Assembly: GCF_037975245.1 (NCBI RefSeq)
Contig: NC_092576.1
Span: 19,430,111-19,494,110 of the forward strand
Origin: Apostichopus japonicus
Taxonomy: Eukaryota; Echinodermata; Holothuroidea; Aspidochirotida; Stichopodidae
Reading direction: 5' to 3'
DNA length: 64,000 bases
Shown here: one piece after another, positions 1 to 64,000 of the stretch
Layout of the letters: every line of letters begins with the position of its first letter
Position numbering within the stretch: position 1 is the stretch's first letter
Program-made: the position numbers and the translations under genes
The notes under the pieces: model-generated
What the model saw: the letters and a program-made list of their open reading frames with translations, nothing else
Told to the model about the DNA's origin: nothing
Databases searched by the model: none

Positions 1-250
1 CTATTTGCAAAGGCAGTTATCTCTCCATTAGGAATATTGGTCGCATACATCATAACATTACTGAAGAAACATGTGCATTGCTTGTCCAGACAATTGTAAC
101 CTCAAAATTAGATATATAACTGTAATTCTCTTCTGCAGTCTGTGCAACCATCGCTTATTGATAGCTTCCAACGCGTACAAAACTCAGCAGACGGCCTGAT
201 TACTAGTGCTCTACTAGAAGGGTCTACTAGAATGATTCTGAGATGGCCAG
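1..250 (+). mobile_element. LINE relic (CR1/L2-like reverse transcriptase C-terminal part)
   Basis: Conceptual translation of the first 110 bases reads RNIGRIHHNITEETCALLVQ, followed by TIVTSKLD. After a frame change near base 118 it reads CNSLLQSVQPSLIDSFQRVQ. This is the thumb-region pattern of CR1/L2-type LINE reverse transcriptases (family pattern: VTSRLDYCNSLL, then LQRVQN). The reading is broken by stops around 116-122 and loses similarity after about 230. The window start cuts it on the 5' side. It is a dead copy with no further recognisable domain. Confidence 0.6.
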
Positions 251-877
251 TCCTTTGGTATGGTTGTTCAATGCATGCTACTAACCTGGAGTTTTTGTTA
301 TGTTTGAAATCTCTATTCAGTTAACAAATCATGCATCTCTTAGTTGAGTTTTATTGAAACACGATACCGTTTGTTATCTAAGACATTTTAAAGCTTTCGG
401 AGACCTTCTCCAAGGCTTTAGGTTAGAACGATTGCAGTTAATGGGAAAAGAGTAGTGGTTAGTGTAGTCTTTCTATGACAATACTGGTCTTTTTGAAAAA
501 ATTCCAAATAGGTCATAATAATTAGTGTTACTATGTATTAGGAAATCCTGATCTTTCTACTTTGGAGCGTTACCATAGTTACTGGGGTGGTCCCAATATG
601 GCCATCTTTTCGGGGTTCCACCGCTAGGGTGTCCCCTTCCCAAAGTTGATTGAAACTCCTAGGTGTGGCACTTCTCCGAGTGGTAAGGGGATAAGTTTGA
701 ATAAAAAGGCCAAACATCCAGCACAGAGTGTCAGTAGCATGCGCCATGAAGGCATTTAATGCCCCCACCACCCCCACGCCTCTGAACCGCCAAAATAATC
801 TCAGATTCATATTCAGCGCCCCAAGTAGCACCAGGTGAGATGTTATTCGTTCGTTCTGGAAACACCAAATTTAGGGT
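251..877. other. Intergenic, no gene seen
   Basis: Short overlapping open frames on both strands have no recognisable domain or exon structure. I see only CT-rich patches near 600-690 and 760-790. Confidence 0.5.
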
Positions 878-1227
878 CCCTGCCCCCTCCCAGTGGTTTT
901 TTGCCCCTAAAGACCCCACACAAAACCCAATTCCAAAATAAACTTCAGATTCGTGATCAGCATGTCGAGAACTACCAGAAAAGATACACATTGCCCGTCT
1001 TTGCGACAAAAAATATTTTCACCCCAAAAAACCGTAAGGAGTACCCCTTGCAGTTTTTGCCAAAATTGCCCAAAAAATGGATTTCTTCAAAATGAAGTCA
1101 CATGATGTTATCCATGCCAAGGATCCCAAATCTGCAACTCTCAGGTCCATATCTGCTTCCGTTCAGGAGATACGTGGTCCCAGAGGACCCGATAGAAATA
1201 TGTGCTCTTCATACGTGCAAAAGTTGG
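878..1227 (+). repeat. Direct repeat, copy 1 (about 350 bp)
   Basis: This stretch matches 1957-2309 in the same orientation, about 1,081 bp away, with scattered substitutions. Shared landmarks are a run reading AAATAAACTTCAGATT, TTTTCACCCCAAAAAACC and GAGGACCCGATAGAAATATG. The pair could be long terminal repeats of a decayed element or a simple segmental repeat. No TG...CA termini or primer-binding site could be fixed. Confidence 0.75.
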
Positions 1228-1956
1228 AAAACTCCCTCTTGTCAACCCCCACCCCCCTCCTGTCCTCTCTGAAGTACCCATCAAAATTATATTTTGATGT
1301 GGAGTAGGAGAAACCCTCGTCATTGTCATACACCAATTTCGTGTAATTATCTGACCGGAAAAGGCCTTTTGTCTATATGATTTCTATCTGTGCCAAAAAA
1401 AGGTGTTTTTGCCTTGAAAAGTTTTAAAAAGTACCTCTTTTTGGTACCCCGTCCTTTCCACTGAGGGTATGTGAAAGGGCTAATTTTTTGTTATGTGGGA
1501 GACGAGAGTCCTAGGGACGTGTAGACAACTCATACGGTAGCATTTATTATTGGGAAGGGGGTATAGTCTATATGTTTTGGAGGCCCCCTCAAAAATAGTC
1601 GTTTTTCACCGGTAGTAGCTACTGTACCCTATACAAGGACCCCTGCGCCTACGTCAACATTTGATTAGTTTTTTTACCCGAACTTAAATCAGGCCAAGTT
1701 ATCAGTAGTGAGTAGTAGACACACGTAGGTGGGTGTACTGCCAATTTCAAGTCCGAGGCTACTTGTCTCCTAAATGTCAGCTTTTTACCACATGTCCACA
1801 TTATTTGTCCCCTTTGAAGGGGCCTAGCTCTTGCAGGGCGCGTGTGAAGCGTCAACTATGTCTTGAAACTGTAAGCATGATTTCCCCTAACCCTAATATG
1901 CAACTCCTCTCTGCATAGCCCCTTACCTTGTTTGTTTTTGGGGACACCCACTTGGG
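1228..1956. other. Interior between the two direct repeats
   Basis: About 730 bp without a credible coding region. The longest frames (about 60-70 codons) show no domain. Confidence 0.45.
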
Positions 1957-2309
1957 CCTGTGCCCCCATCCCTAGGTTTTTGGCCCCTACGCCCCCCACA
2001 CAACACCCAATCCCAAAATAAACTTCAGATTTGTAATCAGCTTGTCAAGAACAACTAGAAAAGATACACATTGCCCGTCTTAGCGACAACAATTATTTTC
2101 ACCCCAAAAAACCATAAGGGGTGTACCCCTTGCAGTTTTTGCCAAACTTGCCAAAAAAATGGATTTCGTCAAAATGACGTCACATGGGAATATCGATGCC
2201 CAGGATCCCAAATCTGCAACTCTCAGGTCCATATCTGCTTCAGTACAGGAGATACTTGGTCCCAGAGGACCCGATAGAAATATGTGTACTTTATAAGTGC
2301 AAAAGTTGG
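1957..2309 (+). repeat. Direct repeat, copy 2 (about 350 bp)
   Basis: Partner of 878-1227. The two copies diverge abruptly after a shared GTGCAAAAGTTGG at 1227 and 2309, so the right-hand border is sharp. Confidence 0.75.
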
Positions 2310-3104
2310 TAATAGGGATCACAGGTCCCGGTTGTCCATTTTTAGGTACCGGTCGTCCTTTGGTCTATATTAGGGTTTTGATACTTTGTACCAATGAAAT
2401 ATAAAAAGTAAATATGACAATATCATTGAGATCATATTTGAGTATAAAAATAACCCAACATGATCATTTACAGGTCATTTGTCAATGGAGTAACAGTAAC
2501 AAAATGCAACCTAGACTGGTAGCTGTTGGTTTTAACAATTTACAATAAGTGGCCCTTCGAGTAGAATTTATGCAATGGTTTGAGATGCAGTAACTATTTA
2601 ATAATAACTATTCAAAGCATTCCCAGAACTCCTGTCAGTTATACTTATAGGATTAGTTCAGGTGTCACAATGTTTATCTTATATGAAAGAGGACATTAAA
2701 AGAACCCAATAGTGAAGAAAGTATTCCAATTCATTTTCTGCTTAGGAGTTTCTATCTGATTGTGTAGATTAAAGTTCTATCTGATTGTGTAGAAACTGCT
2801 GAAATCAGACTAGCTGTGATGTCATATCCTCACATACCTGAAAAGTCTTATTTGATTAAATTTGATCAAGTTATTTTATTAAGTTAAAAGTTATTTTATT
2901 AAAATACTTTGTACGATTTTATGACTTTTTTTTACTTTTTCTTGGTCCAAATCTTGTGAACCAACAGTTTTTCTGGACCAAATTTTGATAATGCCATTGG
3001 GCTCTTGTATTATCATATACTTTAGTATAAGAATTACTGAATGGTACCTGACCATGTGTGATACTATGAATATTCAGTAGAGACAGTGTCATATTGTATC
3101 AACT
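2310..3104. other. Intergenic AT-rich DNA
   Basis: No gene, RNA or clear repeat unit was seen. A 17-base phrase, TTCTATCTGATTGTGTA, is locally duplicated near 2749 and 2773. Confidence 0.45.
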
Positions 3105-3189
3105 GAAGTTGGTATGATGATAATATTGGGTGATGACATATACAACACATTTGAGTTCCTTTCATCAATAGACCCTAGTGCCCATTGGG
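3105..3189 (+). repeat. Left member of an 85-bp inverted pair
   Basis: Starts GAAGTTGGTATGATGATAA and ends near TAGTGCCCATTGG. The reverse complement of 6961-7046 shows the same order of landmarks with scattered changes. The pair encloses 3.8 kb that contains the minisatellite and foldback arrays, so the two could be remnants of terminal inverted repeats. Confidence 0.55.
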
Positions 3190-3794
3190 CCATTGTTATA
3201 AATCTTTTGTACAGTTTCAGAAACTTTAATGTCCATTGTGACTACTGTCACATATATCAGCTGTACAATTAATATCTTATTAGACTAGCCTCCGTCACTA
3301 ATGGGGAGTGGGTGGTGTATTTTATAGGCACTGATCACCCAATCCTTGACCGAGAGGTGTTCATCTGCCATCTGGATGCCCGAACTGTTCTGAATCTCAG
3401 GATGCTTTCAGTTTAGGTCATGTATAGTGCACACCTCCCACCGCACCGCTTATGTGCGTTTCTGGTGTGAGGGGGCCAGCGACCCCCCACCCGTCAGTAG
3501 TTCCTAAGCTGCTGTGAACCACTGTTAGGCCCATGTTGATTTCTCTTATAGTGCTGCACAGCCTATATTAGCTCTTGAGTTATCTTCATGGGCTATTGTT
3601 CACGATACCTTTTTTTTAAAAACTGGATTTATGGTGCATTGTTAAGTGATTTATTTGCTTTTCATTTACATTACAATTGTTATTTTGCACAAATTTTATT
3701 CAAAGTGTTTTTCAAATGTCAATGGCTACTTTCAAATAGGATGTCTATTGTGCCAGTACTAAATAATGTGCAATATATGTGTTTGTATTGTTGT
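3190..3794. other. Intergenic, no gene seen
   Basis: AT-rich, with a short GC-richer patch at 3420-3520. Nothing recognisable. Confidence 0.4.
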
Positions 3795-4455
3795 CCCGAC
3801 TAGACAATACCAGTTTGCATAGATTATACCAGGACAAGACAAGGACTGGACAATATCAACATAAAGGTCTTGTTCTGGTATTTTCCAGTGCTTGTCTTGT
3901 CTTGTCTGCTGGTATTGTCTGTGCAAACTGGTATCGTCCTGTTATCGTTCAATCCTGGTATTGTCTAGTCCTTGTCCTGGTATTGTCCAGTCCTTGTCCT
4001 GGTATTGTCTAGTCTTTGTCCTGGTAGTGTCCAGTCCTTGTCCTGGATTGTCTAGTCTTTGTTCTGTTTTAGTCTAGTCTTTGTCCTGGTATTGTCTAGT
4101 CCTTGTCCTGGTATTGTCTAGTCTTTGTCCTGGTATTGTCTAGTCTTTGTCCTGGTATTGTCTAGTCCTTGTCCTGGCATTGTCTAGTCTTTGTCCTGGT
4201 ATTGTCTAGTCCTTGTCCTGGTATTGTCTAGTCCTTGTCCTGGTATTGTCTAGTCTTTGTCCTGGTATTGTCTAGTCCTTGTCCTGGTATTGTCTAGTCT
4301 TTGTCCTGGTATTGTCTAGTCCTTGTCCTGGTATTGTCTAGTCCTAGTCATGGTATTGTCTAGTCTTTGTCCTGGTATTGTTTAGTCTTTGTCCTGGTAT
4401 TGTCTAGTCCTTGTCCTGGTATTGTTTAGTCTTTGTCCTGGTATTGTCTAGTCCT
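3795..4455 (+). repeat. 22-bp minisatellite with a short inverted leader
   Basis: From about 3950 to 4455 the unit TCCTGGTATTGTCTAGTC plus CTTG (22 bp, CTTG or TTTG ending) is repeated over 20 times with few variants. The stretch 3795-3865 carries the same unit in the opposite orientation (ACCAGGACAAGACAAGGACT), so the array is a lopsided foldback. Open frames in it are a by-product of the repeat. Confidence 0.85.
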
Positions 4456-4526
4456 TGTCTTCTCATGGTCTTGAACCTTTTTTTCTCATTTGACTTGTTG
4501 CTGTAAATGCAATAGCTTCTTTGTTT

Positions 4527-5150
4527 TAATTGAAGTGTTTGTCTTGTCATTGTACCTTCCATTGTACTGTTTTCTCTTTACATTGCTTTGCTGTAAATAC
4601 AAAAGCTTCCCCCTGTCCCTGCATGTACAAAGCTAAAACTAACACGGCTTGTAAATACACTGTCTTGTTGCCGTGGAGATCACCTCCCTACCAGTAGATT
4701 AGATTTTTTCTTTCTTTCTTTTTTTCTTTTAATTAAACTGTTTGTCTTGTCATTGTACCTTCCATTGTACTGTTTTCTCTTTACATTGCTTTGCTGTAAA
4801 TACAAAAGCTTCCCCCTGTCCCTGCATGTACAAAGCTAAAACTAACACGGCTTGTAAATACACCGTCTTGTTGCCGTGGAGATCACCTCCCTACCAGTAG
4901 TTTAGATTTTTTTTATTTCTTTCTTTTTCTATTTTAATTAAAGTGTTTGTCTTGTCATTGTACCTGCTACCATTGTACTGTTTTCTCATTACATTACTTT
5001 GCTGACATAAATACAGTAGCTTCTCCCTGTCCCTGCATGTACAAAGCTAAAACTAACACAGCTTGTAAATACACCGTCTTGTTGCCGTGGAGATCAACTC
5101 CCTGCCAGTAGTTTAGATTTTGTCTTTCTTTTTCCTTTTTCTTCTTGATT
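4527..5150 (+). repeat. Three tandem copies of a roughly 203-bp unit
   Basis: Units begin near 4527, 4729 and 4932 with TTTAATTRAAGTGTTTGTC-like sequence. They share AAAGCTAAAACTAACACGGC and TTGTTGCCGTGGAGATCA, and each ends in a T/C-rich tract. Copies 1 and 2 are more alike than copy 3. No coding potential was seen. Confidence 0.8.
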
Positions 5151-5406
5151 TACAGATCCCAGTGATGTGTATTCCTTGTCACTCTCTTTGTCCTATGGGG
5201 GTTCACCTACCCTCTTACTGAATAGTTGATTGATAGTTAAACCAACATTGGACAAAATTAAAGCGAGAGAAGACAGGAAGGGAATATACTTTACTGAGAT
5301 GTGTAGCCACTGTCAGCCATCATAACTTTGTCAATAGTTTGTCAATGAGTTGAGCTGTATTATCCAACTGCTACCTCACTGCCTCTTTGCTTGTTAATTC
5401 GCTATA

Positions 5407-5465
5407 ACGGCACATGACAGTATGCATACAGGCATATTAGCTGTATCCATACTGTCATGTGCCGT
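5407..5465 (+). other. Perfect 18-bp hairpin with extended stem
   Basis: ACGGCACATGACAGTATG is followed by its exact reverse complement ending at 5465. Inside lie one C/C mismatch, a further 6-bp stem (ATACAG/CTGTAT) and a loop of about 9 nt. The 59-nt imperfect hairpin has the size and shape of a microRNA precursor, but it could equally be a tiny inverted-repeat transposon scar. No known microRNA seed was recognised. Confidence 0.6.
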
Positions 5466-6222
5466 AGAAACTTCCAACTGCATTACACTCCAAGTCATAG
5501 AGATTTGTGTTTTTTTATCTTTAATTGGATAATTAACCTTTTAATTAGGGGTAATTTTTGTTATGTTATGTGCCAATTGTAGGGGGAAGGGGGTTATTTG
5601 ATTTAGAGCAATGATTGTCTGTTTTATTATGTATGTGGATCTTAATGTGTATTTCTATGTACTTCTCAGGGTGTCTGTGCTCAGGGTTCTGTGTTGTTTT
5701 TTGTTTACTAATTATTTCAATAATGATGCATTTAATTTAATTCTAATAGTTTTTATGAATTTAAATTTGTACAGATTAATGAATTTGAATTGTAAATTAT
5801 TGAAATAAATAGAAAAGAAGAAAGAAATAAGGTCTTTAGTCTTATGTTGGAGTCATTTTGTTCTGCACATAATTTCACAGTGCTGCTTAAGTATTTCTTT
5901 GTTTTTCCTCAGCTTTAACTATGTTGTTGTATTTATAGCAGAATTTCCATAACTGAGCAACAGTTTAGGCTATTCAGTTCAAATTTTCAGAGAACCTCTG
6001 TTGAAAAATTTGCCATTAATGCATGAAGCCAGATATTGATTACCATGAATTGTTAATAAGTAATGGTCATATCTCTAGCTTGTCAAATAAAATGTTAATT
6101 AATTTAGTACTTAGAGAAAAAAACTGGCTTCATATGCACATCAGAGACAAAATTTTGCATGCCCAATGTAAGTTTGAGGAACTATATGGGCTCCCATGCT
6201 TCTCATTGTAGCACCCTCACTA
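5466..6222. other. AT-rich intergenic DNA
   Basis: No gene was seen. An A-rich tail-like stretch (AAATAAATAGAAAAGAAGAA, about 5803-5830) could be the 3' end of an old retroelement, but no coding remnant lies upstream. Confidence 0.35.
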
Positions 6223-6232
6223 GGTTCCAGCG

Positions 6233-6946
6233 TGACGGGACAAATACCCCCTAGACAATTACCCACTGGACATTTACCCCCCGGAGAATCCCCCAGGATA
6301 ACTACCACCCCGACAGATACCCACCAGACAATTACCCCAGAGGACAAAAACCCCCCGGAAAGCTACACACCTGGACAACTACCTCATCGGACGAATACCC
6401 CCTAGGGTCGTTGTGTGCACTGGCCCTTTAGACGCAGGAGGGGGATGGGGTGAGGCATGGCTATTAGGGCTATGAAAGAAAAAGAATAACAATCTGATAT
6501 ATCAGAATAATAATCTGATATGTCAGATTAAGAAAATTATCTCTCATGGCCCTAATGGGCTTTCATACTACGGGGTTCACCAGCTAAAGGTCTGCTTGGT
6601 TCACGGGGAGAGGGGTACTGGGGCGTATTCTGGTTTAGTTCAGGTAGCAACATGGGTGTGGTATCTGTGCCGGTGTATTCATGTGGATGGAGTTTTCCCG
6701 GAGGTAATTGCCGGAGGGTGGGGTTATTGCCCTCAGCGGTAATTGTCATGGGGGTACTTGTCCGGGGAAATTGTCTGGGGGTACTTATCCTGGGGGTATT
6801 TGTCCTTGGGGTGTATGTCCAGGGGTAGTCGTTCCCAGAGGTATTCCTTTTCGGAGGTTTTGTCTGGGGCTGATTGTCAGGGGGGTACTTGTCCTGGGGG
6901 TATGAGTCTGGGTGGTATATGTACGGGGGGTAGTTGTCCGGCAACC
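6233..6946. repeat. Foldback array of a 15-bp GGACAANTACCCCC-type unit
   Basis: At 6233-6410 about a dozen degenerate copies of GGACAANTACCCCCN run in plus orientation. At about 6625-6946 the same unit runs in minus orientation, and about 200 bp lie between. The 15-bp period is a multiple of three, so it leaves long open frames (for example on the minus strand 6552-6944) that are not genes. The structure resembles a foldback-type non-autonomous DNA element. Confidence 0.7.
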
Positions 6947-6960
6947 ATATGTCTCATGCA

Positions 6961-7046
6961 TTTCAATGGGCACTATAGTTCCTTGTTTTAAGTAAAATAA
7001 GTGTGTTGCATATGTCATCACCCAATGTTATCATCATACCAACTTC
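6961..7046 (-). repeat. Right member of an 85-bp inverted pair
   Basis: Reverse complement of the 3105-3189 sequence with scattered changes. See that entry. Confidence 0.55.
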
Positions 7047-9450
7047 GTATCAACTCTTTTAAATATGCCTTTGGTCATGTTACATATGAGTAACTCCAAT
7101 GATCAAGTAAATGCTAACACAACAGAAATGGAACTATCCAAAGTTGAGTCCAGAAAAAAAGTTGGCTCGAAAGGATTTGGGACCAAAACATCCTAACCAA
7201 AAATGGCAGAACAAATGGGTCTAGAATATTACAGGGACTCAGCCAGAAATGGAAATGTGGTGGGAGAGGAACAGAATTTTAAAAGGGCATTTATCATAAA
7301 GGGAGCATTATAACGCTTATCAGAGCTCCATGATGTACAAAAAAATGTTTGCCCAAAATGACTCCCACATGGCGAGAAAAAAGACTACTATAAGAGTTTT
7401 GTATTACGTACAGTAGCAGACAAATTTTCAGGGGGAAGAGTGAGAAGGGTCACTTAGTATCATCCAACGTGAAAAGGAGCTTTAATGATTTCCCCTGCTT
7501 TTAGTTGAATTTTACTTTTAGGGGTACTCACAGGGGGGTGGAGAGATTGCTCCCCCACCCACCTGCCCCCTGGCTACATCCCTGTGAAACTGCTCGTTTG
7601 CTTTAAACGAGTAAAAATTTGATAGTTTTTTTTTAAATGGTTTTGCTTCAAGCGGGCCACCAGGCTATCTGCCCTTTCTCACCGGATTTACTGGATAAAC
7701 AAAGCAAGACCATCTATTACTGCATCCTGCAACTGGTTTAAAACACTTTGCTGACACTGCTTGTAAAATTTAACATATATATGAATAAATCTATATATGA
7801 CTATTTTGAATGATGCAGAACAATGCTGGTTATACGGTAGGTGGCAAGCTTTCCACATATTTTACACAGTGATGTGTATATCACTTGCGGCAAGTAAACT
7901 ATACAGTAATTGTTTGAAATTTGTTACAGAGGGTAGAGCCAGCAGTTGAGGTATAAAACACACATGTAGAGAAACCGCAGCCAATTAGTCACTCCACAAT
8001 TTTGTATCTTTTAGCCAAAGTGGAAAACATCATTGAGTTCTTGACTGTTTGATTCAATAGTATCTTAAGTTAACAACACAGTGGGCATTGTGCAGACAGC
8101 TGGTTGAATCAGTTTGCCATTATCATGCTTCCTTTATGATGAAACATATATATGAAAGGAGAAACAAAAGCAGATAGAAAATGCAGGAATGGTATTGCCT
8201 GATTTGATGTTCCTACGAAATTTTTCTCAGTACGAATTATTGCTACACTTATCACGGCAATGAACATACCAATCATCTTTTGTATGTATTGCTTACTTCA
8301 GCCCTTCTGTAATGATTAAATATTATATTAAACATGAAAAAAACATATGAAATTCCTAGCAAACCACAATTCTAATTGTTGATTTTAGTTCACTATGACC
8401 ATCCTTCTAGTACTACTGTAGTGTTGCATCATAAATTTGAGAAGGGGTGTCACACTAACAACCTTCTCTTGTAATGTAAACAAAGTCACGGCTAACTACA
8501 GAATGTTTTAGTCATTTACTCTTTACCTTCACTAATAATAATATAAGTATTTAATTTAAGGGTTATACAGCCTAGTTATTATAGGCCTAAGCTACCGTAA
8601 GTTTTGTAACCAACGTAACTTGTAAGTTAGTTAGGCTAGGCCTACACGTTAGTTGGAGTTAGGGAGTTCTTGTACACACAGCTAGGTCTACGCAACTTAG
8701 ACATATGTTTTATGTACAATTTCACCCAATTCAATTGTCAGTGATCACTTGTTTTGGCTATAATTTTATGATCTTGAGACGGTTACAGTACGTAGTGTCA
8801 CATTTTAAGACTTCGAGATCGACGGTAAGAAACGTGATGTTGAATGCACACCAGCTGATGTGTGTTATTGTTGTTGTTATTTCTTATCGTAAGTTCTATT
8901 GCTGTGGGTGCACATAAGAACTAAAAAGTACATTTAGTGTCAGCCGGAAAGGCTTACCTCGTTGTGAAAGTTTTGTTGAGAAAAGGGACATATTTTACGA
9001 AATAATGTAGTACGTTATGAAAGATGTCAGAGGAACTAAATAATAAACAGATACGAAGAGTTATAAAATAGGGAAACTGTTAAAACTGTGTAAAATAAGA
9101 TATTTACGTATAGAGAAATATACGTAAAGTTTTTGTTTTTAAAACAGTTGGATGAAAAAAATGGACGATGTTTTCCTTTGATTGTTAGCCGGAATTGTTG
9201 GAAACGATAACTTTTGCCGAATATGCTTGAAAGAAGTACAAACGAAGTCGAAAATACATGCATTTTGAATGTGCATTGGCAACGACCAAACCATTATGTG
9301 CGAAAGCATCAAATGGACCAAAAAGTTACAAGCGTATTAGATGCTCTCTATGGCGAAAAAACACCAAAAGGACCATCGCACTAGGTGGAGAGAGAGTAGG
9401 TTGGCGTCTATCTTGGCGCAGAGTGCTCTATGTCCATTGGACAGAGCGGA
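7047..9450. other. Intergenic, no gene seen
   Basis: About 2.4 kb of AT-rich sequence without a supported exon, RNA or repeat array. At 7561-7583 a phrase reading GGCTACATCCCTGTG looks like one end of a degraded DNA transposon, but no partner end was found. Confidence 0.4.
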
Positions 9451-9664
<214 letters not shown>

Positions 9665-10024
9665 GCGGGGGTTGTAGTTATGGGTAAATCGTCATTTAAA
9701 TATCCATTATACTAATATCATTAATATTAAAAAAAAGATAGGAAGAACGCCATCAATTTTTGTGCTGTTTACCTTACTGTAAATTTCCTCTTTTGCAGTG
9801 TTCTTCTTTTTCCTTTTTACTCTGCTCAGTGAACTTTCAAAAGCTGAACAAAACTACTGAGTCAAACATACAACATTATTGATACTTAAGGCAGCCACAA
9901 TAACGTTTCCTCAAACTGAATATTCAGTTTGAAAAGTGGATATTATCACCAGAATAGACAAATACATTACCACTATATAGTTTCTTTTCAATCGTACTTT
10001 GAAATAACGATAACATACCACGGC

Positions 10025-10032
10025 TTTATATA
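10025..10032 (+). promoter_or_regulatory. Candidate TATA box of gene A
   Basis: TTTATATA lies 78-85 bp before the start codon of gene A, within a stretch conserved in blocks B and P. The equivalent positions there read TGTATTTAG and TGAATATAA, so the TATA match is best in A. Inferred from position only. Confidence 0.4.
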
Positions 10033-10109
10033 GCATTCCTATAACACATTCGAAGCGTAAGCATTCTCACCAGGTGGCAGGTTTTACTAAGCGGAAGACA
10101 TTATTCATT

Positions 10110-13100
10110 ATGACTGGTAAGTTTGTAAATAAAAAAAGAGATAGTGAATAATTAGAGTTAGAGTTAACATTATTAAATTTGAACTCCTTTATGAATACAA
10201 TATCGCAATACGTGTTCATAATAGCTGAAGAAACCAAGTGTACTTACATACGTACGATACATAATTCATGCCACGTAATATTTCAATATGGTATATTACA
10301 CACAATGGCGCACAAGATTACAATGCCGATGAAATATGACAATGACAACGATCATGTCAATGGCGTCTACGATGACGATGACGGTGACAATGACGATGAC
10401 GATGACTATAATGAATATTTTAAAATGTAAATTGTAATGCACATGGCTAGCCTGCAGACCATGTGTATCAAGCAGTAATGTCACACTTTATTGTACAAAG
10501 GAGGATGCTAACATTATTGCCTTTACTTGAATTGTTATGTGTTTGTATGTTGTATTAGGTATGGCTTAACTTCAGTGTATTTGTATGTATAGTTTAACTA
10601 GTATATATGTATGTATGGTTTAACTACAGTGTATTTGTAGGTATGGCATTAATACAGTGTTCTAGTATGTATGGCTTAACTACAGTGTATGTGTAGGTAT
10701 GGCTTAACTACTGTGTAATTGTATTCGATAATTGTGAAACATATCGAGGTCATTAAAGAGCATGTCACTTTACTTTCAACATTCAATATTTTAGCAGTGG
10801 CGTAGGAAGGTACTTTTGAGTTGGGGGGGGGGGGGGCTGAAGACTGATGGCCGGCCTGGGGGAGTGGTCTAAGGGGAGGGGGTGTCCCCTTCACCTTTGG
10901 AATTTTTTTGCATTTCCGGGTGGCCTCAGATGCAATTTGGTGCAATATAGCACACTTCAACACCCACTCCATTTTGTAAATAATTTTGCATTTTCACCTG
11001 GCCTTAGATGCAATTTGGTGCTCCAAATGAGATTTTTTTTTTTTTCCGCCAAAAAGTTCTAAGCACCAAGTTCAGTTAGTTACTTACTGATGATTATCCA
11101 CAACCGCACAAACAAGGCATCACCATGTTGAGAATAAGATTGGAAAAAATCATGACAGATTATTTTAAGTGTTGAGTGTTATATTAGACTCGATCACTCC
11201 CTGATATACAGGATATAAAAATGAAAAAGGGGTTTTCTGAATTGCGAAGCGGGGGTGGGGGCGGAATGATACTTCCGCCCACCCACCGATATTTTTCACT
11301 GGGGGGCTGGCGCCCCCCCCCCCAGCCTCCCGGTTCCTACGCCCTTGTATTTTAGTATATAGTAGGTACTGCCATAATAAATAAATGCGTATGATTAAAT
11401 TTACCCTTAAAACCGTTAGGTCTATATTGCAATATCTTGTGCTAATCATATATAGGCACGATTAAAGACTCCGTCAATGCAACCGTTCGAAACAGTTTTC
11501 ATTTATGGTGGCACACCCCAGACGCCCTTGTTATCTGGCCAATTAATTCAGAAATACAATCCTATCGTTATTTCAGTCAAGAAACATAACCTCTCTTCTG
11601 CCTCCACAACTGACTGTTTCGTTCGAACATTTGACGTCAATTATCCACCTTAGAAGCGAACGTATCATTATAATATTAATGAATTCTCGTTGATTAACAT
11701 AAGTTTATAACCGTTGTAATGACAGCATGTCAGCCTAGTTCAAAACAATCAACTTGAAAATATTGATGATGACAGTATGTGTGCGAATGTACATTGAGAC
11801 GTTATTCACATTCCTCTCTTGCTTTTGGTTACAAAATAAGCTTGATTATTTGACCGACAGTTTGTGGAAGTGGCATATGCCTTTAAGGTTCGCGTTTGTC
11901 CGAGAAAAACGGTCGCAACTTTTTTGGGGAATTTTTTGTGTCAAATTTGGGAGTAACTTTTAAAATTTCTGTTGTAACAATCATGACCATGGTAACTTGG
12001 CTTTTGCATGTTTTATTGATTGATTTTACACTAAAAAATCATTCTGTAAGATTATCAATGCATAGCCCACTCTTCTCACTTATTCGTAATGTAGGAATGG
12101 CTCATTAAATGAATGATTATTATAATTAAACGTTCAAAGATATATTAACATGAACGCTTGGCTAAACAGTACAGTGCACTATATTGACATGTAGTTAACG
12201 CAGTACTGTGCGCGTTTCACGTTGGCCGTTGCCAAATCACATACACATACATTTTGAAACGTAACAAATTATATACTAAACGGGGTGGGTGTGGTAGGCT
12301 AAAGAACAATAGTTAAAAGTATTGGCATTATCATACTACCGAACCTAGCCTAGGAGTTGGAGGACAGCGTTACAAATTACAGATAGACTATACTTTAATA
12401 TTGATAAACGGTGGAATGATTATTGCAAAAATATTCAAGGTAAGTTAGTTTTTGAGTGAATTTTGTGTCGCATTTTTGGTCGTAACAATAAGTAACACTG
12501 CATTTAGTTTTAAGACGGAACCATATTTTTGGTCGTCAGTATATAATCTCCGGTCGTGAAGAAAATACCGATTTCGGCGTAAAACGTTTACCTTGTATGC
12601 CGGAAATTAAGAAAAAGGATTGAATTAGTTCCTCTTTTAAACCCTAGAATTGAAAAAAAAGAGTTATATCTGAAGGTTTTCTTTTCATGGCATAGTTATA
12701 CAAAGTAAACCACTTCCTTATAATTCTGAACAAGACATTCAATGCACCATTAACACGCCTTTTGAATTGATTCTATATATGCAACCTTATTTACATATCG
12801 TGCTCATTGTTTGAGAAGTTGGCTTGCATGACAGTGATGTATATGAAATGTGTACAAAGCACGCGCACAATGAATTTTTTTCTGAAGTGTATTTAATAAA
12901 CCCCACACTATATACAGTGAAAGCAAGGCAAATCAAACATTTGGTTTAAAATGGCACTGTAGGCCTATTGGGTTTTAACATATTTGGACTTTGTCACATT
13001 AGCATTGAAAGCATGCAGGTCAACAACAATTCGTGTTGGTTATTTGTATTTGTATTTTCCCTCCAGTATACGTATAAAATTTATAGAGAGGAGTCATAAA

Positions 13101-16100
13101 ATACCTCAACAAGACGAATAACTAGTATAAAAAGTGATTTTATTTTAAGATGATAGGATATCATATCAAATACGTTTACACATACAAAAGTTAATACATA
13201 AAATGATATAACAAACAGACTTCAACAAACAGTCCAAGCATTAACTAGTATAAAAGGGAAAAATGTTAAGATGATAGGTTATAATATAAAATACATCTAC
13301 ACATACAAAAGTCAATACATAAAACGATATAAGAAACAGACTACAACAAAAATTCTAAGTGCTTGGATGGAATGTATAAAGCAGCATGGTTCATAAATGA
13401 GTTACTGTAAACTTACGTTTGGTATTTTGTGGGGATTTCTTAGATTTCTGCTCAATTTGTGCAGGATACTTTTTAGTTCAGTATATAGAGGGTGATTCTA
13501 ATACTGTAATGAATCTTATTTGCCATTCTTGTAAACTCAGTTCTTGCAGCAGCATTTACTTTTTCTAAAAGTATATCTAAATTAAATATAGCTGATGTGT
13601 ATTTCAGAAACTTCCTTCTTCTTTCTTTGCTTTCTTACAATATAAAATGGTACCAGACAGGCACTGCATAGATCACATGTGCCAGGGTAGAATAAATAGT
13701 ATCGGAAACATTTTCGTTAGCATTTTCGTTAAAGAGAGACACAACGTAAGCGACACTAGATATAATATACTTTTTTCATACTTTGATACATTGCAAGAAA
13801 AGGTCAAACTGTCGTCGCTGTATACTCCCAGTTCTAGGAGTAATAGGTTAACAAATGCACGAAACAATGTTATCCACTCAACATTAAATATTCCAGATCA
13901 ACAGCCTCCTCCATATGATAGCAAGTCGGGAATTCCTCCTCAACAAGGTTACCCGCCTCAACAAGGTTACCCGCCTCAACAAGGTTACCCGCCTCAACAA
14001 GGTTACCCGCCTCAACAAGGTTACCCGCCTCAACAAGGTTACCCGCCTCAACAAGGTTATCCGCCTCAGCAACAACAAGTTACAGTGGTACGTATAAGAC
14101 TGATATTAACTATGGAGAAAATGTAGTTAGGGCTACAAACAATGATAATATTATTTCTTTTTTAATTGTATCTCTCAAAGGAATATTCAGAGGCAGATGT
14201 TCTAACGTTTGTTATTAGCAATATTGTCAAACATTATCACAGCATATTTCCAATCCATATCTCAATATATCGACCCATTTATTTTATTATACAAAACTAA
14301 TTATTTCCACAGCTTTATAAGTACGCTGAAAACCTCAGGACTTGTTTTAATAGAGTCTTTCAAAGTTCTGTACCAACTTTTCAAGCATTCGTAATTATCA
14401 AAGGAAACAACGGAGAGCCAAACGATTCGTACAATCGAAACCTGAAATGAGATGTCAATGTTATTGTAGAATACCAACTTTAGCGTATTATATATCCATT
14501 AGGAGTTTCACATAGGCGTGTCATCAATTGGCATGTCGAAGACAGGAAAGAGAAAGAGATAGTTTGAAACCTATAGGCGCCATACCTTTTAACATATAGC
14601 CGTGATAGTCTACTTAAAGTGATGAAATACTTTTAATACTATAAGGACAATACATTTGAACATTTATGTTAGATACGTTGAAAATATTCCCGCATATGTT
14701 GTAACATATAGGCATGCTACTGTTACGATACTCTTGAATATATATAAATACATTTAGATTTATGTCTTTTCTTCTCCTTCGCTGTCTTCGGCATGTTAGT
14801 TTCAAATATGACTCGCTAATAATTACGTAAGTCGCCATACTTCTATTATAATATTAAATGCTGATATTTATGTAGACATTCCTACACATATTTGAAATCT
14901 CAATACTGTTTTCCACAATCATGGAATATTTGGCTCTCCTTTATAAAACAACAACAACGGGATTATCACCTATGTAATGTTATATACTTTGAGTTATTAT
15001 AGTCCTGAGCTCACTAAGGTTATAAATATTTCTCCGTTTGATTGGCATTTTCTTACTCCATACCAGCAGATCACGGGTGAGTGCAGGATTGAACATGGAG
15101 GAATGTGGCCATGGTGTCGTTTATATCGAGCTGGAATGTGGGGAAGTGTGTGTGCGTGCCCAATACTACCCAATAGTGGTTACTTATGACATCATAACAC
15201 TGTTACATACATAATAGTGTTATGATAAACTAATGGCCGATAGTACCCCGATATGATTTGTTACATGTATAGTTTGTTATGCAAAGTAGCTAATCTTGCT
15301 ATATTTCCCGTGTATAGATCAACAATGTCGCTGCCGCGTCACAGCCTGCTCCTGTTACAATTGTTCGTACAACCCAGGTACAACCTAATGACTACTTGGT
15401 ACTTGCCATTCTGGTCACCATTTGCTGTTTCTTACCTACTGGTATCGTGGCTATTGTATTTGCAGCTAAAGTAAGTATTTTATGAGGATCATTGTCACCC
15501 TAGCATATTCCTGGCTAGTACAGAATGATCAGATTTATAACCCTTTGTTTGGTTTCCTACATTCAATATCTTCAGTGTTGCACATAAATATGCTAGAACA
15601 AATGGTCATCATGAGAATGTATTGAGAGGTCAGACCCTCTCATCCTCCACCGTCCCAAACCCCTCACCGAACACCCTCCCCCACCAAAAAATTAAAACTT
15701 GCGTAAAACTTTAGAAGCTAATTAAAGTTTGACTCAGCAGGCCTATTGGAGAACTTTATAGCAGTCTCTTGTTAATTGTGCATAACTCTTTATTACCAGT
15801 TCAATAGTACTATAATCCCATATAATCCCGTTTATATTAATCCGCCGGCGAATAGTTTAGTGTCATCATTTTAATTTTGAAAAAAAAAACTTGCAAATTG
15901 GACCCCATTTCCCAGTCTGACATTTTTCTTTGCATAGTGAAAGTAGTGCACATAGTCAATGATGTCACATTTATAAGGGTGGGTGAGTAAGGCGAGGGGT
16001 ATGGGTAGGGGTATTGGGCAGAGAAGGTTGGTCCACGCAGGAGCATAGCCTACCTTCGTACTAGAGAGAGAAAAAAATGTCCCATTTTTATAGAGTCATG

Positions 16101-16588
16101 GACTTTAAGTTTTATTATAATATTGATACATGAGTTTTCATTTTTCAAAATGTTGTTATGATCTTCATAATTTTAACCCCAATTGATTATACGACTTTGC
16201 GTGCGTGTGTTATATATGTAAGGCATTTATAAGAAAATTTTGGGGAGAGGAGAAGGTACATGTTGACATTTTATATGTGGTTACAGCCCTGTGTGATATT
16301 AATGACATAAAGAAGTTACATTACAGTACGTGTGGGTATAGGCATACGCAGGTATATCACATATCAGTGACAGAAAAGCTTTAACAGTCTTCTTTTTCAA
16401 ATGATAAAATGTCTATTTATATCTTTCCATGTTTATTTCTTGTCAAGGTGAGAAGCCTTTTCAGTAGTGGTGACATACAAGGTGCCGCGCAAGCCTCTGC
16501 AAGCGCTAAGTTGTGGTCGATGATCTCCCTTGGTATCGGTATTGTTTGGTTGGTTGTTGTCTCAATACTTCAAATTGCAGTTTCATAG
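10110..16588 (+). CDS. CD225/dispanin (IFITM/PRRT-like) membrane protein, gene A
   Basis: Coding exons are 10110-10116 (ATGACTG), 13897-14087, 15318-15470 and 16448-16588. All introns have GT/AG ends and phases 1, 0, 0, giving 163 residues. The N-terminus is MTDQQPPPY, with a PPxY motif at residues 6-9. Seven PQQGYP units (17-58) and a linker follow. A CD225 domain spans about 88-150: hydrophobic segment with Cys102-Cys103 before PTG, loop with G125xxxG129 (GDIQG), and a second membrane segment from about 139. Vertebrate relatives are IFITM and PRRT1-type proteins that act on endosomal or plasma membranes. PPxY binds NEDD4-type WW domains in IFITM3, and the paired Cys are palmitoylated there. 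A role in membrane traffic or pathogen entry is only inference here. An alternative 5' start could read through intron 1 into exon 2 from 13647. Confidence 0.85.
10179..10430 (+). repeat. GATGAC-type microsatellite in intron 1 of gene A
   Basis: The end of this stretch (10360-10415) is a run of GATGAC/GACGAT units that reads as Asp-rich in one frame. Related Asp-rich stretches occur at the same place in block P (about 36850-37060) and block B (about 39420-39490). The flanking sequence changes length and frame between copies, so I treat it as an intronic repeat, not an exon. Confidence 0.6.
10795..11347. mobile_element. hAT-like non-autonomous element (MITE, 553 bp)
   Basis: The ends are CAGTGGCGTAGGAA and, on the other strand, CAAGGGCGTAGGAA. 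The element is flanked by an exact 8-bp duplication TATTTTAG (10787-10794 and 11348-11355), the target-site length of hAT transposons. The interior has G and C homopolymers and no transposase. It sits in intron 1 of gene A and is absent from blocks B and P. Confidence 0.8.
11356..13120. other. Intron 1 sequence present only in gene A
   Basis: Block B jumps from the equivalent of about 10600 to the equivalent of about 13005, so this AT-rich stretch and the MITE before it were either gained by A or lost from B. No exon, RNA or repeat array was seen in it. Confidence 0.5.
13122..13358 (+). repeat. Two tandem copies of a roughly 120-bp unit in intron 1
   Basis: Both copies contain AACTAGTATAAAA, AAGATGATAGG and ACACATACAAAAGT in the same order. 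The same pair occurs in block B (39904-40085). Noncoding. Confidence 0.65.
13938..14063 (+). repeat. 18-bp coding minisatellite in exon 2 of gene A (7 units)
   Basis: Seven units of CCTCAACAAGGTTACCCG encode PQQGYP. Six are identical and the last differs by one silent base. Gene B has five units. Near-perfect identity points to recent expansion or gene conversion. Confidence 0.95.
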
Positions 16589-16694
16589 AGACGTATGGAA
16601 AGACAAAGAATATCTCATTATTCTCTCTTTTTTCTCTCTCTCTTTCTCTTTTCATTTTTTTGTAAACTATACTACTCAGATGGCACACCGAATG

Positions 16695-16700
16695 AATAAA
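16695..16700 (+). terminator. Polyadenylation signal of gene A (AATAAA)
   Basis: AATAAA 107 bp after the stop codon. At the equivalent place gene B reads ATTAAA and block P has lost the motif (GAAGAAAG). Confidence 0.6.
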
Positions 16701-18180
16701 GTAAACTTCAAAATACTTTTGTTGATTAAAAATAGTTAGACTGAATGAGAACCAGTTTATGTTTTGATGATCTTTTCAAATATCGATATTTCTATTTTTT
16801 GGTGTCATTATAACTGAGTATCCTTAGATTATATAGTCATCTGTCTAAACTCCTTTGATCAACTCTATACACATGGCTCCTGCAAGGTACAACATAATAT
16901 TACTCTATTTTCGAACACGATGTCTTCCAGAATCCCCTACAAATATGTACGCAACCATGTACTTCATTCTAACGACTTCCCTATGTACAGTATACCCTAA
17001 GTCATTGCCCCATAAACCGCTATCATTTCATATTCATAACTTGAGAACATAGACAGACGCACACCATTCTAATAATTTGTATATGGCTGAAGTCATCGAA
17101 TGCCCTTTGCACTGTGATTATGTACTGAAGTGTTCTGTGGTTGGTCTGGAAACAGCGTTCAAAATGATTTGGTCTATACTAATTGTATACTTCAAGTTTA
17201 TTTGGTATTGTACTTCTCTTTTTTACTGAATAATGTGGTTGCCTTTGTATTTCTCTAACTTTTTATCATTACAGCGTTTTCTGTATCGTATGAGTGGATT
17301 TTTTTTTTGCTCTTTGTTGTTCATATAACGAAAATCAATATAGAAAGAAAAAAAAAGTCATTTGTACTTGAAGGTAGAGAAAAGTAATGGAAATAAGATT
17401 TTAAGTTTTCTCATATCAACATCAGCTAAATTGAAAAATTTGGCAATTTAAACCAAGGAAACCAATACATTTCTCAAATACATTCCAACATATTTCTTTG
17501 AAATACATATTTTTGTACAGAAAAATGATGTTATAATAATTCATGCTACCTTTCCTAATGGGAGTCCCTTTATTTTCTTACCATTGAAATATATTAATGT
17601 AAATATTTGTCTGTGTCAATGTTTATGTAGAACAGACGATACTGAAACCATCGAACAGAAACGTCAATGGAACAACAACAATTAAAAGAATAATGCAGTC
17701 AACATTCAACATTTTACATCATGGATAACACGATGGCTGGAGTAAAAGATCGTAGATAGATTCACTTTCGAAAACCGAGCCAAAAAATAGAAATAGTTAA
17801 AACTATTAACAGAATTACAAAGGTTTGTAATAAATTTGATTAAAGACCAATATCCAAGACGACTAAATTGGATTAACTAAGTCATAAAATTCCAGAAAGT
17901 GAATAATAATTACAGAGATTTTCTTAATAGATTTCTCTCCACAAGTAGAAAGTGACCATAAGGGTTAAATATATCGTTAACAAATATGACATCATTTTGC
18001 ATTCAATGTCGATAATTACATTGGTTAAACCGTGGTGTGTTTTTTTTCATAATAAATGACATAGGAGTAAGGTGTCAAGTTTATTGGTAATTTATCCGTT
18101 TTCATATATTATTTTGTGCATTGTGATGTATAGCTGCATTTTTCTATTTTGTTAAAGTTTTGTATTACAGCGTTTTCTGA
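16701..18180. other. 3' flank of gene A, duplicated but noncoding
   Basis: Matches 37320-38465 (block P) and the part up to about 17650 matches 45446-46255 (block B). No coding feature was seen. Similarity stops near the phrase ATTACAGCGTTTTCT. Confidence 0.6.
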
Positions 18181-18615
18181 GAAGTAATGAGGGAGTCGGT
18201 TAAAAAAGAGGTTAAAATCTTTGGAAGCCAACCTTGTATGCTAATCGTGTATGCATACCATTTAACTCAGTTGATGTCTGTCAGTTCCGTACTGTCGCGA
18301 ATGTAACTTTCAGTTTTGCTTTCTTCATTAAGACTACCGACGCTCGCTCTCACCGACCTACTAAAATCTAGTAAGAAGGTACATATTAAAGCACATAAAT
18401 AATCAATATTGTAATTTTTCATCTCAGCAATAATTACTAATTGAGTTTGTGACATTTATTCATTCGTCTAACCTGCCATGATAGAAACATTTATTGAGTC
18501 AAGCTAAGTTTCTGCATAGAATTACCACAGCCGACACGTCTATTACAAACAGGATGCAGATCTGTTACATTGGATAATGCATATATTTCGTTCATCTAAT
18601 ATTCTTTTCTGGTAG

Positions 18616-18616
<1 letters not shown>

Positions 18617-18664
<48 letters not shown>

Positions 18665-18702
18665 TAATATATATATAATATATATAATATATATATATAT
18701 TA
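18617..18702. repeat. (TA)n microsatellite, interrupted
   Basis: TA repeats with AATATATA interruptions. Confidence 0.95.
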
Positions 18703-21545
<2,843 letters not shown>

Positions 21546-21547
21546 AC

Positions 21548-21752
21548 TACGCTACGCGCCACCATGGTTGGCGCGTAGCGTAATGGAGAACATTTTGAAA
21601 AAAATGTCTCCCAGATTGCAGGAAATGGCACTTCCCGAGCTTGAAAACAAGACCCCTGCCACCCGACTAATCTTCTGAAACACATTTTGAAGTATGTTTC
21701 ATTTTTTTTTTTTTTTTGCGCCGTGAAGTACCGGCTCCTACGCCCCTGCATA
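21548..21752 (-). mobile_element. Fragment related to the 2.2-kb element at 57511-59700
   Basis: Contains the module seen four times in that element: GCGCCACCATGGTTGGCGCG, then TGTCTCCCAGATTGCAGG and AAATGGCACTTCCC. It ends at CTCCTACGCCCCTG, a typical transposon terminus. No intact second end or target duplication was found. Confidence 0.55.
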
Positions 21753-24700
21753 CCTTCCAGAGAGGAACTCAATTTAGTTGAAAAGTTTCGTTTCATTTCG
21801 TTTACTTCTGCCATTGAGTTACAATGCTATGCGATTGTTAGTACATAGTTATATTAGCAGTGAGGCAGCGGGACCAGAAGTAAGATAACTAAATGTCTTT
21901 CAAGGAAACTGTGCAGGGACTGATGAAGGTACAGGGACGAGATCACCGACGTATACATAAATATCTGGACCGAGTATGTCAATAAAGGGACGCGCACATA
22001 AACGTACCAACCATGGTCGGTCATGTGACGTGCTCCTTAGTAGCACTCAACACTTATAGTACTTCATAAATATATATTCTACCAAAAAAAATATGATCAT
22101 GATCTCATAACTACCAAGTTCCAGGTGAATCTATGCGAACAACGGAATCTAGCAGAGTAGTATATTGTTTCAATGTTAACCGCAATTTTAGTTCCAAAAA
22201 TTCCATTTTGAGATATTTTCTTTCAAATAAATGAACTGCAACTGGAACGCACGTAGCTTATCAGGACTGTACACAATGTGCATAGATACGAGGCAGACGA
22301 CATGATCCGTGGTTCCTTGCAACTCAAGTCTTCTTCAGCCTTTTATGAGACAGAAAGTTAATCTTAACGTTATTTTCATCCAAAACTAAGCAACTATTCT
22401 CAATTCTACTACAGTGACCCGTTTAAGAAGCGTTCTGTTGTCTACGTAACGCTTAAATATCATTTCGAGCTGACGAAGGGTTAAATAATATATTAGTTGC
22501 ACCTGGGAGCACATCACATGACCTTACATGGTTGGTACGTTTTCTTAGTTCCAGATCGTATTAAAATTCGATGGACGAGATCTCCGGAAGGTGTAGCATT
22601 TCGTTAGCCTAATATTACACAAAACTGGGAAATTTTATGACAGGGAATGGGGAGCTGCGGATCTCCCCACCCCACCCCCACCATCCAACACCCCCACCAC
22701 ACCCTCCAACAATCCACCCCACCCTCCAACCCCCTCTTCCAATATTCTCAGTTGCTGCCAGCAAAACAAACAACCACGCTGACCGTTATATTTATTATTA
22801 CGTTGATTTTAAATGGCATAGGTCACGGTGACGTGTAAAATAAACCAAGCTACAGAAGGTCACAAGGTCATCATATTGTTGTACTCTGTTAAAAGATCAA
22901 GCCTGGTATAACATATAACACCTGATTGTCTATATACCTACTGTGTTGATATATGCCGCTAACGCATGCTAGACGGAACGCTTAGCTTATTCTATTCTCC
23001 ATATAAGATACATGTCCTCGTGTATAGCTAAATTGCTCGAGTACGCAGCTTTTTTAGCTTTAATGTCTGTTTGGGGCTGGAATAAGTTTCAATAATAGAA
23101 GCATTCCTATTCATTTTTTATTCAATTACGCCATTGTTAAAGCTCTGCTGTACTACCACGTAAGTCGTAACGAGACAACTTACAATGTGAACAATATTAA
23201 CAAACGAAAGACGAATAAAAACAGCAATGAACAAATTCAAAGGAAACTGGCAAGCCAGGCGTTTTGGTAATCGATATAACTTTATTGTCACTCAAGTAGG
23301 CCTACCTTCACTAAACCTGTAAAAACCCAAGACATATTTACTATTGTCCTCATATTTACACTTGTCAGTGAACATCTCCGAAGAATCTTGAACAAATTTG
23401 AACAACAGGTTGTAACAACTTTGAGTAAACATTAGTTTCAGCAGCCAACAAGCACGCTGTCGTTCATCATCTGTCAGTACTTGCCTGATTCTTGTTTTAT
23501 GGTCTTCTTATTTTGAGTGATATGAATGATAATAAAAAAATTAATACTCTAAATGTATTTGCATGGAGCTCTTCTATCTCCATGGTATTAAAATGTTATA
23601 CTACAGTACATAACGTAAAATTGCTCTCTAACACGTTATACTCAGACCTATCCATGTATAGCCTACGTACATGCCACAACAATCCAACACAGTAGCGGCT
23701 TCGTACCAGCTGACAACGGTGTCACGCATTTAGCGATTTGAAGGTCAGTCGATCGCGCCATCTTTTTACACCCAAAACAATGACTCATGCAAAGGTTTGG
23801 ACGAAATCCAGATATTATCGTCGAATCTTTTCAAATGTTCACATATAGAAACATTAGAAGCACCATATTTACTCTCGAGTTTTGAGAGAGTAGAATATAC
23901 TAGTTAAACTGAATAACAAATTACGGATATTTAGCCGTGCTTACACAGCTGTTCTAAAGTGGTGGAAACAAATATCCTGGCATGCATGTTGTCAAATGTT
24001 GTACAATCCAGCGTAAGGCTCTTAACTAGTTACAAATGGTATACGAAGCCTAACCGTTTTTATTGTTAACATGCTTAAATTGAGTAGACCTAAATATAGA
24101 CGAAACGGCTTTACAGAAATATTTGGTCCCCAGGGCCATGACGCTGAGCCGGGTACTCTTAGATTGAGGGGCAACAACAGTTTATGGAAGAGACACCAAT
24201 AACAGGAGGGGCACAATACTCATGTCCTGTTACTTATGAAATTTTCGTACACATGATGGTGGAACGGATTAGGGGAAAGGTGTGGGGAAACAGTAGTCTG
24301 GACAGGGAAGAGGACATACCACCTAGGCCCCCAACCTGGCTATGTGACTGCTTGGGAGGGGTGAAAACATTCATATGGAGCCATACAGTCACCTAAGGCA
24401 AGTGCTCAGTGAATAATAAAGACTGACAAACACTGCAAAGTAATGTTGAGGTCAACCTTTTGAAGGCTATTTAAATCAACAAATGTTGAAGCTAAGTGAA
24501 ACATCTTCGAAGAATTGCTTCCTTTTTAATTGAAAGGTACCTAACAGTAATGAAACAACCATAACAAGGTGATGGTACAGGTGGTTGGAAAATATGTCAA
24601 ACCCCACTTTTGTTCCATATCACATCTGCAAAACGGTTTTGGACAGATTTTCCCAAAATATAATTCCACTGTACTTTCTGACTATTTTAAATGGACTTAT

Positions 24701-26038
24701 CAGATTGGCTGAGAGGAGACAGGTGTAAACATACAACATAGAACTTAAAATGGAAGAAGAACAATATAACTTCGAAAAGAATCTAAATTAGGCCTATATA
24801 GTTTAACTTATCGAGCAGCAACAAACTGTTTCGTGGAACCAAGTTTAATTTCATAAAAATATGTTCAAGATTCCCTTTCGCTTTCCATTCCGTTTACATG
24901 TTTCCTTCGAAGTCGCTCACAATTCTTTGCATTTATTTAATTTTAAGAATTCTTTACAATCCGAAAAATTAATTGGGCACTTCATTGCCTAACGTTGAGA
25001 ATTAACGTAAAATATTAGCTTAGGTCGACGCTTTTGCGTGAGCTGTTTGTTCAATATGCTGCAAGCGACAAGCCGGAAGTAGCTTAATTCTATGTGGAGT
25101 ATTTTTTTCTCCATTAAGTTTGTGTATGAATTACGTACAAATCTACGGTTGAAAGGTTCATTGGGCTGTCTGTTATCAGTTCAACTGTTGACCTTTGTAC
25201 AATTATACTCGTTCTATTGAATAGCTGGCGCTAGTTATATTTACGCAGAGTTTCATCTATAAGCATGGAGTTGGTAAATCCTAAATCAGGGTGTAACCGG
25301 TGGATTTCAACGACGCAGGTACGTGTGTTGGTAGTGTATGGGGTATGGGGGTTCTTAATTCCCCAACAGGTTTCGTAAGGGTATGAACCTTTACGGAAGT
25401 TCCAGCGGCGGATCCGAGAGTTTATAAAGGAGGGAACATTTGGCCCTGCATGGGAAAGTTTTAGCCGACTCGTTGGAAAAACAAGGTAAAAATGTAGACG
25501 TCATTTTGGAGGATCTGTATATAGACTGTAACTTAGATCCATAATTAGGTCTAAACGTTATGATTTATGTATAAAGTTGGTTTTTAATCTCCTATAACCT
25601 TAAATCTTAGGTCCGGATGAGTGGTCTTATTCTTCCCCGACTGAATTAAGAAAGACATACGCGACTGAACATTCTCTCGACTGGGGATGGAAGCTGGGAA
25701 CCCCACCCCATGCAACTGGTTCGGTTGACTCCGAGCTGATTATACTGATATATAATACTGATATATAAAACTGATATATAGATGGATACCTCTCTATATT
25801 TAGAACATCAATGGGGTACAAAAAACATTTGAATATTTATCAATTGGGCAACTTAATTATGACTTACTTGTAATCAAATGAAGAAACAATCACTGTCTCA
25901 CAAATAGTTAAAGTAATGTTTCAGATCAGTAAGATGACAAGAGTGCACAGAATAACAAAACAATACACAAAAGACGTAGGCCTACACATATTTAATGTTT
26001 AACTCAACGGACAAGCCATGTTTAAATGTACTATATAC
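21753..26038. other. Long intergenic stretch, no gene seen
   Basis: About 4.3 kb. It contains a C-rich run at 22665-22737 and a GC-richer patch at 24120-24400. A possible small exon at 25265-25318 (ATGGAGTTGG ... CAG then GTACGT) has no partner. At 25404 CAGCGGCGGATCC resembles a hAT end without a partner. Nothing can be called a gene. Confidence 0.4.
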
Positions 26039-26042
26039 TTAA

Positions 26043-27019
26043 AAGAATTGTCTGGTATAGGCCTTAGAAAGTTACCTTCAAAAACGATAAATAATTTTCC
26101 AAACATGTTACCAATATATGAGAACGCTAATGTTGCGTTTGGCAGAGAAACGATTTTTTAATCGCTTAGGATGGATATTTCAATTACATTTTGAACAGTT
26201 ACGAACGTGACGTCATCTTCGAAAATGCAGATTGCGACATAACCCACGCTCCATACAGTCCTTACAGAAATCACAATAAAAAAACTTAATTTTCGTTGAA
26301 ATTCCTTTTGAATTATATATGGTTTTTTTTTTTAAATCGTTAAGCCGTCATAGATGTTGTGCATCGGTGATTACGTGAAGATAAGTTTGAACAGCAGACT
26401 CTTCGTTGTTTACATTGCGCTGTTCATCTCAAATGCGAAGAAAGTTTGCATGTGTAGGCTACTATAACGTTTACAATCGGCCAGTTCTGCGAAGCCTAAG
26501 CTTCTCGGTACTACATTCTGCTCTGACATCGATTCCGTCAAGTCTCATCTGTCGATGTTCCAAATTCTTTTCAAGCTTCCTTTTACTGTAAAGCTAATAC
26601 GTGAATTTCATTTCAACGAATTCGAAGAACGGTTTAAGAACTGTTGTTTTAGTGTGAGAGTGTATTATGTGCAACGATATGTACGTACCAACTGGGAATG
26701 ATAGGCTGTATACGTACGTTAGCGATGTGTACGTAATACATAATAGGCAATCCCCTGTGCGTGTACACGCGAGAGTGTAGTTGCTGCGGAAATCAGAGTG
26801 CTAACGTCAAGTCGCTCGTTTTGCCTATTTGCCTGCAACACGTCATTCACGAAATTGATGCGTTCTAACAAACAATGCTTTTGGTGAGAAACTAGTGAAC
26901 TGGTAAATCAGATTTCTACAAGAAGAAAACGTCGAATGGGGATAATTTTTACATGGTTAGAAAGAGAAAAATAAGAACTACAAGGACAATGTATCCAAAT
27001 CTTCCACCAGACAATTCCT
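26043..27019 (+). mobile_element. TTAA-flanked non-autonomous DNA transposon, copy T1 (977 bp)
   Basis: Flanked by TTAA at 26039-26042 and 27020-27023. Inverted ends read AAGAATTGTCTGG on the left and, on the opposite strand, AAGGAATTGTCTGG on the right. There is no transposase. Other copies are T2 (42542-43554, inverted, complete), T3 (35829-36420, truncated) and T4 (46252-46304, right end only). TTAA targets are used by piggyBac and Kolobok superfamilies. I cannot decide between them. Confidence 0.75.
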
Positions 27020-27023
27020 TTAA

Positions 27024-28036
27024 TCTATGCAAGGAAATACCGTCATAGAATATGATCCTTTTATTTACACTGAAGTGAGGTGAAATCTAAAGTGATGGGC
27101 TTGACGAAAAGCTCTGAAAATGGGATTTTCCTACAGATAGATTGTCTGTAAGGCAAATCCTGCGAGATTAGACTAATAAAGGATTTGATGATGGGGTTGT
27201 AATCGGTCACAAACAGAACGCTGACTTGTAATTTTATAAGTGCCCATAGTTCCATCTGCTAGCCCTTAAAAAATGCCCTGTACGATAAGCTGGTGAGGTT
27301 AAATGACGTTCAAGAAATATCCAGTTACATAGATGTTCGTAATCACGTGGGCCGGTGCAAATGAGTTTCAGTCTGTCTGAATTATTGGCAGACTTTAAGT
27401 AATATCATTCTTAAGACTACGTGGTTGAAAGCTCTGTAAATGTAAATGCACGTAAATATCAGTAGGCTTATAATAATAAAACTATCCATATTTACCAGTG
27501 CATCCAAAGTATTAAGCTTTTGGAGTTTAGACACTTCTGTGGAACACTTTATATTGTCATGGAATGAATAAACAGTTCAAGTTCAAGTTAATTGCGCGTT
27601 TCTCAGCGACCGTTTAGCCAGACAAAAAATATCGTCACTGTTTGTGTAATAATGTTATGTAAGTGGAAACACAGATATCACTTCCTGGTCCGATTAACTT
27701 TACACTTGGTAGATATGGGCCTAGGTATGAGTTGTAGAGCCTGCATGACGAATGACGTCATATATGGTCTAAGGTCAAACGCCAAAGAACCAAATATCAC
27801 GTATACTCGTAAGCCAAAATAACTACAGTAACTATAATGACTATACATAACCATCTGAGTAATATACAAATAACCAAAATAAAACTGATCTTGAACTATG
27901 AATCAGAGACATGATATACGGAGCAGTTATCTTTTTCTCCCTCAAACCAGATTGGGTCGGTTTGAGAGTTTACTTGCGGTTTGGACATTTCCAAACTTGC
28001 CCCCGTCACCCCAGTCTCTTCATGCGGCATCAAGTT
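27024..28036. other. 3' flank of gene C, duplicated, noncoding
   Basis: Matches 46309-47353 closely. Short frames have no domain. Confidence 0.55.
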
Positions 28037-31000
28037 TTAAGTACCCATGGTAATGTTAAGTATAACAGAGATTGTTATCAAGATTAAACCAATAACAAGA
28101 GAAATCAAAGACAACTTTTTTGCTTTTGCTGCAGCGTCTTGGGCCCCATCTACATCCCCACGGTTGAAAAGATCTTTGACCTGAAAAAAAAGACAGAGGA
28201 TAGTAGTGAATGAAGAAAGTTGTAAACAGAATAATAAAAGAATGGTCCAGGTCAAAATTTGATATGTTTAAGAGGAACATAATCTACGCACTCTAGTTCA
28301 ATTTGCATTTAATTCCTTTGCACCGTTTTTGAGATATTGACAGTTGAAGTTGCCACCTTTATTACCAAAAGTGAAATTGGAGCAAACAGGTGTTACGTCA
28401 TAGTTACACACTGACAAATAATGTTTTGACCTGGACTATTCTTTAAACGTGCCAGAACGCGTCTGGTATAATGAGTTTTTTATGATTCATAACAACGATA
28501 AACCATATCAAGTGACTTCCTCTTTCGTCTGTTCCTTTCTTGAACTCTTTAACAATCGATAGGTGCAGAAAGCTAATCAATTCCTTCATTTAAAAGTCAC
28601 AATCAATCAATATATTGAAAACGATATAGGGTTGGAGAAAAACGTAACTCTTTTGTGTTTTATGTTTGCCAAATCCAAATACTTGAATAACGCATTGGTT
28701 TCATTAGATTTTATGACTAAATATATTAATTATAGTTAATTAGAGATATATACCCGAGTCACTGGGTTATAGTAGCTTATATCTTACCTTTGACCGAGTG
28801 CCGTGCCCATGATTCCAAAGGTGGTTGGGAGGGGACTTAAAGTTTGCACCGACTGATCTAAATATAAGGGGCTGAACTTTCACCGAAGTACCAGAGGCGT
28901 ATGAAATATTTAATAATGGAGTGGGGTGCCCTCTGATAATTGAGGGCGACATTTATGTGAGGTGGCCTCCCCCTATAGATTTGTTTTGTCATTCTAGATG
29001 TCAAGTATTGCATTCTGTTACATGCTAAGATTATACTTTAGGGCTATAAGTAGCTCTAAACAGAAAAATAAAAGTATACTACAAAATACCGTAAAGAACT
29101 CGTGCATGCCTTCTAGTCGCAACCTTATACTGCAGGATTTTTGCAATAGATTAGTAAATTTCTTGACAGGCGTTATTTCATTTCATTTTCGTAGAGTATA
29201 AGGATTAAAGCGGATAAATCACTTACTCTGCTAGAAAACACAATCGCTGCGATACCAGTGGGAAGGAAACAGCATATCGTTACAAAAATAGCTAGAGCCA
29301 TGTAATTATTAGGCTCAACTTGAGAATCACGAGGGATAGTTACTGTGGTTGGAGTCACCTAGAGAAAACACATAATTTATCATTGGTTAAGAGATACAGT
29401 TGTCATTTTATTGTGATATAATGTAGGCCTATGTAAACTTACCGCGATATTGATTTAATTTCAAACATTGAGGTGAGATACACTCTGATGTAAGCTTCAT
29501 GTTTGAAACATTGTTAACATTGAGCAAAGAAAAGAACGTTTGTAATGTAACGTTTGTAATGGTAACACATGCACGCATGATTATACAACGTGTTTAACGT
29601 TACTCTTTAACAGTCATATTTATTGTGCAGCCTAACAGACAGAATTTATTACAAATGGAGGCTTTATAAAATCCAACAATTTCTCAAATGGGAAAATCCC
29701 CTCCCCCCCACCAACTTTCACACATGTAATCCCGACCCTTGGTTCAATTATAAAATCATCAGGTCGTTTGGTTTTACTGTTTTGTCTTACTACTACCACT
29801 GTACAGTTAAGTGATACAATTGATTTGTTTCATCGATTACATCAGCTTTTATAAAGAAACCTTCGTGGATGTGTATGTACATCAACTCACCCAGGTCGTT
29901 TTAGGTTATTATTATTATTAATGAATAAAAGCTTTGTTAAACATCCGACTTCCTGAATCACAGCTGAATCACACAAAACTTCTTGGATGCATATTTAAAT
30001 ATGATTGTTTTGTTTTTTCTTGATCTCTTTAAATGCAATATCGTTCAATTGTTTAAAACTTCCTCTTAACACCTACTATCTACTCACACATGCATGTCAC
30101 ATACTTACCCTTGACTTACCATGGTGAGTGATACAATTGATTTGTTTCATCTATTACATCAACTTCAATAAGGAAACCTTCGTGGATGTGTATGTACATA
30201 AACTCACCAGGTCGTTTTAAGATATTTATTATTATTGTTAATGTATAATAGCCTTGTTAAACATCCGACTTCCTGAATCACAGCTGAATCACACAAAAGT
30301 TCTTGGATGCGTATTTAAATATAATTGTTTAATTTGTTTTAGGGGTTGTTTTGCTCTCTTTAAATGCAATATCGTTCAATTGTCTACAACTTCCTCTTAA
30401 CACCTACTATCTACTCACACATGCATGTCACATACTTACCCCTGACTTGCCATGCTGAGGATTTGGATCTGAAAATAACAAGAAAAGCTACTAATTTTTA
30501 AACTGGCGAAATTGAACGAGATATAAATTGTCCAGTGTAATCGTTAATACAAATGGAGGTTGGGTGTGGGGGGGGGGGGGGGAGTATCTGTCATTCGTAT
30601 GAGCGACGAAGGTACTTATCTGCTTTAATGATATGAAAGATTTAGTAATGACTGGAAACGGCAAGAAGAATGGGTGATAACGGGGTGGGGTGGGGGACAA
30701 GGGGATGGATAAAGAATTGTAACGGAGAATATTGAAGGCACAGGGGATGAAAAGGAACTATAACGGAGAATGGGAGGGTCAAGGGGATAGATAAATAACC
30801 GTAACGGAAGACATGGGAGGGACAAGGGTATGGATAAGGATTCGTAACGAGAAATGGGAGGGAGAAGGGGGTGGATGAGGAACCGTAACGGAGAATGGAG
30901 GAGGGAAAAGGGGATGCATAATGACCATAACGGAGGACAGGGGAGGGACAAGGGGATAGATAAAGAACCGTAAAGGAGTATGTGGGAGGAATAAGGGGAG

Positions 31001-33012
31001 GAATGAGGAACCGTAACGGAGGATGAGGGAGGGACTAGAGGAGGAATGAGGAACCGTAACGGAGAGTGGGGGAGGGACAAGGGGAGGAATGAGGAACCGT
31101 AACGGAGAGTGGCGGAGGGACAAGGGGATGGATAAGGAATCGTAACGGAGAATAAGACGGACATGGAATGGATAAAGAGAGAGGCATACGACTCTTCCGG
31201 GCAAATAAGTGGGTAGAGACTGTTGTCAGGATCTTGGAGGTAAAATACATTATATCTTATATATTACATTAAATACCTGCCGCGGTATACATTCGACAAC
31301 GTAGTGATTCTACAACAACCAGTAGACACTGAATTCAATATTAATTGATCAATTATCTACGCCCCTCCTCTTCTATGAAAACCAGGCTGAAAAGTGTCCC
31401 TTTTGATAATAAGAGTGTACCTTTTTGTAATTTTTGTAATATTAAAAAGTACTCATGCAGCAATGACAACATACATGTTCTGCTATAATGCTTAACTTAT
31501 AACGGCAGCTCAATAGGGCCATGACAATTTTTTTTTTCGTTTTTCCGACTATTTTGTCGATTTTTTTAGTTAAAATTTCGTATGTTTGAGTTACACATAT
31601 GTTTTTCTAACTTGTTTTCGTTTTTATGGCTTTTTGTTACGCTTCTTAAACTTGTTTTTTCGTCTTTTTAGGCTTTTATTTTCGCTTATCAGACTTTCTT
31701 TTTTCGTTTTTCAGACTTTTTTTCTTGACCCTGTACCATTGGTGCAGTATGTATAATGTGTTGTTTTTATGTTTTTTTCTCGACGCACCTTTTATCAGCA
31801 TGGAACCAAAATGAAAACTCATATATGATTTGAAATTTGAAACGCAGTTTGCCTCAAACTTGCCTTATCAGAAAAACGAACAAAAAACGAAAAAGTTTGA
31901 ATATCCGAGCCTGAAATAAAATGTAAACAATTGCTTCCTAGACAAGCTAGCAGCCATTGCAGCAGTACTTTTACATTGACCATAGACAGGCGAAGCGTTT
32001 TGGCTTTCCTTGTTACAACGCGAATGCAAACACATTGCAAGTATAGGCTAGGCAAAGTCGGAAAAACGGGGGAAAAATTTCAGAAAACCAAGAAAAAAAA
32101 TCAGAAAAACGGGGGGAAAAGTCAGAAATACGAGAAAAAAGGGCAGAAGAACCAAAAAAAAAGTCAGTAAAACGATTTCCTTTTTTTTTTGGGGGGGGGG
32201 ATTATGGCCCTATTGAGCTGCCGTAATTTATTGCATTGAAAAAAATGTTTGCAAGAAATATCTTCTATATCTATGCAGGTGGGCCACGATACCTGCCCGC
32301 TGGCTGTTACGTTACGGGGCTTCTTACTATAAATGTGTGAGTTTCTAATAGGACTCATTTATCAGAGACTTTTGAGATAAGTTTTGTTGTTTGTTCGCTT
32401 AATCAAAATTAGAAGAAATAACTTATATATTCGTGCAGGTGGACCACGATAACTGCCCACTGACTGTCACGTTAAATGGCACCTTATTGTACATGCTGCT
32501 TGTTCGCTCAATCAAAATTGGAAGGGTGTGTTAAATCTCAGTGCAGGGTGCCTCTATAATTTTTGCTTTCTGTTTTCGATAAATTTTGATTAAAAAATTA
32601 ATATCAGGCTAGTTTTAATGCTTATTAACATTTACAGTTATAACATTTGCGATCGAGTGGTTGAAAGAGTAAAATGTAAGTTTTCAAACAATGGTCATTA
32701 CAATTAAAAGTTACCTAAAACTTTGACAGTTTTGGATGTCGATGAAAAAAGTCTCTCATATATGCAGATTCTGATTATATTAGCTTAGTACATATCTGGA
32801 ATCATAAGAATATACTCAAAGCGGTTACACAACTCAGATGATGGAAGAATCCTATTCCTCTCACTGCCTGCGTTGTTCTTATCAACTTGTTTTCAACAAA
32901 TGAAACACAACCCATGCAATTAATAACGGTTTTATCATATTGTTGACCAATGTATTATAAAGCTTTTGACTTATTTCCATGCAAGGAATTAAAGTTGTTA
33001 CTCACCATACAT
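28037..33012 (-). CDS. CD225/dispanin (IFITM-like) short membrane protein, gene C
   Basis: Coding exons in transcript order are 33012-33006 (ATGTATG), 30468-30440, 29358-29227 and 28180-28037. All junctions are GT/AG with phases 1, 0, 0, giving 103 residues. The N-terminus is MYDPNPQHGKSG, without a PPxY motif or PQQGYP repeat. The CD225 domain covers about 28-100: hydrophobic segment with Cys41-Cys42 before PTG, then SSR joined to VKDLFNRGDVDGAQ (G64xxxG68), and a second membrane segment about 76-97. The C-terminus NITMGT holds a possible N-glycosylation sequon. It is convergent with gene A. Intron 1 holds a 42-bp minisatellite, a tandemly duplicated exon-2 region and a foldback element. Function is inferred only from the family. 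Confidence 0.82.
29811..30460 (-). repeat. Tandem duplication carrying exon 2 of gene C and a relic exon 2
   Basis: Two copies of about 315 bp, 29811-30124 and 30128-30460, share TTCGTGGATGTGTATGTACA, ACATCCGACTTCCTGAATCA and ACTCACACATGCATGTCACA. The right copy ends in the real exon 2 (30440-30468). The left copy ends in a degenerate version whose reverse strand reads CCATGGTAAGTCAAGGGTAA and lacks a proper acceptor. Confidence 0.7.
30660..31190 (-). repeat. 42-bp minisatellite in intron 1 of gene C
   Basis: About a dozen units of roughly 42 bp with the core GGAACCGTAACGGAGAATGG and GGAGGGACAAGGGGATGGAT. The period is a multiple of three and creates open frames up to 179 codons on the minus strand that are not genes. 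Related arrays lie at 35225-35415, 50166-50560 and 60190-60275. Confidence 0.85.
31502..32224. mobile_element. Foldback-type element in intron 1 of gene C (723 bp)
   Basis: Identical 21-bp terminal inverted repeats begin ACGGCAGCTCAATAGGGCCA. Inside, the left half is built of T-rich units like TTTTTCGTTTTTCAGACT, and the right half of their complement (AAGTCAGAAAAACG). The whole can therefore fold back, with a non-repeated centre (about 31740-32040). The same element sits at the orthologous place in block D (53961-54782), so it was inserted before the C/D duplication. No transposase was seen. Confidence 0.7.
32250..32565 (+). repeat. Two tandem copies of a roughly 170-bp unit in intron 1 of gene C
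   Basis: Both copies contain AGAAATAWCTTMTATAT, then GTGCAGGTGGACCACGATA-like sequence and CTGCCC. The same pair occurs in block D (54820-55160). Noncoding. Confidence 0.6.
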
Positions 33013-33094
33013 CACGGGAACGTTTTCAGGCAAAGAGTATAAGCTGCTGTTAGTATGTTTAATTTCGTTGTGAACTAGTTTACATAGTGAGTGG

Positions 33095-33108
33095 TTTAAA
33101 TATATTTA
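33095..33108 (-). promoter_or_regulatory. Candidate TATA box of gene C
   Basis: TTTAAATATATTTA lies 83-96 bp before the start codon (33012), almost the same spacing as in gene A. It is conserved at 55731-55744 (gene D) and 63774-63787 (right-edge locus). Confidence 0.4.
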
Positions 33109-33220
33109 GGATTATCTTGCTGGCGGCAAATTCGTGTGTCTTCTTAAACAAAACGAAAATGGAAAGGGGAAGTATTAACAATGTCGTACTATGCCGGCTA
33201 TTCATTGTAAACTATCAATT

Positions 33221-33236
33221 ACGTCACTTCCTCTTC
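33221..33236 (-). promoter_or_regulatory. ETS/CRE-like composite site upstream of gene C
   Basis: On the gene's strand the sequence reads GAGGAAGTGACGT, an ETS core (GGAAGT) overlapping a CRE-like TGACGT, about 210 bp before the start codon. Identical in D (55857-55872) and the right-edge locus (63649-63663). Binding is inferred from consensus only. Confidence 0.4.
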
Positions 33237-33539
33237 AGCAGAAAACAATGGTGTTCGTGAGACATTGAGGGAAGAATTTTCAGGTAACCAATAAGCTATT
33301 TTACAACGAATTTCAAAATCTGTTGTTACCAGACTTGATCTTTATACTGCTACAGAAAAAAAGGTAAATGTCGAAATCATGCTTCTTTGATTTACCATTA
33401 ATCGCCCATGAAACGATGGAACTACATGTATGAAATACAAAATATTATAGCCCCAATTTTGATGGTGTCACACAACAGTGTTCACCTCTGGCGGTTCTAT
33501 ACACATTATTACATCTCAAATTCTATAATTCGAATTATT

Positions 33540-33966
33540 GTTATATCTCTAATTCGAATTCGTGATGTATCTCTAGTTCTTTTGGATATCTCTTATTCGA
33601 GTTATTGATATTTCTAATTCAATTTTGGATATCTCTAATTATTTTGGTACCTCGAATATAATTTAGGATTTATTTATTTCGAATTTGGATTCGCGAACTC
33701 TTTTCTTGATATCTCTAATTCAAGTTTGGATATCGTGAATTCAATTTGAGATATCTTAGATAAATTTCCCTGCTTAATATCTTTAATTTATTTCTTGATA
33801 TCCTAAATTTTGAGATATCTTAAATAAACTTCAAGATATCGAAAATGCAATATCTGATATCTCAAATTTATTTGAGGATATCTGAAAACAATTACAGATA
33901 TCTTAAATTAGTTTGAGATATCTGAAATTAATTGTAGATATCTCGAATTAAATTGAAGATATCTGT
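33540..33966. repeat. GATATC-rich array upstream of gene C
   Basis: The 6-bp palindrome GATATC, usually as GATATCT, recurs about every 20-30 bp, separated by AT-rich spacers such as CAAATTTATTTGAG that are themselves near-palindromic. It lies 530-950 bp upstream of the start codon. It is conserved in block D (56180-56585) and the inverted arm (62933-63338). Confidence 0.8.
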
Positions 33967-33969
33967 AGT

Positions 33970-34600
33970 TTTTGAATAAATTTGAACACGGCGTTTCATA
34001 CGTACTTGTTAAGTTTTTATTTCTCTGAAAATTTACACAAACGTTTCAATGCCATGGATATCCCGGATTGAAAAATATGGTTGGAATAAATATTTTGTAC
34101 GTTTCTAATGTTTTGTGATGATTATTATTTATTTTATTACTTTTTTTTACTGTTAATTCACATATATATATTCATAACTCTTAAAAGTTCAAAATTAAGC
34201 AAAAGAAAAAGAAAGAGACACAAAAACAAGTTTCCTGTCAATGTATAATGGAAACACTTTCAAAATGGGTTTTAATTTCATTCTTGCAAAGAGATAATTT
34301 CTTTGTCAAAGGTAAACGATTGATTAACGTACTGTAAATTTTCTGCAATAGCAGATGTTACTCTACACCACATTCCGTGAGCATGTTCAAGGAGAGAATT
34401 CATCGGCAACAGCATACTGAGTGACGTCATCATGACTTTGTGAGTGTTTCCTTCTATGTTTCAAATTGACGATTATAAAGGATTTCATTTTTTCCACATG
34501 AACTAAAAGCTAACAGAACAAAAATTAGTGTCTGCTAGAGATACAGGAACTGTTCATGCTGCCAGTTCCCGTGTTTTGAAGTAGTATATATGAGAGGACC
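33970..34600. other. 5' flank of gene C, noncoding
   Basis: Collinear with 56590-57440, except that D carries the U2-headed insertion. No gene seen. Confidence 0.5.
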
Positions 34601-34630
34601 TTATCCTCGCTGTTGAATAAACCAGGTAAC
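34601..34630 (-). pseudogene. Relic CD225 exon 4
   Basis: After an acceptor-like TTTCAG the minus strand reads GTTACCTGGTTTATTCAACA, alignable to the gene C exon start GTCAAAGATCTTTTCAACCG. A stop occurs after nine codons. To its right, 34640-35250 resembles intron 3 of genes C and D, including TGACTTCCTCTTTCG at 34746. This is the tail of a lost CD225 copy. Confidence 0.6.
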
Positions 34631-35053
34631 CTGAAACAAACAGAAGCTAGTAGTTAATGAAGAAAGTTGTACAAGAAAAAAGACTTAAAGGTGCTAAAAC
34701 GCGTCTGTTATTCATGAGTCATAACAATGACAAAACCATATTGAGTGACTTCCTCTTTCGTTTGTGCCTTTCATGACTCTTTAACAATCGATAGGCGGAG
34801 AACGCTAATCAATTCCTTCAATTAAAAGTCAACATCAATCAATATATTAAAAACGATATATTGGGCAGGAGAAGAACGTAATGCTTTTGGCTTTTATGTT
34901 TGCCTTGTGTAAAGTTGTCAAATGCAAATACTTGAATAAAGCATTAGTTTCGTTAAATTTTATGACTAAATATATAAAAAGAACGTAACTCCCTTAGCTT
35001 GTATGATTGCCTTGTGTTAAATTGTATTACGTTATATATTAAATATAGTTAAT

Positions 35054-35054
<1 letters not shown>

Positions 35055-35101
<47 letters not shown>
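35055..35101. repeat. (TA)n microsatellite
   Basis: About 45 bp of TA inside the relic intron segment. Confidence 0.9.
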
Positions 35102-35106
<5 letters not shown>

Positions 35107-35224
35107 GTCACTGTCTTACCACATATCTTACCTTAGACCGAGTAACGTGCCCGTGATTTCCAAGGTGAGAGAGACAAACTCAAAGTTAGCACCGACTGAT
35201 CTAGTTACATGGGTGCTTAACGTT

Positions 35225-35415
35225 GATGGAAGTACCCAGAGGCGTATGAAGGATTAAATAATGGAGGGATGTATGAAGAACTGTAACGGATATAGAGAGG
35301 GGGGCCACTGTAATGGATGAGGTACTGTAACGGAGAAAGAGGGAGGGACAAGGGGATGGATAAGGAAGCGTAACGGAGAAAGGGGAAGGAACTGTGACGG
35401 AGAATGGGGGAGGCG
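35225..35415 (-). repeat. 42-bp minisatellite, short array
   Basis: Degenerate units of the GGAACTGTAACGGAGAAWG / GGAGGGACAAGGGGATGGAT family, as in introns 1 of genes C and D. Confidence 0.7.
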
Positions 35416-35828
35416 CTTTCACTCAACTACGGGGTATTCGCTTCAGTAAACTTTGGATATCCTGAAATCGTTGAAACAAAAGAAAACAAAGAAAATGTGT
35501 TTTCTTCAATAAGCATTTTTTTTTTTATTAACAAACACTTGAATAGATCTTAAACTGTTTGTGAAGTATAAATTGAAACATCACGACAGTAAGAAATATG
35601 ACCCATAATTTTGAAATTATACTCCCGGTAATTTGAGCAACTTTTCACAAAATGCAATAAGGAAGGCAATCATTAAGTTTGTCTTATGTTCTTCAATTAT
35701 AACCACAGCAATTTAGTATAGCATTAAACAAAATGAATACTTGTTCTACCTGAAGACATAAAACACCTTTGATATTCTTATCAAAACAGGATTGATTGGA
35801 CCTAACCAACAACAAATGTAAACAAACT
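35416..35828. other. Intergenic, no gene seen
   Basis: AT-rich. Nothing recognised. Confidence 0.4.
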
Positions 35829-36420
35829 GAAAGGAAATGTCTGGTAGCCATTTGAAGTCACCTTAAAAAAACGTCAATTTTCACAAACATGTTTATATAG
35901 TATGAGAACGCTAATATTGCCTTTGACAGCGAAACGATTTTTCAATCCTTTTTAGATGGATATTTCAAATATACTTTGAACAGTAGCGAACGTGACCTTA
36001 TCTGGGCAAATCCAGATTGCGAAATAACCCACGCTGCATACATCCCCTACAGTAATCACAACTTAAACCGCGTTTGAATACAGATTAATTTCTTCCTATA
36101 ATTTTCGGTGAAATTGTTTATAAATTAAATATGTTTAAAAAAATATCTCTAAACCGTTATATATGTAGTGCATCGGTGATTTCGTGGTCCTTGTGTAACA
36201 CAAGACTCTTGTTCGAACAGCAGAAGAGTAGACTCTTCGTTGTTTACATTGCGCTGTCCATGCAGCTCCAAAGCGAAGAATGTTCGCATGTAGGCTACCG
36301 TAAAGTTTGCTATCGGAAAGTTCTAGGAAGCCCAAGCTTCCCGATACTACATTCTGCTTTGACATCGTTTCCGCCATTTTTCACCTTTCGAAGTTCCAAA
36401 TACTTTTCAAGCTTCCTTTT
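35829..36420 (+). mobile_element. TTAA-type transposon, truncated copy T3
   Basis: Starts AAAGGAAATGTCTGG and follows T1 (same strand) through GCTTCCCGATACTACATTCTG-like sequence near 36340. It stops abruptly where block P begins, so the right end is missing. Confidence 0.65.
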
Positions 36421-36429
36421 AATTTTCCT

Positions 36430-38470
36430 TATTGGAATGACAATAACAATAGTTTACTTAACGCAACTACAATAACGTCTTCTCAAATGGAATCGTCGAT
36501 ACCATACTAGAAAAATACATTACCACTATATAGTTTCTTTTCAATCGTACTTACACATAACGATAACGTACCACGGCTGAATATAACATTCCTATAACAC
36601 ATTCGCAGCGTCACTGTTCTCACCAATTGGCAGGTTTTACTGAGTGCGAGGACATTATTCATTATGACTGGTAAGTTTGTAAATAAAAATGAAATAGTGA
36701 ATAATTTGTTAACATTAAACTGTAGAAACCAAGTGTACTTACATACGTATGATACATAATTCATGCCATGTAACATTTACATACTTTTGCTTTGCCACTG
36801 GATAATAGTTAAGCGGAGAATTGCCCTTCAGACATATGACTCCTACACTACGGGAAAACAACTATGACGATGACGATTGCAGGACCGTTGACGGTTATTA
36901 TGGTGATGATAATGACGGTACAAAGACGACTGCTATGACGATATTGATGACTATGACGATGAAGGTGACAATAACGATTACAATGCCGATAAAAGATGAC
37001 TATGACGACGATCATGTCAATGACGACTACGATGACGATGACGATGACAATAGATTTAATGAATATTTTAATACGTAAAGCTTAACACTGTCTTCCTTTC
37101 AAGTGATAAAATGTCTTTTTTTATATTTTTGTGTTTATTTCTTGTCAAGGTGAGGAGCCTGTTCAGTAGTGGTGACATACAAGGTGCAGAGCAAGCGTCT
37201 CAAAGAGCTAAGTTGTGTTCGGCGATCTTTCTTGTCATTGGTATTGTTTGGATCGTTATTAACGTGATGTTTCGAGTTGCAGCTGCCGCCGCCTCCTCCT
37301 CCTCTTACTGCTAAGATTGATGTAGACGTATGGAAGACAATTAATATCTCATTATTCGCTCCTTTTTTTCTCTATCTTTTACATTTTATTTGTTATAAAA
37401 TATACTATTCAGATGTTACATATTTGTTTCTTAAGCACACCGATTGAAGAAAGTAAATTTTAAAATGCTTTCGTTGATTCAAAATAGTTAGACTGAATGT
37501 GAATCAGATTATCCTTTATGACATAGTATTTAATAATAATAATGATATTTAATGTTAATGTTAAAACAGACAGAAAACTTCATTTGTACTTGAATGCAGA
37601 GAAAATAATACAAGGTAAAGATTGATTTTTTTCATGTCAACATCAGCTAAATATCAAAAATTAGGGCAACTTAAACCAAGGAAGCTAATTCATTTCTCAG
37701 TTACAGTCGAACATATTTCTATGAATTACATAGTTTTGTACAGAAAAAAATGATGTTATAATAATCCATGCTACCTTTACTGATGGGAGTCCCTTTATTT
37801 TCTTAACATTGAAATATGTTAATGTAACCAATCTGTCTGTGTGAATGATTATGTAGAACAGACGATACTGAAACCATCGAACAGGAACTTCAATGGAACA
37901 ACAACAATTAAAAGGAATACTGCAGTAAACATTCAATATTCTCTTGTAAGTATTAGTTGTTTCCGAGCACTTCAAATAACATTTACGTTATGGATGACAC
38001 GATGACTGGAGTAAACGATCGTAGATAGATAACTTTCGAAAACCCAGCCAGAAAATAGAACATTGTAAAAACTATTTACAGGATTACAAATGTTGTAACT
38101 AATTTTATCAATGACCAATTTCCAAGATGCCTTAATTGAGTTGACTTAGTCGTGATATTACAGAGAGTGAAAACTAATTCCAGAAAGATTCTCAATACAT
38201 TTCAATGGTAGAAAGTTACCATTAGGAGTAAATATATCGTTAAAAAAGTCTTCATTTTTTATCCAATGTTGATAATCAAATGTTTTTTAACCCCTCCCCC
38301 CTTTACCTTTTTTACAGTACTATGTCATTTTTGTTTCCATGATCATTGACAAAAAGACTAGAGTTTATTGTTTTATTGGTATTTTATCTGTTTTTCTCTT
38401 TTTCAATGTGATGTATAGTTGCTGTAGTACTTGTAAACTTGTTTGTTATTACAGCGTTTTCTATGAATTA
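36430..38470 (+). repeat. Segmental duplication block P
   Basis: 36430-37080 matches about 9930-10430 of block A, and 37080-38470 matches about 16390-18180. The central 6 kb, including exons 2 and 3, is missing. It lies immediately left of block B. Confidence 0.8.
36664..37314 (+). pseudogene. CD225/dispanin copy P, exons 2-3 deleted
   Basis: Exon 1 (36664-36670, ATGACTG with GTAAGT donor) and exon 4 (37150-37314, after TTGTCAAG) remain. Exons 2 and 3, with PPxY, PQQGYP and the first hydrophobic segment, are gone. Joining exon 1 to exon 4 changes phase and meets a stop after eight codons. Exon 4 alone is open and encodes [17 protein letters not shown], a membrane segment and a novel tail of Ala and Ser codons (GCC/TCC repeats) ending SYC. 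An unspliced frame from ATG 37111 (67 codons) would fuse a hydrophobic start to this exon. I consider it most likely dead. Confidence 0.75.
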
Positions 38471-38567
38471 ATTGATGGACGTGATAAACGAAGAAAGCGC
38501 AAAAACGGAAAAAATTTCTAATTAGAAAAACACACCAAATCATACGCAAAATGTGATTTAAAAAAAA

Positions 38568-38721
<154 letters not shown>

Positions 38722-39167
38722 GGTTGTAATTATGGGTAAATCGTCATTTAAATATTCATTATACGTGACTAATATCATTAATACAAAAAAAGATAGGGAG
38801 AACGCCATCAATTATTGTGCTGTTCACCTTACTGTAAATTTGCCCTTTTGCTTTGTTCTTCATTTTTCCTTTTTACTCTGCTCAGTGAACTTTCAAAAGC
38901 TGAACAAAACTACTGAGTCAAGCATCCTTCAAACATCCTTATTGATACTTAAGGCAGTTAAAATAACGTTTCCTCGAACTGAATATTGAAAAGCGGATTT
39001 TATGACCAGACTAGACAATTACATTACCACTATATAGTTTCTTTTCAATCGTAATTTCAGATAACGATAACGTACCACGGCTGTATTTAGCATTCCTATA
39101 ACACATTCACAACGTAAGCGTTCACAGCAAGTGGCAGGTTTTACTAAGTGGAAAGACATCATTCATC

Positions 39168-42100
39168 ATGACTGGTAAGTTTGTAAATGATAAAGAGATA
39201 GTGAATAAGTTGTTAATATTATTAAATTTGAACTCCTTTATGAATACAATATCGCAACACTTTTTCATAATAGCTGATGAAACCAAGTTAACTTACATAC
39301 GTATGATACCGAATTCATGTCACGTAATATTTACATATGGTTTATTACACACAATGGCGCACCTGTTAACGGCAAAGGCGAAATAACAATGACGAAGATG
39401 GTGACACTACAGAGTACAATGCCTATGAAAGATGACTATGACGAAGATTTTGTCAACGTCGACTACGATGATGATGACGGTGACGATGAATATAATTAAT
39501 ATTTTAATACGTAAATCGTAATGCACATGGATAGCCTGCAGACCACGTCTATCAAGCAGTGATGTCATACTTTATTGTACAAAAGAGGATGCTAACATTA
39601 TTGCTTTTATTTGAATTGTTATGTGTTTGTATGTTGTACCAGGTATGGCTTAACTACATTGTATTTGTATGTATGGTTTAACTAGTATATTGAAAGCATG
39701 CAGGCCAATAACCATTCGTGTTGGTTATTTGTATAACAAGTATCCACCATCAATTTCTTCATACTATGAGACTTATTGAGTAGACAAAAAAGAGGGATGT
39801 GTTTTGTTGACTTAAACGCTGGAGGGGTCACTTCAGCATGTGCTTGTGAGCTGTGATAATCTGTTTCTGCTTGTCCTACGTATTTTGACTTAGTACTTTG
39901 GTTACACATACAAAAGTTTATACATAAAACGATATAACAAAGACACTTCATCAAAAAGTCCAAGAATTAAGTAATAAAAAGGGGAACAATGTTAAGATGA
40001 TAGGATATAATAAAAAATACATCCACATATACAAAAAATAATACATAAAACGATATAAGAAACAGACTACAAAAAAAACATTCTAAGTGCTTGGATGGAA
40101 TGTATAAAGTAGCATGGTAAATAAATGAGGGATCTGTTTTAGGACCCCTGTTATTCTAAATCTATGTAAACGATATTAAAAATGTTGTACCTGACGAGTC
40201 CTTAAGAGTTTTTGCTGATGACACAAACGTTTTTGTCCACGACAAAAACTGTACCAATATCGTGCTTAAAGCACAATCAACGTTAAGCAGTCTCAAAAAT
40301 TGGTTTGATGCCAACAGACTTACCTTGAATCTTGGGAAAACTAACTTTACTATTTTCATGCCAAAGATAATGTTTCTCATTCGTGTCCAGAGCATTTTGT
40401 ATTGAATAATACTAATATTTGTAAAACAGATTGCGTCAAATATCTTGGCCTTATGATTGATGATAAATTGTCATTCAAGCAACATATTGATGACCTTTGT
40501 AATTGTCTTGTTAAGTTTAATGGCATTTTCTATCGCCTCCGGGATTCGCTCACTCCCTCTGTAGCTATTCAGCTTTACTATTCACTGGTTCGTTCTAAGA
40601 TTTCTTACGGTGCTGAAATTTATGGCATCCTACCAGTACTTTGCACAAAGACCTTGGTATTCTTAAGGTCAGCGACATTCATGTTCTCAAGATGTGTTCT
40701 TTTATTTATAAGTATATCAACAATATTCTCCCCCGTGTCTTTAGTGATATTGTTAATCCCTGTAATTCCGCGTATATTCGTAACAGTACGAGGAATAATA
40801 CCCATTTTTCTGTTAGCAAACATCACTCGAAACACGGTAAATTACTCTTGAACAACTACTGCTGTAAAACCTGGAAACTGCTTTCAAATGATATAAAAAC
40901 TGTTAAATCTTATGTAACGTTTAAGCGAAAACTTAAAGCCCACCTAATTGAAAACTACACTGACTGAGTATTGATTATCTCTACTCTTAATTGTTACCTT
41001 CTTTCTTCGTTTTCTTGTTATTTTTGGTCGCTAGCTCGATAAACTACTATTGTTTTTCTAGTGTCCTGTCTATACTATACCACTTTGTTCTATTGTTCTT
41101 ATGTATAGACGAAATAAAAAATGAAATGAAATGAGTTACTGTAAACTTACGTTCGGTATATGGGGGGGGGGGGGTTGTTAGATTTATGCTCGATTTATGC
41201 AGGAGACTTTTAAGTTCAGTATACAAAGAGTGATTCTGAATACTGTAATAAATCTTATTTGCTATTTTTGTAAACTAAGTTCTTGCAGCAGCATTTACAT
41301 TTTCTTAAAGTATATTGTAATCTAAATTGAATATAGCTGATGTGTATTTAAGAAACTTCGTTCTTCTTTCTTTGCTTTTTTACAATATAAAATGGTACCA
41401 GAGAGGCACTGTATAGATCACGTGTGCCAGGGTAGAATAATTAGTATCGGAAACATTTTCTTTAGAATTTTGGTTAAAGAGAGACACAACATAAGCCACA
41501 CTAGATATAATATAATTTTCTTAATACCTTGATACATTGCAAGAAAAGGTCAAACTGTCGTCTCTGCACACTCCCAGTTCTAGGAGTAATAGGTTAACAT
41601 ATTCACGGAAACAATTTTACCACTCAACTTTATTTATTCTAGATCAACAGCCTCCTCCATATGATAACAAGTCGGGAATTCCGCCTCAACAAGGTTATCG
41701 GCCTCAACAAGGTTACCCGCCTCAACAAGGTTACCCGCCTCAACAAGGTTACCCGCCTCAACAAGGTCATCCGCCTCAACAGCAGCAACATGAAGTTACA
41801 GCGGTACGTATAGGACTGGTGTTAACTATGAAGAAAATGTAGGCAGCGCTGCAAGCAATAATTTTTTTTTTTAATTTTCTAATTGTATCTTTCAAAAGAA
41901 TATTCAGAGGCAGATGTTCTAACGTTTGTTATTGGCAATATTGTTAAACATGATCACAGAATATTTCCAATTCATATCTCAATATACCAACCCACTATTT
42001 TATTATACAAAACTTATGATTTCCACAGCTTTATAAGTACGCTGCCGACCTTAGGACTTCTTTCAAATTTATGTACGAATTTTTCAAGCATACGTAATTA

Positions 42101-45100
42101 TCAAAGGCAACAACGGAGAGCCAAACGTTTCGTACAATCGAAACCTAACTGATATGTCAACTTAAGCGTATTATATATCCATTAGGAGTTACACTTAGGC
42201 GTGGCATCAATTCACATGTCAAAGACAGAAAAGAGAAATAGATAGTTTTGGAACCTATAGGTGCCATACCTTTGAACATATAGCCGTGATAGTTTACTTG
42301 TCTTGATGAAGTACTTTAATCATAACAAGCGCAATACATTTTAACTTATATGTGAGATACGTTGAACATATTGGTGCATTTGTTGTAACATATAGGCGTG
42401 CTACTGTTACGATACTCTTGAATATATGTATACACATTAAGGTTTATGTCTTTTCTTCTCCTTCTCTGTCTTCGGCATGTTAGTTTCAAATATTACTCGC
42501 TAATAATTACGTAAGTCGCCATACTTCTGTTATACTATTAAAGGAATTGTCTGGTGTAAGATTTTGATACATTGTCCTTGTAGTTATTATTTTTCTCTTT
42601 CTAACCATATAAAAATTGTCCCAATTCGACGTTTTCTTCTTGTAGAAATCTGGTTTTCAAATTCACCAGTTTCTCACCAAAAGTACCGTTTGTTCGAACG
42701 CTTTAATATGGTGATTGACATAGTGCTTGCAAATAGGCAAACAGGCGACTTGAAGTTGGCACTCCCATTTCCGCAGCAAATAAACTCTCCCGTGTAAGCA
42801 CATTGGATTGCCATATATATATAACGTACATACTCGCGAACGTATATCCTACGATGCCCAGTTGGTGTACTTGTATAGCGTTGCACATAGTACACTCACA
42901 CTCAAACCACAGTTCATAAACTGTTCTTCGAAATCGCTGAAATAAAATTTATGGATCAAAATAACAGTAAGAGGAAACTTGAAAAGTATTCTTAACACCG
43001 AAAGATAAACTTGGCGGAATCGATGTCAGAGCAGAATGTAGCACCGAGAAGCTTAGGCTTCGCAGAACTGTCCGATTGTAAACGTTAGAGTAGCCTACAC
43101 ATGCGACGATTCTTCGCTCTGGAGCTGGATAGCGCGATGTATAAACAACGAAGAGTGTGCTGTTCAAACTTATCTTGTGTTACACAAAGACCATGAAACC
43201 ACCGATCTAATACATATATGGCGGCTTAAGGAGTTTTTGAAAACATATCTAATTTATAAGAAATTTCACCGGAAATAAAGGAAGAAATTTATCTGTATAC
43301 AAACGCGGTTTTTGTTGTGAGTACCGTATAGGTATTATGTACTGTACGAAGGGTGGGTTATGTCGCAATCTGCATTAGCATAGCTGACGTAACGTTCTGT
43401 ACTGTTTAAATCTATTTGAAATGTCTATCCTTAACGATTAAAAAACGGTTTTTCTGTCAAATGCAACATTAGCGTTCTCATACTTTGACAACATGTTTGG
43501 AAAATTATTTATCATTTTGTAAGGTAACTTTTTTTGGGCCACCAGACAATCCTTTTAAATGCTGATATTAATGTAGACATTCCTACACATACTTGACATT
43601 TCTATACAGTTTTCCACAATCATGGAACGTTTGGCTCTCCTTTCAAAACAACAACAACGGGATTGAAACCTATGTAATCTATAGTTTGCTTTATTGTAGT
43701 CCTGGGCTCAATATGGTTATAAATGAAGCTGATTGGCATTTTCTTACTCCATACCAGCACAACACGGGCGGGTACATGATTTGAACATGGAGGAATGTGG
43801 CCCTGGTGTAGTTTAAAGCGAGCTGGAATATGGGAAGAGTGTGTGCATGAATATTATCCAACATTGGTTATTTATGACATCATAACACCGTTACAGACAT
43901 GACACTGTTATGATATACTAATGGCCGATAGTAGGCTACCCCGATGTGATTCTGTTACATGTATAGTTTGCTAATCTTGCTTTATTTCCCGTATATAGAT
44001 CAACACTGTCGCTGCCGCCACACAGCCTGCTCCTGTCACAATTGTTCGTACAACCCAGGTACAACCCAATGACTACTTGGTATTTGCAATTCTGGTCACC
44101 ATTTTCTGTTTCTGGCCTACTGGTATCGTGGCTATTGTATTTGCAGCTAAAGTAAGTATTTTATGAGGATCATTGCCATTCTAGCATATTTCTGGCTAGT
44201 ACAGAATGATCAGATTTATAACCCTATGTTTGGTTTCCTACATTAAATACCTCCAGTGTTGCACCTAAATATGCTAGGAAAAATGGTCACCCATTGCTCA
44301 AACACTTTACTGCCACCCTCGGGAGGTATCACTAACACATCTGTAGTTGTCACCTTTAACATGAAAATGTCTTAAAAGGTCCGACCCTCTCATCTCCCAC
44401 CGCTTCCTAAAAACTTTAGCAAACCTTTATTACATGTGAATCACTCTTCATTACCAGTTCAATAGTAATATAATCCCATATGATCCAATTATATATTAAT
44501 CCGCTGGCGAATAGTATGGTGTCATCATTTCATTTTTGGAAAAAGGAACCTGAAAATTGGCCCCTAAAACCAGCCTGTTTTTGTTTTTGTTTTTGTGAAA
44601 CTGGTAGTAGGAGGGGAAGATTGGTTAATGCAGGAGCGTAGTCTACCTTCGTAGTGTCATGGGGGGGGTTGCAAATTTTCTTTGAATGTTATTATATTGA
44701 TACATGATTTTTCATTTTTCAAAATAGTGTCATCATCGTTATCATTTTAACCACCATTTGTTTTTACGACTTTGCGTGCGTGTGTTATATATATGTACGG
44801 CATCTACCAGACAGTTTTTAAGGGGGGGGGGGGGAGGTACATGTTCGCATCATAATTGTAGCTACGGCCCTGTGTGATATTAATCATATAAAGCAGATCC
44901 ATCATAGTACGTGTGTGCAGGTATGCGCAGGTATATCATATCTCAGTGAAAGCTATACCCGTCTTCCTTTTCAAGTGATCAAATGTCTATTTATATCTTT
45001 TCATGTTTATTTCTTGACAAGGTGAGAAGCCTTTTCAGTAGTGGTGACATACAAGGTGCCGAGCAAGCCTCTGCAAGCGCTAAGTTGTGGACGAAGATCT

Positions 45101-45153
45101 CCCTTGGTATCGGTATTGTTTGGATCACTGTTTACGTGATAATTCAATTATAA
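39168..45153 (+). CDS. CD225/dispanin (IFITM/PRRT-like) membrane protein, gene B
   Basis: Coding exons are 39168-39174 (ATGACTG), 41643-41803, 43999-44151 and 45022-45153. Junctions are GT/AG with phases 1, 0, 0, giving 150 residues. The N-terminus is [14 protein letters not shown], with PPxY at 6-9. Five hexapeptide units follow (first YR, last GH variants). The CD225 domain has the first hydrophobic segment reading VTIFCFWPTG, so the first of the paired Cys is Phe92 and only Cys93 remains. GDIQG is kept. The C-terminus VYVIIQL is shorter than in A. It is convergent with gene D, 2.2 kb away. Intron 1 contains a LINE insertion and intron 2 a TTAA element. The frame is intact in spite of them. 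Confidence 0.83.
40130..41128 (+). mobile_element. 5'-truncated LINE insertion in intron 1 of gene B
   Basis: Flanked by a 7-bp duplication AAATGAG (40123-40129 and 41129-41135). The empty site is visible in block A near 13395-13403 (ATAAATGAGTTACTG). The translation begins inside the reverse transcriptase at GSVLGPLLF, then a stop, then IYVNDIKNVV and the catalytic FADD (40213-40224). It changes frame near 40400 and again near 40640, and ends in KLKAHLIENYTD at 40967. The tail is AAATGAAATG-like. Jockey/CR1-group LINE, clade not resolved, dead. Confidence 0.85.
41684..41773 (+). repeat. 18-bp coding minisatellite in exon 2 of gene B (5 units)
   Basis: Five units of CCTCAACAAGGTTACCCG. The first ends TATCGG and the last CATCCG, giving Tyr-Arg and His-Pro variants. 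The three central units are identical to those of gene A. Confidence 0.95.
42542..43554 (-). mobile_element. TTAA-flanked transposon, complete copy T2 (1,013 bp) in intron 2 of gene B
   Basis: TTAA stands on both sides (42538-42541 and 43555-43558), with inverted ends AGGAATTGTCTGGTG and, on the opposite strand, AAGGATTGTCTGGTGG. The empty site is preserved in gene A intron 2 (single TTAA at 14854-14857, same flanks). Its orientation is opposite to T1. No transposase. Confidence 0.85.
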
Positions 45154-45340
45154 ACATCATCGTCGGCGCCGCCACTACAGCCGCCACCATCTCCGCCTTT
45201 GACTACTAATATTGATGGAGACGTACGGAAAGACAAATCTCTTCATTTGCTCTTTTTTTTCTTTGATATATCAAATTATAAACATCGTCGCCGCCGCCAT
45301 CGTCTACTCCTCCTGATGACGTACGGAAGGACAAAGAATA
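45143..45340 (+). repeat. Tandem duplication across the stop codon and 3' UTR of gene B
   Basis: The phrase CAATTATAAACATCATCGTC at 45144 recurs as AAATTATAAACATCGTCGCC near 45276, each followed by GCC-rich sequence, ACGTACGGAAAGACAAA-like sequence and a T/C-rich tract. It has no effect on the coding frame. Confidence 0.65.
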
Positions 45341-45439
45341 TCTCATTATTCGCTCTTTTTTCTCTCTCTTTCTCTTTTCATTTTTATTAAACTATACTAC
45401 TCAGATGATACATATTTGTTTCTTAAAGCAAAACAAATG

Positions 45440-45445
45440 ATTAAA
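45440..45445 (+). terminator. Candidate polyadenylation signal of gene B (ATTAAA)
   Basis: A weaker ATTAAA stands where gene A has AATAAA, about 290 bp after the stop because of the 3' UTR duplication. Confidence 0.4.
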
Positions 45446-46251
45446 GTTAATTTAAAATAATGTTGTTGATTCAAAATAGTTAGACTGAATATGAACCAGG
45501 TTATCTTTTTGACGATCTTTTCAAATAGCGATATTTCTAATATTTGGTGTTAATGATTTCTTTTACCATTATAACTGAGTGTCCTCAGATAAAATAGTAA
45601 TCGGTCTTAACTCATTTGATCAACTCTATACACATCGGCACCGTCAGGGCACAACATAATGTACTCTATTTTCAAACACGATGTCTTCCAGAATCCCCTA
45701 CAAATCTGTAAGCAGCCATATACTTCATTCTAACAACTTCCCTATGTACAGTATATCTTAAGTCATTGCCCTATAAACCGCTATCATTTCATATTCAGAA
45801 CTTGAGAACATAAACAGACGTACACCATTCTAATAATTTGTATATGACTGAAGTCATCGAATGCCCTTTGCACCGTGGTTATGTACCGAAGTGTACTGTG
45901 GTCGGTCTTTTTTTGGCTCTTTGTTGTTCATATAACAAACAATCAATCTAAAAAGAAAAATTCATTTGTACTTGAAGGTAAAGAAAAATAATGGAAGTAA
46001 GAGTTTAACATTTTTTTATGTGAACATCAGCTAAAAAGAAAAATTAAGTTCAGTTCAATCAAGGAAACTAATACCCTCTTCAGTTACAGTCCAACATATT
46101 TCTTTGAAATACACATTTTTGTAAAGATTTTTTTTTTATAATCCATGCTACCTTTACTGATGGGAGACCCTTTATTTTCTTACCATTGAAATATATTAAT
46201 GTTAATATCTGTCTGTGTGAATGTTTATGTAGAACAGAAGATACTGAAACC

Positions 46252-46304
46252 AAAAATTAGAACTACAAGGACAATGCATCCAAATCTTCTACCAGACAAT
46301 TCCT
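46252..46304 (+). mobile_element. TTAA transposon scar T4 (right end only)
   Basis: GAACTACAAGGACAATGCAT through ACCAGACAATTCC and TTAA (46305-46308) equals the last 53 bp of T1, followed by the same flank. It joins block B directly to block D. Confidence 0.75.
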
Positions 46305-46308
46305 TTAA

Positions 46309-47353
46309 TCTATGCAACTTGTCGGTAAGAAGGTGGGGGGGGGGTGGAGAGTAGAAAGGAATACCGTCATAGAATATGATCCTTTTACACTGAAGTGAGG
46401 TGAAATCTTAAGTGATGGGCTTGACGAAAAGCTCTGAAAATGGGATTTTCCTACAGATGGATTGTGTGTAAGGCAAATCCTGTGAGATAAGACTAATAAA
46501 GGATTTGATGAGGGTGTTGTAATCGGTCACAAACAGAATGCGGACTTGTAATTTTATAAGTGCCCATAGTTTTATCTGCTAGCCCTAAAAATGCCCTGTA
46601 CGATAAGCTGTAGAGGTTAAATGACGTTCAAGAAATATCCAGTTACATAGATGTTCATAATCACGTGGGTCGGTGCAAATGAGTTTCAGTCTGCCTCAAT
46701 TATTTGCAGACTTTAAGTACTATAATTCTTAAGACTACGTGGTTGAAAGCTCTGTAAATGTAAATGCACGTAAATATCAGTAGGCTTATCCTAATCAAAC
46801 TATCCATATTTACCAGTACATCCACAAAATCAAGTTTTTGGAGTTTAGACACTTCGGTGGAAAACTTTATATTGTCATGGAATGAATAAACAGTTCAAGT
46901 AAGTTAATTGCGCGTTTCTCAGCGACCGTTTAGCCCGACAAAAAAATATCGTCACTGTTTGTGTAATAATGTTATGTAAGTGGAAACACAGATATCACTT
47001 CCTGGTCCGATTAACTTTACACTTGGTAGATATGGGCCTGGGTATGAGTTGTAGAGCCTGCATGACGAATGACGTCATATATGGTCTAAGGTCAAACGTC
47101 AAAGAACCAAATATCACGTATTCTCGTAAGCCAAAATAACTACAGTAACTATAATGACTATACATAACCATCTGAGTAATATACAAATAACCAAAATAAA
47201 ACTGATCTTGAACTATGGAACAGAGACATGGTATACGGAGCAGTTTTCTTTTTCTCCCTCAAACCAGATTGGGTCGGTTTGAAAGTTTACTTGCGGTTTG
47301 GACAATTCCAAACTTGCCCACGTCCCCCCAGTCTCTTCATGCGGCATCAAGTT
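46309..47353. other. 3' flank of gene D, duplicated, noncoding
   Basis: Close match to 27024-28036. A G-rich insertion of about 35 bp lies near 46330. No gene. Confidence 0.55.
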
Positions 47354-50300
47354 TTAAGTACCCATGGCAATGTTAAGTATAACAGAGATTGTTATCAAGA
47401 TTAAACCAATAACAAGAGAAATCAAAGACAACTTTTTTGCTATTGCTGCAGCGTCTTGGGCCCCATCTAGATCCCCACGGTTGAAAAGATCTTTGACCTG
47501 AAAAAAACAGAGGATAGTAGTGCATGAAGAAAGTTATAAACAGAATATTAAAAGAAAAGTCCAGGTCAAAATTTGATATGTTAAAGAGGAACATAATCTA
47601 CGCACTCTAGTTAAATTTGCATTTAATTCCTTTGCACCGTTTTTGAGATATTGACAGTTGAAGTTGCCACCTTTGTTACCAAAAGTGAAATTGGAGCAAA
47701 CTGGTGTGACGTCATAGTTACACAATAATGTTTTGACCTGGACTATTCTTTTAAAGGTGCAAGAACGCGTCTGGTTTAATGAGCTTTCCATGTGTCATAA
47801 CAACGACAAACCATTTTGAGTGACTTCCTCTTTCGTCTGTGCCTTCCATGACTCTTTAACAATCGATAGGTTGAGAAAGCTAATCGATTCTTTCAATTAA
47901 AAGTCAACATCAATCAATATATTGAAAACGATATAGGGCAGGAGAAAAACGTAACTCTTTTGGCTTTTATGCTTGCCAAATCCAAATACTTGAATAATGC
48001 ATTGCTTTCATTAGATTTTATGACTAAATATATTCATTATAGTTAATGAGAGATATATACTCGAGTCACTGGGTTATAGTAGCTTATATTTTACCTTTGA
48101 CCGAGTGACGTGCCCATGATTCCAAAGGTGGTCGGGGGGAGGAGGCAAACTTAAAATTTTGCACCATCTGATCTAAGTATATGGGGCTGAACTTTCACCG
48201 AAGTACCAAAGGCGTATACAAGATTTAATAATGTAGCGGGGATACCCTCTGATCATTGAAGGCGACATTTATGTTAGGTGGCCTCCCCCATAGATTTGTT
48301 TTGTCACTCTAGATGTCGAGTATTGCATTCTGATGTATGCTAAGATTATACTTTAAAGCTATAAGTAGCTCTTAACAGAACAAAAGTATACTACAAAATA
48401 CCGTAAAGAACTCGTGCATGTCCTCTAGTCGCAACCTTATACTGCAGGATTTTTGCAATAGATAAGTAAATTTCTTGACAGGCGTTATTCATTTCGTAGA
48501 GTATAAGGATGAAAACGGATAAATCACTTACTCTGCTAGAAAACACAATCGCTGCGATACCAGTGGGAAGGAAACAGCATATCGTTACAAAAATAGCCAG
48601 AGCCATGTAATTATTAGGCTCAACTTGAGCATCACGAGGGATAGTTACCGTGGTTGGAATCACCTAGAGAAAATACATAATTTATCATTGGTTAAGAGAC
48701 ACAGTTTTGTCATTTATTGTGATATAATGTATGTAAACTTACCGCGATACTGATTTAATTTCAAACATTGAGGTGAGATACACTCTGATGTAAGCTTCAT
48801 GTTGAAACATTGTTAACATTGAGCAAAGATAAGAACGTTTGTAATGTAACGTTTGTAATGGTAACACATGCATGCATGATCATTATACAACGTGATTATC
48901 GTGAATGTTTAACAGTCATATTCATTGTGTAGCCTAACAGACAGAATTTATTACAAATGCAGGCTTTATAAAATCCAACAATTTCTCAAAGGGGAAAATC
49001 CCCCCCCCCCCACTCCCTAACTTTCACACATCCAACCCCAACCCTTGGTTCAATTATAAAATCATCAGGTCGTTTGGTTTTACTGTTTTGTCTTACTACT
49101 ACAACTGTACAGTTAAGTGATACAATTGATCTTTTTCATCTCTTACATCAGCTTTAATAAATAAACCTTCGTCGATGTGTATGTACATCAACTCACCAGG
49201 TCGTTTTATGTTATTTATTATTATTATTAATGTATAATAGCTTTGTTAAATATCCGACTTCCTAATGTTTTAGAACTTTTACTCTTTAAGAAATCGTTTT
49301 ATTTATAGAACAGCCCCTTTTTGTAAACTGGTAAAGACAGCTTCTCAGATTCTTTGTTGAAGCTTCTTGATAATTTTGATAACTTTTGTAACGCTTTTTA
49401 TGTTTTCACTATTAACTTAGTCTCATAAGCTTTTATATGTCTTAACCTGTATTTTGATGTTTTGTCTTATTGTTATATTTTTATCCTATTTATAAATTTC
49501 TCTGTAAACTTATACTGGAATAAAGAAATGAAAAAATGAATCACAGCTGAATCACACAAAACTTCTTGGATGCACATTTAAATATGATTGTTTTGGGTTT
49601 TTTTCTTGCTCTCTTTAAATTCAATATCGTTCAATTGTCTACAACTTCCTATTAACACCTAATATCTACTCACACATGCATGTCACATACTAACCCCTGC
49701 CCTGCCATGCTGAGTAATACAATTAATTTGTTTCATCTATTACATCAACTTTAATAAAGAAACCTTCGTGGATGTGTATGTACGTAAACTCACCAGGTCG
49801 TTTTAAGTTATTTATTATTATTGTTAATGTATAATTGCTTTGTCAAACATCCGACTTCCTGAATCACAGCTGAATCACACAAAACTCCTTGAATGCGTAT
49901 TTAAATATGATTTGTTTGGGGTTGTTTTGCTCTCTTTAAATGCAATATCGTCCAATTGTCTACAACTTCCTCTTAACACCTACTTTCTACTAACACATGC
50001 ATGTCACATACTTACCCCTGACTTGCCTTGCTGAGGATTTGGATCTGAAAATAACAAGAAAAGCTACTAATGTTTAAACTGGCGGAGATTGAACGAGATA
50101 TAAATTGTCCAGTGTAATCGTTAATACAAATGGAGGTTGGGTGTGGGGGGGGGGGGAAGTATCTGTCAGGCAAGGGGATGGATAAAGAATTGTAACGGAG
50201 AATGGGGGAAGGTCAAGGGGATAGATAAAGAACCGTTACGGAGGACAGGGGAGGGACAAGGGTATGGATAAGGATCCGTAACGGGAAATGGAAGGGAGAA

Positions 50301-53300
50301 GGGGTGGATAAGGAACCGTAACGGAGAATGGAGGGGGACAAGGCGAGGAATGAGGAACCGTAACGGAGAATGGAGGAGGGAAAATGGGATGCATAAGGAA
50401 CCATAGCGGAGGACAGGGGAGGGACAAGGGGATGGATACGGAACCGTAAAGGAGGATGGGGGAGGGACTAGAGGAGGAATGAGGAACCGTAACGGTGAGT
50501 GGGGGAGGGACAAGGGGATGGATAAGGCACCGTAACGGAGAATAAGACGGACATTGGATGGATAAAGAGAGATGCATACGACTCTACCGGGCAACAAGAC
50601 TGTTGTCAGGATCTTGGAAAATACAATATATCTTATATATTACATTAAATACCGCCGCGGTATACATTCGACAACGTAGTGATTCTACAACAACCAGTAG
50701 ACACTGAATCCAATATTAATTGATCAATTAATTAATGTTGCTTTCGGACGATGAGTTGTGGTAAAGCCTTCCTTCCAACCTAATTATTATGAAAGGAAAA
50801 TATGCTAGAACTAAGTAGGAAAAGGATTGGGGTAAGAAGGCACCTTAAGCTCGGAAGTCCATTCTTCACGCACTGTAAAAGCTTCTAAAGAAGGGGAACG
50901 TACCGTAACTTTGTTTGGGATATTTAAGGATATGGTGTATGTATACTTTGCTAACCGAGAGTATATTTTATCGTTCTACTTCGGAGCCGGTTTGATGGAA
51001 TTATTGTTATGATGAAACAGAAATAGGTCTTGACCAACAAATACTACCATTGTCTAGGTATATTACCATCACATAGTATACATATGTGTATCTGAGGTTA
51101 ACATTCATACAATTCAGTTACATGATATTATCAGTATTCTAGTAACTCTTCATATTATCAGCGATCTGTTCCTGGCTACTAAGTCATCCTTGACATGAAA
51201 GGCGGGGGAATTAAATGACAACCAGATCATCTAACCGATGCAGTCCCGATGAGGTGCACATGGGTACGTTTCTACACCCCTCCTCTTTTGTGAAAACCAG
51301 GCCGAAAAGTGTCCATTTTGCTATTAAGAGTGTACCTTTTTGTAACTGTTGTAATATTATAAAGTGCTCATGCACTCTCACCAATGACAACATATATTTT
51401 CTGCTATAATGCTTAAAGGGGCGTGGTCGTCATGAAATATCGACAGCAATTTATTTTTCAATTTTCTCATTGGTTTAAGGTTTGTTGCCAAACAAAAATG
51501 TTCATTGTGATGTAAGAGCTTTTAAAATAAGAAAAAATAAATTCGTTTTCAGTATTCAATGTCAAGCTTTTAAAGTTTTTAAATATATATACTGCAGTAT
51601 TTTAAATTATTACACTATGCGCAAAGATCGGTAGTGACTGGTTAGATGGATTCTACTTTAACTAAAAGAGAAGTATAAATGGTATCTGACCACTAATTTC
51701 CAAGAAGCCTGCCGACGACATGTGTGCAAAACGCAGGCGTTGTTGCCACAGCGGCAATATGAAGTGCATGCGCTACATATGCACAGTCCTCATCGCACTG
51801 GATCTGGATCTGGAGTGATACTACTCAACTCTCCTAAAAGGGGTAAAACGAGTAGGGTGGTGCAGACTTGTTTAAGCTGTGATTGGTTTCTGGCTGTAGT
51901 GTTGGGCGACAGCCGCTTTGAAGTTATTCTTGTCCTCGATTTCTTTGATGTGTTGTGGGAGGGCGTTCCAGTCTATTAGTTTTTTTGGCATGAATGAACA
52001 TTTTAAACAGTTTTTGTTGCAGGGAATTTGAATGTAAGATCCGTGTCTTGAAGAGCGGACGACCGGGCGCAGAATTGTTTGCGTTGGTATGGCAAGGCGA
52101 CCCGATTGGGCTTGGTGTAATATGCAGACTCTAGTCACTCTTCTTCTTTCCTCCAACGGTTCCCATTTCAGTTCTTGTTTCATGTGTGACACACTGCTAG
52201 TCCTTCTGTAATCGGCGGTTACGAACCGAGCACCCCTGTTTTGAACGGATTCTAGTTTCTCTTTAAGTTCTTTGGTTGACGGATCCCATACAGATCCACA
52301 GTACTCCATTGTTGGTCGCACTAAAGATTTGTATGCTAAGTTTTTGACCTGTTTTGAGCATGAATGTAAGTTTCTCTTTATAAACCCTAGGGTTCTGTTT
52401 GCCTTTGCAGCAGTATAATTTACGTGTGAGTTCCATGACCAATTTGACGTAAGTGTTACCCCAAGGTAAGGGTATTCTTTCTTTTCAGCCAACTCTGTAT
52501 TATTAAGTGTGTATATGAATTTTTTGGGAGATTTTGAATGAGTCACTCTCAGAACATAACACTTTTGGGCATTAAATGCCATTTGCCACTTTGACTGCCA
52601 TGCAGTGAGCACATCTAAGTCCTTTTGTGACATGCCAGCATCCTCAGGACCGGATACTTTTCTGAACACGATGCAATCACCTGCAAAGAGTTTCACACTA
52701 GATGTTAAGTTCTGAGGCAAGTCATTAATAAACACTAGGAAGTCCATGGGTCCCGTAACTGTTCCCTGAGGAACACTAGATTTCACATCTACCCATTATG
52801 AACATTTACCATCTATCACTACTCGCTGTTTTCTTTGAGTGAGGAATGCTTCTGTCCAATTAAGTGCTTTTCCCCTTATACCATAACGATCAAGTTTGAG
52901 AAGTAATCTGCGATGTGGAACCTTGTCAAACGCTTTCGCGAAATCCTTAATAATCATGTCCACCTGATGTTTTTGGTCTAAGAGACAAGCTATCTCATGA
53001 GTTGTATTTATCAGCTGTGTCTCACATGAGTGGTTTCTACGAAAGCCGTGTTGATTTTCGCACAAAATTTGGTGTTTATCCAGGTGTTGCATGACATTTG
53101 ATTTCAGTATGTGTTCGAATATTTTACTCGCAACAGACGTCAGGTTCACCGATCTATAGTTGGATGGTACAGTACGGTCCCCTTTTTTAAAAATGGGAGT
53201 TATGTTTGAAATCAACCAGTCTGTTGGTACTACAGCTGTATCTAATGAAAGTTGAAAAATGATTTTGACTGCTGATCTCTTCTGCTGTTGTTTTGAGATA

Positions 53301-55648
53301 TTTGGCTGAAATTCCACGTATTTCGCGGAACCTTTCCCACTCCTCAGGAGTGTTACTCTTGACCGCTCTGTTATATGCTCCTTGCTTTTTTCTTTGATGG
53401 CGTTTAATTTGAGATGTTATCCAAGGTGATGTTTTCTTACCCCTAACTATTTTTGAGGGAACATGTTTCTCCTCTGAGGCCAAAACTCTATCTTTGATCT
53501 CATTCCAAAGATTATCTGCATCGGTCACAGATAAATCTCTACTGGCGAAATCATCACTTATTTTCTGTGCGTCCGCCTTCAAATCTTCAGTATTTGCTCT
53601 CTGATAGAGGTAGATCTTCCTAGGACGCTGGTTAGACCTTTTAACAGAGGTGTTTAACACAATAGATACAATCCCGTCGTGGTCACTGATACCAGGAATC
53701 GGAACCCGAATCGGAACCGTTGTTGTGTATGCTGTAAGTGTGTGTGTGCAGACTTACATAACAGGCAACCAGTTGACAACTCACCTTCAGTATATAACAC
53801 TACATTCAGTACCACCACCGAAACATTCGCTCCAACGTATATTTTGTGGATTTCGAAAAAAAACCGTCTTTGAAAATTACAAACAAAGATGTCAACTGAA
53901 CTAGCGTTACAATCATCATTGTATTCACAATTTTCCGGTGGAGACCCTTCATGTTGTATTACGACAGCTCAATAGGGCCATGATAGTTTTTTTTTCCGAC
54001 TATTTTTGTCGATTTTTTTAGTTAAAAATTCGTATTTCTGAGTTACAAGTTTGTTTTTCTGACTTCTTTTTTTCGTTTTACTGGCTTTCTGTTTCGTTTT
54101 CAGAGTTTTGTTTTTCCTTTTTCAGACTTTGTTTTTCGATTTTCAGACTCTTATTTTCGTTTTTCAGACTTTTTTTCTTGACCCTGTACCGTTGGTGCAG
54201 TATGTATAATGTGCTACTGTCACGTAGAAATATCTTGTTTGGTATGTGCCGGACAGAGGATGTAATGAAGCTATGACTAACGAGTAAGCCGACATCTACA
54301 GACGATCGACTCACCGTTTACCAGCATGGAACCAAAATGAATGGAAATGAATGCATGGAACTCATATATGATTTTAAATTTGAAACGCAGTTTGCCTCAA
54401 ACTTGCCTTATCAGAAAAACGAACAAAAAACGAAAAAGTTTAAATACCCGAGCCTGCAATAAAATGTAGGCAATTGCTCCCTAGACAAGCTAGCAGTCAT
54501 TACAGCAGTACTTTTACAGTGATCGTAGACAGGCGAAGCGTTTGACTTTCCTAGTAACAACGCAAATGCAAAAACATTGCAAGTATAGGCTAGGCAAAGT
54601 CGGAAAACGGAGAGGGGGGGTAGGAAAAACGGGAGGAAAATTTCAGAGAACCAAACAAAAAAACTCAGAAAAACAGGGGGAAAAATACGAGAAAAAAAAG
54701 AGCAGAAGGACAACAAAAAAAAGTCAGAAAAACGATTTTTATTTATTTTTTATTTTTTATCATGGCTCTATTGAGCTGCCGTAATTTATAGACCCTTGCG
54801 TTGAAAAAAAAAAATGTTTTCAAGAAATAACTTCTATATCTATGCAGGTGGGCCAAGATACCTGCCCGCTGGCTGTTACGTTACATGGCATCTTACTATA
54901 AATGTGAGAGTTTCTAATAGGACTCATTTATCAGAGACATTTTGAGATAACTTTTGTTGTTTGTTCGCTTAATCAAAATTAGAAGAAATAACTTCTTTAT
55001 TCGTGCAGGTGGGCCACGATAACTGCCCACTGACTGTCGCGTTAAATGGTACCTTATTGTACATGTGAGGGTTACCTATAGGACTCATTTATCAGAGACA
55101 TTGTTGAGGTACCTTCTGCTGCTTGTTCGCTCAATCAAAATTGGAAGGGTGTGTAAAATCTCAGTGCAGGGTGCCCCTATAATTTGTTGCTTTAATTAAA
55201 GCTACTTCTGTTTTCGATAAATTTCGATTGAAAAATTAATTTCAGGTTAGTTTTAATGCTTATTAACATTTAAAGATATAACATTTGCGATCAAGTGATT
55301 GAAAGAGTAAAATGTAAGTTTTCAAACAATGGTCATTACAGCTTAAAGTTCCCTAAAACTTTGACGTTTTTGGATGTCGATGAAAAAAGTCTTTCATATA
55401 TGCAGATTCTGATTATATTAGCTTACATATCTGGAATCACAAGACTATACTCAAAGCGGTTACACAACTCAGATGATGGAAGAACCCTATTCCTCTCACT
55501 GCCTGCGTTGTTTTTATCAAACTTGTTTTCAACAAATGAAACACAACGCATGCAAGTAATAACAGTTTTATCATATTGTTGACCAATGTATTATATAGCT
55601 TTAGACTTATTTCCATACAAGGAATTTAAGTTGTTACTCACCAGACAT
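47354..55648 (-). CDS. CD225/dispanin (IFITM-like) short membrane protein, gene D
   Basis: Coding exons in transcript order are 55648-55642 (ATGTCTG), 50044-50016, 48663-48532 and 47497-47354. Junctions are GT/AG with phases 1, 0, 0, giving 103 residues. The N-terminus is MSDPNPQQGKSG. The CD225 domain keeps Cys41-Cys42 before PTG and the loop GDLDG. It differs from gene C by only a few residues (for example Ala for Ser in PRDAQ, Ile for Lys in AAAIAKK, NIAMGT for NITMGT, which removes the sequon). Intron 1 is 5.6 kb and contains a 42-bp minisatellite, a broken LINE and a foldback element. Assignment of exon 1 rests on its position, phase and the conserved promoter. Confidence 0.82.
49130..50044 (-). 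repeat. Repeated exon-2 region of gene D
   Basis: Copies of the roughly 315-bp unit found in gene C occur near 49130-49270 plus 49545-49720 (interrupted by about 275 bp unlike C) and at 49725-50044. The last carries the functional exon 2. The earlier copy has a degenerate exon (CCTGCCCTGCCATGCTGAG on the plus strand). Confidence 0.6.
50166..50560 (-). repeat. 42-bp minisatellite in intron 1 of gene D
   Basis: About nine units of the GGAACCGTAACGGAGAATGG family, fewer than the dozen of gene C. Open frames up to 143 codons follow from the period. Confidence 0.85.
50561..51412. other. Intron 1 of gene D, no exon seen
   Basis: 50565-50735 and 51267-51412 match block C (31150-31350 and 31365-31500). 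The part between has no match in C. Confidence 0.45.
51872..53720 (-). mobile_element. Broken LINE (jockey/CR1 type) in intron 1 of gene D
   Basis: On the minus strand it starts within the endonuclease C-terminus (GISDHDGIVSIV, about 53700-53660). A linker is followed by a frame change near 53310 that removes the start of the reverse transcriptase. The RT continues through NITPIFKKGDRTVPSNYRSV and KDFAKAFDKVPHRRLL, an in-frame TAA (52793-52795), SVPQGTVTGP, and FAGD where the catalytic FADD should be. The thumb runs to the stop at 51872. At least three lesions make it inactive. It lies in a 2.5-kb stretch (about 51413-53950) absent from block C. Confidence 0.88.
53961..54782. mobile_element. 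Foldback-type element in intron 1 of gene D (822 bp)
   Basis: Orthologous to 31502-32224. The ends start ACGACAGCTCAATAGGGCCA and, on the opposite strand, ACGGCAGCTCAATAGAGCCA. Both halves are built of the same roughly 17-bp unit in opposite orientation. It has about 100 bp more than the C copy. Confidence 0.7.
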
Positions 55649-55730
55649 CACGGGAACGTTTTCAGGCAAAGAGTACAAGCTGCTGTTAGTATGTTTAATT
55701 TCGTTGTGAACTAGTTTACATAGTGAGTGG

Positions 55731-55744
55731 TTTAAATATATTTA
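55731..55744 (-). promoter_or_regulatory. Candidate TATA box of gene D
   Basis: TTTAAATATATTTA, 83-96 bp before the start codon, identical to gene C. Confidence 0.4.
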
Positions 55745-55856
55745 GGATTATCTTGCTGGCGGCAAATTAGTGAGTCTTATTAAACAAAACGGAAATGGAA
55801 AGGGGAAGTATTAACAATGTCGTAGTATGCCGGCTATTCATTGTAAAATATCAACT

Positions 55857-55872
55857 ACGTCACTTCCTCTTC
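55857..55872 (-). promoter_or_regulatory. ETS/CRE-like composite site upstream of gene D
   Basis: GAGGAAGTGACGT on the gene's strand, about 210 bp before the start codon. Conserved with gene C. Confidence 0.4.
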
Positions 55873-56179
55873 GGCAGAAAAAATGGTGTTCGTGAGACAT
55901 TGAGGGAAGAACTTTCAGGTAACCAATAAGATATTTACAACGAATTTCAAAATCTGTTGGTACCAGACTTGATCTTTATACTGCTAGAGAAGAAAGGTAA
56001 ATGTCGAAATCATGCTTCTTTGATTTACCATAAATCGCCCATGAAACGATGGAACTACATGTATGAAATACAAAATGTTATAACCCCAAATTTGATGGTA
56101 TCATACAACATTGTTCACCTCACAACTGGCGGTTCTATACACATTATTACATCCCAAATTCTATAATTTGAATTATTGT

Positions 56180-56585
56180 TATATCTCTAATTCGAATTCG
56201 TGATGTATCTCTAGTTCTTTTGGATATCTCTAATTCGAATTATTGATATTTCTAATTATTTTGGTACCTCGAATATAATTTAGTATTTATTTATTTCGAA
56301 TTTGGATTCGAGAACTCTTTTCTTGATATCTCTTATTCAAGTTTGGATATCGTGAATTCAATTTGAGATATCTAAGATAATTTTCCCTTCTTAATATCTT
56401 TAATTTATTTCTTGATATCCTAAATTTTTAGATATCTTAAATAAAATTCAAGATATCGAAAATGCAATATCTGATATCTCAAATGTATTTGAAGATATCT
56501 GAAAACAAATTACAGATATCTTAAATTAGTTCGAGATATCTGAAATTAATTGTAGATATTTCGAATTAAATTGAAGATATCTGTA
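56180..56585. repeat. GATATC-rich array upstream of gene D
   Basis: Same array as 33540-33966, with single-base differences that mostly fall in spacers. Confidence 0.8.
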
Positions 56586-57161
56586 GTTTTTGAATAAATT
56601 TGAACACGGCGTTTCATACGTCCTTGTTAAGTTTTAATTTCTCTGAAAATGTACACAAACGTTTCAATGCCATGGATATCCCGGATTGAAAAAAAAAATG
56701 GTTGGAATAAATATTTTGTACGTTTCTAATATTTTGTGATGATGATTTTTTTTTTAATACTTTTTTACTGTTAATTCACGTATATGTCCATAACTCTTTA
56801 AAGTTAATAAAATAAGCAAAAGAAAAAGAAAGAGACACAAAAACAAGTTTCTTTTCAATGTATAATGAAAACACTTTCAATATGGGTTACATCTACGTTA
56901 TTCTTGCAAAGAGGTCATTTCTTTGTCAAAGGTAAACGATTCATATACGTACTGTAAATTATATGCAATAGCAGGTGTTACTCTAAACCACATTCGGTGA
57001 GCATGTTTCAAAGATTAGTTTCGACGAGCTTAGAGAATTCATCGGCCACAGCATAATGAATGACGTCATCATGACGTTGTGAGTGCTTCCTTTTATGTTT
57101 CAAATTGAAGATTATCAAAGATTTCATTTTTTTCACATTAACTAAAAGCTAACAAAACGTA

Positions 57162-57380
57162 CTTTTTAAGAAAAGTCATCTAGGAAAGAACCTGGGCACG
57201 AAACCAAGCTACCGAACGACTGATCCGCTCTCAACCCCAGTCCCCTTGCATCGAGACTGTGACTGTGTGATCATCGTCGGAAGTGCATCACCATTCCCCC
57301 CCCCCCCCGAAAGGGAACAAATACTACACATGATCTTAGCCAAAAGGCCGAGAAGCGATGTGGAGGGGTTTTCCTCTCCC
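57162..57380 (-). mobile_element. Retroposon-like insert with U2 snRNA head (219 bp)
   Basis: Flanked by an exact 13-bp duplication CTAACAAAACGTA (57149-57161 and 57381-57393). Block C lacks the insert. On the minus strand it opens with about 21 nt containing a small hairpin. The first 45 nt of U2 snRNA follow, with two mismatches, then a G run and about 130 nt of unknown sequence ending CTTTTCTTAAAAAG. The long target duplication suggests LINE-driven retroposition of a chimeric RNA. Confidence 0.7.
57315..57359 (-). pseudogene. U2 snRNA 5' fragment (45 nt)
   Basis: The minus strand reads ATCGCTTCTCGGCCTTTTGG, then GCTAAGATCATGTGTAGTAT, then TTGTTC. This is U2 positions 1-45 with changes at 30 and 40. 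It includes the branch-point recognition GTAGTA. The Sm site and all later stem-loops are missing, so it cannot be a working U2 gene. Confidence 0.85.
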
Positions 57381-57459
57381 CTAACAAAACGTAGTATCTG
57401 TTAGAGATATAGGAACTGTTCATGCTGTCAGTACGTGTGTTTTGATGTTTTATATGACC

Positions 57460-57489
57460 TTATCCCCGCTGTTGAATAAATCAGGTCAC
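57460..57489 (-). pseudogene. Relic CD225 exon 4 (block D)
   Basis: After TTTCAG the minus strand reads GTGACCTGATTTATTCAACA, alignable to exon 4 of genes C and D, with a stop at the third codon. Counterpart of 34601-34630. Confidence 0.6.
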
Positions 57490-57557
57490 CTGAAACAAAC
57501 AGAGGATAGTCAGGTGAGTATCCAGGGGGGGCGTTGGGGGCGCGCGCCCCCCGGGTA

Positions 57558-57720
57558 AGAAAAAGAAGAGAGAAAAAAAAGAGAAGAGAAAAGGAAAAAA
57601 AGAGGGGAAAAAGAGGAGGAGGAGAGGAAGGAAGGGAAAATAAAAAGAAGAAAGAGAGAAGAAGGAGAAAAGGAGGGAGTAAAAGAAAAACGCGAAGACA
57701 CCGGGAAGAGAAAGAGGAAC
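57558..57720 (+). repeat. Polypurine tract
   Basis: About 160 nt of almost uninterrupted A and G (GAAAAAGAAGAGAGAAAAAA and similar). Its mirror in the right arm (61798-61960) is polypyrimidine. Such tracts can form triplex DNA and slip easily. Confidence 0.9.
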
Positions 57721-58628
57721 AGTGACATCATTACAGCGCTGAAGGGTGGCCAGTGACGGATCAATGATTTCGTAAAAGTGTGCCTCACCCTACCCCTTAC
57801 ACCGACAACTCCATTTTTTGACGTTTCCATTTTCCTCTCTCACTAATGATCTATATATATACTATATATGATCTATCATAACGCGTGTGTAGAATTGTGC
57901 TATGAAACCAACTGTGGCTGGTCTCGAACTCGACCGTGTCGTCGGGGAACATGACGCATTTTGGGATGGGGGCGATCGCCCCCCCCCCCCATTCAGCATT
58001 TTTTTAAATGATATCGCTAAGTAATTTCAAAATAGAAAGTGCTTAGATGCAACTTACAAGGCCTGGGAAGTGTCATTTCCAGCGATCTGGGAGACATTTT
58101 CGGCCAAAATTTGCTTGTACGCTTCGCGCTAACAAATGGTCCTGGGTAGTGCCATTTCCAGCGATCTGGGAGGCATTTTCGGCCAACATTTTCTTGTACG
58201 CTTCGCGCCAACCTATGGTGGCGCTACGCTTAGATAATTTGCCTACAGGCTTTGCCCCTCCCTTGGCAAATTCCTCGCTACGCGCCTGTTCGAATTTGTA
58301 ACGCAAACAGCAGATATCACATCATAAATCAGTGAGCATGAAAATGGCGTTCCAGGATGAAAATCCTCAAAACTGTCCGACTTGCCTGAAAAAATAGCCA
58401 AAAATTCGTTCAACGTGTCAATGTCAATATCATATAAGCAAGTATCGGTTATTACATCGCATGCCATCATGTACCGTACGGTCCATTCAAATTGCGCAGT
58501 ATACCGCGGGATGCTAATGTAAACAACGACATGTCTCACGTAGATGTATAAAAAGCATGGAGGTCCAATTATGTCAAAAGTTTCTTTTACATTAGTAATG
58601 GCGAATTAGGGGCTGCACCCCCGCCGCG

Positions 58629-59013
58629 CAGTGGCGGAGCGTCCATACGGTCAGGGGGCGGATGCCCCCCCCCCCCCCCCCGACGGACTCAAATCGACTG
58701 CTGGCGCCTTTTACAGCTCTTTACCACTTTTTACTTATTCGCGATTATTGATTTTTTTATTGCGCTCTCATCTACTTATTGACATTTGTCACATTTTGTT
58801 GGTGTAATTTGGCGATGACACCCTATTCTTCGTTTATCTGCAAATTAGCCAGGCCCTGAAAGGGTCATTTCCGCGATCTAGGGAGTATCTTTACTTAAAA
58901 ATTGTCTGTGCGCTACGCGCCGACCAGTGGTGGCGCTCCGCTTAGATAGTGTCGAAAGCGCCCCTACGAACCATTCTCGCCCCTCCTGACCAATACCCCT
59001 AGCTCCGCCACTG
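58629..59013. mobile_element. Nested hAT-like MITE (385 bp)
   Basis: Both ends read CAGTGGCGGAGC on their own strand. An exact 8-bp duplication CCGCCGCG flanks it (58621-58628 and 59014-59021). The interior is noncoding. The inner breakpoint of the large inverted duplication (58716) falls inside it, and the truncated partner is 60806-60890. Confidence 0.8.
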
Positions 59014-59021
59014 CCGCCGCG

Positions 59022-59564
59022 CCTCCTACGCCTATGTGTGTAGTGTTCGGTTTCGGAAATATCTGCTATTTTTTCATTTCCTTCAACCAAGTTTTATAAT
59101 AGCCGTTATAAGAGGTTTCATATTTGTACACCAATAAATTAACTGTGTCTGAATTTTCGAAAATTTCTGACCAACATTCTGCATAACACTTCCCTCTACT
59201 CATGCAATTTTGACCGGTCTGTTAGGGGTTGAAGGAAGTTTTTCTATATTGGTTGTCCATAGATAAAATTTTGTACAACATTATGGGTATGTTTTGAAGT
59301 GAGTTTATTCACGAGAAATGTGAATTTTCAAATTCTGAACAAATTTGGGGCTTAAAACCTTGAAAATTGGGGCTGACGGGTATTGTGGGCCGCGACGTAG
59401 AATCACCTACAAAAGCAAAGACCCACAGGAGATGCGATCAGGTCGAACATGACGTGTGCCGGGTTGACAATCTTCAAAAAGGTTATGGATGGAAAAAAAA
59501 AACTATTAGGAAATACTTGGTTCTCAGGCCAAAAGTGTACATTTGGTTGCTCATTTTAAGCCCG
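59022..59564. other. Interior of the composite element, no gene
   Basis: No domain. A 96-codon frame at 59367-59657 ends in the repeat module and has no recognisable content. Confidence 0.45.
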
Positions 59565-59705
59565 AGAAGTGCCGTTTCCGGTGATCTGGGGGGTATCAAA
59601 ACCAGAAATTTTCTTGTACGCTGCGCGCCAACCGATGGTGGCGCTCCGCTTAGATAGTAATTCGGGCCCCCCGGGTTAGAAAATCCTGGATACGCGCCTG
59701 ATAGT

Positions 59706-60189
59706 AGTTAATGAAGAAAGTTGTAACAGAATAAAGACTTAAAGGTGCGAAAACGCGTCTAGTATAATGAGCTTTTCATGATTCATAACAACGATAAACC
59801 ATATTGAGTGCCTTCCTCTATCGTTTGTGCCTTTCATGACTCTTTAACAATCGATAGGTGGAAAAAGCTAATCAATTCCTTCAATTAAAAGTCAACAACA
59901 ATCAATATATTAAAAACGATATATAGGGCAGGAGAAGAACGTAACTCTTTTGGCTTTTATGTTTGCCTTGTGTAAAGTTGTCAAATCCAAATACTTGAAT
60001 AAAGCAGTAGTTTCGTTAAATTGTATTACGTAATATATTTAATATAGTTAATGAGAGATATATAAATGAGTCACTGTGTTACTATATATCTTACCTTAGA
60101 CCGATTAACGTGCCCATGATTTCCAACGTGAGAGAGACAAATTCAAAGTTTGCACATACTGATCTATAGTTGCACGGGGCTAAACGTTT
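59706..60189 (-). pseudogene. Intron-3-like segment of a lost CD225 copy
   Basis: Continues the relic begun at 57460-57489, interrupted by the 2.2-kb element. It shares GTAGTTAATGAAGAAAGTTG, AACAATCGATAGG and AAAACGATATA with introns 3 of genes C and D and with 34640-35200. No exon remains in it. Confidence 0.6.
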
Positions 60190-60275
60190 ATGGAAGTACC
60201 CAGAGGCGTATGAAGGATTAAATAATGGAGGGGATGTATTAAGAACTGTAACGGAGAAAGAGGGGGGCACAAGAA
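60190..60275 (-). repeat. 42-bp minisatellite, remnant
   Basis: Two degenerate units (GAACTGTAACGGAGAAAGAG) matching 35225-35300. Confidence 0.6.
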
Positions 60276-60304
60276 TGGATAATGGTGCAGTCCCAGTGGC
60301 GATC

Positions 60305-60615
60305 TCGGGAACTCGACCGACGCGACCCCACAAACTACTTGGCCTGTCTCGACCTGGGGGATATCTCGACCTGAGCCGACCTCATAACGACCTCACAACG
60401 ACCTATAACGACCTTAGTTCGATTTTAGTTCGACGTAGTCGACCTGTCTCGACTCAGGTCGGCCAAGTTGGATAGACCTGTACTCGACCTATACTCGACC
60501 AACTCGACCTGTTTCTCGACCTAATTTCGACCAAATCTCGATTTAAACTCGACCTATATCGACCTAAGTCGACCGACCCGACCTCTACTCGACCTGAGCT
60601 CGACCCGGGCGACTG
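60305..60615 (+). repeat. TCGACCT-type short tandem repeat
   Basis: CTCGACCT and ACGACCT cores recur at a loose 10-13 bp spacing about 25 times, with spacers such as ATA, CAT, CTGT and GAG. The repeat is GC-richer than its surroundings. It is not found elsewhere in the window. Confidence 0.75.
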
Positions 60616-60805
60616 GTTCGCGACGGAAATTCGATTTGTCTGCCGAGAATCCCCTTGGTTTCCCAATTGTATAAATTACAGCGGCAATTTTCACCAGGTA
60701 CCCATTAAATTTGGGGACTGCAAAGTAGTAACATCACCATCATGAACCTTGACGTAAACCTGTTGAGCCCAGAGAAGCGCAGACTGCTTACAATGTGGGT
60801 GCAGA
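60616..60805. other. Spacer of the inverted duplication, no gene
   Basis: Unique sequence between the TCGACCT array and the right arm. Nothing recognised. Confidence 0.45.
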
Positions 60806-62028
60806 CTGTAAAAGGCGCCAGCAGTCGATTTGAGTCCGTCGGGGGGGGGGGGGCATCCGCCCCCCTGACCGTATGGACGCTCCGCCACTGCGCGGCGGGG
60901 GTGCAGCCCCTAATTCGCCATTACTAATGTAAAAGAAACTTTTGACATAATTGGACCTCCATGCTTTTTATACATCTACGTGAGACATGTCGTTGTTTAC
61001 ATTAGCATCCCGCGGTATACTGCGCAATTTGAATGGACCGTACGGTACATGATGGCATGCGATGTAATAACCGATACTTGCTTATATGATATTGACATTG
61101 ACACGTTGAACGAATTTTTGGCTATTTTTTCAGGCAAGTCGGACAGTTTTGAGGATTTTCATCCTGGAACGCCATTTTCATGCTCACTGATTTATGATGT
61201 GATATCTGCTGTTTGCGTTACAAATTCGAACAGGCGCGTAGCGAGGAATTTGCCAAGGGAGGGGCAAAGCCTGTAGGCAAATTATCTAAGCGTAGCGCCA
61301 CCATAGGTTGGCGCGAAGCGTACAAGAAAATGTTGGCCGAAAATGCCTCCCAGATCGCTGGAAATGGCACTACCCAGGACCATTTGTTAGCGCGAAGCGT
61401 ACAAGCAAATTTTGGCCGAAAATGTCTCCCAGATCGCTGGAAATGACACTTCCCAGGCCTTGTAAGTTGCATCTAAGCACTTTCTATTTTGAAATTACTT
61501 AGCGATATCATTTAAAAAAATGCTGAATGGGGGGGGGGGCGATCGCCCCCATCCCAAAATGCGTCATGTTCCCCGACGACACGGTCGAGTTCGAGACCAG
61601 CCACAGTTGGTTTCATAGCACAATTCTACACACGCGTTATGATAGATCATATATAGTATATATATAGATCATTAGTGAGAGAGGAAAATGGAAACGTCAA
61701 AAAATGGAGTTGTCGGTGTAAGGGGTAGGGTGAGGCACACTTTTACGAAATCATTGATCCGTCACTGGCTACCCTTCAGCGCTGTAATGATGTCACTGTT
61801 CCTCTTTCTCTTCCCGGTGTCTTCGCGTTTTTCTTTTACTCCCTCCTTTTCTCCTTCTTCTCTCTTTCTTCTTTTTATTTTCCCTTCCTTCCTCTCCTCC
61901 TCCTCTTTTTCCCCTCTTTTTTTCCTTTTCTCTTCTCTTTTTTTTCTCTCTTCTTTTTCTTACCCGGGGGGCGCGCGCCCCCAACGCCCCCCCTGGATAC
62001 TCACCTGACTATCCTCTGTTTGTTTCAG

Positions 62029-62058
62029 GTGACCTGATTTATTCAACAGCGGGGATAA
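62029..62058 (+). pseudogene. Relic CD225 exon 4 (right arm)
   Basis: Mirror copy of 57460-57489, with the same early stop. Confidence 0.55.
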
Positions 62059-62137
62059 GGTCATATAAAACATCAAAACACACGTACTGACAGCATGAAC
62101 AGTTCCTATATCTCTAACAGATACTACGTTTTGTTAG

Positions 62138-62358
62138 GGGAGAGGAAAACCCCTCCACATCGCTTCTCGGCCTTTTGGCTAAGATCATGTGTAGTATTTG
62201 TTCCCTTTCGGGGGGGGGGGGGGGAATGGTGATGCACTTCCGACGATGATCACACAGTCACAGTCTCGATGCAAGGAGACTGGGGTTGAGAGCGGATCAG
62301 TCGTTCGGTAGCTTGGTTTCGTGCCCAGGTTCTTTCCTAGATGACTTTTCTTAAAAAG
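62138..62358 (+). mobile_element. U2-headed insert, mirror copy
   Basis: Same insert as 57162-57380, carried along by the inverted duplication, with target duplications at 62125-62137 and 62359-62371. The U2 part is 62159-62203. Its G run is two bases longer than in the left arm. Confidence 0.7.
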
Positions 62359-62932
62359 TACGTTTTGTTAGCTTTTAGTTAATGTGAAAAAAATGAAATC
62401 TTTGATAATCTTCAATTTGAAACATAGAAGGAAGCACTCACAACGTCATGATGACGTCATTCATTATGCTGTGGCCGATGAATTCTCTAAGCTCGTCGAA
62501 ACTAATCTTTGAAACATGCTCACCGAATGTGGTTTAGAGTAACACCTGCTATTGCATATAATTTACAGTACGTATATGAATCGTTTACCTTTGACAAAGA
62601 AATGACCTCTTTGCAAGAATAACGTAGATGTAACCCATATTGAAAGTGTTTTCATTATACATTGAAAAGAAACTTGTTTTTGTGTCTCTTTCTTTTTCTT
62701 TTGCTTATTTTATTAACTTTAAAGAGTTATGGACATATACGTGAATTAACAGTAAAAAAGTATTAAAAAAAAAATCATCATCACAAAATATTAGAAACGT
62801 ACAAAATATTTATTCCAACCATTTTTTTTTCAATCCGGGATATCCATGGCATTGAAACGTTTGTGTACATTTTCAGAGAAATTAAAACTTAACAAGGACG
62901 TATGAAACGCCGTGTTCAAATTTATTCAAAAA

Positions 62933-63338
62933 CTACAGATATCTTCAATTTAATTCGAAATATCTACAATTAATTTCAGATATCTCGAACTAATTTAAGA
63001 TATCTGTAATTTGTTTTCAGATATCTTCAAATACATTTGAGATATCAGATATTGCATTTTCGATATCTTGAATTTTATTTAAGATATCTAAAAATTTAGG
63101 ATATCAAGAAATAAATTAAAGATATTAAGAAGGGAAAATTATCTTAGATATCTCAAATTGAATTCACGATATCCAAACTTGAATAAGAGATATCAAGAAA
63201 AGAGTTCTCGAATCCAAATTCGAAATAAATAAATACTAAATTATATTCGAGGTACCAAAATAATTAGAAATATCAATAATTCGAATTAGAGATATCCAAA
63301 AGAACTAGAGATACATCACGAATTCGAATTAGAGATAT
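62933..63338. repeat. GATATC-rich array, mirror copy
   Basis: Mirror of 56180-56585, upstream of the first exon at 63870. Confidence 0.8.
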
Positions 63339-63648
63339 AACAATAATTCAAATTATAGAATTTGGGATGTAATAATGTGTATAGAACCGCCAGTTGTGAG
63401 GTGAACAATGTTGTATGATACCATCAAATTTGGGGTTATAACATTTTGTATTTCATACATGTAGTTCCATCGTTTCATGGGCGATTTATGGTAAATCAAA
63501 GAAGCATGATTTCGACATTTACCTTTCTTCTCTAGCAGTATAAAGATCAAGTCTGGTACCAACAGATTTTGAAATTCGTTGTAAATATCTTATTGGTTAC
63601 CTGAAAGTTCTTCCCTCAATGTCTCACGAACACCATTTTTTCTGCCGA

Positions 63649-63663
63649 AGAGGAAGTGACGTA
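63649..63663 (+). promoter_or_regulatory. ETS/CRE-like composite site, right-edge locus
   Basis: GAGGAAGTGACGT about 210 bp before the ATG at 63870, as in genes C and D. A TATA-like TAAATATATTTAAA follows at 63774-63787. Confidence 0.4.
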
Positions 63664-63869
63664 GTTGATATTTTACAATGAATAGCCGGCATACTACGAC
63701 ATTGTTAATACTTCCCCTTTCCATTTCCGTTTGTTTAATAAGACTCACTAATTTGCCGCCAGCAAGATAATCCTAAATATATTTAAACCACTCACTATGT
63801 AAACTAGTTCACAACGAAATTAAACATACTAACAGCAGCTTGTACTCTTTGCCTGAAAACGTTCCCGTG

Positions 63870-63876
63870 ATGTCTG
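63870..63876 (+). CDS. First coding exon of a sixth CD225/dispanin locus (partial)
   Basis: ATGTCTG followed by GTGAGT, the same 7-nt phase-1 micro-exon as gene D, with the full promoter region in front. The remaining exons would lie beyond the window's right edge. The copy could be a whole gene, a truncated palindrome arm, or an assembly artefact. Confidence 0.5.
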
Positions 63877-64000
63877 GTGAGTAACAACTTAAATTCCTTG
63901 TATGGAAATAAGTCTAAAGCTATATAATACATTGGTCAACAATATGATAAAACTGTTATTACTTGCATGCGTTGTGTTTCATTTGTTGAAAACAAGTTTG

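Follow-up and report, generated by a model that had tools for sequence, protein, structure and literature searches.

What are the small CD225/dispanin genes crowded into a 64,000-nucleotide stretch of the sea cucumber Apostichopus japonicus (NC_092576.1, positions 19,430,111 to 19,494,110, forward strand; hereafter the window), and are they akin to the antiviral IFITM genes, as a preliminary description had suggested? The answer that we consider probable, at roughly 0.6, is that CD225/dispanin genes of the PRRT1 type (DSPD-like) have multiplied within this lineage and that their proteins would modulate endosomal traffic or fusion.

Gene anatomy in the window

Splicing revealed four loci (A, B, C, and D; Table 1) that share a four-exon plan with intron phases 1, 0, 0 and introns bounded by GT and AG. 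Their reading frames stay open over 163, 150, 103, and 103 aa, respectively, which, together with the CD225 scores given below, confirms that they are intact as first described. The first exon has only 7 coding bases, the second is variable, and the exon 3/exon 4 junction places an intron between two hydrophobic segments, which is where eukaryotic dispanins carry one according to PMC3282796. Both segments lie near the C-terminus and coincide with Kyte-Doolittle peaks in A and C, the two proteins computed. When exon 1 of A was searched with its flank, all 24 matches fell on chromosome C16.

The spliced translations also bear out the two proposed subfamilies, a long class (A and B) with a proline-rich N-terminus, a PPPY motif and PQQGYP repeats, and a short class of 103 residues (C and D) that possesses none of these. 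That the two "alternate" was loosely put, as the order along the window runs long (+), short (-), long relic (+), long (+), short (-), short (+). PPPY was present in all six complete long proteins read (A, B, A_U, A_D, B_U, and the 18.62-Mb gene), and every one of the 11 complete coding sequences assembled was open.

Two further loci are incomplete. P is a broken locus because exons 2-3 are absent: 479 bp separate its exon 1 from its exon 4 and no match to exon 2 or 3 was found between them, just as had been noted, and the layout is repeated in a second copy of the block, U (exon 1 at C16:19268329, exon 4 at C16:19268874). The sixth first exon reported at the right edge is real and belongs to locus D', with exons 2-3 beyond the window at C16:19499582 and C16:19500964. 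No exon 4 was found for D' by tblastn (E<=1, window plus 30 kb) or by exon-3/exon-4 pairing on C16; the duplicated arm of the palindrome stops within intron 3 of D, at window position 48305, which accounts for the absence. The claim of at least two relic exon-4 segments was not confirmed, since the same tblastn search returned exon 4 five times, once each for A, B, C, D, and P, and exon-only alignment of the two candidate sites (34629-34680 and 59700-59734) scored 15 and 13, within the spread of 200 shuffles, whose maxima were 20 and 17, so that neither is recognisable as an exon. Both sites resemble the end of intron 3, and the one at 34.6 kb matches the acceptor too; reading past that acceptor gives VTWFIQQRG and then a stop, with a faint likeness to VKDLFNRGD, and this site may be a fully decayed exon 4.

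Table 1. Exons and palindrome parts located in the window (window coordinates; a slash marks an exon border).
Feature	Position	Strand	Evidence or remark
A exon 1 (MT + first base of D)	10110..10116	+	ATGACTG/gtaagt
A exon 2 (PPPY, PQQGYP repeats)	13897..14087	+	ag/.../gt; 18-bp tandem array
A exon 3 (CD225, first hydrophobic segment)	15318..15470	+	PF04505 match, splice borders
A exon 4 (GDIQG loop, second hydrophobic segment)	16448..16588	+	PF04505 match, splice borders
C exon 4	28037..28180	-	PF04505 match, splice borders
C exon 3	29227..29358	-	PF04505 match, splice borders
C exon 2 (29 bases, without PPPY)	30440..30468	-	splice borders
C exon 1	33006..33012	-	
P exon 1	36664..36670	+	ATGACTG/gtaagt
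P exon 4	37150..37314	+	PF04505 match
B exon 1	39168..39174	+	
B exon 2 (PPPY, PQQGYP repeats)	41643..41803	+	splice borders
B exon 3	43999..44151	+	PF04505 match, splice borders
B exon 4	45022..45153	+	PF04505 match, splice borders
D exon 4	47354..47497	-	PF04505 match, splice borders
Palindrome left arm, with D exons 1-3	48305..58720	+	99.77% to inverted copy, 10,420-column alignment
D exon 3	48532..48663	-	PF04505 match, splice borders
D exon 2	50016..50044	-	splice borders
D exon 1	55642..55648	-	
Palindrome spacer, ~2.08 kb	58721..60802		
Palindrome right arm	60803..64000	-	runs ~7.2 kb past window
D' exon 1	63870..63876	+	exons 2-3 past window; exon 4 not found

Relationship to PRRT1 and the IFITM proteins

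A Pfam search, which had been suggested as a check, placed all four spliced proteins far above the PF04505 cut-off of 27.1 bits (A 91.8, B 92.9, C 94.4, and D 90.5), which upholds their CD225/dispanin identity, and NCBIfam offered no family above cut-off for A or C. The "IFITM-like" label fared less well. The best PDB match was PRRT1/SynDIG4, ungapped (E 4.5e-16 for the A domain, 2.6e-13 for C), and for the A domain it was the sole match at E<=10 among the PDB chains searched, which may include no IFITM chain. A is identical to PRRT1 at 34/75 positions (45%) and C at 29/75, again ungapped, whereas A and an IFITM3 fragment agree at 18/70 (26%) with gaps around the cysteine pair; alignment scores are 170 with PRRT1 and 71 with this IFITM3 fragment for A, and 150 and 82 for C. 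A rough scan of the 11-residue hydrophobic moment gave maxima through the first segment of 0.30 (A), 0.36 (B), and 0.31 (C), weaker than the 0.47 of IFITM3, with PRRT1 reaching 0.54 but at a later position. Vertebrate DSPA (IFITM) genes have two exons only and DSPC and DSPD1 an extra N-terminal one (PMC3282796), as against four exons in all four window genes. Judged by their sequences, the cluster proteins are nearer PRRT1 than the antiviral IFITMs.

With PRRT1/SynDIG4 (DSPD1) they share an ungapped CD225 domain, the core TICCF.PTGI (common to A, C, and PRRT1), more than two exons (PMC3282796) and, in the long class only, a proline-rich N-terminus. They are not simple PRRT1 orthologues, because the short class lacks that N-terminus and the position of the cluster's GxxxG is taken by GDLVS in mouse PRRT1; PRRT1 is also a chain of 306 aa, and unlike it the cluster has many copies, PQQGYP repeats, a 7-base coding exon 1 and a variable exon 2. 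Both GxxxG glycines are kept in all 19 long cores counted, and C and D read GDVDG and GDLDG. The first-segment cysteine pair is CC in A, C, and D and FC in B, the first of the two being F in 14 of the 19 long cores. With IFITM1/2/3 (DSPA) the cluster has in common the CD225 domain, GxxxG, the intron between the hydrophobic segments and clustering itself, as well as an arginine that aligns with one of IFITM3's and, in the long forms, a PPxY near the N-terminus, where IFITM3 carries one. A within-genome tree of 28 rows supported 3 of its 23 inner branches.

Copy number, duplication and selection

The cluster first described is real, but its supposed 54-kb extent is not, as it covers megabases of C16: PF04505 exon matches number 73 genome-wide in this assembly, 69 of them on C16 and 64 of these within 17.8-20.4 Mb. 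A same-strand exon 4 lies within 9 kb of 29 of the 34 exon-3 loci on C16, and all four exon types were matched in order at 15 of the 21 long exon-3 loci. The block A-C-P-B-D-D' exists in two near-complete copies (the window and U) and a third, partial copy at 19.96 Mb, among which aligned stretches are mostly 97-99.5% alike (lowest 94.6%), and a palindrome with 10.4-kb arms contains D/D'. The sea cucumber cluster is large and recently multiplied, and the window holds only part of it; the earlier suggestion of an independent invertebrate expansion is supported, with genes born, truncated and diverging.

Selection counts covered 28 of the 34 exon-3 loci on C16, with C18 loci excluded, two dropped for having no recognised donor (7544829 and 7560553) and four for having no exon 4 (17912736, 18833732, 19329699, and 19501009). 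Of these 28, 19 are long, among them 18658531, which carries a stop, while 6 are short and another 3 fall in neither class (4176587, 20350421, and 17841914); the tree-based counts used sets of 20 and 18 sequences, 17841914 among them. The long class as a whole gave a dN/dS of 0.80. Pairwise pN/pS was 0.53 for the core of exon 3 and 0.62 for the opening 30 codons of exon 4, tree-based ratios in the exon 3 core were 1.02 and 0.78, and N/S was highest in the last 13 exon-4 codons compared (pairwise 1.28; tree-based 1.19 and 1.72). The contrast between this tail and the rest fell short of significance (Fisher p 0.53 and 0.14), and positive selection was set aside as neither pairwise nor tree-based counts reached significance. 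With N/S near 1 in parts, some copies could be drifting.

A rival reading is a neutral passenger expansion, in which a repeat-rich, palindrome-prone region copies any resident genes and few of the copies do anything of their own. Such a process would fit the overall dN/dS and tree-based core ratios, the truncated P and D', the 5 of 34 exon-3 loci without an exon 4, the one exon 3 that carries a stop, and the dispersed repeat present in the palindrome arms. The pairwise values in the exon 3 core and the opening exon-4 codons, the paired exon 4 at most loci and the uniformly open assembled coding sequences argue against it, and we hold it to be a doubtful account, albeit the one that survives best among the alternatives.

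Possible functions and significance

Under the lineage-specific PRRT1-type expansion that we favour, recent segmental duplication and palindrome formation would have spread the genes along a single chromosome of the sea cucumber. The product of every intact gene would be a small membrane protein with a cytosolic N-terminus. Its first hydrophobic segment would probably dip into the membrane and be followed by the GxxxG loop, and the single C-terminal helix would span the membrane; PRRT1 itself has a re-entrant helix and a single transmembrane helix (PMC13262616). Endosomal or plasma membranes are the probable location. There the proteins would oligomerise by way of GxxxG and modulate vesicle fusion or cargo recycling, like PRRT1, PRRT2, TUSC5, and IFITM3. 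This oligomerisation motif is found in PRRT2 as well, and the role of PRRT1 in AMPA-receptor traffic in the brain need not carry over to the cluster. In the long class PPPY is likely a WW-domain site for NEDD4-type ligases governing turnover, and these forms also carry a proline/glutamine-rich repeat of variable length; the short class has neither, which would leave two forms under different regulation.

The immune or membrane-defence role suggested earlier finds no support in these results; an antiviral role is possible. On one alternative reading, the cluster would do in echinoderms what the IFITM locus does in vertebrates, as a family acting against viruses or membrane fusion that arose independently from PRRT1-type dispanins, with PPxY-bearing long forms in the place of IFITM3 and short forms in that of IFITM1. 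Clustering with fast turnover, GxxxG with the aligned arginine, the raised N/S of the exon-4 tail, and a PPxY confined to long forms are consistent with it, and NEDD4 controls IFITM3 (PMC4532365). The closer match to PRRT1, the lower amphipathic moment and the non-significant tail contrast count against it. STAT-like sites, 12 in the 1-kb upstream stretches of six loci (D and D' near-identical) against a mean of 4.3 over 50 shuffles, lean towards it, but the largest shuffle reached 14, ISRE- and AP-1-like counts likewise fall inside the shuffled range, and no NF-kB-like site occurs in these stretches, so that immune promoter motifs were rejected as a signal. We judge this analogue unlikely. 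A related proposal strikes us as a long shot, namely that a PRRT1-derived, palindrome-bearing, still-duplicating array forms a barrier to cell entry or fusion, its classes with and without PPxY splitting endosomal and surface membranes in convergence with IFITM3 and IFITM1. Sea cucumbers are not known to have interferon.

It is improbable that the copies are mostly unmerged haplotypes or assembly artefacts and the true gene number far smaller. In favour of that view, U and the window block have their six loci in common and in one order, mostly 97-99.5% alike and 170-200 kb apart, and the assembler keeps haplotype information (PMC10344927). Against it, a diploid has only two haplotypes and the third copy is about equally close. 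Copies of the right-hand flank diverge by 5% (19.34 Mb), 6% (20.08 Mb), and ~10% (19.20 Mb), two stretches of U, ~19 and ~10 kb long, have nothing corresponding to them in the window block, and the cluster includes further genes of distinct sequence at 17.8-18.8 Mb, which makes artefact unlikely as the main cause.

In the open-licence literature searched we found no report of this cluster or of echinoderm CD225; none of the papers matched there concerns sea cucumber IFITMs, judging by title or start of abstract, and Apostichopus japonicus is unnamed among the matches listed. The 29 paired exon-3/exon-4 loci on one invertebrate chromosome constitute a large dispanin radiation compared with 14 human dispanins (PMC3282796) and, in another invertebrate multigene CD225 set, the ten IFITM/dispanin proteins of Aplysia (PMC9334734). 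This suggests that the PRRT1-type lineage, beyond the IFITM branch, is open to amplification. The cluster also offers a natural set of nearly identical paralogues, varied in their PPPY part, number of repeats and C-terminal helix, with which to ask what in a dispanin fixes its membrane and its cargo.

Intact genes and their place among the dispanins

A motif search in all six frames, inspection of the splice sites and a Pfam scan together bore out the four intact genes that the preliminary description had placed here, two of a long class (A and B) and two of a short class (C and D). All four have an exon 1 whose coding part is 7 bases long, with introns of phases 1, 0 and 0, every one of them GT-AG on splice inspection. 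The spliced proteins had been assigned to CD225, and the Pfam check agreed, giving PF04505 scores of 91.8 (A), 92.9 (B), 94.4 (C) and 90.5 (D) bits against a cut-off of 27.1, far beyond chance. The first introns of C and D each carry a minisatellite, and that of D also holds two adjoining open frames that are a broken retroelement.

Coordinates and features of the loci and repeats discussed (bare numbers are window positions)
Feature	Position	Strand	Length	Description
Gene A (long class)		+	163 aa	PQQGYP repeats, 18-bp unit, 7.5 copies
Gene B (long class)		+	150 aa	PQQGYP repeats, 18-bp unit, 5.6 copies
Genes C, D (short class)		-	103 aa each	exon 2 of 29 bases, without PPPY
Minisatellite, intron 1 of C	30694-31153			43-bp unit, 10.9 copies
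Minisatellite, intron 1 of D	50171-50543			43-bp unit, 8.8 copies
Open frames, intron 1 of D	51872-53416	-		each with a partial PF00078 reverse transcriptase domain, E 3.6e-7 and 9.6e-14
Intron-3-end matches	34629-34680, 59700-59734			
End of duplicated arm	48305			within D intron 3
Exon 1 of D'	63870-63876			
Exons 2 and 3 of D'	C16:19499582, C16:19500964			beyond the window
Innermost palindrome arms	57511-58720, 60803-62012		1.2 kb	dispersed repeat containing a 79-bp tandem unit
Left dispersed repeat	1-9300		~16 kb or more	matched by much of this interval; next to the duplicated block, whose left edge is near 9393
Copy U	C16:19.24-19.33 Mb			second copy of the block
Third copy	C16:19.955-19.985 Mb			partial, A and C only
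Right flank (L022)	C16:19514111-19524010			repeated at 19.34, 20.08 and 19.20 Mb (95, 94 and ~90% identity)
Incomplete long-gene copy	C16:19114465, C16:19118004			exons 1 and 2 matched, respectively
Second CD225 group (L055, L056)	C18:16.65-16.66 Mb			core TICCFWPTGIVAI, like that of PRRT1

These genes had been called IFITM-like, of which CD225/dispanin membership held and IFITM membership did not, since PRRT1 was the better match and the genes have four exons rather than two. Against the PDB, PRRT1 (9zks and two further entries) was the sole match to the CD225 part of A at E<=10 (E 4.5e-16), and it was the top match to C (E 2.6e-13), the next being chance-like (E 0.54). PRRT1 is identical to A at 34 of 75 positions, ungapped, and to C at 29 of 75, whereas a fragment of human IFITM3 is identical to A at 18 of 70, gapped, and to C at 21 of 72. 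Mouse PRRT1 has GDLVS where the window genes have GxxxG, so that this motif resembles IFITM3/PRRT2. In the 2012 dispanin paper (PMC3282796), invertebrate dispanins lie closer to DSPC/DSPD than to DSPA/DSPB by BLAST, without a stable tree, DSPA/B genes have two exons only, and both protein ends are placed outside. Later papers describe dispanin family members as single-pass type II with internal N-termini (PMC11798926) and the PRRT1 segments as a short re-entrant helix plus one transmembrane helix (PMC13262616). Taken together, the PDB matches, identities and exon counts favour a PRRT1/DSPD-like position, which appears the best supported.

Extent and duplication of the array

Genome-wide (671,581,487 bases, 35 contigs), scoring of 109 candidates yielded at least 73 PF04505 exon matches, with lower bounds of 34 exon-3 and 35 exon-4 matches on C16 (46,036,110 bases), the contig of the window, and of 3 and 1 on C18. 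The cluster described earlier is thus a real expansion, in an already known kind of gene family, and its scale is larger than reported, with 64 of the 69 C16 matches falling within 17.80-20.35 Mb and the remaining five at 4.18 and 7.54-7.56 Mb. For 29 of the 34 C16 exon-3 loci, an exon 4 of matching strand lies no more than 9 kb away; the other five have none in that range, and six exon-4 matches are unpaired. For the long class, exon 1 with its flank matched 24 places, exclusively on C16, and the exon 2 region had at least 18 cluster matches among the best 40 of 162 candidates scored; the remaining 22 reflect a dispersed repeat that occupies part of the first 86 query bases. All four exon types, counted by order and strand, were matched at 15 of 21 long exon-3 loci, and one long exon 3 contains a stop codon (18658531). 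The second, small CD225 group on C18 has a single exon 4 that was read (in L055), with GDRDM and without GxxxG. Elsewhere in the assembly, C29 carries five COX1 fragments, in pieces or out of order, which point either to nuclear copies of the gene or to faulty assembly of a mitochondrial contig; a whole COX1 is on C35. Five mitochondrial codes (2, 5, 9, 13 and 14) were compared on it: code 9, that of echinoderms, reads it as a single 517-aa frame with the residues typical of COX1; codes 5 and 13 place K or M where N or I is conserved; code 14 gives a protein that begins identically but extends to 875 aa; and code 2 yields no frame longer than 350 aa.

Copy U repeats all six loci of the window block (A-C-P-B-D-D') in identical order, and corresponding aligned stretches of at least 1.5 kb between block copies are mostly 97-99.5% identical (minimum 94.6%). 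Complete coding sequences are open in 11 of 11 genes (A, B, C, D, their counterparts A_U, B_U, C_U and D_U, A_D and C_D, and a further gene located at 18.62 Mb), a count of those assembled in full; a twelfth candidate, L031, was assembled without its exons 1 and 4. The number of exon 2 repeats varies among near-identical copies: A and A_U have the same length (191 nt), A_D is longer by one unit and B_U is shorter than B by two. The duplicated region reaches past the CD225 genes, because the right flank is itself repeated. The repeated copies could be read as unmerged haplotypes only, but those of the right flank diverge by 5, 6 and ~10%, a distance that favours real paralogues over unmerged haplotypes alone.

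Broken loci, palindrome and neighbouring repeats

Locus P, a broken long gene, keeps exons 1 and 4 with 479 bp between them. The sixth first exon reported earlier is real and belongs to D', the copy of D that sits on the right arm of the palindrome; a search for exon 4 of D' found none, because the duplicated arm stops within D intron 3, and the truncated D' is also present in copy U. The relic exon-4 segments of the same description were not recovered as exons, exon-only alignment at both sites being no better than shuffled sequence. Both match the end of intron 3, and the 34.6-kb site matches the acceptor too; this site may be a decayed exon 4, because reading past the acceptor gives VTWFIQQRG and then a stop, faintly recalling VKDLFNRGD. 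Another broken or incomplete copy, with no exon 3 detected, lies elsewhere on C16.

D and D' sit within a palindrome with 10.4-kb arms of 99.77% identity and a 2.08-kb spacer. Over the shared 8.5 kb, gaps ignored, the arms differ from each other at 10 sites in the window block and 8 in U, and between the blocks at 12-18 sites; seven sites group the arms by block, and the two cross patterns have 3 and 0. These few sites would fit a palindrome that arose before the two blocks separated, with some conversion between its arms. The innermost arms occur in at least 36 more places on other contigs at 92-97% (best 40 of 8,335 candidates). The left dispersed repeat has 3-4.5 kb matches at 93-97% on at least C16, C1, C7, C12, C15, C17, C18 and C21 (best 30 of 1,541 candidates), and its window copy seems internally deleted, because other copies have several extra kb between query positions near 6231-6405.

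Selection and possible function

Pairwise comparison of 19 long-class sequences gave dS 0.093, dN 0.075 and a ratio of 0.80. Their pN/pS was 0.53 for the core of exon 3; in exon 4 it was 0.62 over codons 1-30 and rose to 1.28 over codons 31-43. The short class (6 sequences, very few changes) had a ratio of 0.50. Tree-based ratios for the same three parts were 1.02, 0.63 and 1.19 with 20 sequences, and 0.78, 0.65 and 1.72 after removal of two evident pseudogenes, and the tree-based contrast of exon-4 tail against the rest was not significant (p 0.53 and 0.14, respectively). The two sets of ratios therefore give mild, method-dependent evidence that the core is constrained, and variation is greatest where the second helix ends C-terminally, reflecting either relaxed or diversifying change.

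Both GxxxG glycines are kept in 19 of 19 long cores. A position aligned to an arginine of IFITM3, which we take to be residue 85, is arginine in 16 of the 19 and lysine in three, and is lysine in C and D. The N-terminal PPPY of the long class is a probable WW-domain ligand. NEDD4 acts upon IFITM3 (PMC4532365), and endocytic signals are present in SynDIG4 and IFITM3 (PMC11798926). An immune role for the cluster, as suggested earlier, would be speculation, though compatible with the sequence. From the GxxxG and PPPY motifs, the action of NEDD4 and the endocytic signals, we infer that the long and short genes may form two regulated classes of modulators of vesicle fusion or cargo recycling.
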